In this document: positions 1 through 64,000 of the stretch, piece by piece | Layout: each line of letters opens with the position of its first letter | Position numbering within the stretch: position 1 is the first letter of the stretch | Assembly (NCBI RefSeq): GCF_001625215.2 | Contig: NC_030385.2 | Location: forward strand, 36,047,598 to 36,111,597 | Source: Daucus carota subsp. sativus | Taxonomy: Eukaryota > Streptophyta > Magnoliopsida > Apiales > Apiaceae | DNA length: 64,000 nucleotides | Reading direction: 5' to 3' | Translations under genes and position numbers: made by a program | The notes under the pieces: generated by a model | What the model was told of the DNA's origin: nothing | The model's database searches: none | The model's input: only the letters and a program-made list of their open reading frames with translations

Positions 1-1798
1 GTTTCAAGATTTTGAATGGGAACTCCTTTATATCTTTTTATGGGGTCCATTACAATAATTGTAAACCAAGTGTTCCTGCACTTTCGGTTTGATTAACCCT
101 CCTGACCTCCAGTCTATCCTTCCATCTGGGTGCTGTTGATTAACAGGTAAGTGTTCTATCTAGGTCTAATTCTATCCGATTTCTGTCTGATCCTCCCATA
201 GATCTGTGCAACTGATATCCGGTAAAGTCTCCATCTAGGTCCAGTTAGTGCTATAGATATCAGATAAATCCTCCTATCTGGTTTGAGAGTTTGGCGCTTC
301 TCTTCCTCTACATTTATATTTTGGTATGTGTTTAGATAATCACATCCTCGTTAGTTTCTGCTGAAGCGCTTGACACATTTCTTGTTTCTCTGTGCCTAAT
401 TCATGACCTTTAATCCATTGAAAGCTGGAATTTTCATATTAATTATAATCACTTCGATTAGATTTCCCTTCCTATCCTAATGTCCCATGCATGTCATCAT
501 TGGAGCCTTAGAGGTATGAAATAAAGTGGAAAACTCATGTTGCTGTGCAAGTGCGTGCTCTACCAATAATTAAGCCAGCAAATTTCACTCTGTATCAAGA
601 ATTGACCCTTGAACCTTTTCCTTTTTGTTTGTTTATTTAATTTACAATTGTTAATGACATAGTATCTGGTAGTGATATCTGATACTTTAATAAAGCCCAT
701 CTTGTTAAATTAATAATTCCATTGTGTTGTTTAAACATCTGTGATCTTGTTGTCAGTCCTTTTCAATCTCCGAATGATTGATATGGGAAATTGTGCAATA
801 TCCTTGCCACGTAAAATTGGAAAGGGCATATGTATTATAGGGTGATTGTGTGATGTACAATATATTATACACAAGCTTGAGACGAGTTGAGATGTTACAT
901 AGTTTACATGGGTGATGATTTGTGACAAGTGATTGTTGTGTGCCAACTATTAGCGGTTATTTATACCTGTTTATTTATAGCGGTTGATAGGTGAAAAGTG
1001 AAAACTCTAGAAAGATTGTTTCAAGTGACATAATACAAAATTTTACCAAGCACGGGGCAGAGGAAGAATTTATAGTAGGGGATAATAAACAATACTTGTT
1101 ATGACAAGGTACTTAAGTCTTAGATTGACAGCAAAGAATTTTAGTGATAATTTTACCTAAAAACATAGCTATGAGGTTTCTTATCATCTTGCTATATGAG
1201 AAATAATCATCGAGAAAATAAACAGCAAGGAGAATAAGGGGTTTTGGGAATTTTCAGGGGTATTTTCGGTGCAAGCTCACAGGTTTGTGTAATATGTATA
1301 TTTGTCAACGATACAAATTGTTCACAGCTGTTAGAAAATTCGATACAGTGATTATCAATATTTGGGCAGCTGTGTGGACTATAGAATTGCAACTATAAAT
1401 TTGTAGATTTTTTAAATGCACCGTCAGAGCCAATATGGTTTTTGTGTTGCCCGTGACATCAAACTTGAGACACATTGCCCTTTAATCAATTTTTCAACGA
1501 TGCTGGAAGAGGAAAATTGATCCTGCGAACATGCCTGCAAGTAGCGACGTAACTTCAGAGCACGCTGATTAGAACCGTGGTCCGTGGTGTCACTCTCCAT
1601 TCGTTTTTCTTCGCTGTTGTTCATTAGGCTGAGTAGGAATGAGCTCTTTTCTGGAAAGTGGAAACCATGGATGACAACAACTAGGCTGAGTAGGAGTGAG
1701 CCTTTTCTGGAAACCATGAATGAGCTCTTTTCGAACGCTACGATTTTCTCAGGTTAGAACACACAAATTTATCAATAAAATCAACACGTTGATTGTAC
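1..1798. other. Gene-poor left edge
   Basis: No convincing exon, RNA gene or complete transposon is visible here. The open frames are short, lack recognisable motifs and are compositionally like their surroundings. A minus-strand frame of 97 codons (1424-1717) covers a local direct repeat and has no recognisable family, so it is not called as a gene. The stretch may be distal flank of a gene lying to the left. Confidence 0.5.
1625..1720. repeat. Short imperfect direct repeat
   Basis: Two copies of about 40 bp start at 1625 and 1682 and share the core taggctgagtagga followed by ttttctggaaa and accatg. Seen directly; no function inferred. Confidence 0.7.
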
Positions 1799-2809
1799 CG
1801 AGAGGCTGTTTGCCGGGGCTTAAAGCTCGGTTTTAAGTCATCTCTGTCTTTAAACTAAAAACATGTCTCTTTGTGTAATTAAAAGTAATAAGTCAGAAGT
1901 CGGCTTAAAGTCATAAATAAGCCAGAAACGGACTTATAACCATAATTTAATTTGAGGTATTTTTTTCGGTGACTAAATTTTTTTGAACTTTATTTTCTGA
2001 TAAAAAAATACTCCTAAGTCCTAAAATATTCATAAATTATTTCTATTTTTATTATTATTATATTTACGATAACTCATAAGTCATTAATAAATCAAAATCA
2101 TCCAAACACACATTTTGAACTCTCAACTTATGAGATAAGTCGAGAGAAGTAGGGGTATGTATTCGGTTAACTGAAACCGAATTTCAATAAAAAAAACTCT
2201 ACCAAAAATCAAACCGAATTAAATTCGGTTTTAAACCGAACCGAAATTATTAACCGAAATTTTTAAAAAACATCCAAAAAGTGAAAATTATGAAAATAAA
2301 AGCAAGTTTACATTTCAAGTTAATAGAAAAAGGCTTCGACGAGAATAAAAAATAACTACAAAAACTATTTGAGTGTCTTACAAAATATACCTGAAGGCTA
2401 GAGACTGAAAGCGTTTGAGGGTTTGAGCAGCAGGTCGAGCATGTCGATGGAAGTTAATGAACTGGTATTTAGGTAGGTCGTATATATTCTCGGCAGTAAA
2501 CGGATACACGCTTATAAATTATAAAAACATTTATACTATTAATTAAAAATACTATTTTTTATATAGTATATAAAAATTCGGTTAACCATTCGGTTTTCAG
2601 TTAACCGAAGTTTAAAAACCGAAAAATCGAAAAATCAAATTTTGGCTACCGAAAACCGAACCAAAATTTAAAATTCGGTTAACCGAACCGAAATTATTTC
2701 GATTTTTCAGTTTGGTTTTCGGTTTTCGGTTAACCGAACCGGATGCATACTCCCAAAGAGAAATCACGTTAAGTCATAAGATATAAGTTTGGCCAAACGA
2801 GCTCCCAGC
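1799..2809. mobile_element. Candidate TIR element, host of a nested element
   Basis: The left end carries ggctgtttgcc followed by a run of 'aagtcat' and 'taagtc' words. The right end carries the inverse, agtcataagatataagttt then ggccaaacgagc. Such ggc-tgtttggc ends bounding 'ataagtcat'-rich DNA are common in plant MITEs of hAT type (general knowledge). I could not find a clean target-site duplication, so boundaries are approximate. Confidence 0.4.
2153..2754. mobile_element. Nested cggttaaccg-rich inverted-repeat element
   Basis: Both ends are dense in the words cggttaaccg and accgaaccgaa. The left end reads gggtatgtattcggttaac and the right end is its approximate inverse, ending in gcatactccc. 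It interrupts the 'aagtcat' element around it, so it appears to be the younger insertion. No coding capacity and no exact target duplication were found. Confidence 0.45.
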
Positions 2810-3284
2810 GGGGTTGAACGATATGATATGACATTTTTGAACATCATTGTTGTTACATACTTTAATTTGTTTAGTACTGGGAATAATAATTTTAATGGGT
2901 ATTGTTTCGACTAAGTAACATGGGAATGTTAGTTCCATTTTCTGTAGAGGACATTTCAGCAGCAATCAAGAATATGTATCCAAGGAAGTCACCATGTCGG
3001 GAGGTTTTTGACTCGGAGCATCTTTGACTTGATCGGCTAAAATAGCTGGAAATATTAACTATATAAGTTTTACCGAATCTTATGAACAATTTATTTCATT
3101 ATATTGACTTATTGACGAGGTATATGTTAAAAATAATATATAATTATCATTTTAATGTTTATAAATATAATATTTAACCATAATATAATAACATATGATG
3201 TGGAATTTCTTACCGTTTTCTAAAGGTTGGACAAAATTCTATTGGAATTCAATTTTTACATAATTCTATAACTTTTATTAATAA
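2810..3284. other. AT-rich spacer, no feature seen
   Basis: Low-complexity AT-rich sequence between the nested TIR elements and the Helitron terminus at 3285. No gene or repeat boundary can be supported. Confidence 0.5.
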
Positions 3285-3312
3285 CTAGCATTTTACCCGT
3301 GCTACGCACCGA
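3285..3312 (-). mobile_element. Isolated Helitron 3' terminus (minus strand)
   Basis: Read on the minus strand this is a GC-rich stem (ggtgc / gcac), then ggtaaaatg, then CTAG followed by T. That matches the plant Helitron 3' end: a hairpin about 10 nt before CTRR, inserted 5' of T. The matching 5' end was not located; it may lie anywhere to the right, beyond the younger insertions. Confidence 0.5.
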
Positions 3313-3699
3313 ATGGTTATTTTTATAAAATAAAAATAAGTTTGTATACTTACAAATTCAAGTACATATTGTTTTATCATTTATATAATTTTATTACATA
3401 ATATAGGTATAAATTTTTAAGAAAAATAATATTATTTCTTAAATACTCTGCTCAACACCCTCATATTATATGAAATGAAATAATCATATTTTCTTTTCAA
3501 TCAAATATTATATAAGGATCGACTATCGTTTAGAGATCATGGAATGCGAATGCAATCCCTGCTCCCGGTTTCGGATCCAAAATCTGAATTATCTCAATTT
3601 CATACTGAATCCTGAATTTGCACCGATGTTGATCTAAACTAATTTGTTTTTATAATATGAGATATTGAAAACTAATATGATAATAAAAAATGTACATAT

Positions 3700-5095
3700 A
3701 AAATTATATTATCGTCAACAATTATGTAATATTTATGTATGAATTTTTTTATAGTATATATGAGGATTGGGGAGGCAGTTAGTAAACAGGGAAGGGAGCT
3801 GGGCGAGTAATTTGAGGGCCATAAATTTTTTCAATTTTCCGTATTAAATAAAGTAATGTCAGATTAAGGTCGATCGGGTCGGGTGGATGCATCCCCTGAT
3901 ATCAGTCATTATTATTATAATATATAATTTAATTAATTTGTACGCAAAAATTCATTTATATCCGCATGATTAGTTTTCGTTGCCATAGTTTAGAAAATTT
4001 GTATGCACTTAACTTATTTACGAAGTAATATAAATTATTAAATTCAATGGAGCATGCCTTAAAGGTATAAATTTGTAACAAAATCACTCATGTAAATAAG
4101 ATTTTATGAATTTAAGAAGATAAATATATTTTATTTTTATATCTATTTTAATCACGAACATAATGAAAATTTTGTCCTAATAAATTGTAAAGTCATTGTG
4201 AGATTTCTATATTGGTCGTTCTGTATGTTAACTTGTGTTTATTTTATATTATTTTTCTCATTATAATTATAAATTTACACTTATAAAAACGATGTTTATA
4301 TTAGAGGGTGAATATCCAATATAACTCATTTTCTGCGCATATTGTCCATAATGATCACCCACACTAAAATGGACCAAAATAACCACAAAGAGTCGCATTC
4401 TCTGAATGCGAATACTGAGTGCGGATCTAGTTAATGCGCATGCTTTGGCTGATTTTGTGCATGAGCATCAATCGTGTGTGAGGATTAGACTAAATTTTGA
4501 ATCTGCTTGCAAGTTACGCATATATAGTATGCGTGACCAACAAACACGCATAGTCAGAATGCGTGTCATTTTTTTTTGTTCGCTTTTGAAAACACATATA
4601 TGATCATACATACAGCATCACGGAGTCCAAAGCTATTTTGGATATGAAGAAATATGCATGGGTTGTCTTTATTTGGATCAGAAGTACCCCGTAGTGGTTA
4701 AATCACTTGATTCATATACGCGCATCCTTTGAATGCGCCACTGATTGGTTAAAAGAGGCATCAAAAAGGCATCAAACTCGACGTTTGTTATTTTGGGCAT
4801 GCATTACATAAATATTAGTTATTTAGGGCATTTTCACTATATTAGATGAGTATGAATTTAATTTTATAAAATATGAAATATTTAATTTTATATCATATAA
4901 TACTCAAAAGACCATGTATATCATGTAATACATGTTAATATTTTAACCACCGCAATAAATTAGAAATATTGTTTAGTCATATAAAAATTTATGGGTGGAC
5001 TCGTATAAATTATTTTAACCACCGCAACAAATTATAAATATTTTATATTTAATTTTATATTATATAATACTCAAAAAACCATGTATGTCACGTAA
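3700..5095. repeat. Diverged repeat, left copy (partner at 11297-12080)
   Basis: The stretch from about 3735 (gaggattggggaggcagtta, then gggcgagtaattt and aaggtcgatcgg) recurs in the same order from about 11430. A second local duplication near 4900 and 5060 repeats the block aatactcaaaa-accatgta. This non-coding repetitive DNA is the landing site of the gene-carrying Helitron. No gene is seen in it. Confidence 0.65.
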
Positions 5096-6063
5096 TCTAT
5101 ACTATACTATAATAAGCCAACATGGGTATATTTTGTAGTCCTATGTTTTGTTCCTAAATTTTGGTTTCGTCACTTTTTCTATCGTCACTAACCTGATACT
5201 AGGTTTATCTCCCACTAAAATTCTATTTCTTAATATAGATATTGGTTTATAAACAAAAACAAATACTACTTTCTTAATAATAGATATTGGTTTATAAACA
5301 AAAACAAATACTACTATACTACAAATTTCACAGGAGACTCTCGTCTTCGACTCTGTTCACCCTCTATCTCTCTCCCCTCTTTTTCTTCCTTCCGTCCCAT
5401 CTTAACAACATAATCTTCCATTCGCCATTTCTAAACCTCTCTTGTTTGCTTAAGGTTAGTTCTTTGAGATCTGTATCAATTTTATTTTTTTGCTGTTTAA
5501 TTTCTATTGTTTTTCTATTGGGGTTTTAGGTTTAGCTTCAATTTTCAGTTTTTATTGTTTGTTTTTAGTGGTGATGGACTGTTGGGATTGGTTTTTTTGA
5601 TATTTTTGAAATTGGGTTTCTTTTGGATTGTTTGATTGATGCGGGTTTTGTTTCGTTTCTTGAATTTATAGTCTTTTTTGTTGTAATTGAGTTCTTAATT
5701 TTTGTTGGGTTTGTGTGATTGGTGAATTGGGTTTCTGTTTATTGGTATTCCTGTTCTGGTTGTTTGTTTGATGTGATTGTGGATTGGTGTTTGTGAAATG
5801 CGTAGTGTTGAATGAGCTGATGATATTTTCGGATGAAAGGTTGGATTTTTAATGTTGGGTATTAGATTGAGAATCAAGAAAATGGATAATTGTAAGCGAT
5901 GATTTTTACGTGAATTGAGTTTGTGTTTTTATTTTTGAATTTTGATGTTTTGTTTAGTAGTTGAGATTGGAGGGGTGTTTGGATAATTGTATATGATGAT
6001 TTTTATGTGAATTGAGTTTGTGTTTTTATTTTTGAATTTTGATGTTTTGTTTAGTAGTTGGGA

Positions 6064-7410
6064 ATGGCTGGGACTGCAAGTGAAGAGTCTGGAGTTGGAA
6101 GGTCGTTGGAGGGAATATCAAGTGCGCAGCAGCGTTGCCAATCAAGTGAAGCATTGGCTGAGTGGCGATCTTTTGAGCATGTGGAAAATGGATCACCATC
6201 GACTTCACCTCCATACTGGGATACTGATGATGAGGATGACTGTGGTATGTATTACATGTTGTGTATGTTTGTAGTATAATTGCTGGCAGCTATGTTAGCA
6301 AAGTAAAGTATCTTCTCCAGTTTCTTTATGTATTAAGTGATAAGGTATTTCATTGAACTGTAGAGACAGCCTGCCAATTCTGGTGCACTTATAATTGTAT
6401 TATGAATTTTGTATTTTGGATATCGGCATATTATAATTCTGACTTCAAATGGTCAACCCACTAAAATTGATTTAATATTTGTCTTTAACTGTTTTATATC
6501 AGGAGAGTGGGACATATGTTTTTGTCTGTTATTATGTTGCTGCTGTTAGTTGCAATTTAATTGACATGCTGACTGTTTTAATTTACCAGTTCATCAGGCA
6601 ATCTTATAGTGATCATATATGTTTCATGATATAGAAGGTAATTTTGATAGTATATGGCTCCAGGAAAGTAATTATTATTTAGTGATCAGGTAATTGATGC
6701 CACAAGATTGGGCAAGTTGTTATTTTACATCAAATTGTTTTATCTTTTCTATTTATATTAAATGCTTAATTATGGACAATATCACAGGAATCATTATATT
6801 GCTTAGATGTGTTTTGCCTTACCTGTATAAATTTTCCTAATGATAATATTTTTTCATGTCTGGGCTGCAAAATCCAAGCATATATCCCATAGAACTGAAA
6901 CATTTTGTTTTTCTTTTATGTTTTGAGTCTGACATCATTAATGAGTTTATATGTGTCAGTGCTTACACTAATAGCATCATTTTTTAAAGCTTTTAAAACT
7001 ATATTTATGTGTGTGTGTGTGTGTGTCCCTGGTGTCTGAACTAAATCGAATATTTTTGTTACCTCTAAACATGTCTTTTTTGTTTGTGTTTCTGAACTTG
7101 CATCTCTTTTTCGGTGACTAGGCATTTGCAATAACCTATGTTTCAATCAGATTTTTTCTATAGTTTCAGAATATTAAATTTAATTGGGACTTCCGAATTC
7201 CTTTGCTCTGGCTAGAAGCATACCAGTTCTTTATTTTGGTGCATGTTTTCCAATATTGCTCTTAGGTTCATTCATCAGTTCATTCACTGCATTGCAGGGC
7301 CAAAACCTTCTGACTTGTATGGGAGGTATACATGGAAGATAGATAAATTTTCCCAAATTAACAAGAGGGAACTACGTAGTAATGCATTTGAGGTTGGCGG
7401 CTACAAATGG
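6064..7410 (+). pseudogene. Captured 5' part of a TRAF1a/TRAF1b-like (MATH) gene
   Basis: Two exons are readable. Exon 1 (6064-6244) starts at ATG and gives 60 residues beginning MAGTASEESGVGRS and ending in an acidic DTDDEDDC stretch. Exon 2 (from 7298, after ttgcag) continues PKPSDLYGRYTWKIDKFSQ and ends its homology at GGYKW near 7410. This is the start of the MATH/TRAF-like domain of the large plant proteins related to Arabidopsis TRAF1a/TRAF1b (MUSE14/MUSE13), adaptors linked to immune-receptor turnover and autophagy. The parent proteins are far longer, so over 90% is missing. After GGYKW the frame reads into unrelated sequence and stops about 15 codons later. It lies inside the Helitron; a chimeric transcript is possible but function is unlikely. 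Confidence 0.85.
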
Positions 7411-7456
7411 TCTCGTCTTCGACTCTTCACCCTCTATCTCTCTCCATCTTTTTTCT
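7411..7456 (+). repeat. Copy of the captured gene's own leader fused behind the MATH exon
   Basis: The 46 bases starting tctcgtcttcgactct match 5339-5386, in the presumed 5' leader upstream of the captured TRAF1-like exon 1, with only small differences. The break in protein homology at 7410 therefore coincides with a jump back to leader sequence, an internal rearrangement of the captured DNA. Confidence 0.75.
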
Positions 7457-7793
7457 GAAACTGTTGTTGCAAGTAGTGGCACCAAAGCTGGGAGCTGTAT
7501 TAATAGTAGGCGCGGTCACTGAAGTCGAACCGAACGGTGAAGTATTTACCCAGCACATATTTCCTTTTAATTTCTTTTAACAAAAATTAGCCTTACAGTT
7601 TGACCACGAACACAGAGATACATCAATCATCTGATAAGAAGGCAAAGGTAGAACGGCGAGAGCTTGGTAGCTTGACATACAATACAATACAAAGAGGCGA
7701 AGAAACAATTGAAAGAGGTAAGCTTAATTACCTAACTCATATTCACACAGTTTGGTTAGTAAAGTTTGGATCTTTTTCTTTTGTGGATCTCAG

Positions 7794-8781
7794 ATAAGAA
7801 GAGTGGCCCAACTGAGAATACATCCAGTCAAGCTCCGTAGATACTCAATCCGATCCGGGCCAAGTAGAGCAAGTGCTGCTCCAGGAACTGGGATGCCGAC
7901 AAATCCGTTTAATTTCTCAGTTGTGGCTGGGTTACTCAATGTAAGTACTATTGAACTTTTTCTGAAATTAACTTTAATTTGTTTATTCTGATTTATTTTA
8001 TGCTGGAGTTGGTTGTGCAATAGGCTAAAAAACAGGGATTCTTCACGTACCCACCCCACCGCACACTCGATTCCTGGGAATTGTTGTGGGTGCGGCCATA
8101 ATTGTTCGTTCCTAATTGATTAAATGATTACTTAATCACTTGACTATACTATAATGCAACATTTGTGTAATTTAGTAATTATTATATCAATAACTAAGAA
8201 TAACGAACTTTTCAGTCCCAGAGACTTATATTAGGGTCTTGAAAGATTCTGAGTTTGTTGACAGCTATATGTTGTTTAAGTAAGAAGATATTCAGAGTTC
8301 AAATTTGATTCATGTATCAAGGTTTGTATTCAGGATCCAAGTGTCAAGGAATTGGCTGAACAAATAGCCCAAGATCCTTCATTCAACCAGATAGCTGAGC
8401 AGCTTAAAAAGTCATTTGAGGGTGCTAGAGCTGGTGATGGAATCCCGCAGGTTGATCCCCAGCAGTACTTTTCCAGTGTGCAACAAGTTATGCAGAACCC
8501 TCAATTAATGACCATGGCTGAACGACTTGGGAGTGCTTTGATGCAGGTATTTCCCAGCTTTTATGTTGAGTTAGAGCTTTTAAGTTTTAACAGTTTAATT
8601 TGGCCTATGGAATAACTTGAATGACATATGTAATTTTCTTTTGACTAAATACTAGGATCCATCTATGTCGCAAATACTCGAGAGCCTAAATAATCCAGCA
8701 CAGCAAGACCAGCTTCAAGAACGAATGTGACGTGCCTATTTTCGACGAAATAAAAACTGGAGTTCCAGCTGGAATGATGAG
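7794..8781 (+). pseudogene. Captured fragment of an AKR2-like ankyrin-repeat gene
   Basis: Three exons in order. 7794-7940 encodes ASAAPGTGMPTNPFNFS and AGLLN in a shifted frame. 8334-8546 encodes [19 protein letters not shown] through the [17 protein letters not shown] stretch to LGSALMQ. From 8656 comes DPSMSQILESLNNPAQQ followed by a stop after ERM. The series matches the N-terminal half of plant AKR2 proteins, cytosolic chaperones for chloroplast outer-envelope and other membrane proteins. The C-terminal ankyrin repeats are absent. The first exon has an in-frame stop and frame change, and the third has a stop plus a shift before a relic reading PIFDEIKTG. It is a dead fragment inside the Helitron. 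Confidence 0.8.
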
Positions 8782-9399
8782 GTCATAAATGTTTCTCTTT
8801 GTAGTTCTTTTTAGAAATTTATGTGATGTATGATGATATATGCATCACTTATCTAAATAGTGCTATTAAATGAGCTGCCATAAATGTTTTCGAGGCATTT
8901 GGTTAATTTCACTGTTTTGTGGGAATTTAGGTTTTTTGCTATGTATTGTCATGATATTAGAGGCATTTTGTAGTTTTATAGTAAGTGTATGTGTTAAGTG
9001 AATTTTACATTTTTCGTGATGTATTGTCATGATTTCGGATGTAGTTCTGGGTATGTGTTTAAATTCTTAGGTTTTTCGTGAAGTATTGTCACATTTGAGA
9101 CTTTTTGTGGTTCATAGCTGTATTTGTTTTGTAACATTTGTTACTATCAATTCTAGAGTTTTGATATTTTAGAGATTTTGTGTTCTGTTACGTCTTTGAG
9201 GTATTTTGTGATTTTTTTGTTGTATTGGATATTGGAATTTTTATAAGCTGGTGATTGATTTGTCAAACTACTTTGTTATTATATCATTTTGATATGAATC
9301 ATGTTATTATATTTATTAAAGATCATTATTCATTACACAACCCAATCAATTTCTATTGTCATATAATAATTTTTACTGGATCTTAGTTGAACTGAAATC

Positions 9400-9498
9400 A
9401 TGGCTGCTGCAACAGTGGGTTTCGTCGGACTCGATGAATCAAGCTTAGTTCTGGCAGCAAAGCTTATTAACTTTGGCTATTCAGTCAAAGCTCACGAG
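9400..9498 (+). pseudogene. Captured N-terminal exon, 3-hydroxyisobutyrate-dehydrogenase-like
   Basis: An ATG-started exon encodes TVGFVGLDESSLVLAAKLIN then FGYSVKAHE before GT at 9499. The GFVGLD...LAAKL pattern is the start of an NAD-binding Rossmann fold. It resembles the N-terminus of the large plant protein joining dehydrogenase-like and class-II aldolase-like domains. Only this exon is recognisable; the frame ends about eight codons into the intron. The family assignment rests on about 33 residues and is tentative. Confidence 0.5.
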
Positions 9499-9991
9499 GT
9501 TCAAATATTGTCAATGAGCTGATAATTTAATGACCCATTGATTTCTAATGTTCTTAAAGTACTCTGGTTCTGTGTTATTGTGTGTTAATGTGTGTGCTTT
9601 TCTTATGTATGTGGGCCTTTTGTTTGTATGAAATGAAGATTGTTGGTCAGAGTTATTTTAGCTATGCACTGCCTACATTGACCTTTTATGTGATGATTCA
9701 ATCTTTGTTTAGTAGAATCGGTGATTTGCAGTATTTTTTGGAGATTATAGTGGATGAATTTGTTAGTGACAGTGATTATTTGTATGTAAGGGCAATTGAA
9801 TTAGGGGGAGAATTGGTCTCTCAAGAATTACAATCTGGGGAATAACAGGAATCTCGGGAAATGACTGTTTGCAGAATGTTTAAGGAATTTAAGAGAAGCG
9901 TATGGGTACCCCTCTGTTCTTGGTCATAAAAACATGTGTTATAGAGAGTGTGTGATTGAACTTTAAGTAAGAAGTGAGGAACAGAAAGACT

Positions 9992-10180
9992 TTGTTAAGC
10001 TCTTGACTTGATTTCAATTGCTTCTGACAAATCCAAGGTTGTTGGGGGCACAGTTTCCTGCACCCTGATGCTGCCACTAATGAATCTATAGGCAACTAAA
10101 TTTGTTCTAGACTTCCCGTCATTTTTAAAGACGGAGGCCTCAACATTCACCTTGCTTACTTGCAGTGGAGGTTTGGTTTA
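9992..10180 (-). pseudogene. Unidentified minus-strand coding-like fragment in the Helitron
   Basis: On the minus strand an uninterrupted frame of about 60 codons ends in TAA. It contains KVNVEASVFKNDGKSRTN followed by VPPTTLDLSEAIEIKSRA. The mixed composition, with few low-complexity runs, looks more like an exon than the AT-rich surroundings. I do not recognise the family. It could be a fourth captured piece or a chance frame. Confidence 0.25.
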
Positions 10181-11296
10181 TAGCTCATTTTTATCACATT
10201 ATCACCACTCCGAGAGAATGGATCCCCAAAGATGGTGTGATAGCAGTTTATTAATCATTAACCCATTGATCGAGGGATAGTTTTGCTGACATTGCTATAA
10301 GATCCAGAAAGGGCTATTCATGTTGTTGACCAGTAAATCATCGATACAGCAAAAGGCACTACCTCTCCATACTCTTTGATAAATGGTCCAGCCATGTGTC
10401 AAATGCAGTAGCAACATTCCTCATATATTGCAGAACTGGTTGATGTAAACACCGATTTATAAAGGAGCACTCAACTAGGCCAAATAAAATCTGGTCAAAT
10501 GATGATTGCGCTATTAAATATTTTGTTGTAATATTCGTTTGTTATTTATACTACCTTCATATTTGAAAGAGTTATTTTCAGTTTAGTTAATTATCATGAT
10601 CTGTCTGTTTGAGATTCGGAAGTTGAAAGCTTATGTGTGAATTATCTAAATTACTCTACTACACTTTGGCTTTTCTCAAAGTGTTTCTGCAGATCAATAC
10701 ATACAAAACCAACCAATACAGAGATATAAACTTGTTTGTTTATTTGGTTTTTTCTTTGTTTTTTTTTTAATTTACCCGTGGAAAGTGAATTCATATTGTG
10801 ATAAAAACATTTTAATAACTAAAATTTTTAAATGAATAGATTTTTTTATCAATAACTAACAATTTCAGCTCAATATTTTAATATAACTAAATTTATTCAA
10901 ATACAATAGTATCCTCTGCTATGCAATGAAAATACGAATAATATGAGGTAATATTAATCAAAGACCACATTATCATATATATTAAGAAAACATTCACATA
11001 TGGAAAGATAAATTGGTTGTTAATATTAAAAACTTTCAAAAGTGAATATAACCAATCGACTGATATAATTTAATAACATTTTATTTAATTAATAAAAAAC
11101 ATTAAAAAAATATATTAAGCTTATAAATAAACATTCACATATGGAATCAACTAATATAATTTAATGCCATTTTATTTAATTAATAATAAAACATAAATAA
11201 AATGATTTTTTTGTCAAAAATAAAAGGATATTAAGCTTATAAATAATCACATTAAAATTATATGGTCGTCCGTGCTTCGCACGGGTTATAGGCTAG

Positions 11297-12100
11297 TACA
11301 TGTTAATATTTTAACCACCGCAACAAATTAGAAATATTGTTTAGTCATATGAAATTTTATGGGTGGACTTGTATAAAATTATTTTAATTTTAACAATATT
11401 GTAATATTTATGTATAAATTTTTTATAATATATATATGAGAACTGGGGAGCTAGTTAGTGAATGGGGACGCGAGCGGGCGAGTAATTTCAAGGTCATAAT
11501 GTTTTTTAATTTCCTCTATTGAATAAAATAATGTTGGGTTAAGGTCGATCGGATCGGGTGGAACATGCCTAATATCAGTCGTTATTATTATATTATATAA
11601 TTTAATTGATTTATACGCATATTCATTTAATTTGCATAATTGTCATTATAGCCATATTTCTGATAATTTGTATGCACTTAACATATTTATGAAATAATAA
11701 AATTATTAAATTCAATCGAGTATACCGTAAAAGTGTATATCTTGTAAAAATTCACTTATGTCAATAAATTTTATGGATTTAATAAAAAATTTGTCTTAGT
11801 AAATTATAAAATCACTGTGAGGTTTATGAAAACTGGTCATTCTGGATGCTAACTTATATTTATCCTATATTATAATACCTGAGTCTACCCAGGTATGCAG
11901 TTAACCAATCACATTATAATTATATATTTATAATTATAAAAACGATGTTTATATTGGCTAAGTGTGAATTTAATTTTCTAAAATAGTAAATATATAATTT
12001 TATATATCATATAATACTCGAAAGACCATGCACGTCATGTAACATGTTAATATTTTATCCACCGCAACATAAGGAAACTGTTTTTCTTTGCCATCGAGTA
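11297..12100. repeat. Diverged repeat, right copy
   Basis: Continuation of the Helitron host DNA. It starts tacatgttaatattttaacc, matching 4928 onward, and then repeats the 3735-4300 block. Around 11872 it carries about 40 extra bases (aatacctgagtctacccagg then tatgcagttaaccaatcac) missing from the left copy. Those bases recur inverted at 14408-14450. No gene seen. Confidence 0.6.
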
Positions 12101-12593
12101 AATAAAAAGCTCGTTCTAATCTGTAGGGTGTGGAGACTAGTATAATTTTTAAAAAGATTTATCAAATTGATCTAAACATATAATTATTGATTATTCATAT
12201 AAAAAAAATTTAAGGATGGACTCTAATTTGTTCTAAAATTATCCAAAGTTAACGAATGAATATCATTGGCCTAAAATAAGGAATGATATATTGGTACTAA
12301 ATTAATTCCTCTTTTTTTTATTGGTTAACATCCTAAATAATTTATTTTTTCATAAATTGAATTGAATTGAATTAAATTACTTAAAGTAAATCTCAAATTC
12401 TATTATTATCTAATTAGATTATTTTTAATTAGATAATGAAAAGGAGTCTAATTTTATTTTATTTTTTTTTTGAAAATGAGAATAAATCTCAACGAGAATC
12501 GACAATTCACCGTGATAATTCTTTCATTCAAGAAAGCTTATTATCTAACCGTCGGACATGCAAGATGACCGGGGAAATTTAGACAATAAAACT

Positions 12594-13285
12594 TTAATGT
12601 CCGAAAAGAAAACCAGCCTTCTTCCAAGAATCCTGAAAATAAAACAAGAGAAACAAAAAGAATATAAGTCGATATATTTAACAGATTACATCAAAATATT
12701 CCCACAATCATGATAACTCATGATTGAGACAATTAAGCTCTTAATTAAGGCATAATAATAAAATATTAATATCCTTAATTAAGACACAATTAACGCCCTC
12801 AAATAAGGCCCAATTAACGCCCTCAATAATGAGGCACAATTTACGCCCTCAATAATTGAGGCACAATTTACGCCCTCAATAAAGAGGCATAATTAACGAG
12901 GCACAATTATCGCCCTCAATTCGCGCTTTCTTTTCTGAAACCGGATCCCGTCCTGAAACCGCCGTCACCGCCACCGCCACCATCGGCCACCACCGCTATG
13001 CTATCGATCAAGTTGCCTCGTCGTATGCGAAGCGAACAACGAAGCGTATCACATGTAACACGAAAAATCGCCAAAAACACCAAAAACAAACAAAACACAG
13101 GGATTAAAAACAAACAAATACACACAAACAAACAAGATTAAAATCAACACTTTTCGCAATTCCATTCAAAATCATGAGAAAAAGAAAGAATACTGTAAAT
13201 AATTGTAATAGAAGGGCATACCAATTGAGTCATGAGGAACCCCATAGGATTTGAAAGTCGGAGCAGCATCATGTGACAAACCCAT
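12594..13285 (-). pseudogene. Possible captured gene fragment, unidentified
   Basis: On the minus strand an ATG at 13285 opens MGLSHDAAPTFKSYGVPHDS plus I and meets a GT donor at about 13221. Downstream, ttttattttcag at about 12633 is followed by DSWKKAGFLFGH and a stop ending at 12594. The DNA between is GC-richer than its flanks and includes a glycine-rich frame. First- and last-exon geometry is plausible, but the family is not recognised and the joining exons are not clear. It could be a captured fragment or coincidence. Confidence 0.3.
12791..12920. repeat. ~27-bp tandem repeat (acgccctcaataa / gaggcacaatt)
   Basis: About five imperfect units alternate acgccctcaataa and ttgaggcacaat, so each unit is itself partly self-complementary (cctcaat / attgagg). 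Seen directly. Confidence 0.8.
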
Positions 13286-13732
13286 CTTCTTAATTGCCCC
13301 TCTCTCTCGATCTTTTTCTCTCAGTATATTTCATCTTCATCTCCACGCACACGTGGCTGCTTCTGTTAAAAAGTTTCTTTTTGTGACGGCTTCGTTGGTT
13401 GACAAATTGGACATGAGAATCTAAAAATGGCCGGCTACTTTTGTTATGAATTCGTAGGGTTGGATGTTTATCTTGAAAGCTCTGTCTATTTTGAGGAGCT
13501 TTTGATGATGCAGTCAAGAGACTGGATATGAGAAGGATTAGTAGAATATCAGAAGGAGTCTAATTAGTTTAGTTATAATCAGATAATGAAAAGGAGCTGA
13601 TTAATTATATTGTATAATAAAAAATTGTATTGACTAACTCATGATTAACTTGTATGTGGTTAATATTTTGGATAAAATTTAATAGAAGAAAAGTTGGATG
13701 ATGAATAATATTACTGCTAAAATAATTCTTTT

Positions 13733-14450
13733 TTTTCTGATTGGTTAACTGCATAAGGTGGTTGAAAGAAAGTTGAAGAATTAATATGATTGGTCTAAAA
13801 TTTAGGAATGGCATCTGATCAGTCCTAAAATAATTCTTCTTTTTAATTGGTTAACTGCATTTGAGGATGGACTCTGATTTGTTTTAAAATTATCTAAAGT
13901 TAACGGATAAATATTATTGGCCTAAAATAAGGAATGATATATTGGTACTAAATTAATTCCTCTTTTTTTATTGGTTAACATCCTAAAATAATATTTTTTT
14001 TTCATAAATTGAATTGAATTAAATTAAATTACTTAAAGTAAATCTCAAATTCTATTATTATCTAATTAGATTATTTTTAATTAGATAATGAAAAGGAGTC
14101 TAATTAGTTGAGTTATAATCAGATAATGAAAAGGAGTTGATTAATTATATTGTATAATAAATAATATTAGTGCTAAAATAATTCTTTTTTTCTGATTGGT
14201 TAACTGCATAAGGTGGTTGAAAGAAAGTTGAAAAATGAATATGATTGGTCTAAAATTTAGGAATGACTTCTGATTGGTCCTAAAATAATTCCTATTTTCT
14301 GATTGGTTAACTGCATACAGTGGTAGAAGGAAAGTTGGAGAATCAATATGATTGGTCTAAAATTTAAGAATGACTTCTGATTGGTCCTAAAATAATTCCT
14401 CTTTTCTGATTGGTTAACTACATACCTGGGTAGACTCAGGTATTATAATA
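13733..14450. repeat. ~110-bp imperfect tandem repeat
   Basis: The words ctgattggttaactgcata, aaagttgaa and tgattggtctaaaattta recur in the same order near 13735, 14195, 14300 and 14405, with an older half-unit near 13835. It is non-coding; the last unit runs into the inverted repeat ending at about 14457. Confidence 0.65.
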
Positions 14451-14459
14451 TAGGATAGG

Positions 14460-15267
14460 ATATGTGGTAATTACTTTCTGATGAAGAGTTCCATATGGTT
14501 TAAATACTCTCATACATTTTTTTTAAAAATTATATATGAAATAAAATCTCTAATTGAATGACATGTTGATTTTCGAATGTCCGAGTTTTCTGTTGCATAA
14601 ATTACTTTAATGATATTAATTTCAAAATGTAAATAATCCTAAATTACGATATACTTGTGTTCAATTTATTTATGAGATATTTTTTTATAATTTTGTGTTA
14701 TATCCTTGTCAATAAGATGAAACACGTTATCTGTAAAACTTAATTTCCTCTAAGTAGTTTCGTGCCATATTGTGTTGCCATGTTATCAATGTCAATATGA
14801 ACTTAATGTGATATAATATTTTATGTGCATGATAATTAGAATTCATAATGAAAAGACTGATTTAAATCAATAAAGCATGTGGCTCAATTGATTGGTGGTT
14901 CTTGAAACTTTTGGTGAGAGAAATGAATTTTGAAGAGTAATGAATGAAATAAATTATGTTTTAGATAAAAAAATTGTAAAAAATTCGGTTTTTTTAATAA
15001 TCATATATATTAACATGGATATATTTTCGTAGAGGAATCTTCGTAAACATCGTTCATTATTTTCATGTTTATTTATTATTTGTGTAGAAGATTTTTCTGC
15101 ACTTGTGAGTGACGTTAAGACAAGAGATGTTATTTATGATTGTTCACTTTCGTGATCAAGACATGTTAAGAGCGATGTTGAGACAAGACATGATTGTTCA
15201 CTTTGTGATCAGGCCCATTTATTTCTCATTTACTTTTTACGGATGACATCTATTTGTTGTTTAAGGA
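14460..15267. other. AT-rich spacer, no feature seen
   Basis: No exon, terminal repeat or RNA gene can be supported between the tandem repeat and the LTR element beginning at 15273. Confidence 0.5.
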
Positions 15268-15465
15268 TACGGTGTGTAATACCCCGAATCCATTTTATTT
15301 GGATAATACATAATGTGTATTTTAATGTGGTGTAGAACAATTTCTATATTGAATAGAATATCCCAACCGACATTGATAAAAAAAACAGAGCAAGAATAAG
15401 AATATATAGCAAGAGTCGAGGCAAGGTTTAACAAAAACATGTTGATTTTGGTCATGCACCTTCGA

Positions 15466-16390
15466 ACGTCTTGCTAGCGCCCTAGGAGCGCCTTGACAGC
15501 GTCCGTAAGCCAGCAGCGCCCTGGAGCGTCTTGATAGCGCCCTGCAGCGCCTTGATAGCGCCCTTGGAGTGCCTTGCCTGCGCCCATAAGCCAGCAGCGT
15601 CCTGGAGCGCCTTGATAGCGCTCTTGGAGCGCCTTGATAGCGCCTTGCCCTATTTTTGTACCACATCGATTACAATATTTTATATTATTATGAATATAAG
15701 CAATGACTTGGGTTATGAGTTTGTGAATATAAGCCAAGGTTGGCGCCACCCCGTCGCTCCCCCTTGTCTTGGCGCCACCCCCGACGCTTCGATGCCACCC
15801 TGGCGCCAGTTCAATTCTATTTTCTTTGAACCATCTTTGCACCACATTGAGAACATAATGGTATATTCTTATGAATATAACCAGTGATCTAATTAGTCAA
15901 CAAAATATGTAAGCCAAGCGCCCACCCTATCGCCGTGGTGCAAGCGCCACCCTTATCGCTAATTCACATTTTATTTCCCCACAACCACCTTTGTACCACA
16001 TCGAGAAGATGATAATATATTCTCGGGAATATAAGCAAGAGCTTAGCTATTAAGTTAATACTCCCTCCGTCCCTTTTTACTTGTCCCTTTTGAAAAAATA
16101 ACGCATCTTAAGAAAATGTTAGGTGGATATCTTGTTTTCATATATATCTCTAATAAATGTAATGAATTAGATAGAGTTGTGTATATATATATGCTAGTCA
16201 AACATTGGAAATTGTTACATTTTGAAAAAACATACAAAAAGTTGCTTTGAAAAGAGAAGTGGACAAGTAATTTGGGACAATTTTTTTTTTCAAAAGGGAC
16301 ATGTAAAAAGGGACGGAGGGAGTAATATGTTAGTCGAGGCAGGCGCCGCTCTGTCGCCAGCCCCGAGGCGCCGCCCTGGCGCCCATTCAA
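15466..16390. repeat. gcgcc-rich tandem repeats inside the LTR
   Basis: The segment 15466-15650 repeats gcgccttgatagcgcc and cataagccagcag words. From 15650 a longer unit of about 160-190 bp recurs three times. Each opens ttgtaccacat(c/t)ga, passes through tatgaatataagc and ends in gcgccacc-rich DNA. A MITE splits the third unit. The long open frames here on both strands are by-products of the repeat. Confidence 0.75.
16061..16322. mobile_element. Stowaway MITE, 262 bp
   Basis: Ends are CTCCCTCCGTCCC and its exact inverse GGGACGGAGGGAG, flanked by TA on both sides (16059-16060 and 16323-16324). TIR sequence, TA duplication and size define a Tc1/mariner-derived Stowaway. It is nested in the LTR element. 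Confidence 0.9.
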
Positions 16391-17323
16391 ATGTTATTTT
16401 CTTTTTCAAGGAGGGTCACTCCTTTCCTTATATATACACAACACATGTTAGCTTACTAAAATGAGGAAGCGCCGCTGCTAAATTTGGGTATGAAGTTGTA
16501 GGACTCGAGAACATTATGCACTGTAAGTATATACTGTACCCTTCACTGTGATATTTTATGATGTTTCGCTGAACATTTTATTGCTGAACATTTTATTTAT
16601 GACTTTCTGATGAGAAATGAGTATTCTTACATTTGTTCTGTGTGTGATGCTTCCTTTGTGAAGTAAAGTATTATACTTCCTTCGGGAAGGAAAGCTAAAC
16701 CAACTGTTTAGCTGGCCGGGATCCCCAATAGTAGAACGTGTGAACTTTTGAACGTGTCTGAATACTCATACTCATCTTGGTGTGTGAAACTGTTTTGATG
16801 ACTCTGATGAAATATTGATTTGGTTCACCAAGTTTTGTGAATAAAACTCAGTTGAATCGTACGTATATGCTTACTGAGCTTTATAAGCTCATCCCTTTTT
16901 ATGTACTAACTTTACAGGGAAGAATTTCGGAGAAGGATATTAAAGCTAATGCAAGGTCAAGAGTATGAGCTGTTAAGTATCCAATAGTGAAGAGAGATAT
17001 TCAGGGAAATGGTCAAGGTTGGTCTTAGATGGAATTTTGTAATTGAGATTCAATTGTAAACTATAGTTGTAGTAGATTAACAGTGATTCTTCTCATCGAA
17101 GTTGATCCGATAATGGTAGTAGTTGATTCTAATTTCAATACTATAACCTGGATGCGATCCTGTTGTTTTAGGGGGTTAAAATGTTCTATTTTAAATCTTT
17201 TATTAATGCTTTCAGGTTTTAAATTATTTGGTTTTCAGAAATATAGTTTTTTAAAAGTGTTTTAAAAGATTTTGTGTGGTGACGTCAGGATCCAGGCCCC
17301 CGAATTCCTGAGACGTCATACGG

Positions 17324-17661
17324 TGTCAAAAACATATGATCAAGTTAATTCTTTAATCTGTAAGTTTTTATGATCACGTAATAGATGTAGAATTTCTATG
17401 ATACAAGTCATCTAGATATATTGGCTTGTAAACCTGAATGTTGTTATATATGTTTACCTTACAATGCAATCATTAGTTGAATTATGCATGATTCAACACC
17501 ATCTTGTGAATAAATTTCTACGATAAAAATTATTAACACCTCTAATATTTTAGAGCATCTTCAATTTCATTAGGTAAATTGGTTAGCTAAAATAGTATAT
17601 AATAATAATTAGTTACATTATATAGGATGAGAAAATGATATTGCTCCAATGCTATTAGCTA
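17324..17661. other. Spacer, no feature seen
   Basis: AT-rich sequence between the LTR element and the minus-strand Helitron terminus; nothing supportable. Confidence 0.5.
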
Positions 17662-18196
17662 CTAGTGTTTTTGCCCGCGCTCCGCGCACGAGTTTCAAAT
17701 TTTTATTGAATTTTGTTATTATTATTTCACAAATACATTTAATAAATAATTATATTTGAATTTTCAAATAAAGTATAAAGTAGGAAGAAAAAAATTATAT
17801 TCGACATAACTCTCTTATACTTAAGTTTATTATATATCAAGAAAATTCAAGTGAAATTATATGTCAAACAATATTAAACTACAATTATATATCAAACAAA
17901 ACATTATGTTAATAAGAACATCAAAATTATACGTCAAATCGAATAAATAGATTTGAATGACTATCCACTATAATGATAGTTATACTACATTCTTGTTTCA
18001 TGAGGTATTGGGCAGTCACAATTCTACCCGACCCGAGTCTCACTCGTACCGAGCGGATTGTGTTTTACCAAACTCAAATTATAGGGTTTCAGATAAAAAT
18101 TTGTTTATAAACCCGAATAATTTTCGGGCCAGGATTGGGTTTGATTCGAACCCGACCTGAAAACCCGGAACTCATTTCGAACCCGAACCCGAACCC

Positions 18197-18198
<2 letters not shown>

Positions 18199-18243
<45 letters not shown>
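18199..18243. repeat. (AT)n microsatellite
   Basis: Uninterrupted at-dinucleotides directly after a short gaaccc-repeat; likely polymorphic. Confidence 0.95.
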
Positions 18244-18249
<6 letters not shown>

Positions 18250-18479
18250 CATACATACATACGTACATAATATCTTTTATAATATATTTATTATTTAATA
18301 TATAATAAAATTAAAACAAAATTAAGATATTTATATTTAATATTTTATATATATTTAATATTATTTGTTGAATAAATAATAATCACTCGTGTAATATCCT
18401 TCAAGTTCAGGTTTAAGATTCCTAAAATTTTCAAGTTTGGGTTCAATTTTGGTATTTGCGAAACCAATTTCGACCGACC

Positions 18480-20280
18480 CGATTGCTATATGTAACAGTG
18501 ATACATATCTACTATGATCAAGGTGACCTACATAAAATGTTTAATACGTACTATTAATGACGTAATATTAAAATATATAAAAATACTTTTTATAATATCT
18601 ATATCACTATGTTAGAAACTTTAATATATATTATTCCCAAATTTAAAAATTGATATATTTGTGACATAGCTAAATATTAGACGACTCCCGGATATTAAAT
18701 ATTAAATAAAAATATAATTATAAATTTCAATTTTAATTTTTAAACACTTTATTTATATATACTCCTTCCGTCCCACTGGGATATATACGTTTCTTTTGGA
18801 CACGGAGATTAAGAAAAGTGTGTAAAGTAATGAGAAAGAGAAAAGAAAGTAGGTAAAGTGGTGGGACCTATTAATATTTAAATGATAGATTTGGAAAAGT
18901 AGATGAAAGTAATGGGTGAGTGGGGTTTTTATATTATAAAATTTTACTATTTTGGGAAAGTTTTGAAATGTATAGAATTGAATGGGACATCCCGAAAAGG
19001 AAAGTGTATAGAAATCAGAGGGACGGAGGGAGTAAATAATTAACGCTTAGTTATATGATACATGATAAGCTTAAAAATTGTGACAGTATATTTAATATAA
19101 TTATCTTCTTCAATTTTCATTAGTTGTGTACAAATTCAAAATTCAAAAAATGCTATGATACATGGAATGTAGTTATTACATTACAATTCCATATTTAATA
19201 TAATTGTCAGTCATTGATTACGCCCAATTTTAGGATTTTTAGGACATGTGATTGGTCTAAAATAAATATGGAATATTATATGACACGTCAAAATTTAAAA
19301 TAGGTGTTTTTGTCGTGGATTTTTTTTTGAAATATGTGGCATTGATGATTTGACACTGTTCAAGATTTATAATATAATTTGGGTTCGATTTTGGTATTTG
19401 TGAAACCCGTTTCGACCGACCCATTGATTACGCACAATTTTAGGAATCTTAGGACATCTGATTGGTCTAAAATAAATATGGAATATAATATGACATGACA
19501 AAATTTTAATTAGATGCCATTGACTTGGATTTTTTTTTTGAAATATGTGACATTGATGATTTGGCATTGTTCAGGATTTATAATATAATTTGGATTCGAT
19601 TTTGGAATTTGCGAAACCCGTTTCGATCGACCCGATTACTGTCTCTAAGTAGTAGTACATATCTACTATGATTAAGTTGACCTACATAAAATGCTTAATA
19701 CATACTAATTAAAGACGTAATATTTTTATAAAAATACTTTTTATAATACTTATATCACTATGTTAGAAAATGTAATATATATTATTCCGAAAATTAAAGA
19801 GCAACATATTTGTAACATAGCTAAATTTTAGACGACTTCCGGATATTAAATATTAAATAAAAATATAATTATAAATTTCAATTTCAATTTTTAAGCACTT
19901 CATTCATTTATATATAAGTTAATAAGTTAATATAATTAAAGCGTAGTTATAATACTTGATAAGCTTAACAATTGTGGCAGTATATTCAATATAATTATCT
20001 TCTTCAATTTTAATTAGTTCCGTACAAATTTAATATTCAAAAAATGCTATGATTATAGAATGTAGTTATTGCATTACCATTCAAAATTTAATATAATTGT
20101 CAGTCATTGATTACGCTCAATTTTAGGAAATTAAAGATATGTGATTGATTATTCTGATACGCTTAAATAAATAAGGGAAATTATAATGACATGGCAAAAT
20201 CTAAAATATGTGGCATTGAGGTGGACTTTTTTTTGAAATATGTGGCATTGATAACGTGGCACTGTTCAGGATTTATAATA
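18480..20280. repeat. Tandem module duplication
   Basis: A module opening with cgaccgacccgatt and including acatatctactatgat and gacctacataaaatg occurs from about 18480 and again from about 19632. A shorter module of about 210 bp (attttaggaatcttaggaca, ctgattggtctaaaataaat, then ttcaggatttataatata) occurs at about 19212, 19423 and 20106. All copies are non-coding. Confidence 0.7.
18762..19032. mobile_element. Stowaway MITE, 271 bp, with an empty site nearby
   Basis: Ends ctccttccgtccc and gggacggagggag, TA on both sides. The duplicated copy of the surrounding module at about 19900-19925 reads straight through without the element, so insertion followed the duplication. Confidence 0.88.
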
Positions 20281-20300
20281 TACATAGATAGATACATAGA

Positions 20301-21181
20301 TAATTGTTAGCTAAATATCAAAATTAATATCTTATTATTTAACTGTAGAAAGGAGATGAGTTGGATATGCAATAAATAAATTATTAATATAAAGTTGGAA
20401 GAAGTTGAGGTGGACATCGATAAGAAGAATGGATCAACAAATATAGAAGATCAATTAATGTCAGCTAAAATGTTTTATTATTAACAAATTATGATTGTAA
20501 AGACAATTATGTATATCCGTTAGCTATATGAATTGCGAATTAGGATTCAGCTAAAATGTCCGTATGGATTGGACATATTATTACACAATTAAAGGAATTC
20601 GTTTAAAAGATTTGAGACGTACAAATTAGTTGTTGATACTTTTAAATATAGTAATTGAATATGTTTTTTCTCTTTTGCTAAACGGTAATTGAATACGTTT
20701 TGGAGCTATTATTGACGAGTGTAAGGTGTGCTGATTATATATATTATATATATATAACGACAAGTAAAAATTTCCGTTTATTGTCGTATTTGAATAACAC
20801 GCTATAATGATGATTTCAATAAAAGATTGTATTTTTTTTAATGTTAGTTTTGAATATCAAATGGAATGCGTTATATGATTTAATATAATAATAATATAAA
20901 ATCAAAAGTGTGAATGTAAAAAAATGTGAAGTAATATGATATAATAAAATTTAGAATAAAATTTATAGGAGTATAATATAGTTGTAGCAGAAAAAGTTTA
21001 AAAATTGCTGCGGAAAAATGAATATATGCATAAGAGATACAGATCTACGTATCTCCAATCTTTAATTCTCCTTACACCCCATCTATAAAACCCAAAATTT
21101 TACTATACCCTTTCTTTCTAAACCCTAAGCTACTTCTTTATCTTCTGGCCTTTCGTATTTTGGGGATCGTCCACTGCGGCA
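20301..21181 (+). promoter_or_regulatory. Upstream region of the G3BP-like gene
   Basis: AT-rich, no other gene. A TATA-like ctataaaac lies at about 21083, roughly 100 bp before the ATG, in a CT-rich leader (ctttctttctaaaccctaagc). A transcription start near 21110 is inferred, not shown. Confidence 0.5.
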
Positions 21182-24100
21182 ATGGCTAATTCGTACCCGG
21201 GGGCTGTTAAGGTACTCAAGATTTCACTCTCTGTTGTGAATTTAATCTAAAGATTCAGTCTTTTTTATGCCCATGTCTTAATTTGTTGATTTTTATTGGT
21301 GAGTATAGTTTATGGATATGCTTGGTTCATCTTTTGCTAGTGGGTTTCAAGATTTTTACTTGTTTAATGGAAATTTTATCGGAAGATTCAATTTTTTCTA
21401 TGCCCATATCTTGATTTGCTGATTTGTATTGGTGTATGTAGTTGATTGATATTCCTTGGTTGATATTTTTGCAGGTGGGTGCTTCTTTTGCTAGTCAGTA
21501 CTATCATGTTCTTAAACAAAAACCTGATTTGGTTTATCAGTTTTACGATGGGTCAAGTTCTGTTATTCGGGTTGATGGAGAATCAGTTGAGAAGGCTTCC
21601 GAAATCATGGTAATTACTGGTTTTATTTCCCTGAACAACTTTTTGTTTGTTTGTTATCCTTTTGGCTATTAAAGTTGTTTATATGTATCATTTAGCAATA
21701 GGTGTTACAGACCGTATAAATTTCTGTACAGTTTGTCCTAATTTTTGCAGGCTGATTTTATTGGTATTTCATATTTGTAATGATACAAGATTTATGTATT
21801 GACTGTAGACAACCTAAAATGTAATTTTATTTGAGCTATGCAAGCTCTGTATATTTTTCGTGTCATTTATATATATGTTTTTGTGTAAACTTATATGTGA
21901 ACTGAGTTTTGTACAACCCCCCCCCCCCCCCCCCCCCCCCCCGGCGCTCTTTTAGTTACTTTTTTAATGCAACCATCATGTCTGATGGGTCTTTTATAAT
22001 CCAGAAGGCTGAATTAGGTGATTTTATTTACTAATCTACATTTATCTATGTGCAGCATATTCATGAACTTATCACATCACTGAACTTTACGGGAATTGAG
22101 ATCAAGACCATAAATTCTCTTGATTCTTTGAGCGGAGGTGTATTAGTAGTCGTTTCTGGCTCTGTGAAAGCCAAGGAGTTCGCTGGCCGAAGGAACTTTG
22201 TGCAGACTTTTCTCCTTGCTCCTCAAGAGAAAGGTTTCTTTGTATTGAATGATGTCTTTCATCTTGGTGAGGAGGTCGTACAACAGCCTTTGGCACCCAT
22301 GTCACAGGAGAATGTAGTTGACTACCAGCATTCAGCACCCACATATTCAGAGAACAGAGTGGACTACCAGCATTCAGCACCCTTATATTCGGAGAACAAT
22401 GTTGATTACCAACACTCAACACCTGCATATCCAGAGCACATAGTTGATTACCAGCATCATCCAGGACAGACAATGCATGATGACAGAGACTATCAGCATG
22501 CAGCACCTGTATATTACGACAATGGAGTTGATTCCCAGCTGACTAATCATAGTGCACTTTTGGAGTCACAAGGTATTGCGGCTTTGTCTTGGTGTCACAA
22601 CTTTAATAACTTGTTTCCTGTTTGATGGTAGTTGAGTGTAGTACATGATATATTTGAGTGCCAACCATAAAAAGATAGGCCTATTTAATTCCAGAAGATT
22701 AAGTTACTTACTCTTTGTTGGTAGTTTTATACTTAAGTGTGTTTTCGTCAAGTTAATAAATTAGTGTGCAATAATACTAAATATAGATTACCGATTTTTA
22801 TTGTGAAGAAAACTTATGAAATGCTACTAGTAGAAATGTGTGGTTATGAAAATATTTCTATGCCAGATATTTCTAACTACGAGGTGGAGGCTAGTGAACA
22901 TTTTAATTCAGTTCATATTGAAGGAGGCGGCCCCGTAGATGAATACAATCATTATGATCAACAACCAGAGGAGCCAGTCGTGGAATATGAATATGTTAAA
23001 GCAGCTCCTGAAGAAGATTTTTTGTCTGCTTCCCAGTATGTGGTGAATCAGCAACAAGAGTCTTCACCGGTTGTTGCTGAGGAACCCATTGTCGAGCCAA
23101 GGAAATTTACTTATGCTTCAATAGTATGTATCTCTACCTTTTGTTCTACTTTTCTGCCAGTCGTTTTCATTGTGCCCTTATGTTTAGACTACATCTCTTA
23201 AATATAGAACTATGATTTAGTCGAAGGTTTATTCGTGCTAACACTACTGTTGCTTTGTATATATATCAAAACCTTTTATATATGAAGTTACAAGCTTCGA
23301 CGGGAAAACCTGCTCCATCAATTACTGTAAATGCGTATCCAAAAAAAACGCCAGCTCCTGTTACTGAGTGGGACTCGCCACCGCAATCTGATAGTCAACA
23401 ATCAAACTTTGTATCGTCTTATTTGCCTGATTCTAGTGCAGAAGTAGCTGAAGATGCATTCTCTCAAGAAGGTTAGCTATTTTTGCATACCACTTTTTCT
23501 GGTGATAGTTTCCTATGATATTTCTTCAACGCGACATTTAATTGCTTGACCAGATTCTATCATGGAATGCTCTTCGGTAGAACTACGAATTACATGTTTT
23601 TACATTTTTAATCTAGCTTTAACCAAGAAATGATCGAATTTTTACAGCTGGAGATATTTGTCTCTTCATATTGGGGAAGTTGACCTTGTATTCTTGACGT
23701 AGTAGTTATATTATACACTGTGTGCCTTGCAAATATGACTTCCAATTATCATAAATAGATGACTGTGGAATATGAGGATCAGAGGTACATCTATAGTGGA
23801 TATATGAATAATTTATCTACTATCCTCTTTAGGATGGCTAAACAATTGTTCATGACTTAACATAGTATTTGGTTTATTGTTTTCTAGCACTATAGTTGTA
23901 GACTTGCTCCTATATCTATCTTCCACATAAACAAATTAAGTGTGTTATTAACAGAGTTTGGTGTCGTTAAGTAGTAGTGGTACATTTTGGATGATCTAAA
24001 TATTAATATCATACAGACATTTAGCTAGAAATATTTGTTCAAGCCATTCCGGCTCCTTTTTCTAAGACATCAATTGTTTTATTTAGTCCAGATACGCCTG

Positions 24101-25930
24101 TATCTAAAGAGTCTTATTTGATGAACGAATGATTCTTCAATATCTTATTTAATTCCATTCAGTTGTGAACAAGTGGCCTTTTGATCAGTTAGCTATTTTA
24201 CTTCCTTTATATGTATTGAGAACAAGGCATTTATGGTAATTGTTTTTAGTTATCATTTAAAGGAGCATGTCTTTAACCTCCCATACATACTTTTTTCTTC
24301 AGGGGAATCTAAATCAGTATATGTAAAGAATTTGCCGCCAACTGTCACTACTTTTGATATCCAACAAGAATTTGAGAACTTCGGGAGGATCAAGCCTGAT
24401 GGTGTTTTTATAAAGAATCGCAAGGTAGGGAGCACTAACCATCTCCAGTTTGTTTATTTAGCCTGTGGAAGTTCTAATTATTAGAGGATATGTACAGGAA
24501 GTTGGTGTCTGCTTTGCCTTTGTCGAATTTGAAGATGTCGAAAGTGTTCAAAATGCAGTCAAGGTATCAGCTTCTATCACAAGTATATATAATTTGCTTA
24601 TGTATATTTTAGTTTTCCATAATCCAGCAGCTCTCATGTGATCAATAATGTACTTCTGTAGTTTTATATTATATGCCACTTGCTAACTTGTCCTTGCTAA
24701 ATTCAGCATTTATAACATGAATTTTGGAGTTGCGGATATGCTATTTGTCTAATTTATTTAAGATTTATTAGTTTCTTCTCGAGTTATAATAAACTGGTTG
24801 TTGATGTTAAAAAAACATGAGCTTGTATATGGGCTTTGTTTGATATGCTTTCTTTTATAATACTTGTCTTTTCTACAGGCATCTCCATTACAGCTGGTCG
24901 GAAGACAAATTTACATCGAGGAGAGGAGACCAAGCAGCAATAGCAGCAGCACCATGTCACGTGGAGGGAGTATGTTTCTTACACTTTTTTGATATGCAAT
25001 CTTTTATCTTTTACATTCTTAATTTTACAACATTCCTTGATTGCTCTTGCCTTCCGGTGACCTCCCTTCCACGATCCACATGTTTTGAAATACATTTGTC
25101 TTGCAGTAGACTAGCTAAGTTGAGGTAGCTATTGGATTGCTTAGATTTGGCTTTAAATTTTTTTATCTAGATTCTTATTTCCATGCTGATTATGATTACA
25201 AAGTTAAGCTCAAGTTAGTTTGAACACTTTAAGCAAGTGCCATATGTGATTACAGTAAAAACATTTTAAATTAAATTGAGAAAATTATTCTTGGTTACCT
25301 ATTTGTTAGAATCATGAGGGAATATGAAAGCATAATGCAATTCAGCATTTCGATCGTTTCTTTATACATCTTAATTTTGTTTAAAAATCTGTTATCATTT
25401 TGTATTGTTTACCTCATTTTGCTACTGATTGAGAGTTCTGAATGTACTTGGCCCAATTATATTCACTTGGACCTATGTTATACTGGTTCATTGTTAGCAA
25501 CAGCTTTTGAACGTTGTTAGCAACGGCTTTTGAACATTACAGAGACTTCATGTGAGATTTTGTTACAAGTTGCTGTTTGCACACTTCTAGCTTTAGGTTT
25601 ATGGTTTCATCTTTCTGGCCATATGAAAACATGTCTATTGCTTGGAGCTAATAAAACAGAAACATTAAAGTTCATATTTAACCTTTTTTATTTATACTTT
25701 TGTTTTGTTTAATTAGCTAGAAAATGAATGGTAGATATTTGGATTATCTACTCTGCCCTAAATTTGGTACTGCATCAGCTAGCTATTGAAATTAAAGAAT
25801 AGCTCATGTTTAACTTAAATTGTCTTGATCAGGAAGAGGAAGGGGTCGAGGAAGTTATCAAAATGATGTACGTGGGCGTTTTGGTGGACGATCGTACGGT
25901 AGAGGCAACAGTGGCCGTGGTTCTTATTGA
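21182..25930 (+). CDS. G3BP-like NTF2/RRM protein, nine exons, 510 residues
   Basis: Exons: 21182-21211, 21475-21609, 22056-22572, 22834-23123, 23288-23471, 24303-24424, 24498-24563, 24879-24969, 25833-25930. All are bounded by GT/AG and together give 1533 nt in frame. Residues about 8-130 form an NTF2-like domain (VGASFASQYYHVL ... FVLNDVFHL). Residues about 390-465 form an RRM with RNP2 VYVKNL and RNP1-like VGVCFAFVEF. The tail is an arginine/glycine-rich RGRGSYQND...RGSY. This is the layout of plant homologues of RasGAP-SH3-binding protein, cytoplasmic RNA-binding proteins of stress granules. The middle is long and disordered, with six tandem VDYQHSAP-like repeats (residues about 140-216). 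The start is the only ATG ahead of the domain. The gene converges on the TPR gene. Confidence 0.93.
21917..21942. repeat. Run of 26 cytosines in intron 2
   Basis: An uninterrupted homopolymer of C. Rare in AT-rich plant DNA and prone to slippage; its true length may differ from what is shown. Confidence 0.9.
22311..22540 (+). repeat. In-frame 39-42-nt tandem repeats in the G3BP-like exon 3
   Basis: Units read VDYQHSAPTYSEN, VDYQHSAPLYSEN, VDYQHSTPAYPEH, VDYQHHPGQ, DYQHAAPVYYDN and a decayed VDSQ. The coding unit is rich in Y, Q and H. Seen directly. Confidence 0.9.
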
Positions 25931-26497
25931 CATGAATAGCCTGGAAAACTGGCAACTGTCACTACTGTTGCAAGAAGACATGGTTGTTCAAGAAAGGCCC
26001 TATATTTCCACCCTGGTTTTGGCAGAAAAGTGATTCAGTTCGGTTGTTTTGAAATCTAAACAGTTACCCTCGTGTTTTAAGGAAACAATTGTTGAATTTG
26101 AGTGTTTTTACTAGGAATATTGCAAGACAGTTTCTATTTCATTTTCTTAATGTGCAGTTGTGGTTTTTAATAGGGCTGTTTTTTGAGGGTAAATGTAATT
26201 TAGCATTGAAAAGGGTACATGGGCTAAGATATTTGATGGTTAATACTAATATCCTGGTCAAATCAACTTTTGTTGCGTTATAGTAGTGATTTTGGTTCGC
26301 AGCAAACAAATAATCGTCAAATATATCACATGTTTAAACAACTTTGTTTGCATACATGTGTACAATATATGTAACTAGAATGGAGGAGACCTGAAAATCT
26401 TCATATATCATTATTGAAGAATAGTAGAATACCCCTATTTTGATACTAATATTTTACTGCAATCCTAGTTATAGATTATATGCTATACTTGCTAATA
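25931..26497. other. Convergent 3' regions of the G3BP-like and TPR genes
   Basis: 567 bp between two stop codons on opposite strands. It should hold both 3' untranslated regions. No other feature seen. Confidence 0.7.
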
Positions 26498-27767
26498 TTA
26501 AGCGGTTGCAGAAGCCATGGGTCCTCTCTGAACAATTGGTTGCAGAATTTGGGATTCATTCAAGGTGTCATCTTCATCCTCGTCTTCTGTTTCCCAAAGG
26601 AAGCTAGCGTATGCTGCATGAACATGGCTGAAGAAGCAAAACAATGTCGATGTAAGTTTTCTGTTATTAGCTGATGAGAATTAACATTACACACACAGAG
26701 GTATGCATCACAAACCTGTCTTCAGAAGCAGCATGAACTGCTCTTTCGAAGTATCCTGTAGCCCTTTCTCTGTCATTATGAAGCTCCCATACTAGTTTAG
26801 CATATTGTGAAAGTATTTCACCATCATTGGGATCTATAAGAATTGCCCTGGAGTAATATTCCTCTGCTCCCTGAAGATCGTGCTTAGTCTGCAAAATAAG
26901 CAATATGTTGATAATATTAGTAACACAATTTATGTTATAAAGTAGGGAGTAAAACTAGCTTGGAATAGAAAAGATCACCTGATACAGAAACTGAGCATAA
27001 TTCCTCAAACATAATGGGTTTCCAGGGTTATCTTGAACCATCTTTTTATAGTGCTTCTCGACATCCTTATCATCATCATCATCTCCAGATCTGTTGCCCC
27101 CTCCGAATCCACCATAAGATCCATTATTACCACCAAAGTTCATATCAACTCCGGAGATTCCAAGCCCCCTTGCAAGATACATCTGTGAATTTTCATTACG
27201 CTCCTTTTGTAACCCGACATTTGCATATGCATTGACATATTTCATTTCTTCATTGGTTCCATAACTTGTAAATTTATTGAATTGCTGATCTTGATCTTCA
27301 AAACTGTCTTCTTCGTTATCATCTTCTTCATATTCACTGTCATCTTCATACTTGCCCGAGGATTTGTGGAAGGAAAAGGACGGGATTGTCTCCAGGAAGG
27401 AACCACTAGACCTCCCTGCAAACTTCTTCATTGGCTTTGAGAAACTAAACTCATCAATATCGCCAGAGGCATTAGCTAACCCTTCCAAATTTCCTTCAGA
27501 CTGAGCCCTTCGAAATCCACTGCTTGAGCATCGACCAAACGAGAGCTCGGAGACAGAAGGTGAGATTGGAGAAGAATTGCATGAGAAGGTGAGGCTCTGA
27601 GACCCTCCTTGGTTAAATGGGAATTTATTGAGACATTGAGGAACAGTAGTTGTTGGCTGGTGTTTGTTTGCTAATTCAGGCTGGAAATGGTGGTGGTTAG
27701 GACTCTGATCTGAGATGGATGAGATGAGGGATCCAAGAACTGGAGTTGAAGAGCTTCTCAATAACAT
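26498..27767 (-). CDS. Tetratricopeptide-repeat protein, three exons, 363 residues
   Basis: Exons on the minus strand: 27767-26979, 26888-26716, 26627-26498, with GT/AG borders and a continuous frame of 1092 nt. The N-terminus (MLLRSSSTPVLGSLISS) and a serine-rich stretch are followed by an acidic block (EYEEDDNEEDSFEDQD) and a glycine-rich run ending in DDDDDKDVEKHYKKM. The C-terminal third has TPR-type helices: NPLCLRNYAQFLYQ, then DLQGAEEYYSRAILIDPNDG, then RERATGYFERAV, then HVHAAYASFLWETEDEDEDD. This is the plant TPR-like family with one to three half-repeats, of unknown molecular role, probably a protein-interaction module. The stop follows MASATA. It converges on the G3BP-like gene 567 bp away. 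Confidence 0.9.
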
Positions 27768-27914
27768 CTTGCTAGCTCTTTTACTGGTTATGTTCCTGCA
27801 GATAAGAATTTTAAGGCTACAAGTTCAGCTTAAAGTCATTGACAAACAAGTTGCAACCTTTTTCATATCTTTAGGTGGGTTTCTTAAAGTTTAGCTCAAA
27901 GTCATTGATAAAAT

Positions 27915-27949
<35 letters not shown>

Positions 27950-28069
27950 TGGGGAGGGAGGGAGGGAGAGAGAGAGAGATGGGGAGGGAGGGGGAGAGAG
28001 GGAGAGGGAGAGGGAGAGAGAGAGAGAGAGGGAGATGGGGAGGGAGGGGGAGAGAGAGAGAGAGGGATA
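27915..28069. repeat. GA/GGGA-rich tract upstream of the TPR gene
   Basis: A (gt)n run passes into a long purine tract of ga and gggaggga words. It is CT-rich on the gene's coding strand and lies 150-300 bp upstream of the TPR start codon, thus in its leader or core promoter. Long frames over it on both strands are repeat artefacts. Confidence 0.85.
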
Positions 28070-28425
28070 CCTCTGAAGGTAAAAAGCTTTGAGATGAAAA
28101 ACCTTTGACAGAGCAATGAAGAAGGGGGTAGAAAGGGAGACTATAACAAGAGAACTGAAAATTGAAGAATAACATGTGAAGACATGAGGGGCACTTTTTA
28201 TATAGCTGTATTGATGTATATGTGTGTATTACGTGAAATAATAATAAGTTTATAAAGTTAGGATTTGAATGGTGTAAAATGAATGAACCGCAGGACGGGC
28301 AGGCTATAGCTGTCTGCATTATTACAAGCAGACAGGAAAATATCTCACGAGTTTGATTTGGTGTTTTCTTGCATCTCAATGTTCAACGCTGGTCGTCCAA
28401 TATTTTTCTTCGTTTAATATTATTT

Positions 28426-29266
28426 GGGAAATTCTCAATGGTACACTTTTAGTTTTGACTTTTCCAAATGGTACACAAAATGTTTTTGGCTTCTGGTTGG
28501 TACACTTATATTATTCAAATGTTCTATGCCATACCCCTCCCGTCAACATCCGTTAACCAAACGTTAACTTTTCATCAATTAACCTTGAATAAAATAAAAA
28601 AAATTAGAAACAAAAGAAATTATGGCCTATTGAAATTGCCACCACTCTGCTTCGTATTACGGCAGCAACATAGCCTCCTTACCACCATCGCCGCCGTCGG
28701 CCTTTCTCTCCCAGCAATCTAACTCCTTTATCACCGGTTACCAACGGTGAAACCCCTCACCCCACAACAGACCCATCAATGACTGCAACCTCCAACCTCT
28801 GCCCACCATCTCTTCCTTTATCACCCGTACTCCACTTCATCCTTCTGCCGCGTGTACGCCTCAATATCCCCCCGCAGTGACGAAACGCACCACCCCACAA
28901 TCTCCTGCCTTCATCAGTCCGCACCCAATCAAGAGAATCGACCTTCGATTTTCTTTTGATTTCAAGTCGTCGTGACCTTTGTATCTCAAAACCCTAATTC
29001 CCAATTTTCTGTAAACCCGCGTGTATGTGTCGTTGTTATCCATTTGAGTTCGAACCCATTTCGGCTGTAATTTCTTCTGTTTTTAGGTTTTTTTAATTTT
29101 ATTTAAGGTTTAATTGAGGAGAATTTAACGTTTGATTAACAGATGTTGACGGGAGGGATATGGCACAGAATGTTAGAATTGTACAAGTGTACCAACCAGA
29201 AGTCAAAAATATTTTGCGTACCATTTGAAAAAGCCAAAACTAGAAGTGTATCATTGAGAATTTCCC
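28426..29266. mobile_element. Mutator-like TIR element, 841 bp, with ATATTATTT duplication
   Basis: Ends gggaaattctcaatggtaca and its inverse (tgtatcattgagaatttccc) continue as an inverted repeat of roughly 100 bp. Both sides carry the nine-base direct repeat atattattt (28417-28425, 29267-29275), the Mutator-type duplication length. The interior (about 28640-29030) is markedly GC-richer and contains aaaaccctaattccc, resembling a captured gene 5' region (Pack-MULE-like), but I cannot name a parent gene. It sits between the TPR gene and the VPS62-like gene. Confidence 0.88.
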
Positions 29267-29275
29267 ATATTATTT

Positions 29276-29891
29276 CTTGTTTCCCTTTTCACGTTTGCTA
29301 ATATATTTAATCATTTTATGCTTGTAGCAACTCAAACTTGTACACGAAGTTATTATATGGGAATATCTGTACTTCAAAACTGATTTAGTAAAATTTGTAT
29401 TGCTTCGATTAATATGTAATATTATGTAATAATGTATCTTTTATATAAATCTAATATCACTTTTGATAATTGTTTTTAAATAAGTTGGATTTTAACTATT
29501 TTCGACTTCAAATTAAAAAATATTTACTTATATAATACATTAAGAGCCGATTTTTATTCGTTAGGATCCATAATTACCTATAGACGGATATATACCCAAA
29601 ATATTATCTCTGAAGAATCGGTTTAGAACAATATGTATGAAACCTTTATTGAAAAAGAGAACACGTTTTAGTATTTGTGAGCCTCATTCTCTTGGATAGC
29701 ATTTGCTTGGTGCATTCATCATACTGGCTATTTGGGTGGTGTTATTTAATTATGGCCATGTTTCCCACATGTTATATATATTTCTTTGGTTCCTTGTCTT
29801 GGTTAATAAAAACAAAGTTTCAAAAAACAAAAACAAAGTTTTGAAGGTCTATTATGCATCCATGGACTGTCATTATTTATACATGTATTTT

Positions 29892-29928
<37 letters not shown>

Positions 29929-30603
29929 AAACCAAAAATTTATATATTTTTAATGTGATTTTCCTCTATATTATGCTGAAGAGGTTTATTTGCGGTTAAA
30001 TTCTTATTCCCGATTTTTCATGAGATTTGTATAATTTTTTTTTTGACTATAACTTCTTCATCTACATTAAAATATTAAAGCAAACACGAAAAATAATTTA
30101 CTTATTTCAAATTATGTGCTTTTTACATTTCTTTGAAAAATGGTATGCCAAATATCAGTAAATATGAATTTGATAAAAAAATTAAGAACCAAGTTTTAAT
30201 TTAATTTTACTAATGAACATGGAATGATCCGCAAGGAACCAGGAAAAACAAGTCCTAATATCACAATATTCTCAAAACATCAATAACGTTTTGGCTAATA
30301 ACACAATAATTATTTTTGGTGATTTTATTTAATATATATTATTTAAATGAATCAGGTCCAGTTACCTAAATTCTTGAAATGGAAATAAAAAAAGTAATAA
30401 AATAAAGTCTCACCTCTGTATAAAACAAAAGACAGGTGTAGGCTGAATGTGTATATGCAGCTGGTGGAACAAGAACTATAAACATACAATTTATTTTTCT
30501 ATAATCAATAAATGTAGCTGTGTATATACATGTATACATATATATTCACTTTCTTTGCAATTCTCTTGTAGATGGGGAGGAGGATGAATATTGATTAGAT
30601 TTC
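29276..30603 (+). promoter_or_regulatory. Upstream region of the VPS62-like gene
   Basis: AT-rich, with an (at)n microsatellite at about 29897-29926. No exon seen. A short upstream ATG frame lies at about 30571 (tagatggggaggaggatg...), just before the called start, and could act as an upstream open frame. Confidence 0.5.
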
Positions 30604-33600
30604 ATGTCTTTTTCAATCCCTGATAAAACTGTTTGGCAAAAGCTGATGCTTTTACCTGATTTTGTTCTTAAATTTTGTTGGGTTTTGATTAATTTGGCTA
30701 AAGATTGTATCTTTATGATCAAGATGAATGTATATAAATTGTGTTATTGGAAGAGAGGGGTTCATTCTTTGCATTCCCATCCCCATTCCCATTCTCCATC
30801 TTTTTCTCTTCCTGCTCCTATCCCACAATGGCCTCAAGGTATGCTGTTGTTTTTCTTGTGTGTGTGTGTGTGAAATTTACTTTTCTAGTGTAATTTTGAG
30901 TTATAAGACATGGTTGTATGTTCATGATGGATGTTTTTGTTTGAGTGGCTGTTTGGACCAATTGGCTTTTCATATTTTGGTTTCAAGTTGAGTTGATTTT
31001 CAGGGCTTGGATTAATGTTCTTTTATATGTGTTTATAGGGTAATAGGGATTTGTCTTTCTTTTTCTGCAGCAAGTATTGATCTTTAGGGTCTTTTTAATA
31101 TGTATAGTTTAATCTTCGTTTTATGTTGAAAGTTAGAGCTTAGATTTTGTATATCTGAGCTGCTGTTTTTCGTGTTTGCATAATAAAAACACTTCTACAC
31201 AGCAGACACACAGTTATATATTCTTGAGACAGTATCCTTTAGCTTGTAACTGTTTGGGTTGATTGTTTAGGTTTTAATTGTTCATGCTTTCAATGGCATT
31301 GCAATATTCGAGGTGATGATTTAGCATTTGAGTTGTTGTCAGTGAGTTGAGAACTCCTTAGTGGCTCTGCTTCTTGTGATGTTCAAGCTAATGATGTAGC
31401 GATCATGTCAGTGACTAGCTATATAAGGTTACTTAACTGGTGAACATGATGTCAAGATTTGGGTATATGTAATTGCTCAAATTGTGTAGCTTTTTGGTAT
31501 TAAGTCAGCTCTAGAAAAGATTTTATTAGCAGGGTTACCTTTGAAGATCTCTCCCTACCAACAGCTATAGCTATCAAGTGCCTGCTGTCCCTGTATTTAC
31601 AGTTTATGCTACTATAGTTAATATGCTGGCCATATAATCTAGGATAAAGTTGCTGTTCTAGTTTTCCCAATGCATTTAAGTTCTGTTCTAAACCACACTG
31701 ACTAATTATCACCCAAGTCTACAGAATTATATAATTTATCTTGTTCTTTTCCTCCTTCCTTAATAACCTCGTCAATGAATTAAATCTTAATGAAGAATGG
31801 CATTGGAACATCACATGTTGGCTATTGCACTGTTACGGTCGTAACTAGGTACTCGGTGTCACTTCATAGTGGAGTATTTTTTTTTATGTTTTGCTATATG
31901 AGTAGTTGATGATTAGCATAATGCCATTTTACCTATATTAATCTAATCACCTATACAGTTTGTCTGTATAATACTAAATTTGATACCAAATGCTTTGGGG
32001 GTTCCAACTATCTTACATCTCTCTAATCTTTATAGAAACAGATGTGAACCACATATGCCATTGATTTCATTCAATGCCTAAAGTCCAAACTACGCTAGGT
32101 TCCATTTAATCGTCTGGTTCTGATCTATCTCTTTGGTCTTGAATGATCAGGTCAAGGATTTGCCACAGGAAAAATCAATCTGGGAGAAATAGAAGTTTGT
32201 CAAGTCACAAATTTTGAATTCATTTGGGGATGCAAATTGACATCAGATAGCAAAAGTGGTATTAGCTTCTATAAGCCCTGCATAGTGCCGAATGGTTATT
32301 TCATCCTTGGTTACTACTGCCAGTCCAACAGGAAGCCTATACGAGGGTTTGTTCTAGCGGCTCGGGAAGCGGTTACACGTAGAAAAGAGGATTCCTGTAG
32401 TAACAACCCAGATTATATACCAGCTCTTATTAAGCCCCTTAGTTATTCACTAGTTTGGTGTATAGATGAAAGGAGAGAGGATGACCTTAACGGTGGTGTT
32501 TACATCTGGCTTCCTCAACCACCTGATGGTTATAAATCTCTAGGATATATAGTCACTAACAAGCTCGAAATGCCCAATATAGAGGAAGTTAGATGTGTCC
32601 GAGCTGACCTGACAGACAACTGTGAGACTCACCATCAAATACTCAAAATTGTTCCTACAAACTTACAGTTACCATTAGAAGTCTGGAGCACAAGACCCTG
32701 TTTACGTGGAATGTACGAGAAAGGTGTAGCCGTCGGCACATTTTTCTGCCGAAGTGATTGCAATTCTGGAGAAACAATTGCATGTTTGAGAAACTTAAAT
32801 TTCAATCTGCATGCAATGCCAGATCTCAGTCAGGTTCATGCACTCATTAAACAGTATGGTCCCACTGTTTTCTTTCATCCTAGTGAAGTTTACATGCCTT
32901 CATCTGTTTCTTGGTTTTTCCAAAATGGAGCTCTGTTGTATAGGAAAAATGATTCACATAGCGAGCACATTGATAATGAAGGCTCCAACTTGCCCTCTGG
33001 TGAAACAAATGATGGGGAGTATTGGATAGATTTGCCAAACGACGCTCGACGAGAAACTGTCATGCGTGGAAATTTAGCAAGTGCAAAACTTTATGTCCAT
33101 GTGAAGCCAGCTCTTGGTGGTACATTCACTGATATTGTGATGTGGGTGTTTTGCCCATTCAATGGACCAGGCATTCTGAAATTTGAGTTTATGAATGTTA
33201 GTCTTGGGAAGATCGGGCAGCATGTGGGTGACTGGGAGCATTTTACTCTCCGAATAAGCAATTTTACTGGTGAACTTTGGAGTATTTATCTTTCGCAGCA
33301 CAGTGGTGGCCGTTGGGTGGAAGCCACAGATTTGGAATTCATAGAGGGGAATAAAGCAATCATTTATTCATCAAAATATGGGCATGCATGCTTTCATCAT
33401 CCAGGGACTTACCTTCAAGGATCCTCAAAGATAGGAATTGGAATAAGGAATGATGCAGCTCAAAGTGATTATTATGTGGAATCAAATAACCAGTATGTAA
33501 TCGTTGCTGCGGAGTATCTTGGTGATGGAGCTGTTACTGAGCCCGATTGGTTGCAATATATGAGAGAGTGGGGACCAAAGATAACATATAATTCCAAAAT

Positions 33601-33751
33601 TGAGCTTGATAAGATTATCAATCGTTTGCCTTCAAAGTATAGAAATTCTTTGAAAAATGTTTTTGCCAAGTTCCCCAATGAGCTTTCTGGGGAGGAAGGT
33701 CCAACTGGGCCAAAGGAAAAAAATAATTGGATTGGAGACGAACGATGCTAA
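30604..33751 (+). CDS. VPS62/DUF946-family protein, two exons, 611 residues
   Basis: Exon 1 30604-30838 (MSFSIPDKTVWQ ... APIPQWPQ) joins exon 2 32151-33751 (GQGFATGKINLGEIEVCQVT...) across a 1.3-kb GT/AG intron; the frame is 1836 nt. The protein is a single plant DUF946 domain (annotated as vacuolar protein sorting-associated 62). Recognisable blocks are SGISFYKPCIVPNGYFILGY, YGPTVFFHPSEVYMPSSVSW, HVGDWEHFTLRISNF and SGGRWVEATDLEF. Its length is in the family range. The biochemical role in plants is not established; the name comes from distant yeast similarity. No signal peptide is evident. Exon 1 contains a histidine/serine-rich stretch (HSHPHSHSPS). Confidence 0.93.
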
Positions 33752-35731
33752 GTTTGTCCGTGAGTTGGTTGTGTCAATAACACGTACAGGAGATTGTACA
33801 TCGACGCGTATATGTTGTAGATGTGTGTAACTATTGTATCTTTGTTTGGACAGAGTTAATGCCTCATTGTCGCCAGGAATTGAAGCACCAAGCTGATTTA
33901 AGTGATGGGATACTGAATGCTAGCAAGAGAACAAAGTGTGTTAAAGCATTCGGATTGTGTTGAAGCATTTGGATTATAATTGCTCGAGACAGGTACATAT
34001 TCTCTACAAGTACAGTTTGAGAAATTGCAGTAAAAATGTTCTGGTATGAGCAATTTTTGCCTTGTGACTGTGAAATAGCCGAGAATTTGTAAGTTGTGAA
34101 AGATAACATAGTTTGTACAGTGATTAATATCAAACAATGTAAAAGAAAATTCTTGATATCACGGGCATTTTATTTCCTCCCCGATTTTCTATTTCCAGTT
34201 TTGATGTAGATACTAGATACCACTCCCCTGCTTAAAATTTTCCAGTTGTGATGTGAATACCCACTGGTCTTTGTTGAAATTATGCATAGAATAAGTAATG
34301 CAAAATTACATTGGTTCCACCTTCGAGTACCCAAGCAAAAACACAAGTTTTTGAAGGTGCAAATTGGAATGTACATATAACTTGAAGAAATAAAACCATA
34401 ATTTAGCATAACCAAACCTTGGAATCAGATACAGTTGAAAGATACGATAAAGAAAGACGTCAGGAAGAAGATTCATCTCCTTCTTAGGAAAACCCCACCT
34501 TCACAATCCCCAATGTAAGTAATTTCTTTTACATTGAACACCTGAGTTAATCTTTGGTTTAGTCATAGTAATTCTTGAATGCCCACTACTTCATTTGCCA
34601 AGAATCTTGTCAATTTAGATGATAGTTTCTAACTTTGTGTGCGTAGTTATAATTCTTGAATGCCCACCAATTTATAAGCCAAGAATTTTGTACATTTGAA
34701 TTGAAGTTTCTAACTTTGTGTGTATTATGCAATGATACTATGATAGTTTCAGTAAGTTGGTTAATGGAAGTAAGGGGAAGAAATGGGGAAGAAGATTGGT
34801 CTCCGTGGAATTGGTATTTAGTGCTCTTGATGACCTTGCAATTAATCATGGTTGTAGCAGGTTTGAATTTGGTATAAAGTTGATTATATGCCTTCGAGAT
34901 ACTTGTGCATGTTTATAGATAGATCTATATGTATGAAAATTATTATATTTAAGTGGTTCCGCGAAATGTTTTACTACTTATAACTCTCTCTTTAGTCTTT
35001 AAGATGTATTTTTCCGTTGTTGACTTGTTGCGTTTTTATCAAATGGTTGCAACTTTTGCTAGTTGATAGATTTTCATTGTTCCCCCATATTGTGCAGACT
35101 GCTGAACTCTAGTTATTGCGATTTGCTAATAGATGTAATAGTGTTGACAAAACAACTTGTTTCTTGTTTAGGAATTTTTGTGACTGAATACGGAGTAGTG
35201 ATATTTAGTTAAATTATTGAACATAATGACGGGATCTAGACTCGTAATTTCTCATCCAGCACCAGAACAATATATCATTTATAAGAGTGTAGAAATTCAT
35301 ATTAACTTGTTAATGGAATTTCCTGCTGTTTGACGTTTTACTGTTTTAGTGTTCATAAGCTAGATCTTCGAGATATAGGTCAATACCTATTGGTGCATTA
35401 TTGATGCATTAATAGGGTTACTTGAGTCTTTGAATCAGTATGTATCCAGACCTAATGCTGCTTTAGACACCTGTGCCTTTCTTTTCCCTCGATCCAGTTT
35501 CTTGGCTGTTGAAATGCAGAGTCCTGTTAGGATGATTTAGGTGGAAATATCTGTACTTTGTATCAGAGGATCTTATCTTAAAACTTTATGATAGTGGTAT
35601 ACTCCGTATTTAACATTGAATTATATCAAAAAGTTAAACTTACATCTCTAAAATTTCTTAGTCTCTGATTTTATGGGTTGCAACTTGCAACAGGAAACAA
35701 AATGTAAAAATTTTAACCATAAAAAGGACAT
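33752..35731. other. Intergenic region, no gene seen
   Basis: It begins with the probable 3' untranslated region of the VPS62-like gene. At 34570-34722 there is an imperfect direct repeat of about 80 bp (aattcttgaatgcccac ... tttctaactttgtgtg). The remainder is AT-rich without supportable exons. Confidence 0.55.
34570..34722. repeat. ~80-bp imperfect direct repeat
   Basis: Two adjoining copies start aattcttgaatgcccac and end gtttctaactttgtgtg. Non-coding. Confidence 0.75.
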
Positions 35732-35804
35732 CGCCCACCATGGGGCTCGAACCCACGACCACAAGGTTAAGAGCCTTGCGCTCTACCAACTGAGCTAGAC
35801 GGGC
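35732..35804 (-). tRNA. tRNA-Lys(CTT)
   Basis: The minus strand reads gcccgtctagctcagttgg as the 5' acceptor and D arm, then a gctcttaac anticodon loop with CTT, and ggttcgagccc as the T arm. The seven-base acceptor stem closes (GCCCGTC with GGTGGGC, allowing GU pairs). A TTTTT tract follows within ten bases on the minus strand, a Pol III terminator. 73 nt, no intron. It is translated as nothing; it decodes AAG. Confidence 0.96.
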
Positions 35805-36393
35805 AACTGGTTGTTTTGTTAATGATCACAAAGAGGCAAGTCCATAAAACTGTGACCTGTAGACTGTAGTATTGAAAAATTATTAGGAAACATAATGTGC
35901 AAGACTATTTCAATGTTTTGTATAATAGTCACCCCTAGAAAAAGAGAATTTTTTTAGCTGGGGGATGATTTGATATACAAAGAAGGGAAATGAGTGGAAA
36001 ATTCTGTATTTTTAATATTTCATCAGTAACATGCAAGCCCAAGTGCCATAGATTTGCTTTGATATGACATTTAAGACTTGGTATATGCAAACCTAGAGCA
36101 CAAACAGGCCAAAATTCAACTATATTTCTGGTCTTCAAGACTTTGACTATTTTTGGTCTTTTGCTGAAATACCGCTTCCTTCTTCCTGTTTTATAGCTTC
36201 ATAGTATCACATAATTACACTGTGGAAGTAAGATATAGAAATTTTACTTCATATTTTAATCATTAATCTGTGATTATATAGTTTGTAGATGGTCTTTTAG
36301 GAAGAGAATGTTAAAAACACCGTGTATCTTTATATTAAAAAAATTTGTGTATAAATAGCCTGACCTGTTATCCTATTGTTGACGTTCTTGTAG

Positions 36394-36581
36394 TGAGGCC
36401 CTTGAGAAAGCCAGCACGGACGAAACAGTGATAAATGCTATTGGAGATCCTATTGTGAGGGGTCCGTGGTATAATGCTGCACTTGCAGTAACTCACAGGA
36501 GGCATTCTGTGTCGCGTACTATTCCTGTTTATGGACCTCAAGGCACAGGAGTCTTTCCGTTAAGGGCAGTTCATGATAAAG
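36394..36581 (+). pseudogene. Isolated exon, Coa1-like (first copy)
   Basis: After ttcttgtag an open exon encodes ALEKASTDETVINAIGDPIV, RGPWYNAALAVTHRRHSVS and VYGPQGTGVFPLRAVHDK before a GT donor. The pattern (repeated hydrophobics, 'ALG.PI', small residues around 'GPQGTG') resembles the Coa1/Tim21-type domain of plant cytochrome-oxidase assembly-like proteins, but I am not sure of it. No neighbouring exons are visible on either side, so it is probably a stranded gene fragment. A disrupted second copy lies at 55162-57347 within the same larger duplication. Confidence 0.45.
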
Positions 36582-36749
36582 GTTTTATTCATCATTCTGA
36601 ACTCTCGAGTCTGCTCTCTTCTGTGTTATCTCTTTCGATTACAGTTTACACATATTGGTAACTTGCTTGAATTGTAATGCCGTGTTACTGGGAAATTCTT
36701 ATCATGAAAAGAATGTTAAAAACACCGTGTATCTTTATATTAAAAAAAA

Positions 36750-37293
36750 GGGAAAAATATCAAATTAGTGACTCGTTCCATTCAAATATATCAAGTAAGT
36801 CACCACTTTCCAGTTTGACTCAAATTGGTCACTGGAGTACCTCTTTTGTTCAGTCCGTTAGAGTCAAACAAGCGGAACGGTCGTTTTCAACGCCAAACGT
36901 TAAAATAAACGTAAAATCAGCGGAAGATCGCCACATGGAGATGAGTTGTCATAATGATTAGATTAAGACAATATAAAACGCAAAGAATCTCAGACAAATA
37001 TATACATATACATGTATATATGTATATGTCCTTCAGTTCCTGCGCATTATGTATATGTGTATATTTGTCTGATTTGGGTTTTATTTTGTCTTTATCTAGT
37101 AAGCATGTCAACTCATCTTCACGTGGTGGTATTATGCTAATTTAATATTTATTTTAACGTTTAACGTTAAAAATGACTGGTCCGTTTGTTTGAACAAAAG
37201 AGTCACTTTGGTGACCATTTTGAGTCAAACTCGAAAGTGGTAACTTACTTGATATATTTGAATGGAACGAATCACGAATTTGATATTTTTCCC
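36750..37293. mobile_element. Mutator-like MITE, 544 bp
   Basis: Ends gggaaaaatatcaaattagt and the inverse (aatttgatatttttccc) extend over about 100 bp of imperfect inverted repeat. It is inserted in ttaaaaaaa, which appears on both sides (9 bp, one extra A on the left). The paralogous segment at about 57500-57520 is uninterrupted (tatattaaaaaaaattgtg), an empty site. It is related by its TIR to the 52500-53806 element. Confidence 0.85.
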
Positions 37294-37608
37294 TTAAAAA
37301 AATTGTGTATTTTACTTCACGTTTCCTGAATATTAATATGTGTGCAAAAAATTAGATCAGGATGTATGTTCTTAACAAGAACATGGACGACTTAAAATCC
37401 AATATCAAGAGTTATCGAAATAGAACGGCTTGTGAAATGACGTTACGTCATGATCATCCATCACAGAAGAGGATGAATCGCGGAAATCTTGAACGTTCTT
37501 TCGCATAAATTAGATGTGCTCTCTCTGATTCATAATCTTAATTATTTACGTGTTCATGTTTAGTTTATAATAAAAATCTTGAAATCTCATGTACATCTCT
37601 TTATTATA

Positions 37609-37806
37609 CTCCCTCCGTCCCGCCAGGAAGCTTACGTGCACTGTTTGCGCGTATTTTGATGCTCTCATAAAGTATAATTCTATAACGTATTTTTAATTTT
37701 TTCTTTTTTTGAATGAAAGTTTAAATTTCAAAATTTTTTTCAGTATTTTTCTTTAAAAAAAAAGTTACATGAAAATTGCGTGTCGAAAAGTAAGGTAAAG
37801 AGGGAG
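37609..37806. mobile_element. Degenerate Stowaway-like MITE
   Basis: Starts ctccctccgtcccgcc after TA and ends aaagagggag before TA. The right TIR is decayed. A shorter copy with an internal deletion at 57827-57986 shows it was duplicated along with its surroundings. Confidence 0.65.
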
Positions 37807-38101
37807 TAACATATAAGGTTATTTGTGATCATTTTTAATATTGGGTTACCCAAGATTATTATTCAAAATAGGCTGCGTTCAGTTGATTAGTTAAATATGT
37901 GCAAAAGAAATAGAACAGAAAGAAAGAAGATTCCCTGTACATATGATATCTGCATGATATAGAGAATTATTATGCAAGCACTGTGATGCAATTACACTGC
38001 AGACCTCAAATTATATATAGGCAGACGATTTGTTACAAGAAATTGTTTGGAACGCAGAAACATGAGAAGAAGCCATTGATGCATGGTGATGTGAAATCTC
38101 T

Positions 38102-38809
38102 TCAATCATTACTGCTTGCTCCGTGGGCAGGGAGGGATTGGCTCCTACTTGCTACAGCACAGACAACGATGAGAGAGTGTGAAATTAGCAAAATGGTTAA
38201 TAATGGGTTTTTTGATTAATTTTAATCATATTTTATATTTATTCATTCATAAGAAAAGATATTATTTATCTCGTAAATAGCTTTGAATAAAAAGAGTTTA
38301 TGTTTGTTTGTTTTTTTTTTGCCACAGAAAGGATAGATTATATTACTGAATCAAATCCTTACAAGATTAAAATCTGGGTGGACATCCCCACCTCCCATCT
38401 ACGATCAGCTACTAAACAGTTATACCTCGCTAAATAGTGAGCTAGTCTGTTTGCGGATCGTCTAACAAACCTTAACTTAACATTTTGATTCTGTAAAGGA
38501 GTAGTTTATTTAGAATAAATTTCGGTGAGCGAGTTGGTGTGCCTCACAAAATTAGTAGAAACAAATATGTCTTTTTTAAGAAAATGTTAACAAGCGGATG
38601 GGAATTGCGTACGAGAGGATGAAAATACCGCCGAAATGGTAAAACCCATGGGTGGATAGGCGGCGTGCCTGGTAGTTAGCATAGACGACAGGGGAAGCTG
38701 ATGATTGAGAGTGAAGAGCAGTGAGGTGTGGTAAAGAGGCTGTGCCAAGCAGAAGAGTAAGGAGCAACAATACGAAGCTCATCTGAATAAATGATGCAGC
38801 CATACTCAT
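38102..38809 (-). CDS. P1: putative secreted peptide precursor, 76 residues
   Basis: Exon 1 38809-38629 and exon 2 38151-38102, intron GTATTTTC...CTGTAG, together 231 nt. The N-terminus MSMAASFIQMSFVLLLLTLL looks like a signal peptide; a polar segment (HSQSSASP, ARRLS) and the C-terminal motif ASRSQSLPAHGASSND follow. No cysteine pairs and no known domain. The short signal-bearing precursor with one conserved C-terminal motif is typical of plant peptide-hormone genes, but I cannot match it to a named class. The start was chosen because MSMA is common to the copies; an alternative ATG lies two codons on, and in this copy six codons upstream. It lies head to head with F1. P1 is the most diverged copy in the motif. 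Confidence 0.6.
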
Positions 38810-39309
38810 ACAAAGATGTTTAACCATTTCATCATATATATAGGGGATTGGGAAGACACCCCCAAGTATATCTTTTGTGCATAATTAAAAAACAAAAGGT
38901 TGTAGAAAATGGAGTGTAGAAATATTTCTTTGACGCATTAGTGATCAACTGATCGTACACAGAGCCTGTTTGGCACCACCATGCTTCCACTTTTTTTTAT
39001 ATAAAAAAAATAACTTCTACTTTTCTTAATCCGGTTGTGTAAAAAAGCTAGAAACATTTATAATAAGTTGAGAATGTTAATTTTTTTACGGCTTCTACTT
39101 CTTTTCCACAGATTTTTTCTAGTAACTTATAAGTTTTAAATTGTTTCTCACATTTACTACATTTTTTTATTTTAAACAAAAAATCACTTTTTTAATCTCA
39201 CTGCAAAAGCCTTACGGGAGTCCAGTCCAACTCATGTTGCACTTCATTTTGTTTGTGTAATGCGGCCAAGTTCTTGGAACCGACAGCTATTTATGGAGTT
39301 CTACGTCAT

Positions 39310-39600
39310 CACGATGAACTAACTCGTAATCGAGTTGCTGAGTGTGTCAATCCAAGTCCTCCATCGTCGGAAAGATAAAAAAAATTTATCCCGAATATAA
39401 GCAATCAAACAACTCGATTAGTATAAGGCTTTCAGGAGGTGTCCAAAAACAAAATCATGCGGGTTTGGCCACGGCCCAAAGCGGAAAATATGCGGAGTTA
39501 ATGAGTGTTGCGGGGCTCTGATACCACTTGTTGCGTCGGGTGTTTGGTGCATCAATTCTCAACGATTCCAGATCAACCCTCTTCACCTCAACTTGATCAC
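39310..39600. mobile_element. Remnant of a small LTR retroelement with a Met-tRNA primer site
   Basis: On the minus strand, caacaagtggtatcagagcc (plus 39516-39535) is the usual primer site for initiator tRNA-Met next to an LTR end. Adjacent DNA includes ttggccacggcccaaagcgg, common in plant TRIM-like elements. A more decayed version lies at about 60130-60310 in the paralogous position. Boundaries cannot be set. Confidence 0.4.
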
Positions 39601-40364
39601 GAAAATCTTCTCGTTCGGGTTTTAATTCCGGTACATAGAGTCATTTTGAACTTTAAAACATAAAATATTTGTTTGTATAATAAGACAGATTTAAGTTAGA
39701 AAATGAGACAGAAACTTAATTGAAACGAAGCTGATAGTAAGAAATTTTTTAAGCCCTTATTTTTATAATTTCAATACTCAGATAAATAATCTTTTTTTTT
39801 GAAACTAGATATATAATCTTTTAATAAGTCACATATAATATAAAATTATATTTAAACTAGGCATTTTTCAAGTGAAGTTCTCTAATACGCGCGGATAACA
39901 AAAGGTGGCGCAAATTCGCATAATTTCGAACAAATGATCTGTAAATAGAATAAGGATTTCTTTGAACGACTGAATCCGTTGTTCTCTTTATTCACTTGCA
40001 ACTTGCAAGATTGTGTGCTGTTTTGATTCTCGTGTTGCAGAACTAGGATTTTTTTTGAATGATCGAATCAGTGTTAAGCAGCTACCACTCTCATCTAAAA
40101 GTCGTATTATACGCTTTTGTTTGATCCGTTTGTTGTTAAACATGCTTCGGTCCATAAACTTATGTGCATTTTGTTAACTTTTGTCAGCATGTCTTTCATT
40201 TCTTAGTTACTTGAAGCTATCCGAAATTTTGTTGCATATGTCTATTTCTATCCATTAGTACATACACATAAGCTGAAACCCTTGTCTGTAATCCAACATC
40301 TTCATCTCTTGAATTGCTTACCTCTCCGCTTCATTTCGATCTTACATGCGTGTATGCACAGACC

Positions 40365-40471
40365 ATGAGGCCCTAATGGAACTACCAGAAGAACTGCTAA
40401 ATGAGATCTTTCTGAGGATGCCCGCAAGGTCTCTTTTAATATGTAATGTTGTGTTTGGTTGGGGTAAATGA
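40365..40471 (+). pseudogene. F1: truncated F-box gene
   Basis: ATG AGG CCC is followed by a stop because about 14 bases present in the other copies are deleted. The frame recovers from the next ATG (40376) as MELPEELLNEIFLRMPARSL then LICN, the start of an F-box. At about 40446 it runs into unrelated DNA (gttgtgtttggttggggt) that also ends F4. The associated FBA domain is missing. It lies upstream of P2 and head to head with P1. Confidence 0.85.
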
Positions 40472-40660
40472 AACTGGAGGGAATGGAATGAGGTTTGAAC
40501 TATAATTTAGTTGAATATATAATAATTCATTCATTTCCACCATTCCATTACTATCACCCTTAACTAGAGCTTAAATCCTCCATTTTGTCGAGGAATATGC
40601 TCCATTCCTTATCATATCCATTTTTTACCCAAATCTTATCATATCTATTTTTAACATTGG
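40446..40660. repeat. Sequence block truncating F1 (shared with F4)
   Basis: About 215 bp starting gttgtgtttggttggggt and rich in ccattcc / ggaatgg words replaces the rest of the F-box gene. The same junction is at about 60990 in F4. The pattern suggests an inserted MITE-like element followed by deletion; its right end is not defined. Confidence 0.5.
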
Positions 40661-40862
40661 GTTACCCAAGATTATTGTTCAAAATAGGCTGCATTCAGTT
40701 ATAATCAGGTGTACATCTGCATAAGAAATAGAAGATTCCCTGTACATATGATATCTGCATCACATACATAATTATTATGCAAGCACTGGGATTTAACTTC
40801 CTCTAGTAGTCGAATAACCATAAGACGCAGTGGAGGCAGACGATTTGTTATAAGAAATCTCT

Positions 40863-41348
40863 TCAATCATTAACGCTTGCACCGTGGGCAGGTTGTGGTT
40901 CACTCCTGTAAGCTACAGCACAGACAATAAGAGATTCAGTTGACGGGGATGCTTTAAAACTATATTTATTTCCTTATTGTACATAATTTTGTAACTATTT
41001 CGCGAGTTTAAATATAATTCCTCCCTCCCTCCCATCATTATTTTGTATTTGGGCGGGACACGGAGGTTAAGTAAAAGTATGTTATTTTGAAATATGCTAA
41101 CAAATGGATGAAAATTCCGAAAAAGAAAGTGTTAACACGCGGATGGGACATAGGGAGCACCAGAGGATGAAAATACCGTAGAAATGGTGGTTGGATAGGC
41201 GGCGTGCGTGGTAGTCATCATCATGGATAGCTGAAGCTGATGATTGAGAGTGAAGAGCAGTGAGGTGTGGTAAATAGGCTGCCCCAAGCACAAGAGTGAG
41301 GAGCAACCATACGAAGCTCATCTGAATAAATGATACAGCCATACTCAT
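40863..41348 (-). CDS. P2: putative secreted peptide precursor, 73 residues
   Basis: Exon 1 41348-41177, exon 2 40912-40863 (222 nt in frame), donor GTATTTTC, acceptor CTGTAG. The signal-like N-terminus MSMAVSFIQMSFVWLLLTLV leads to HSQSSASAIHDDDYHARRLS and, after the intron, AYRSEPQPAHGASVND at the very C-terminus. Compared with P1 and P3 the middle differs by in-frame indels. The intron contains ctccctccctcccatcatta, which looks like part of an old Stowaway end and recurs in the P3, P4 and P7 introns. A TATA-like tatatatga lies only about 25-30 bp upstream of the ATG. Confidence 0.62.
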
Positions 41349-42031
41349 ACGAAGATGTTGCACAATCTCATCATATATACAGAGTGATGGAAAAGTTAGT
41401 GGATAGCGCCAACCTTTTATTTCCAATTCTATTCTAAAATTAGGAGCTGTATAATTAAGATAATGAAGTCCAACTTAAGGTGGTAGAAAAGTTTTCGTGA
41501 TAAACATGATTCGTTTGACGCGACAGTCGTCCTATAACGAGCATTAGTCCAACTTAAGGTGGTAGAAAAGTTTTCGTGCTAAAAAGGATTCTTTGATGCA
41601 TCAGTGGTAATAGTGGAGTCCAGCTTATGGTGCACTTCATTTTGTTTGTGTAATGCTTGCCAAGTTCTTGGGTGAGGGGGCCGGGGATGTCTAGCTTACA
41701 TCAACAAACTGCTATTTCATGGAGTTTTGCATCATCATGACGATTTTAAACTTACTCAAAATGGAGACGAACGATTTGTTAATAGAATTAAGATTTCTTT
41801 GAATGACCGATTGTGCTATTTTCATTTGCGTGTTCCAGGACAGATTATCTATTTATCTGTAACAAGAAATTTTTTTAAATGATAGAATCTATTGTACGTT
41901 TTTGTTTGATCCATTTGTTGCGAGTAATATGTTTCGGTGAATGAACTTATGTGCATCTTGTTAACTTTTGTCTTCCATTTCTTAGTTACTTGGAGCTATC
42001 CGAATTTTTTTTGCATATGTCTATTTCTATC

Positions 42032-42298
42032 TGATAAACTTATGTGAATAAGTTAGAATAATATGATTAGATGAAGCAAGAACAATGTAAGAGAAAAAGA
42101 AACTCTTGTATTGCTGTTAAGAAGCTTGGTAATTTACATAGTATGAGGTTCTATATATACAGAATAACAACTTGCTCCCTAAGGTTGCTACAGTAGGATG
42201 GTACATGTACAGTGTTGTTACAGTAACCGAGCTTGGGGACCAAGGTTTATGTGGTCATGGCTGTGATGTCATGACAGTGATGTTATATGTTTTTAACA
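42032..42298 (-). repeat. Copia LTR (3' in element orientation)
   Basis: 267 bp, TG...CA ends, matching the other LTR. It adjoins the polypurine tract. Confidence 0.95.
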
Positions 42299-42305
42299 CC
42301 CCCCC

Positions 42306-45300
42306 TCAAACTGAAGATGGTTGTAGAACTAACTTGAGTTTGGAAACAAAAGTTCGGAAACTTCCCGGAGGATGTAATTTGGTGAATATATCTGCAGCAT
42401 TATCAAGACCGGAGACAGCACAAAGGTGAACTGTGCCTTTAGCAACTTGCTGACGAGTGAAATGACAATCGATCTCGATGTGTTTAGTGCGTTCATGAAA
42501 AACGTCATTATGAGCTATGTCCATTGCACTTTTACTATCACAAAATATAGTAGTTGCTGGAGAGTGAGTTACACTCATATCTTCAAGTAACCAACGCAAC
42601 CAGATTAATTCTTGTGTGGTATCTGCAAGGGCTCGATATTCAGATTCAGCACTAGATTTAGATGCAAGGGGTTGCTTCTTACTTCGCCAAGAAATGAGAG
42701 AGTCGCCAAGAAAGAAACAGAATCCCGTGGTAGAACATCTAGTAGTAGGATCACCAGCCCAGTCAGCGTCTGAGTATCCATACAACTCGAGTGAAGAGTT
42801 ATGTGAATAGTGTAAACCTTGAAATATGGTGCCTTTGACATAACGGAGTATGTGGAGGACAGCAGTATAGTGTGGAGTGCGAGGAGCAGCCATGAACTGA
42901 CTGACAATGTGAACTGCGTGAGCAATATCAGGACGAGTGACAGTGAGATAAATTAGGCTCCCAACTAACGGCCGATACAATGTAGGATTTGAAAGTAGTT
43001 CCCCATCCTCGACATTGAGTTTAACCTCGTACTCTAACGGAGTAGAAGCAATCTTAGTGTCACTAATTCCAGATTTTAATAAAAGATCAGATGCATACTT
43101 GACTTGGGAAAGAGTGTAGCCAGTTGGGACTGAAGAAACTTCAAGACCCAAGAAGTAGCTTAATGAACCAAGATCTTTCATTTCAAACTGTTGACTGAGG
43201 AATTGTTTGAGTTCAGAAATACCCGTGATATCATCTCCAGTGATGATCATATCATCCACATATAAGAGAAGTAAAACAATTCCTCGTTCCGATCGTCGAA
43301 GAAAGAGTGCATGATCATATGGACTCGAAGAGAATCCCAGTTGTTGAACTACTTTGCTAAATTTCTCAAACCATGCTCGTGGAGCTTGTTTAAGACCATA
43401 AAGAGCCTTGTTAAGCCTGAACACTTGATTTGGAGAATGTGAGAAACCTGGAGGAGGTTTGAGATAAACTTCCTCATGAAGGTCTCCATTAAGAAAAGCA
43501 TTCTTGACATCCATTTGCCACATATCCCAGTGTTTTGCTGCCCCAACAGCAAGTAAACTACGAACAAATGTGAGACGAGCAACCGGTGCAAAAGTTTCCT
43601 CATAGTCAATGCCATACTCTTGAGTAAAACCTCTAGCAACAAGACGAGCTTTATATCTTTCAATAGAGCCATCAAATTTTGTTTTGATTTTGTAAATCCA
43701 TCGACAACTAACTGCTGTTTTTCCCAGAGGCAGATCAACCAAATCCCATGTGTGAGTTCTGTCCAAAGCTTGGAGTTCTTCTTCCATTGCTTTCTGCCAA
43801 AGTGGATTAACACTAGCCTCTCTATATGTTTGAGGCTCGTGTAAAGACTGTATAGCAGAATAAACATGATAATCAGTAAGACGAATAGAAGGTTGCCTTA
43901 CCCGAGTAGAGCGATGAACAGGTTCTTGTGGAGTTGATGGAATGATAGGTGGCTCTGCATCAGAATCCTCAGACTGAACTTCTGTCAGAGGAACATTAGT
44001 AGTTGGGGATGGTTGAGTGAGCTCAACTGGTGGATTTGTCGGAGATGTGTTTGTGGATGTCAAAGGTTCTGAATATTCATAATTGGGATGTAGATCAACA
44101 AAAGGATCTGTAAAATGAGATATGCTGGTAGAAGTGTCAATTTTAAAATCTGACATAGATGAGAACATTTTGTGTTCCCAAAATGTCACATTACGAGACA
44201 CACGTAGACGTTGGGAGATAGGATCCCAACAACGATATCCTTTTTGACCACTACCATAACCAATGAAGCAACAAAGACGGGAACGTGGCTCTAGTTTTGT
44301 TCTTTCATGGGGAGGAAGAAGAACAAAACATGCAGAACCGAAAACCTTAAGAGAATGATATAAAGGTGATTCTTTATATAATTTTTCATAAGGAGACAAG
44401 TTATCTATAACAGGAGATGGAATCATATTTATTGTATGAACAGCAGTTAATGCAGCTTCCCCCCAAAAGAGTTCTGGACAAGAAGAAGAAATGAGAAGAG
44501 CTCGAATGGTATCTAGGATGTGTCTATGTTTTCGTTCGGCACGACCATTTTGTTGTGATGTGTAAGGACAAGAACTTTGAGCAAGAGTACCATGAGTTGC
44601 CAAAAACTTTGTAAGTTCAGATTCTTTGTATTCTTTTGCATTATCGGCACGAAAGAGTTTGATTTTCTTTTTGAATTGTGTGTCAACCATGGTGGCAAAA
44701 TTTTTGTAAGTATCCCTTAATTCTGAACGATTTTTCAAAATATATATCCAAGTATATCGAGAATAATCATCAACAAATATCACATAGTACCTTGACCCCC
44801 CCATAGTTGGAGTTGGAGATGGTCCCCAAATATCGGAATGTATAAGATCAAAAGTAGCTAATGATTTTTGATAATGGATAGGGAAGGGAAGTACATGTTG
44901 TTTTGCCAGTTTGCATGAAATACAATCTACTGTGTCTACATCAACACTACCTAGATGACCATTAGAAACTAGACTTCGTAAACGAGAAGGTGAAGGATGA
45001 CCTAACCGTGAATGCCAGATACTGGTTGTAGATGAAACAGAACCAACAAGATGAGTGGATGATGTTATTGGGGTAGGTAGGTGAAGGGAAGTGAGCTCAA
45101 ACAACCTTCCACATCTACGGCCTGTCCCAAGAGTTTGTCCTGTCTGAGGATCCTGTACATGACAACCGGAAGAGGTAAAAGTTATGTTAAGTCCCAGATC
45201 ACATAATTGACCAATAGAAATAAGATTGAGTGAAAGATTAGGAACGAAATATGTGTCAGGAAGAGAAAGATCCTCCATGGATACAGTTCCAATATGTGTC

Positions 45301-46412
45301 ACTTTCATGGTTGAACCATCAGCTGTTTGAATATTAGGAAGGCAAGAACTCTCCGTTTTCGTGGTAAATATGGATGAATCATTTGTCATGTGATTGCAAC
45401 ATGCAGAATCAAAATACCAAGAAATACCTGGAGTGATAGAGAATGCGGTAGAAGGAGAGTTATCTTTTTGTAAAAATTGCCTAAGCAAGGATTCGAGCTC
45501 GAGAGCAGACATAGCTGGTGCAGTTCCAGATGTAGGTCCAGAGGTTGTAGTAACGGAAGACTGAGAAAATTTGTTTGGACGGATTGATGACTTTTTCTTG
45601 CAAAATTGAATTGAGTAATTCCCCTTTTGATGGCAATGTTGGCATGTATGACTGCGAAGAGCTACACAATCCTTGGTCACATGTCCATTTTGACGACAGA
45701 ATCTGCAAAAGGGTTTGTCAGAAGTAGGTACCGCAAGGACAGTATCAGCCACCTGACTGATTTTACCGATCCCAAGTCGAGTTTCCTCAGAAATAAGTTC
45801 AGTGAGGGCACTCTCCAAAGAAGGCAGCGGAACACGATGAAGAAGAGCGGCTCTAACTGGTTCAAAATCCTGAGTGAGAGCCATTAGAAACTGGATGAGT
45901 CTTTGCTGATCACGATACGCCTGATAAAGTGTAGCATCCTCCGCATGTAGCCACTTTGGTTCAGATAATGTAAGTTGATCCCAAAGTGCTTGTATTTGAG
46001 ATAGGAAATCAGCTACAGGTTGACCCGATGCTTGTTTCTCCTTGCTTAAAGAGCTCATGATTTGATATTGGTGAGAAAGATCAGATGTAGTATATCGAGA
46101 TGCTAATAAATCCCAAATTTCTTTAGCAGTCTCGTAGTTCCCGAATTGAAGATTTATTTTAGAAACCGAAGAGTTTCTAAAGAATGTAATAGCCTGATGA
46201 TTTTTGACATCCCATTCTTCAATCCGATCTTTGAATTTTGACTCAGTTTCATCATTTTCCTTAGTCGGAATCGGAAAATCCCCATTTACGTACCGCCAAA
46301 TTCTTTTTCCCTTAAGAAAGCTACGCATAGCTTGGGACCAAGACAAGTAGTTGGAGCCATTCAAAATTGTTTGAATCGGAGAACTATTTTCTCTTTCCAT
46401 GTTTGCTAGCAA
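42306..46412 (-). CDS. Copia gag-pol polyprotein, 1368 residues, intact frame
   Basis: One uninterrupted frame. In order: a Gag region (NYLSWSQAMRSFLKGKRIW), a CCHC zinc knuckle CRFCRQNGHVTKDC near residue 240 and an aspartic protease centred on WYFDSACCNHMT. Then comes integrase with its HHCC segment (HSRLGHPSPSRL ... CISCKLAK) and D-D-E core (DIWGP, ADNAKEY, QQNGRAERKHR). Reverse transcriptase follows (YKARLVARGFTQEYGIDYEE, MDVKNAFLNGDL, YVDDMIITG). It ends with RNase H (ADWAGD, SRAESEYRA-type motif SSAESEYRAL, FCDSKSAM). The order protease-integrase-RT defines Ty1/Copia. No stop or frameshift is visible, so it may be mobilisable. Met5 is an alternative start. Confidence 0.96.
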   Translation of the reverse strand: MLANMERENSSPIQTILNGSNYLSWSQAMRSFLKGKRIWRYVNGDFPIPTKENDETESKFKDRIEEWDVKNHQAITFFRNSSVSKINLQFGNYETAKEIWDLLASRYTTSDLSHQYQIMSSLSKEKQASGQPVADFLSQIQALWDQLTLSEPKWLHAEDATLYQAYRDQQRLIQFLMALTQDFEPVRAALLHRVPLPSLESALTELISEETRLGIGKISQVADTVLAVPTSDKPFCRFCRQNGHVTKDCVALRSHTCQHCHQKGNYSIQFCKKKSSIRPNKFSQSSVTTTSGPTSGTAPAMSALELESLLRQFLQKDNSPSTAFSITPGISWYFDSACCNHMTNDSSIFTTKTESSCLPNIQTADGSTMKVTHIGTVSMEDLSLPDTYFVPNLSLNLISIGQLCDLGLNITFTSSGCHVQDPQTGQTLGTGRRCGRLFELTSLHLPTPITSSTHLVGSVSSTTSIWHSRLGHPSPSRLRSLVSNGHLGSVDVDTVDCISCKLAKQHVLPFPIHYQKSLATFDLIHSDIWGPSPTPTMGGSRYYVIFVDDYSRYTWIYILKNRSELRDTYKNFATMVDTQFKKKIKLFRADNAKEYKESELTKFLATHGTLAQSSCPYTSQQNGRAERKHRHILDTIRALLISSSCPELFWGEAALTAVHTINMIPSPVIDNLSPYEKLYKESPLYHSLKVFGSACFVLLPPHERTKLEPRSRLCCFIGYGSGQKGYRCWDPISQRLRVSRNVTFWEHKMFSSMSDFKIDTSTSISHFTDPFVDLHPNYEYSEPLTSTNTSPTNPPVELTQPSPTTNVPLTEVQSEDSDAEPPIIPSTPQEPVHRSTRVRQPSIRLTDYHVYSAIQSLHEPQTYREASVNPLWQKAMEEELQALDRTHTWDLVDLPLGKTAVSCRWIYKIKTKFDGSIERYKARLVARGFTQEYGIDYEETFAPVARLTFVRSLLAVGAAKHWDMWQMDVKNAFLNGDLHEEVYLKPPPGFSHSPNQVFRLNKALYGLKQAPRAWFEKFSKVVQQLGFSSSPYDHALFLRRSERGIVLLLLYVDDMIITGDDITGISELKQFLSQQFEMKDLGSLSYFLGLEVSSVPTGYTLSQVKYASDLLLKSGISDTKIASTPLEYEVKLNVEDGELLSNPTLYRPLVGSLIYLTVTRPDIAHAVHIVSQFMAAPRTPHYTAVLHILRYVKGTIFQGLHYSHNSSLELYGYSDADWAGDPTTRCSTTGFCFFLGDSLISWRSKKQPLASKSSAESEYRALADTTQELIWLRWLLEDMSVTHSPATTIFCDSKSAMDIAHNDVFHERTKHIEIDCHFTRQQVAKGTVHLCAVSGLDNAADIFTKLHPPGSFRTFVSKLKLVLQPSSV

Positions 46413-46662
46413 AGGGGTTAAAGTGAAAATTTTACAACTTTCAGGAACTATATTGTAAAGATTTGGAAATATGGGGACTTATATGTAAGTTAAAAAAAAA
46501 CTGGAAGGTGTAACTCAGAATATTGAAAAAGATCAGGCACCTATTAGAGTGTTTGGCTTGAAAAAGAAAACCTACCCGTTTATTTAAGTGGGCTGATTGG
46601 TGTGGCCCAAATAACCAAAAGAAGCACAGAAGCTATATTGTAGTGCCAGCCCAAAAATAAAA

Positions 46663-47760
46663 CATAGTTGCTAAATACACTTCATATTTGCTTTGTGCAG
46701 TTCGCAGAGATTACAGTTGTGGCCTTCCTAAACTTCTGTGTAATACTATGATACAAAACAAAGTCAACCCTAATTTTTTGTGCACTTTGAACAGGATTAA
46801 TGTAGGCGCACTAACTAATTACTCCATTTAATTATCTTTTTTCAACTATTAAGTGATACATGAATATTATTTAAATTATCAGGCTCTAATGGGTTAAAAT
46901 CCCCGTAACTTAAAATATTACAAAGTTAACACTAATATTTGATATATTATTTTAGTCAAAATAAAAAGTGCTTGGATTTTTTTTTTTAATATAACTTTTA
47001 GTTGGCCTAAACTTTTTAATATGTATTAAGAATTTAGAAAAATAATTTAATTGTATAAATAATCTTTATTCGTATAATTTTCATTTTAACTTTATGTATA
47101 ATCATATAATTTAAATACTTGACTTTATATATAATTTTATCAATGTCTTTATTTTTTTTATCGATGTGTTTAATTTTTTTACTTTGTTCATTCTCATTTA
47201 ATCAAAACAACTTAAAATTTTGAAACTATATTATCACGGCCAATTTCCAATAATATAAAATATTAAAAAGTTAACACTAGTGTTTGATATAATATTTTAG
47301 TCAAAATAAAAAATACTTGATTTTTTTTTATAAAATAATCATTAGCTGGGCTAAAACTTTTATTAAGTATTAAGAATTTAGAAAGATAATTTGTTATATA
47401 TAATTTTTATTTGAATTTATGTTCACTTTGTTTCGATATGTATATATGTATGCACAGTTTATCATAATTGAATTATTAATTCATATCATACTTTTTAAAT
47501 ATTATAATCATTATTTTAGATCCCTTTGAACAAAAATTGTCGGGTTTTGGTTCAAATTTCATGAAGATTATGGATCCTCCTATAAAAGCTAGAGTCGGGG
47601 AATGGAAGTGGCTGAATGTTTTTATTTTTAATATTGAATATTGTCACGTATTTTAATATATTTTTAAAATACATTGTTAAATATAAATTTTAAATGCATT
47701 TTAATGTGTTAAATGTTTCTTCCCTTCTTTAATTTCCAATTCTTTTATTTAAATAAAAAC

Positions 47761-47796
<36 letters not shown>

Positions 47797-48231
47797 ATCC
47801 ATCCAAAAATAACGATTACAAAATATTGTGAAAGTATTTTTTAATAATTTTCTTGTGATTTTAATTATTTTTCTTGTGAATAAAATTTACTTTTTGCACA
47901 AAAATTTGAATGTATTTAAAATTTATAAAAATGAAGAATATAAAATTTGCCAAACTAATAATTACTAAAAAATGTGATAATCATATTTTATAATATATTT
48001 TTGAAAAGAACGTGTGTTTAAGAATTAAAATCTATATATTCTAAAATTTAAAATTAAAAAAATAAGAAACTGTTTGAAATGTGATGTTGTAGCGCAGTCT
48101 TTTAGGTCACATGTAAACACGCCGTAATCAACGCCTATTTATTAGGTCTCACACATTTAATAAGCTAAAGGTCATATATGTAATCTCTGCAAACTGCACA
48201 AAGCAAAAATGAACTGTATTTAGCAACACCC
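46663..48231. mobile_element. hAT-like non-autonomous TIR element nested in the Copia leader
   Basis: The left end (gttgctaaatacacttcata, then tttgctttgtgcagtt, then gcagagattaca) is repeated inverted at the right end over about 50 bp. An eight-base direct repeat aaataaaa flanks it at 46655-46662 and 48232-48239, the hAT duplication length. The interior is very AT-rich with an (at)n run at about 47765 and no coding capacity. It lies between the polyprotein start and the primer-binding site, stretching the leader from roughly 0.85 kb to 2.4 kb. Confidence 0.75.
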
Positions 48232-48817
48232 AAATAAAATAACAAGACTGTAGCCCTAAAAATACGCAGCAGCGTGTATATAGAAAAGCCGAGTGAACTT
48301 ATGCGGCTAAGACAGGATAAAACAAACACACCGAGTGCTTAGATGTAAACAATGGTGGATAATGATGATACTTACAGGGATGAGTGTCGCCTGTCGGAAA
48401 TGGATTTGCCGGACAGAAATGGTGGCTGGCCGGAGGAGATGAGTGAGTTGACTCGGTGAATGCTCTGTAGCGAGTATGATTCAAATGAAAATGGCTGAAG
48501 GTGTTAGTGGTTTGTATTGTGGCTGGTTTGGGCATAAATACAGGTAGTTTGTATAACTAAACAATTTGGCATACAAGCTGTTTGATTTAATGTCGCAGAG
48601 ACTGTTGGTGGATTGGCCAGGCGAATCAGTGAGTCGACATGGGTGAGTGATTGTACTCAGAGAATGATAACTCGAAAGAGGGTGACTCGGTGATTTAATG
48701 GTGCGGAAATGACGAAAAGGCAACAAGATGCTCCGGCAGAAAACTGGGTTTTGACGGAGGATTTGATATGAAGTTGTGGGAACTGGGAAGCTTAGTTGAG
48801 GTATGTCAGGATTGAAC

Positions 48818-48832
48818 CTCGTTCTGATACCA
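48818..48832 (-). other. Copia primer-binding site
   Basis: The minus strand reads tggtatcagaacgag directly beside the 5' LTR; the first ten bases match the complement of the initiator tRNA-Met 3' end. Confidence 0.9.
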
Positions 48833-49099
48833 TGATAAACTTATGTGAATAAGTTAGAATAATATGATTAGATGAAGCAAGAACAATGTAAGAGAAAAAG
48901 AAACTCTTGTATTGCTGTTAAGAAGCTTGGTAATTTACATAGTATGAGGTTCTATATATACAGAATAACAACTTGCTCCCTAAGGTTGCTACAGTAGGAT
49001 GGTACATGTACAGTGTTGTTACAGTAACCGAGCTTGGGGACCAAGGTTTATGTGGTCATGGCTGTGATGTCATGACAGTGATGTTATATGTTTTTAACA
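48833..49099 (-). repeat. Copia LTR (5' in element orientation)
   Basis: 267 bp; matches the left LTR without a visible difference. It acts as promoter of the element and also lies about 115 bp upstream of the F2 start. Confidence 0.95.
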
Positions 49100-49214
49100 C
49101 TATCCATTAGTACATACACATAAGTTGAAACCCTTGTCTGTAATCCAACATCTTCATCTCTTGAATTGCGTACTTCTGCTTCATTTTGATCTTACATGCC
49201 TGTATGCACAGACC

Positions 49215-49690
49215 ATGAGGCCGCGGCAGAGAACCTTAATGGAACTACCAGAAGAACTACTAAATGAGATCTTTCTGAGGACGCCTGCAAGGTCTGTTTT
49301 AATCTGTAAATGTGTCAGTAAGCCCTTCTTGCGTATCATCAGACATCCCGATTTTGTAAACGCCCATCTCAATCGTGTTAAGGAAGTTGGGCGTGATAGA
49401 TCAGAAGCACTAATTTTACATTTTGGAAAGAGTAAGTACAGAGGAAGGAAGTATGTCAAGAGAAAGCAACTAGGCTGCATTCACTATGATCATGTTATGT
49501 TATCTATTGATAATGCGATGATTAATGTATATATGCCATTAAGTCCTCCAGTTTCGTATGTTGGGGAACTTAAAGTTATTGGTTCTTGTATGGACTGATT
49601 TGTGCTGTTATTCAGTTTGATGATGATGATGGTGATGATGATCCTCCTCTCCGTGATCATAAAAATAAGTCCTTGAATTTTAGTATTCAG
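49215..49690 (+). pseudogene. F2: frameshifted, 3'-truncated F-box gene
   Basis: Starts MRPRQRTLMELPEELLNEIF and carries a full F-box (LRTPARSVLICKCVSKPFLR), then continues to VIGSCMD and stop at 49598 (127 residues). F5 reads GSCNGLICAAIQ here: one base is missing in F2 (ttgtatgg against ttgtaatgg), shifting the frame. Homology ends at about 49660 (gatcctcctctccgtgatca), the same breakpoint as F3. The first 127 codons could still yield an F-box domain lacking its substrate-binding FBA region. Copia inserted about 115 bp upstream. Confidence 0.88.
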
Positions 49691-49739
49691 TTGAGATATT
49701 AAAAGATTTTTTTAATTTGTTAAAAATCCGAGGATATTA

Positions 49740-49920
49740 GGAAAATGCTATTTTCAGAGCTGATTTTTAATTTCCAGAGCAAACAAAATATGAAAAGACG
49801 AAACTGCCCCTGTGCATACACACTAACACAAAAGAAAAAAAACCAACGAGGGATAATTTCGTCTTTTCATGCCTTTTCAGCTCTGGAAATTAAAAAATAG
49901 CTCTGGAAATAACATTTCCC
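49740..49920. mobile_element. Small TIR MITE, 181 bp
   Basis: Ends ggaaaatgctattttcagag and inverse (ctctggaaataacatttccc), flanked by ggatatta at 49732-49739 and 49921-49928. The F3 paralogue near 52430 lacks it. The 8-bp duplication suggests hAT; a 9-bp Mutator-type reading is possible. Confidence 0.75.
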
Positions 49921-50521
49921 GGATATTAACCCGAATTTTTTAAATTATGTTACAAAATCTGGTTGGTATTCAATGTGGATTTTAAATTATGCTTGAAAAT
50001 TTGATGCTATTAATATTAAAATATGTTGGTATTCTTTTGTCAGACTTCATAGAATGATGGATTTTGTAAAATTAATTATTGAGTGTATTTTAAGATATTT
50101 GAAATTCCAACAAAATACGTAACATTTGAAATCATCGTGCTTAATTCATAAAGACTTGCATCAACTCTGCAATATTTTATCTAAAATAGGTATAAAATCG
50201 AAATCATATCAATCCACATTCCACAAACTATATAAAATTCATTAAAATTCCAATTGAATACAAAGATGTTTGATAAAAAATTGCAGACTCGCTAATAATA
50301 TGAAGTTACCCATGGAATAACGTTATTTGTGATCCTGTACATATGATATCTGCATCACATACATAATTATTATGCAAGCACTGGGACTGCAGACCTCAAA
50401 TCATATGGTATGGTACACAAACACTTGAGGATGCGGTGGAGGCAGACGATTTGTTACAAGAATTGTTTGGAATGCAGAAAGTTGAGAAGAAGCCATTCAT
50501 GCATGCTGATGTGAAATCTCT

Positions 50522-51057
50522 TCAATCATTAATGCTTCCACCGTGGGCAGGGCGTGGATCACTCCTGTAAACTACAGCACATACAATAAGAGATTCAGTT
50601 CACGGGGATGCTTTAAAACTATATTCATTTCCTTATTGTATATAGTTTCCTAACTATTTCGTGAGTTTAAATATAATTCTCCCTCCCTCCCATCATTATT
50701 TTGTATTTGGGTGGGACACGGAGGTTAAGCAAAATATAAAATTGGAAGAAAACGCGAGTGAGTCTGGCGGGGCTTGATAAAATTAGTAAAAGTATGTTAT
50801 TTTAAAATATGTTAACAAATGGATGAAAATTCCGAAAAAGAAAGTGTTAACACGCTGATGGGACATAGGGAGCACGAGAGAATGAAAATACCTTGATGGT
50901 GGTTGGATAGGCGGCGTCCATGGTAGTTAGCATAGACAGGGGAAGCTGATGATTGAGAGGGAAGAGCAGTGAGGTGTGGTAAATAGGCTGCCCCAAGCAG
51001 AAGATTGAGGAGCAACAATACGAAGCTCATCTGAATAAATGATGCAGCCATACTCAT
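50522..51057 (-). CDS. P3: putative secreted peptide precursor, 71 residues
   Basis: Exon 1 51057-50892, exon 2 50571-50522 (216 nt in frame), same donor and acceptor sequences as the other copies. Signal-like MSMAASFIQMSFVLLLLNLL, then LPSQSSASPVYANYHGRRLS, then the motif VYRSDPRPAHGGSIND. The stop follows ND as in the other exon-2 copies. An upstream in-frame ATG five codons earlier gives MQHLC. Head to head with F3, 0.84 kb apart. Confidence 0.6.
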
Positions 51058-51895
51058 ACAAAGATGTTGCACAATCTGATCATATATACAGAGTGATAGA
51101 AAAGTTAGTGGATAGAGGCCAACTTTTTTATTTCCAATTCTGTTCTAAAGTTAGGAGCTGTATAATTAAGAAAATGAAGTCCACTTAAGGTGGTAGAAAA
51201 GTTTTCGTGCTAAACATGATTCATTTGAAGCGTCAGTCGTCGTATAACGAGCATTAGTCCAACTTAAGGTGGTAGAAAAGCTTCCGTGCTTGAAAGGATT
51301 CGTTGATGCATCACTGGTCCTATATAGTGGAGTCCAGCTTATGGTGCACTTCATTTTGTTCGTGTAATGCGTCCCAAGTTCTTGTTTGAGGGGGCCGGGG
51401 TTTGTCTTACATCAAACAACTGCTATTTGATGGAGTTTTGCATCATCATGACGATTTTAAACTTACTCAAAATCGAGACGAATGATTTGTATATAGAATT
51501 AAGATTTCTTTGAGTGACTGATTATGCTATTTTGATTTGCGTGTTCCAGGACAGATTATCTGTGCCAAGAAATTATTTTGAATGATCGAATCTGTTGTTC
51601 TGACTTGGCAGAATCAGTGCTGAGCTGCTACCAGACTCATCTGGAAGTCGTATTATACGTTTTTGTTTGATCTATTTGTTGCTTAATATGTTTCGGTGAA
51701 TAAACTTATTAACTTTTGTCTGCAAGTCTTTCATTTCTTAGTTACTTTGAGCTATCCGAAATTTATTGCATATGTCTATTTCTATCCATTAGTATATACA
51801 CATAAGTTAAAACCCTTGTCTGTAATCCAACATCTTCATCTCATGAATTGTCTACTTCTGCTTCATTTCGATCTTACATGCTTGTATGCACAGAC

Positions 51896-52350
51896 CATAA
51901 GGCCGCGGCACAGAACCTTAATGGAACTACCAGAAGAACTACTAAATGAGATCTTTCTGAGGATGCCTGCAAGGCCTCTTTTAATCTGTAAATGTGTCTG
52001 TAATTCTTGCGTATCATCAGACATCCTGATTTTGTAAACACCCATCTCCATTGTGTTAAGGACGTTGGGCACGATAAATCAGAAGCACTCATTCTACATT
52101 TTGGAAAGAGTAAGTACAGAGGAAGGAAGTATATCAAGAGAAAGCAACTAGGCTGCATTCACTATGATCATGTGATGTTATCTATCGATAATGCGTTGAT
52201 TAATGTATATAAGCCATTAAGTCCTCCAGTTCCGTAAGTTGGGGAATTAGTTAAAGTTGGTTCTTGTAATGGATTGATTTGTGCTGTTATTCAGTTTGAT
52301 ATTGATGGTGGTGATGATGATCCTCCTATCCGTGACCACTGATCATAAAA
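51896..52350 (+). pseudogene. F3: F-box gene with lost start codon and frameshift
   Basis: The usual start is ATA (51896-51898) instead of ATG. From the next ATG (51920) the frame reads MELPEELLNEIFLRMPARPL and LICKCVCN. A four-base loss near 52003 (gtaattcttgcg against gtaagccctttttgcg) then shifts it to an early stop. The rest of the homology is readable in another frame to about 52350 and breaks off where F2 does. Confidence 0.9.
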
Positions 52351-52499
52351 AATAAGTCCGGAATATTAGGGTGTATTCAATTGAGATTTTAAATGATTTT
52401 TCTCATTTGTTAAATCCGAGGATATTCAATTCGAATTTTAAAATGTATCACAATTCCGGGATATTCAATTAATTTTTTAAATTATATTAAAAAATCTGG

Positions 52500-53806
52500 G
52501 GGAAAAATCTCAAATTGGTCACTGAAGTGAGGGTGTAGTATCAAAAATTTTATCAAACTTAACGGGATCTCACTCGTACCACTCTAGTAACGAATAATGA
52601 CAAAAATGTTAGTTTGACTTGTTGACCTAACAGAAAGCTGACATGGCAAACAGAGTGACTGACAGAGCGGCTTACGTGGCTTGCGACTCGCATTACAACG
52701 GTGTGAGGATGAAAGATAAAAAAACAAATAAGATTAATTATTATAAAAGCTGTCACTGTATAATCCATCTACTCTTTGTTTAATTGTAAAAAGCATTTGT
52801 ATGTACTATTCCCCGGCTTCAGCTGAATCGTGATCCATCCCACTTCTTTTTGTATTTTTTTCTATAATTTAACATATATTATAATTTTAATATATAATTT
52901 TATAATTTATTTCTAAAATTTTGTATTTTTTGAAAAAATTTAAATGTTAAATCTATTTTTAAAAAGAAAATCTGAAAAATAAAATACATTTTCATAAAAT
53001 ATATTTTCATAAATGATTTTAATTTTTTTTATAAAATATATTTTCATAAATGATTTTAATTTTTTTTCAGAATAAAAATTTAATTATTAATTTTTTAATG
53101 TATTTGGAACCTTTGATAGTAATAAATTATCAAATATATAAAATTTATTAATTTAATAATAAAATATTATAAAATATTTTTTAAATTTATCAATTATATT
53201 TTTATAAAATCAAATTTCAAAAATAAAACATGTCACTAAAAAAGTTTTCAATAATAAAAAAGTTTTCAATAATTAAAACGTATAAATTTTTTACACAACA
53301 GTATAATAAGCTGATTTGAACGTATAAATCTTTGCATTGACTACGATCTATGAATCAAATGAGCAGAATTGTTATTTTATTTTAAGTTCGAGTTAAACTT
53401 TCAAGAGTTAAACTTTCAAGGTTCTTCAAACGGTTTCCGCAGTGTAGGTACAGTTGATCAAGGAAGAAGTACTCGTAATTATTATAAAGTAAAAGAAGGT
53501 GCAATTGAAAGAATTAAGAAGCAGTTTTAAAGAAAATGACCTGGGGGAGAGGAGTGAAACCGGGATGGGGGTATTTAATTATTTTGTAATTTTGTAATAT
53601 TACAATCCACGCAGATGCAGACTGGGATGTTGTCAGCCACTGTGTCCAAGAAACGTTTGTCATGTCAGCTTTCCGTTTGGTCAAACAGTCAAACTAACGG
53701 ATATGTCATTATCCGTTACTAAAGTGGTACGGATGAAACCCCGTTGAGTTCGATATAATTTTTGATATTACAGGCTCACTTCGGTGACCAATTTGAGATT
53801 TTTCCC
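52500..53806. mobile_element. Mutator-like TIR element, 1.3 kb
   Basis: Ends gggaaaaatctcaaattggt and inverse (accaatttgagatttttccc) with an inverted repeat of about 150-200 bp. aaaaatctgg is duplicated at 52490-52499 and 53807-53816. The F2 paralogue at about 49942 has the uninterrupted acaaaatctggttggtattc. The AT-rich interior has no transposase frame, so it is non-autonomous. Confidence 0.88.
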
Positions 53807-54411
53807 AAAAATCTGGTTGGTATTCAATGAAAATTTTAAATTATGCTTAAAAATTCGATGCTATTAATATAAACATATGATGATATTAAGTGCTGATGAA
53901 TTTTGTTGGACTTCGTAAAATGATGGAATTTGTGAGGTTATCCATCTTATTTTGCGATATTACGAAATCCCAACAAAATTCATAAATTTTGAAGTAATGT
54001 GGTTAAATCATAAACACTTACATCAACTCTGTTTATCTAAAATAGGTGTAAAATCAAAAGCATATAAGATTCATAAAAATTCATAAACTATATTAAATAA
54101 TTAAAATCAGAGTTGAATACACTCGCTTAGTATAATATTCTACAAGGATGTTTGGAAAAAAAATTGCAGACTCGCAGTGATAGCTGATAATATGAAGTTA
54201 CCCATGGAATAACGTTATTTGTGATCATCTTTAACATTGGGTTACCCAAGATTATTGTCCAAAATATGCCGCATTGAGTTAATCAGTTGTACATCTGCAT
54301 AAGAAATAGAACAGATAGAAGGTTCCCTGTACATATCACATATGATATCTGCATCACATACATAATTATTATGCAAGCACTGGGATTCATGCATGCTGAT
54401 GTGAGATCTCT

Positions 54412-55013
54412 TCAATCATTAATGCTTGCACCGTGGGCAGGGCGTGGTTCACTCCTGCGAGCTACAGCACATACAATAAGAGATTCAGTTCACGGGGATG
54501 CTTTAAAACTATATTTATTTCCTTATTGTATATAATTTCGTAACTATTTCGTGAGTTTAAATATAATTCTCCCTCCCTCCCATCATTATTTTGTATTTGG
54601 GTGGGACATGGAGGTTAAGCAAAATAAAAATAAAAAATTAGAAGAAAACGTGAGTGAGTCTGTGGGACTTGATAAAATTAGTAAAAGTATGTTATTATGA
54701 AATATGTTAACAAAACGTGAGTGAGTCGGTGGGACTTGATAAAATTAGTAAAAGTATGTTATTTTGAAATATGTTAACAAATGGATGAAAATTCTAAAAA
54801 AGAAAGTGTTCACACGCGGATGGGACATAGGGAGCACGAGAGAATGAAAATACCTTGATGGTGGCTGTATCCGTGGTAGTCATCATCATAGATAGCTGAA
54901 GCTGATGATTCAGAGTGAAGAGCAGTGAGTTGTGGTAAATAGGCTGCGCCAAGCAGAAGAGTGAGGAGCAGCAATACGAAGCTCGTCTGAATAAATGATG
55001 CAGCCATACACAT
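54412..55013 (-). CDS. P4: putative secreted peptide precursor, 69 residues
   Basis: Exon 1 55013-54854, exon 2 54461-54412 (210 nt in frame). N-terminus MCMAASFIQTSFVLLLLTLL, variable middle HSESSASAIYDDDYHGYSHH (shortest of the set, lacking the ARRL block), C-terminus ARRSEPRPAHGASIND. The intron contains a tandem copy of about 60 bp (aaaacgtgagtgagtc...aaatatgttaac). No F-box copy follows; instead the duplicated Coa1-like exon begins 150 bp upstream of this gene. Confidence 0.58.
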
Positions 55014-55161
55014 ACGGAGATGTTGCACAATGCGATCTCATATATACAGAGTGATAGAAATGTTAGTGGATAGCGAATGTTAAAAACACCGTGTATCTTT
55101 ATATTAAAAAAAATTGTGTATTATTGCCTGACCTTTTATCCTATTGTTGACATTCTTGTAG

Positions 55162-57347
55162 TGAGGACTGAGGCCCTTGAGAAAGCCAGCACGGACGAAA
55201 CAGTGATATATGCTATTAAAGATTCTATTGTGAGGGGTCCGTGGTATAATGCTGCACTTGCAGCAACTCACAGGAGGCATTCTGTGTCGTGTTGTAACAT
55301 CCCGAATTTTCGGAATATTAAAAACTAATTTCACGACATAAATAATACCATTACTTAAATCAAATCCTCAAATAATATATATGTCAAAGCAGCGGTCTAA
55401 CCCAATTATCAAAAGTCATAAATTGGAGACGCAGCTCCATAATTATCCAAAACCAATAATTAATAAATTCATCAAATTACACTAAGTCTTTATTCACTAA
55501 TGCATATAATCACGAAGCATAAAATCCAAAAGCCTCATTCTTATTCTCAAAATCTTTCCACATAAAAGAACCTGAAATATAGAAAAACGGATGAGCTACA
55601 CAGCTCAGCAAGTAACAATTTGACATTAAATAAATTTCAAAATCAATGGGCAGTTTTATAAAACATTGTTTCTGAAAAACAACAATAATTTGTTAAATAT
55701 TTGCAAAGTTAAATCCAACCCAAAGTTTATGTTTTAAAAACAATTTCAGAATTTAAATAGAACAGGGCAGTACAGAATAAAATAAAACGAAAATCTTATA
55801 AATATCATAGTCTTGCTCTACGGCCACACTTACCCAGTGACCGGGATCTTATTCTTATTCTTTCGCCACACTTACCCAGTGACCGGGATCTAAAGTTCAA
55901 TAATCACGCGCCCTTAGCAGGTATCTAAATTTGCACACTTGTGCGCCTACTAAGGGTTTCCAAGGCTAGTTCCGGAACTATAGCGTAGACTACGAACGGG
56001 TTCGAAACGTAGAGACTGTGTTCTAAATTCACAAATACTTATATCTTATAAATTTGAAATCAAAACTCTTATATCTAATACGAAATTAAAAACAGAATCA
56101 AAATATCTTTTCAAAATTTAAAAGTAAGTCAAAAGTACTTACTTGAAAAGCGACTGACAGTGAAATTAACACACGAGCAAATCCTAAAAATATTCAATCC
56201 ACGGTTAACAAGTACGCAAATCCTTTAAATTAACTAGTACACAAGTAAAATCATATTAGACACGACTGTGCACATAAATCAAATAATATACTATCTGATA
56301 CAATTCTCAGCATGTGTTGACAAAACAGGTGTATAAAAACTATGTACAGGGCATCATAACTTTAGTGAAATATTGTGAAGGATTAACTTGCATATATCGA
56401 CAATTACAGTATAGCATGCAAAATCGCGTAGCCTCACCAATTAAATTGAATATATCGACAATTTATTTAATAACAAAATCACGTAAATTTTATAATCCAT
56501 ACACATAATTACTAAAATTCTAAAAGACAAATAACAAATTAAAATTAAAGCATGAATTCACACATTTAAGCTCAAAGATGTAAATATAAATTATTATTAT
56601 TATTATTATTTTTAAAAAAAAATTAATTAAATAATAATAGCACGCATAACAAATCTATAATATATATTAAGATCAAATACCTGTGAATAAAGCAAGAACC
56701 ATCATCATATCTTGTTATCACGAATATACAGACTAAAATATGAACTTATACTTTTCGGAAAATAATTAACATGCTTCTGCACATCAAGTAATATTATTGG
56801 TGGGCTCAATTAAAGCTTGCGACATGTAGTGATACAGTTAAAAGAGAAAGACACAGATTCACATTACAGGAGCACAAAAATTACACAAACAATTACAAGA
56901 GTAAAGAAATTGTTATGTACCTCTACGACGAGTTCCATGTACACTTTTTAATGTACCATAAGATGATCTTATATAGGCAAGCAAAAGCAAAAACACCTAA
57001 TTTTAAAGTAGGAAGTTACGAAATTTAGTCCTAAACTTTGCCCTCCTCTTAAACTAGTTTCTAAAATAAAAGGCATTCTTACGGAAATTTTGATTTTCAA
57101 AAATATTCCTACAATCCTTCCCATCAATAAAGAATCTTTTTTTTTTTTCAAATTAACTAACACAATAAAATTCTAGAAGGTTCTAATTAATATAAATAAA
57201 TACAAACAATCTAAATCTAATATCCAAAACATAATAACAATACTAATTAAATAAAAATAAATAAATAAATAAAATCACCGGATTTTACACGTGTACTATT
57301 CCTGTTTCTAGACCTCAAGGCACAGGAGTCTCTCAGTCAAGGGCAGT
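55162..57347 (+). pseudogene. Coa1-like exon, second copy, split by an LTR element
   Basis: 55162-55292 and 57290-57347 together match the exon at 36394-36581. The 2.0-kb LTR insertion falls between codons for HSVS and the following TIPV. Besides the insertion, DK at the exon end has become a stop (gattaa for gataaa). It is therefore broken in two ways. Confidence 0.7.
55293..57289. mobile_element. 2.0-kb LTR element (probably solo LTR) with CGTGT duplication
   Basis: Begins TGTAACATCCCGAATTTTCG and ends CACCGGATTTTACA; cgtgt flanks both sides (55288-55292, 57290-57294). The uninterrupted parent site is at about 36510 (tctgtgtcgcgtactattcc). It contains two copies of cacttacccagtgaccggga (about 55825 and 55867) and gatgagctacacagctcagc at about 55589. 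That last block is the inverse of a feature near the 3' end of the 15273-17318 element, suggesting this one lies in minus orientation. No internal coding region. Confidence 0.85.
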
Positions 57348-57826
57348 TCATGATTAAGGTTTTATTCATCGTTCTGAACTCTCGAGTCTGCTCTCTTCTG
57401 TGTTATCTCTTTCGATTACACATATTGGTAACTTGCTTGAATTGTAATGCCATGTTACTGGGAAATTCTTCTCATGAAAAGAATGTTAAAAACACCGTGT
57501 ATCTTTATATTAAAAAAAATTGTGTATTTTACTTCACATTTCCTCAATATTAATATGTGTGCAAAAAAATTAGATCAGGATGTATGTTCTTAACAAGAAC
57601 ATGGACGACTTAAAATCCAATATCAAGAGTTATCGAAATAGAACGGCTTGTGAAATGACGTTACGTCATGATCATCCATCACAGAAGAGGATGAATCGCG
57701 GAAATCTTGAACGTTCTTTCGCATAAATTAGATGTGCTCTCTCTGATTCATAATCTTAATTATTTACGTGTTCATGTTTAGTTTATAATAAAAATCTTGA
57801 AATCTCATGTACATCTCTTTATTATA

Positions 57827-57986
57827 CTCCCTCCGTTGACGCTCTCATAAAATATAGTTCTATAACGTATTTTTAATTTTTTCTTTTTTTGAATGAAAGT
57901 TTAAATTTCAAACTTTTTTTCAGTATTTTTCTTTTAAAAAAAAGTTATATGAAAAATGTGTGTCGAAAAGTAAGGTAAAGAGGGAG
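57827..57986. mobile_element. Degenerate Stowaway-like MITE, second copy
   Basis: Counterpart of 37609-37806 with an internal deletion near its left end; same TA-flanked ctccctccg and agggag ends. Confidence 0.6.
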
Positions 57987-58269
57987 TAACATATAAGGTT
58001 ATTTGTGATCATTTTTAATATTGGGTTACCCAAGATTATTATTCAAAATAGGCTGCATTCAGTTAATGAGTTATATATGTGCATAAGAAATAGAACAGAA
58101 AGCAAGCAGACCCCTGTACATATGATATAGAGAATTATTATGCAAGCACTGGGATGCAATTACACTGCAGACCTCAAATTATATATAGGCAGACAATTTG
58201 TTACAAGAAATTGTTTGAAATGCAGAAACATGAGAAGAAGCCATTGATGCAAGGTGATGTGAAATCTCT

Positions 58270-58738
58270 TCAATCATTAATGCTTGCTCCGTGGGCAGGG
58301 CGTGGTTCACTCGGGTTAACCGCACCTACACGGGATGCTATAAAACTATATTTATTTCCTTATTGTATATAATTAATTCGTAACTATATTTATTTTTTAT
58401 TACATATAATTTCGTAACTATTTTATATTTGAGTGGAACACTGAGGTTAAGCAAAATTAAAAATCGGACGTGAGTGAGTCAATGGGACTTGATAAAATTA
58501 GTAAAAGTATGCTATGTTGAAATATGTTAACAAATGGATGAAAATTTCGAAAAAGAAAGTGTTAACACGAGGATGAGACATAGGAAGCACGAGAGACTGA
58601 AAATACCTAGACTAAGACAGGTGAAGCTGATGATTGAGAGTGAAGAGCAGTGAGGTGCGGTAAATAGGCTGCCCCAAGCACAAGAGCGAGGAGCAACTAT
58701 ACAAAGCTCGTCTGAATAAATGATGCAGCCATACTCAT
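58270..58738 (-). pseudogene. P5: peptide gene copy broken by a stop codon
   Basis: Exon 1 58738-58607, exon 2 58325-58270. Translation begins MSMAASFIQTSFV and stops at TAG where the other copies have TTG. A deletion later in exon 1 removes the codons for the NYHARRL block and breaks the frame. Exon 2 still encodes a clean AVNPSEPRPAHGASIND tail with stop. The exon-1 length (132) is the only one in the family that is not 1 modulo 3. Confidence 0.8.
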
Positions 58739-59401
58739 ACAAAGATGTTTACCCACGTGGTCATATAAATTGAAACGGAGGAAGTGTACATTTATCAACA
58801 AACATGTTTGTAAATGCTTTTCAAATAATAATATGTGATCATGCGTTTTTTGATTTATTTTAAATTATATTTTTCATTCATAAAAAAAGATATTATTTCT
58901 CATATTGACTTTCTGTGAGTTTGTTTTCGAGTAGATAATTTTGAATAAAAAAATTTTTATAATAAATCTATCTTTGTTTGAGAGTAGTTTGTCTTGTAGT
59001 AGAATACATTAGAGTAACGCTCTATAGTTTGTGGTGAATTTCCCGTAAAACATGTTATAGATTTATAGTTGAAAAAAATGACTCTCATCATCAATATAAT
59101 TATATATATATTTACAAAATGATAGGGAATTAAGTCATGCTGGAATGATAAAAAGTATCAAAAACAATTTGTCACTCCCAATTATCTCTATCTACAATTA
59201 TTAAAATATAGTATAAATTTCATAAGTATTTGGTGACCTTAAATATGATTCTCCATTCCTCCCACCAAGCGAGTTGGTGTGCCTCACAAAATTAGTAAAA
59301 ACAAATATGTTTTTTCTAAAAAATGTAACTAACAAACAACAAGGGTACGAAAGTGTTAGCAAGCGGATGGTTATTGAGGAAGTACGAGAGGATGAAAATA
59401 C

Positions 59402-59573
59402 CGTATTCATGATGGTTGCATAAGCGGCGTGCATGGTAGTTAGCATAGTCGACAGGGGAAGCTGATGATTGAGAGTGAAGAGCAGTGAAGTGTGGTAAAT
59501 AGGCTGCCCCAAGCACAAGAGTGAGGAGCAACAATACGAAGCTCATCTGAATAAATGATGCAGCCATACTCAT
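59402..59573 (-). CDS. P6: peptide gene, exon 1 only
   Basis: Intact first exon MSMAASFIQMSFVLLLLTLV ... HSQSSASPVDYANYHARRLC and NHHEY, with the standard GTATTTTC donor at its end. No exon-2 motif lies between here and P5. The nearest compatible acceptor in the same phase is that of P5 (58325), about 1.1 kb downstream on the minus strand. Splicing over the dead P5 exon 1 could give a complete precursor ending PAHGASIND (inference). Otherwise the frame reads through the donor and ends about 28 codons later in untranslated-looking sequence. Confidence 0.45.
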
Positions 59574-60889
59574 ACAAAGATGTTTAACCATTTCATCATA
59601 TCCCCCCAAGTATATCTTGCGTATAACTATAAAATAAAAGGTTGTAGAAAATGGAGTGTAGAAAATTTTCAAAAGGTTGCGGGGAAGATCCATTTACTTT
59701 GAGTAAATGGAGTGTGAGCCGGGAATTAAAAATCCAAAAGGTTTAGAAAACTTTGTGTTCAAAATGATTTCTTTGCCGCATTAGTGTCATACACAGCGCC
59801 TGTTTGGCACCACCTTGCTTCCACTTTTTTTATGGAAAAAATAACATGTTTTTCTTGACCCATTTGTATAAATAAATTAGAAATATTTATAAAAAGTTGG
59901 AATCTTGGGTTTTTTTTCTACTTTTTTTCCAAAAATTTTAATAATTTATAAATCTTAAACTTGCTTCTCACTTATACTCTATTTTTTTATTTTAATTAAC
60001 AAGTCACTTCTTTTAATCTCAGCCTCACACGCTTACAGAAGTCCAACTTATGTTGCACTTCATTTTGTCTGTGTAATGCGGCCAAGTTCTCGGAACCAAC
60101 TGCTATTTTACGGAGTTCAACGTTATTATGATGATTTTAAACTAACTCATAATCGACCTGTTAGCGGGGTTGTCAACCCAATTCCCGCATGAAAAAGATA
60201 AAAAAAATTTGTTTTGAATATAAGCAATCAAACAACTCCATCAGTATAAACCTTTCACAAGGTGTGAGCGTGGAGTTAGTGGATGTTGCGAGGCACCCAA
60301 CGCTCTTGTATACAAACACCTCAACCTTATATACAAACACCTCAACTTGATAATTACCATCTTCTCTTATTTTGGATAGAGTTCCACAATTAATATTTTA
60401 TGAAGAATCCGATTATCCAAATTCTCTAAAATATCTTCTTCAATTAGGATTCTTCACTTATTAAGAAATTCAGGAACAGATCCCAACACAAGCGTCAAAA
60501 CTTGCTCCATGTGGATTCTAAATGTGTATCACCTCTTGTTATTGCCCATTAGGCCATTACATGGACAAATATGGATATCAACGGTATATTTTTGGATTTT
60601 TTTGAATGATCGAATCAGTGTTAAGCAGCTACCACTCTCATCTAAAAGTCGTAATATACACTTTTGTTTGATCCGTTTGTTGTTAAACATGCTTCGGTGA
60701 ATAAACTTATGTGCATTTTGTTAACTTTTGTCAGCATGTCTTTCATTTCTTAGTTACTTAAAGCTATCCGAAATTTTGTTGCATATGTCTATTTCTATCC
60801 ATTAGTACATACACATAAGCTGAAACCCTTGTCTGTAATCCAACATCTTCATCTCTTGAATTGCTTACCTCTGCTTCATTTCGATCTTC

Positions 60890-61036
60890 ATGAGGCCGCG
60901 TCAGAGAACCTTAATGGAACTACCAGAAGAACTGCTAAATGAGATCTTTCTGAGGATGCCTGCAAGGTCTCTTTTAATATGTAATGTTGTGTTTGGTTGG
61001 GGTGAACGAAAACGAAGGGAATGGAATGAGATTTGA
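60890..61036 (+). pseudogene. F4: truncated F-box gene
   Basis: MRPRQRTLMELPEELLNEIF then LRMPARSLLICN, then NVVFGWGERKRREWNEI from the same foreign block that ends F1; stop at 61034-61036. Only 32 residues of F-box remain, with no FBA domain. The 5' leader lacks ten or so bases seen in the other copies just before the ATG. It lies head to head with P6. Confidence 0.88.
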
Positions 61037-61416
61037 ACTATAATTTAGTTGAATATATAATAATTTCATTCCTTCCATCATTCCATTCATATCACCCTTA
61101 ACTAGTTTAAAGCCTCCATTTTGTGAAAGAATGCTGCATTCCTTATAATATCTATTTTCTACCCAAATCTTATCATATCTGTTTTTAACATTGGGTTACC
61201 CAAGATTATTGTTCAAACTTCAAAATAGGCTGCATTCAGTTATAATCAGGTGTACATCTGCATATATAAGAAACAGAACAGAAAGAAGATTCCCTGTACA
61301 TATGATATCTGCATCACATACATAATTATTATGCAAGCACTGGGATTCAACTTCCTCTACTAGTCGAATAACCATAAGATGCAGTGGAGGCAGACGATTT
61401 GTTACAAGAAATCTCT

Positions 61417-61899
61417 TCAATCATTAACGCTTGCACCGTGGGCAGGGTGTGGTTCACTCCTGTAAGCTCCTGCACAAACAATAAGAGATTCAGTTCACGG
61501 GGATTGCTTTAAAACTATATTTATATCCTTATTGTATATAATTTCATAACTTTATCCTGAGTTTAAATATAATTCTCCCTCCCTCCCATCATTATTTTGT
61601 ATTTGGGTGGGACACGGAGGTTAAGTTAAAGTATGTTGTATTGAAATATGCTAACAAATGGATGAAAATTCCGAAAAAGAAAGTGTTAACACGCGGATGG
61701 GACATAGGGAGCACCAGAGGATGAAAATACCGTAGAAGTGGTGGGTGGATAGGCGGCGTGCGTGGTAGTTAGCATAGACAGGGGAAGCTGATGATTCAGA
61801 GTGAAGAGCAGTGAGGTGCGGTAAATAGGCTGCCCCAAGCAGAAGAGTGAGGAGCAACAATACGAAGCTCGTCTGAATAAATGATGCAGCCATACTCAT
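61417..61899 (-). CDS. P7: putative secreted peptide precursor, 73 residues
   Basis: Exon 1 61899-61731, exon 2 61469-61417 (222 nt in frame), acceptor here tgtgcag, one codon upstream of the usual site. MSMAASFIQTSFVLLLLTLL, HSESSASPVYANYHARRLST, then GAYRSEPHPAHGASVND. It is the only intact peptide gene paired with an intact F-box gene (F5 starts 1.24 kb away on the other strand), so it is the best copy to test. Confidence 0.63.
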
Positions 61900-63139
61900 G
61901 CAAAGATGTTTAACCATTTGATCATATATACAGAGTGATAGAAAAGTTAGGAGCTGTATAATTAAGAAAATAAAGACTTAGTGGAGTGTCAACAATATAC
62001 CGAGCATCCAACGTCCAACTTAGAGCAAGTCCAATAGGTTACCTATATGATGTCATAAACTCACATTTAGGTAATGTGTCAAAAAAATGCACTCCAACAC
62101 TATCCTAGTGTTATCCTAAATCACTAGCACAACCTTAGTTCTCCTAGCCATTACCTATTTATAAGCAACCCCTAGCCATTATCTATTTAATATTTATGAA
62201 TAAAATAATCATCTCTCTCCTTCTTTCTTTGTCTATTCTCTCCTTTTCTTCTTCTCTCTCTCAAATTTATTATTAAAATAATCTTAGGAGAACAAATATA
62301 GGGATTACTATTGGAGTTGACACTAAAAATAGATTACCTAAATCACTAAGACATACTAGCACTCATTATTTTATATTATTTATAATTAATAGGATAGGTA
62401 ACCTATTGGACTTGCTCTTAAGGTGATAGAAAAGTTTTCGTGCTAAAAATAATTCCTTTGACGCGTCAGTCGTCCTATAACGAGCATTTAAAGTCCAACT
62501 TAAGGTGGCAGAAAAATTTTCGTGCTAAAAAGGATTCGTTGATGCATCAGTGGTCCTATAGTGGAGTCCGGCTCATGGTGCACCTCATTTTGTTCATGTC
62601 ATGGGTGCCAAGTTCTTGGGTGAGGGGGCCGGGGGTGTCTTGCGTCAACCAACTGCTATTTTCATGGAGTTTCGCGTCATCATGACCATTTTAAACTTGC
62701 TCAAAATGGAGACGAATGATGTGTTAATAGAATTAGGATTTCTTTGAATGACCGATTGTGCTATTTTTGATTTGCGTGTTCCAGGACAGATTATCTGTAC
62801 CAAAAAATCTATTTTAAATGATGGAATCTGCTGTTCTGACTTCGCAAAATCAGTGCTGAGCTGCTACCAGACTCATCCGGAAGTCGTATTATACGTTTTT
62901 GTTTGATCCATTTGTTGCTTAATATGTTTCGGTGAATAAACTTATTAACTTTTGTCTGCAAGTCCTCCATTTCTTAGTTACTTTGAACTATCCGAAATTT
63001 ATTGCATATGTCTATTTCTATTTATTAGTACATACACATAAGTTGAAAGTTGAAACCCTTGTCGGTAATCCAACATCTTTTTCTCTTGAATTGTGTACTT
63101 CTGCTTCATTTCGATCTTACATGCTTGTATGCACAGACC
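61900..63139. promoter_or_regulatory. Head-to-head intergenic region of P7 and F5
   Basis: On the P7 side a tatatatga TATA-like element lies about 22-30 bp from the ATG and recurs, slightly varied, before P1-P4. On the F5 side a block from about 63012 to 63095 (ttagtacatacacataagtt, gtaatccaacatc) is conserved ahead of F1-F4 (about 40250, 49110, 51790 and 60795). A Harbinger MITE (62023-62417) has inserted near the P7 end. Confidence 0.55.
62023..62417. mobile_element. PIF/Harbinger (Tourist-like) MITE, 395 bp
   Basis: Ends gagcaagtccaataggttac and inverse (gtaacctattggacttgctc), flanked by TTA on both sides (62020-62022, 62418-62420). The paralogous sequence at about 41471 reads ccaacttaaggtggtag without it, so the empty site is known. 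Confidence 0.92.
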
Positions 63140-64000
63140 ATGAGGCCGCGGCACAGAACCTTAATGGAACTACCAGAAGAAATTCTAAACGAGATCTTTC
63201 TGAGGATGCCTGCAAGGTCTGTTTTAATCTGTAAATGTGTCTGTAAGCCCTTTTTGCGTATCATCAGACATCCCGATTTTGTAAACACCCATCTCAATCG
63301 TGTTAAGGACGTTGGGCGTGATAAATCAGAAGCACTCATTTTGCATTTTGGAAAGAGCAAGTACAGAGGAAGGAAGTATATCAAGAGAAAGCAACTAGGC
63401 TGCATTCACTATGATCATGTGATGTTATCTATTGATAATGCGATGATTAATGTATATAAGCCTTTTAGTCCTCCAGTTCCGTATGTTGGGGAAGTTAAAA
63501 TTGTTGGTTCTTGTAATGGATTGATTTGTGCTGCTATTCAGTATGATAATGAAGATGGTGATGATTTTGTTCATAAGTTCAGCATTTTATTATGGAACCC
63601 TGTTACTAGACAAACTAGATATCTGCCAAAGCCGCGGTATTATAATGGTGTGCATGATCCTTTTTTTGAATTTGGTTTTGTCTCGGAAACTAACGATCAT
63701 ATGGTTGTAAGAATTTCAGATGCTTTGGACCACAGGATCCGAGCTGATCTATACAAGATGAGTACAGATTCCTGGACAGTTATTGATTGCACTTCATTTG
63801 CTGGAAGGAATACGGTTTTTCTATGTAGTTTATTTGGAGATGAGTCTCCTGTGTTTTTGAATGGATCCTTTCACTGGGGCTCCTGGAAATATATTGTTTC
63901 TTTTAATCTGAAAGACGAGGAGTTGGGGCTGATCAGTCTTCCCCCATATCTTGATGAATATCGACCTGATGCTGATCCTGGAGTAGACAAACTTGCGGTG
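63140..64000 (+). CDS. F5: F-box/FBA-domain protein, 5' 287 codons, runs off the window
   Basis: Open from MRPRHRTLMELPEEILNEIF to the last base with no stop. Residues about 10-50 are the F-box (LPEEILNEIFLRMPARSV, CKCVCKPFLRIIRHPDF), which recruits the protein to SKP1 in an SCF ubiquitin ligase. From about residue 115 an F-box-associated (FBA) domain begins: VGSCNGLICAAIQ, LLWNPVTRQTRYLPKP, FEFGFVSETNDHMVVRISD, LNGSFHWGSW. Typical proteins of this kind have 350-420 residues, so about two thirds is visible. The start is the ATG shared with F2 and F4. It is the only undamaged F-box copy in the window; substrate unknown. It diverges from P7. Confidence 0.93.
   Translation, partial: MRPRHRTLMELPEEILNEIFLRMPARSVLICKCVCKPFLRIIRHPDFVNTHLNRVKDVGRDKSEALILHFGKSKYRGRKYIKRKQLGCIHYDHVMLSIDNAMINVYKPFSPPVPYVGEVKIVGSCNGLICAAIQYDNEDGDDFVHKFSILLWNPVTRQTRYLPKPRYYNGVHDPFFEFGFVSETNDHMVVRISDALDHRIRADLYKMSTDSWTVIDCTSFAGRNTVFLCSLFGDESPVFLNGSFHWGSWKYIVSFNLKDEELGLISLPPYLDEYRPDADPGVDKLAV

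What the first reader, a model, noticed from the sequence alone, without database searches (positions are those of the whole stretch)
38102..61899. Tandem family of tiny two-exon genes encoding putative secreted peptides
Seven minus-strand copies (P1-P7) share a signal-like N-terminus (MSMAASFIQ then a leucine-rich core), a variable polar middle and a C-terminal motif in a second exon. Exon-1 lengths from the MSMA/MCMA start are 181, 172, 166, 160, 172 and 169 nt for the unbroken copies: all differ, yet all equal 1 modulo 3. Exon-2 lengths are 50, 50, 50, 50, 56 and 53: all equal 2 modulo 3. Indels that keep the frame in both exons argue for translation. I know of no named plant peptide class with this motif.
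Basis: partly seen in the sequence, partly recalled or inferred. Interest (0 to 1): 0.92.

Follow-up and report, generated by a model that had tools for sequence, protein, structure and literature searches.

The report
Carrot-only tandem family of secreted peptides
A single spot in the carrot genome holds six apparently intact, fast-changing mini-genes that probably make short secreted peptides of a kind not yet described, though no expression or function has been shown.

Summary
On the minus strand lie seven exon-1 and six exon-2 copies. One exon 1 (P5) is dead and lies inside P6's intron, leaving six candidate genes. The window is carrot: P7, spliced as predicted, is identical to an annotated hypothetical Daucus carota protein, the only relative found among 5.8 billion proteins. 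No further copy was found in the 441-Mb own genome.

For coding: exons of 46-56% GC against 30-40% around them; four of four exon-1 indels in multiples of three, against 13 of 61 nearby; P6's exon 1 far closer to its relatives than its intron. Against: substitutions look neutral (49 nonsynonymous to 22 synonymous), and six open frames survive by chance in 0.14 of simulations. The array looks like a gene-conversion mosaic.

Best reading: a carrot-lineage family of small signal-peptide precursors, built like PROSCOOP arrays but not PROSCOOPs, releasing a C-terminal peptide near RSEPxPAHGASxND. Expression, secretion and processing are inferred, not shown.

The parts
61731..61899 (-). P7 exon 1 (169 nt): MSMAASFIQ..., signal-like stretch and variable middle
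   Evidence: annotated protein P0001 identical; an upstream in-frame ATG adds MVKHLC
61417..61469 (-). P7 exon 2 (53 nt): GAYRSEPHPAHGASVND stop
   Evidence: junction fits P0001
59402..59573 (-). P6 exon 1 (172 nt)
   Evidence: 5-16% from the other five usable exon-1 copies; adjoining intron 23-31% from P2, P3, P4 and P7
58607..58738 (-). P5 exon 1 (132 nt), dead: in-frame TAG at codon 14 and 40 nt shorter than P6's; lies inside the P6 intron
   Evidence: two stops flagged in the genome search
58270..58325 (-). Exon 2 that P6 would use (56 nt): ...PSEPRPAHGASIND stop; usual acceptor lost, AG upstream used instead
   Evidence: its downstream flank pairs with that of P1
54854..55013 (-). P4 exon 1 (160 nt), starts MCMA; lacks the RRL residues
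54412..54461 (-). P4 exon 2 (50 nt): ARRSEPRPAHGASIND stop
50892..51057 (-). P3 exon 1 (166 nt)
50522..50571 (-). P3 exon 2 (50 nt): VYRSDPRPAHGGSIND stop
41177..41348 (-). P2 exon 1 (172 nt)
40863..40912 (-). P2 exon 2 (50 nt): AYRSEPQPAHGASVND stop
38629..38809 (-). P1 exon 1 (181 nt)
38102..38151 (-). P1 exon 2 (50 nt): ASRSQSLPAHGASSND stop, the most divergent C-terminus
60597..63565 (.). P7 repeat unit: downstream block, gene, MITE-like insert, F-box-fragment block
   Evidence: self-comparison; MITE arms
42032..49100 (-). Ty1/copia LTR element that splits the P2 unit (not part of the peptide genes)
   Evidence: identical 268-nt LTRs; Pfam RVT_2, rve, gag; CTATC repeat on both sides

Best explanation
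A carrot-lineage tandem family of six two-exon genes plus one dead exon, encoding 69-76 aa secreted peptide precursors. Exon 1 would give a signal peptide (to about residue 24-38) and a variable polar pro-region; exon 2 gives a conserved C-terminal tail whose majority form is RS(E/D)PxPAHG(A/G)S(V/I)ND (P1 and P6 depart from it at some places). The likely mechanism: the precursor enters the secretory pathway, a protease cuts in the pro-region (an RRL stretch is present in 5 of 6), and a roughly 14-17-residue C-terminal peptide is released and perceived by a surface receptor as a local stress or growth signal. The array grows by unequal exchange of repeat units, some of which carry F-box fragments, and copies seem to trade segments by gene conversion. 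Shown: gene anatomy, copy number found, one annotated spliced product, indel frame, composition, mosaic site pattern. Inferred: transcription, secretion, cleavage, receptor, role.
For: Independent annotation of the P7 splice at 100% over 73 of 73 residues, from a record whose contig length (46,645,765) differs from that of the window's contig (47,556,597). Exon GC 46-56% against 30-40% in introns and flanks. 4 of 4 exon-1 indels are multiples of three against 13 of 61 nearby, P5 left out. P6 exon 1 differs from P2, P3 and P7 by 5-11% while its adjoining intron differs by 23-31% (p 9e-7 to 8e-6 against upstream plus intron), and from P4 by 22 of 160 against 31 of 128 (p 0.019). Donor sequence identical in 6 of 6. 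Hydrophobic core followed by a small-residue cut site, GAA in 5 and GTA in P1. Invariant S61, P65, A66, H67, G68, S70, N72, D73 in 6 of 6. No cysteine in the tail of 5 of 6, as in PROSCOOP precursors (PMC6382344, passages).
Against: No purifying selection seen at codon level: dN/dS 0.83 pooled; 49 nonsynonymous to 22 synonymous changes, p 0.17 against neutral; variable sites spread evenly over codon positions (20, 21, 19). Neutral substitution alone leaves all six frames open in 0.136 of 5000 simulations. For P1, exon 1 is better conserved than its edges at p below 0.05 in only 2 of 4 comparisons. In the recent group P2/P3/P4/P7 the exons are no more conserved than the intron: signal part 11/102, C-terminal part 8/51, intron 26/260; the middle part, 15/54, is more variable (p 0.001). 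Exon-only gene conversion would mimic the P6 contrast. Only one of six copies was found in the protein collection. The signal stretch has no basic residue before the hydrophobic core unless the upstream ATG is used, which exists in P1, P6 and P7 only. No RNA or peptide data were available.
Confidence: 0.55

Rival explanations
1. A decaying family: one or two copies (P7 above all) are working peptide genes, the others are recent duplicates under relaxed constraint that have not yet collected stops.
For: dN/dS near 1; P5 dead; P6 lacks its own exon 2 and the usual acceptor; only P7 was found in the protein collection; neutral chance of six open frames 0.136.
Against: All four exon-1 indels of the six copies keep the frame; donor sequence identical in 6 of 6.
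Confidence: 0.25
2. Diversifying selection: the copies are an immune-type peptide set in which pro-region and peptide positions are selected to change.
For: Middle part varies at 15/54 sites against intron 26/260, p 0.001 (18/58 and p 2e-4 on the other alignment); in P2/P3/P4/P7 all 8 C-terminal changes are nonsynonymous.
Against: 8 of 8 is not significant (p 0.21), nor is 13 nonsynonymous to 4 synonymous in the middle part (p 1.0); the middle part has two haplotypes (AI.DDDY and PV.YANY) shared across copies, which conversion explains as well.
Confidence: 0.12
3. No protein: a noncoding tandem repeat whose open frame is an accident of recent duplication and conversion.
For: Neutral-looking substitutions; intron as conserved as exon in the recent group.
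Against: Frame-keeping indels and GC contrast, P6 exon-intron contrast, annotated splice product.
Confidence: 0.08

Closest known systems
PROSCOOP/SCOOP (serine-rich endogenous peptides, perceived by MIK2)
   Same: Small precursors (72-117 aa there, 69-76 here), two or three exons, signal peptide, no cysteine, tandem arrays with transposon remains, restricted to one plant lineage (PMC6382344, passages). A serine-rich SxSSxS stretch follows the signal part here in 6 of 6.
   Different: The shared C-terminal tail lacks SxS in 5 of 6 copies. PROSCOOPs were found only in Brassicales (PMC11331138, passages), whereas carrot is in Apiales. Here the conserved tail is the very C-terminus, while PMC6382344 (passage) says the PROSCOOP motifs are not at the C-terminal extremity.
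Proline-rich CLE, PIP, CEP, IDA and CTNIP peptides
   Same: Signal peptide, variable middle, short conserved C-terminal peptide with proline (class features recalled).
   Different: The core PSGP named for these classes in PMC11331138 (passage) is absent in 6 of 6 tails.
Sulfated peptides RGF, PSY, CIF
   Same: Short secreted precursors; an Asp-Tyr pair (recalled as the sulfation motif) occurs in P2, P4 and P6.
   Different: The Asp-Tyr pair is missing in P1, P3 and P7 and is not in the conserved tail.

Membership tests
PROSCOOP | SxS motif in the active peptide (PMC11331138, passages) | tested here: not met
   C-terminal tail: SxS in 1 of 6 (P1 only). SxS does occur in 6 of 6 beside the signal part, a different place; which part is the active peptide is not known.
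PROSCOOP | Found only in Brassicales (PMC11331138, passages) | tested here: not met
   The window is carrot, Apiales.
PROSCOOP | Perceived by MIK2 | not testable with these tools
   Needs a binding or ROS assay.
CLE/PIP/CEP/IDA/CTNIP | PSGP-type core in the conserved peptide (PMC11331138, passage) | tested here: not met
   0 of 6 tails; no Pfam match above cut-off for the 3 of 6 precursors scanned.
RGF/PSY/CIF sulfated peptides | Sulfated-tyrosine (Asp-Tyr) motif in the peptide | tested here: not met
   Asp-Tyr in 3 of 6, outside the conserved tail.
Cysteine-rich peptides | Even number of cysteines in the mature part (PMC6382344, passage) | tested here: not met
   0 cysteines in 5 of 6 tails, one in P6.
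Small secreted peptide precursor (general class) | N-terminal signal peptide | tested here: inconclusive
   Hydropathy peak 2.5-2.9 with small-residue cut sites in 6 of 6; but 16 of 165 open ATG starts in the window (the array's own not set apart) reach 2.8, and no SignalP was available.
Small secreted peptide precursor (general class) | Transcribed, secreted and processed | not testable with these tools
   No RNA-seq or peptidome data held.

The most novel reading that the evidence does not exclude
A new, carrot-lineage phytocytokine-like family with its own C-terminal motif (majority form RS(E/D)PxPAHGxSxND). It would have arisen in one locus independently of Brassicales SCOOPs and reached the same architecture: tandem array, short two-exon precursors, fast-changing pro-region, TE-rich setting. 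It would be perceived by a carrot receptor not yet known.
Probability: 0.3. Interest if true: 0.68.

Novelty: new member of a known kind. Interest (0 to 1): 0.45.

Why it matters
If the genes are expressed, carrot has a lineage-restricted peptide signal that annotation has mostly missed (one of six copies was found in the protein collection). Together with PROSCOOPs it would show that local duplication can build peptide families anew in separate plant orders, and it would give a defined ligand with which to seek a receptor in a vegetable crop.

Tried and rejected
Other copies: none found outside the window by P7 protein (7 places), exon-2 DNA (9 pieces at 6 units), exon-1 DNA (7 places) or P4 protein at E up to 10 (10 rows: 9 in the array, one chance-level row on contig 8 at E 0.47 with a stop). 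The tool scores only its best candidates.

Relatives: three protein searches gave P0001 alone (1 of 1, 1 of 1522 and 1 of 1406 candidates); they reach only relatives that share exact five-residue words. Pfam on 3 of 6 precursors (best E 0.063, below cut-off) and solved structures with the P7 tail only gave nothing. Celery, coriander or other Apiaceae DNA was not searched: no collection on hand holds it.

Transposon origin: in the P4 region no inverted repeats, in the P3 region one 17-nt pair, in the P7 region the MITE-like pair and six imperfect pairs of 15-22 nt (73-93%), taken as chance. The P1, P2 and P6 units were not tested this way. Rejected on that ground, not excluded.

Purifying selection: looked for and not found at codon level.

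Structure: AlphaFold2 on P0001 alone gave helices 2-43 and 46-62 and a low-confidence tail (mean pLDDT 70); not informative, no fold search made.

Papers: the letters PAHGAS, PAHGGS and SEPRPAHG gave one unrelated paper. Seven further searches gave no title about such a carrot family among the rows listed: 4 of 4, 0, 20 of 131, 6 of 6, 15 of 114, 10 of 1,230, 12 of 393. PMC6382344, PMC11331138, PMC11756074 and PMC11901849 were seen as passages only; the last, on coriander orphan genes, had no occurrence of 'secreted'.

A resemblance of GASV to maize Zip1 came from memory and was dropped.
Full report
What is there. The window lies on contig 5 (36,047,598-36,111,597) of a 441-Mb, 11-contig genome. 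Copy P7, spliced as predicted, equals hypothetical protein ACET3Z_019379 of Daucus carota over all 73 residues; the annotated protein starts six codons earlier (MVKHLC). That record's contig has 46,645,765 bases and the window's contig 47,556,597, so it appears to be another carrot assembly. The species call rests on this one identical protein.

Anatomy. Seven exon-1 copies and six exon-2 copies lie on the minus strand. The intron starts GTATTTTCAT in 6 of 6 and ends GTAG, or GCAG in P7; the usual acceptor of P6 is lost and an AG further upstream stands in. Introns are 261-477 nt, and 1076 nt in P6, because the dead exon P5 lies in it. The flanks bear this out: the upstream side of P1 pairs with that of P6 (38883-39442 with 59724-60265, 77%), and the downstream side of P1 pairs with that of P5's exon 2 (37296-38132 with 57513-58300, 91%). 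So P1 and the P6-exon-1/P5-exon-2 gene appear to be counterparts, and P5 exon 1 a later insert by local exchange (inference). Likewise P2 and its downstream block pair with those of P7 (40050-41399 with 60597-61950, 91%).

Single locus. P7 protein, exon-1 DNA and exon-2 DNA find 7, 7 and 6 places in the genome, all in this array (three further pieces are downstream bits of the same units). The P4 protein at E up to 10 adds one chance-level row elsewhere, at E 0.47 with a stop. The tool scores only its best candidates, so far-off relatives may be missed.

Evidence for coding. First, composition: exon 1 46-51% GC, exon 2 50-56%, introns 30-36%, flanks 33-40%. Second, indels: the four length differences in exon 1 of the six usable copies (3, 9, 3 and 9 nt, parsed by eye from the codon alignment) are all multiples of three. 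In my less redundant choice of alignments outside the exons (which includes F-box fragments) 13 of 61 are, and in the full set 16 of 84, so 4 of 4 has a chance of about 0.002 or 0.0013. P5, left out as dead, is 40 nt shorter; counting it gives 4 of 5, about 0.009. Third, contrast: exon 1 of P6 differs from P2, P3, P4 and P7 by 18/172, 9/166, 22/160 and 14/169, while the adjoining intron differs by 64/208, 30/128, 31/128 and 62/206 (p 4.5e-6, 7.6e-6, 0.019 and 8.9e-7 for exon 1 against upstream plus intron). The same test with P1 gives p 0.14, 0.0082, 0.21 and 0.048. Gene conversion confined to exon 1 would give the same contrast, and the lack of synonymous differences in the signal part (0 over about 24 sites between P6 and P2 or P3) points that way. 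Fourth, the annotated P7 protein, whose own evidence is not known.

Evidence against, or neutral. Pooled dN/dS is 0.83 over 15 non-independent pairs (signal part 0.85, middle 0.85, C-terminal part 0.68). A minimal-change count gives 49 nonsynonymous to 22 synonymous changes, not different from 0.76 nonsynonymous (p 0.17). Variable sites fall evenly on codon positions (20, 21, 19). Simulated neutral substitution, without indels, keeps six frames open in 0.136 of 5000 runs. In P2/P3/P4/P7 the intron varies at 26 of 260 sites, the signal part at 11 of 102, the middle at 15 of 54 and the C-terminal part at 8 of 51. Only the middle differs from the intron (p 0.001). Site patterns conflict: five middle-part sites group P2 with P4 against P3 with P7, while three middle-part, three intron and two exon-2 sites group P3 with P4 against P2 with P7. 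The copies therefore look like mosaics, and pairwise rates must be read with care.

Product. Precursors are 69-76 aa. A hydrophobic core within residues 10-23 (12-residue hydropathy 2.5-2.9) is followed by a small-residue cut site, GAA in five and GTA in P1. 16 of 165 open ATG starts in the window reach 2.8, the array's own not set apart, so hydropathy alone is weak evidence. Invariant in 6 of 6: S34, S36, S37, A38, S39 beside the signal part, and S61, P65, A66, H67, G68, S70, N72, D73 in the tail. An RRL stretch lies between them in 5 of 6 (missing in P4); reading it as a protease site rests on recalled knowledge of plant subtilases. AlphaFold2 without relatives gives two helices and an unordered tail, which neither helps nor hurts.

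Comparison. The nearest kind is PROSCOOP: 14 Arabidopsis genes with two or three exons, 72-117 aa, signal peptide, no cysteine, tandem clusters with transposon remains, one plant lineage (PMC6382344, passages). Membership fails: the tail lacks SxS in 5 of 6, and PROSCOOPs were found only in Brassicales (PMC11331138, passages). An SxSSxS stretch does stand beside the signal part in 6 of 6, so a serine-rich peptide from there is not excluded. The PSGP core named in that paper for CLE, PIP, CEP, IDA and CTNIP is absent in 6 of 6 tails, and Asp-Tyr, recalled as the sulfation motif, is present in 3 of 6 only, outside the tail. So it may work like these peptides without belonging to any of them.

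Verdict. A real, single-locus tandem family, carrot-restricted as far as these collections show, probably coding (P7 most likely) and probably secreted. Signal function is a reasoned guess. Interest is moderate: lineage-specific secreted-peptide arrays are a known kind, this one is new, and the lack of codon-level constraint leaves decay or rapid change open.

Noticed in passing
window 42032-49100: Young Ty1/copia LTR element: 268-nt LTRs 100% identical, flanked by a CTATC repeat, one 1368-aa open frame with gag, integrase and RT domains; it splits the P2 repeat unit.
   Followed up: partly
window 62022-62418: MITE-like insert with perfect 25-nt inverted ends upstream of P7; by self-comparison it appears absent from the matching P2 and P3 upstream blocks.
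   Followed up: partly
window 49125-49598, 51696-52037, about 63047-63565 (+): F-box gene fragments head-to-head with P2, P3 and P7, duplicated along with them; Pfam F-box matched in 2 of the 4 frames scanned, at the first two places. Whether any is intact was not settled.
   Followed up: partly
window 52500-52651 and 53655-53806: Inverted repeat, 152-nt arms 86% complementary, 1003 nt apart, between P3 and P4.
   Followed up: no
window 12208-14434 and 18436-20282: Two clusters of local direct repeats with no match to the peptide-gene array in the self-comparison.
   Followed up: no
window 32237-33751 (+), 22050-22625 (+), 35731-35805 (-): Neighbours: a 504-aa Vps62-family frame, an NTF2-domain frame and tRNA-Lys(CTT).
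   Followed up: no
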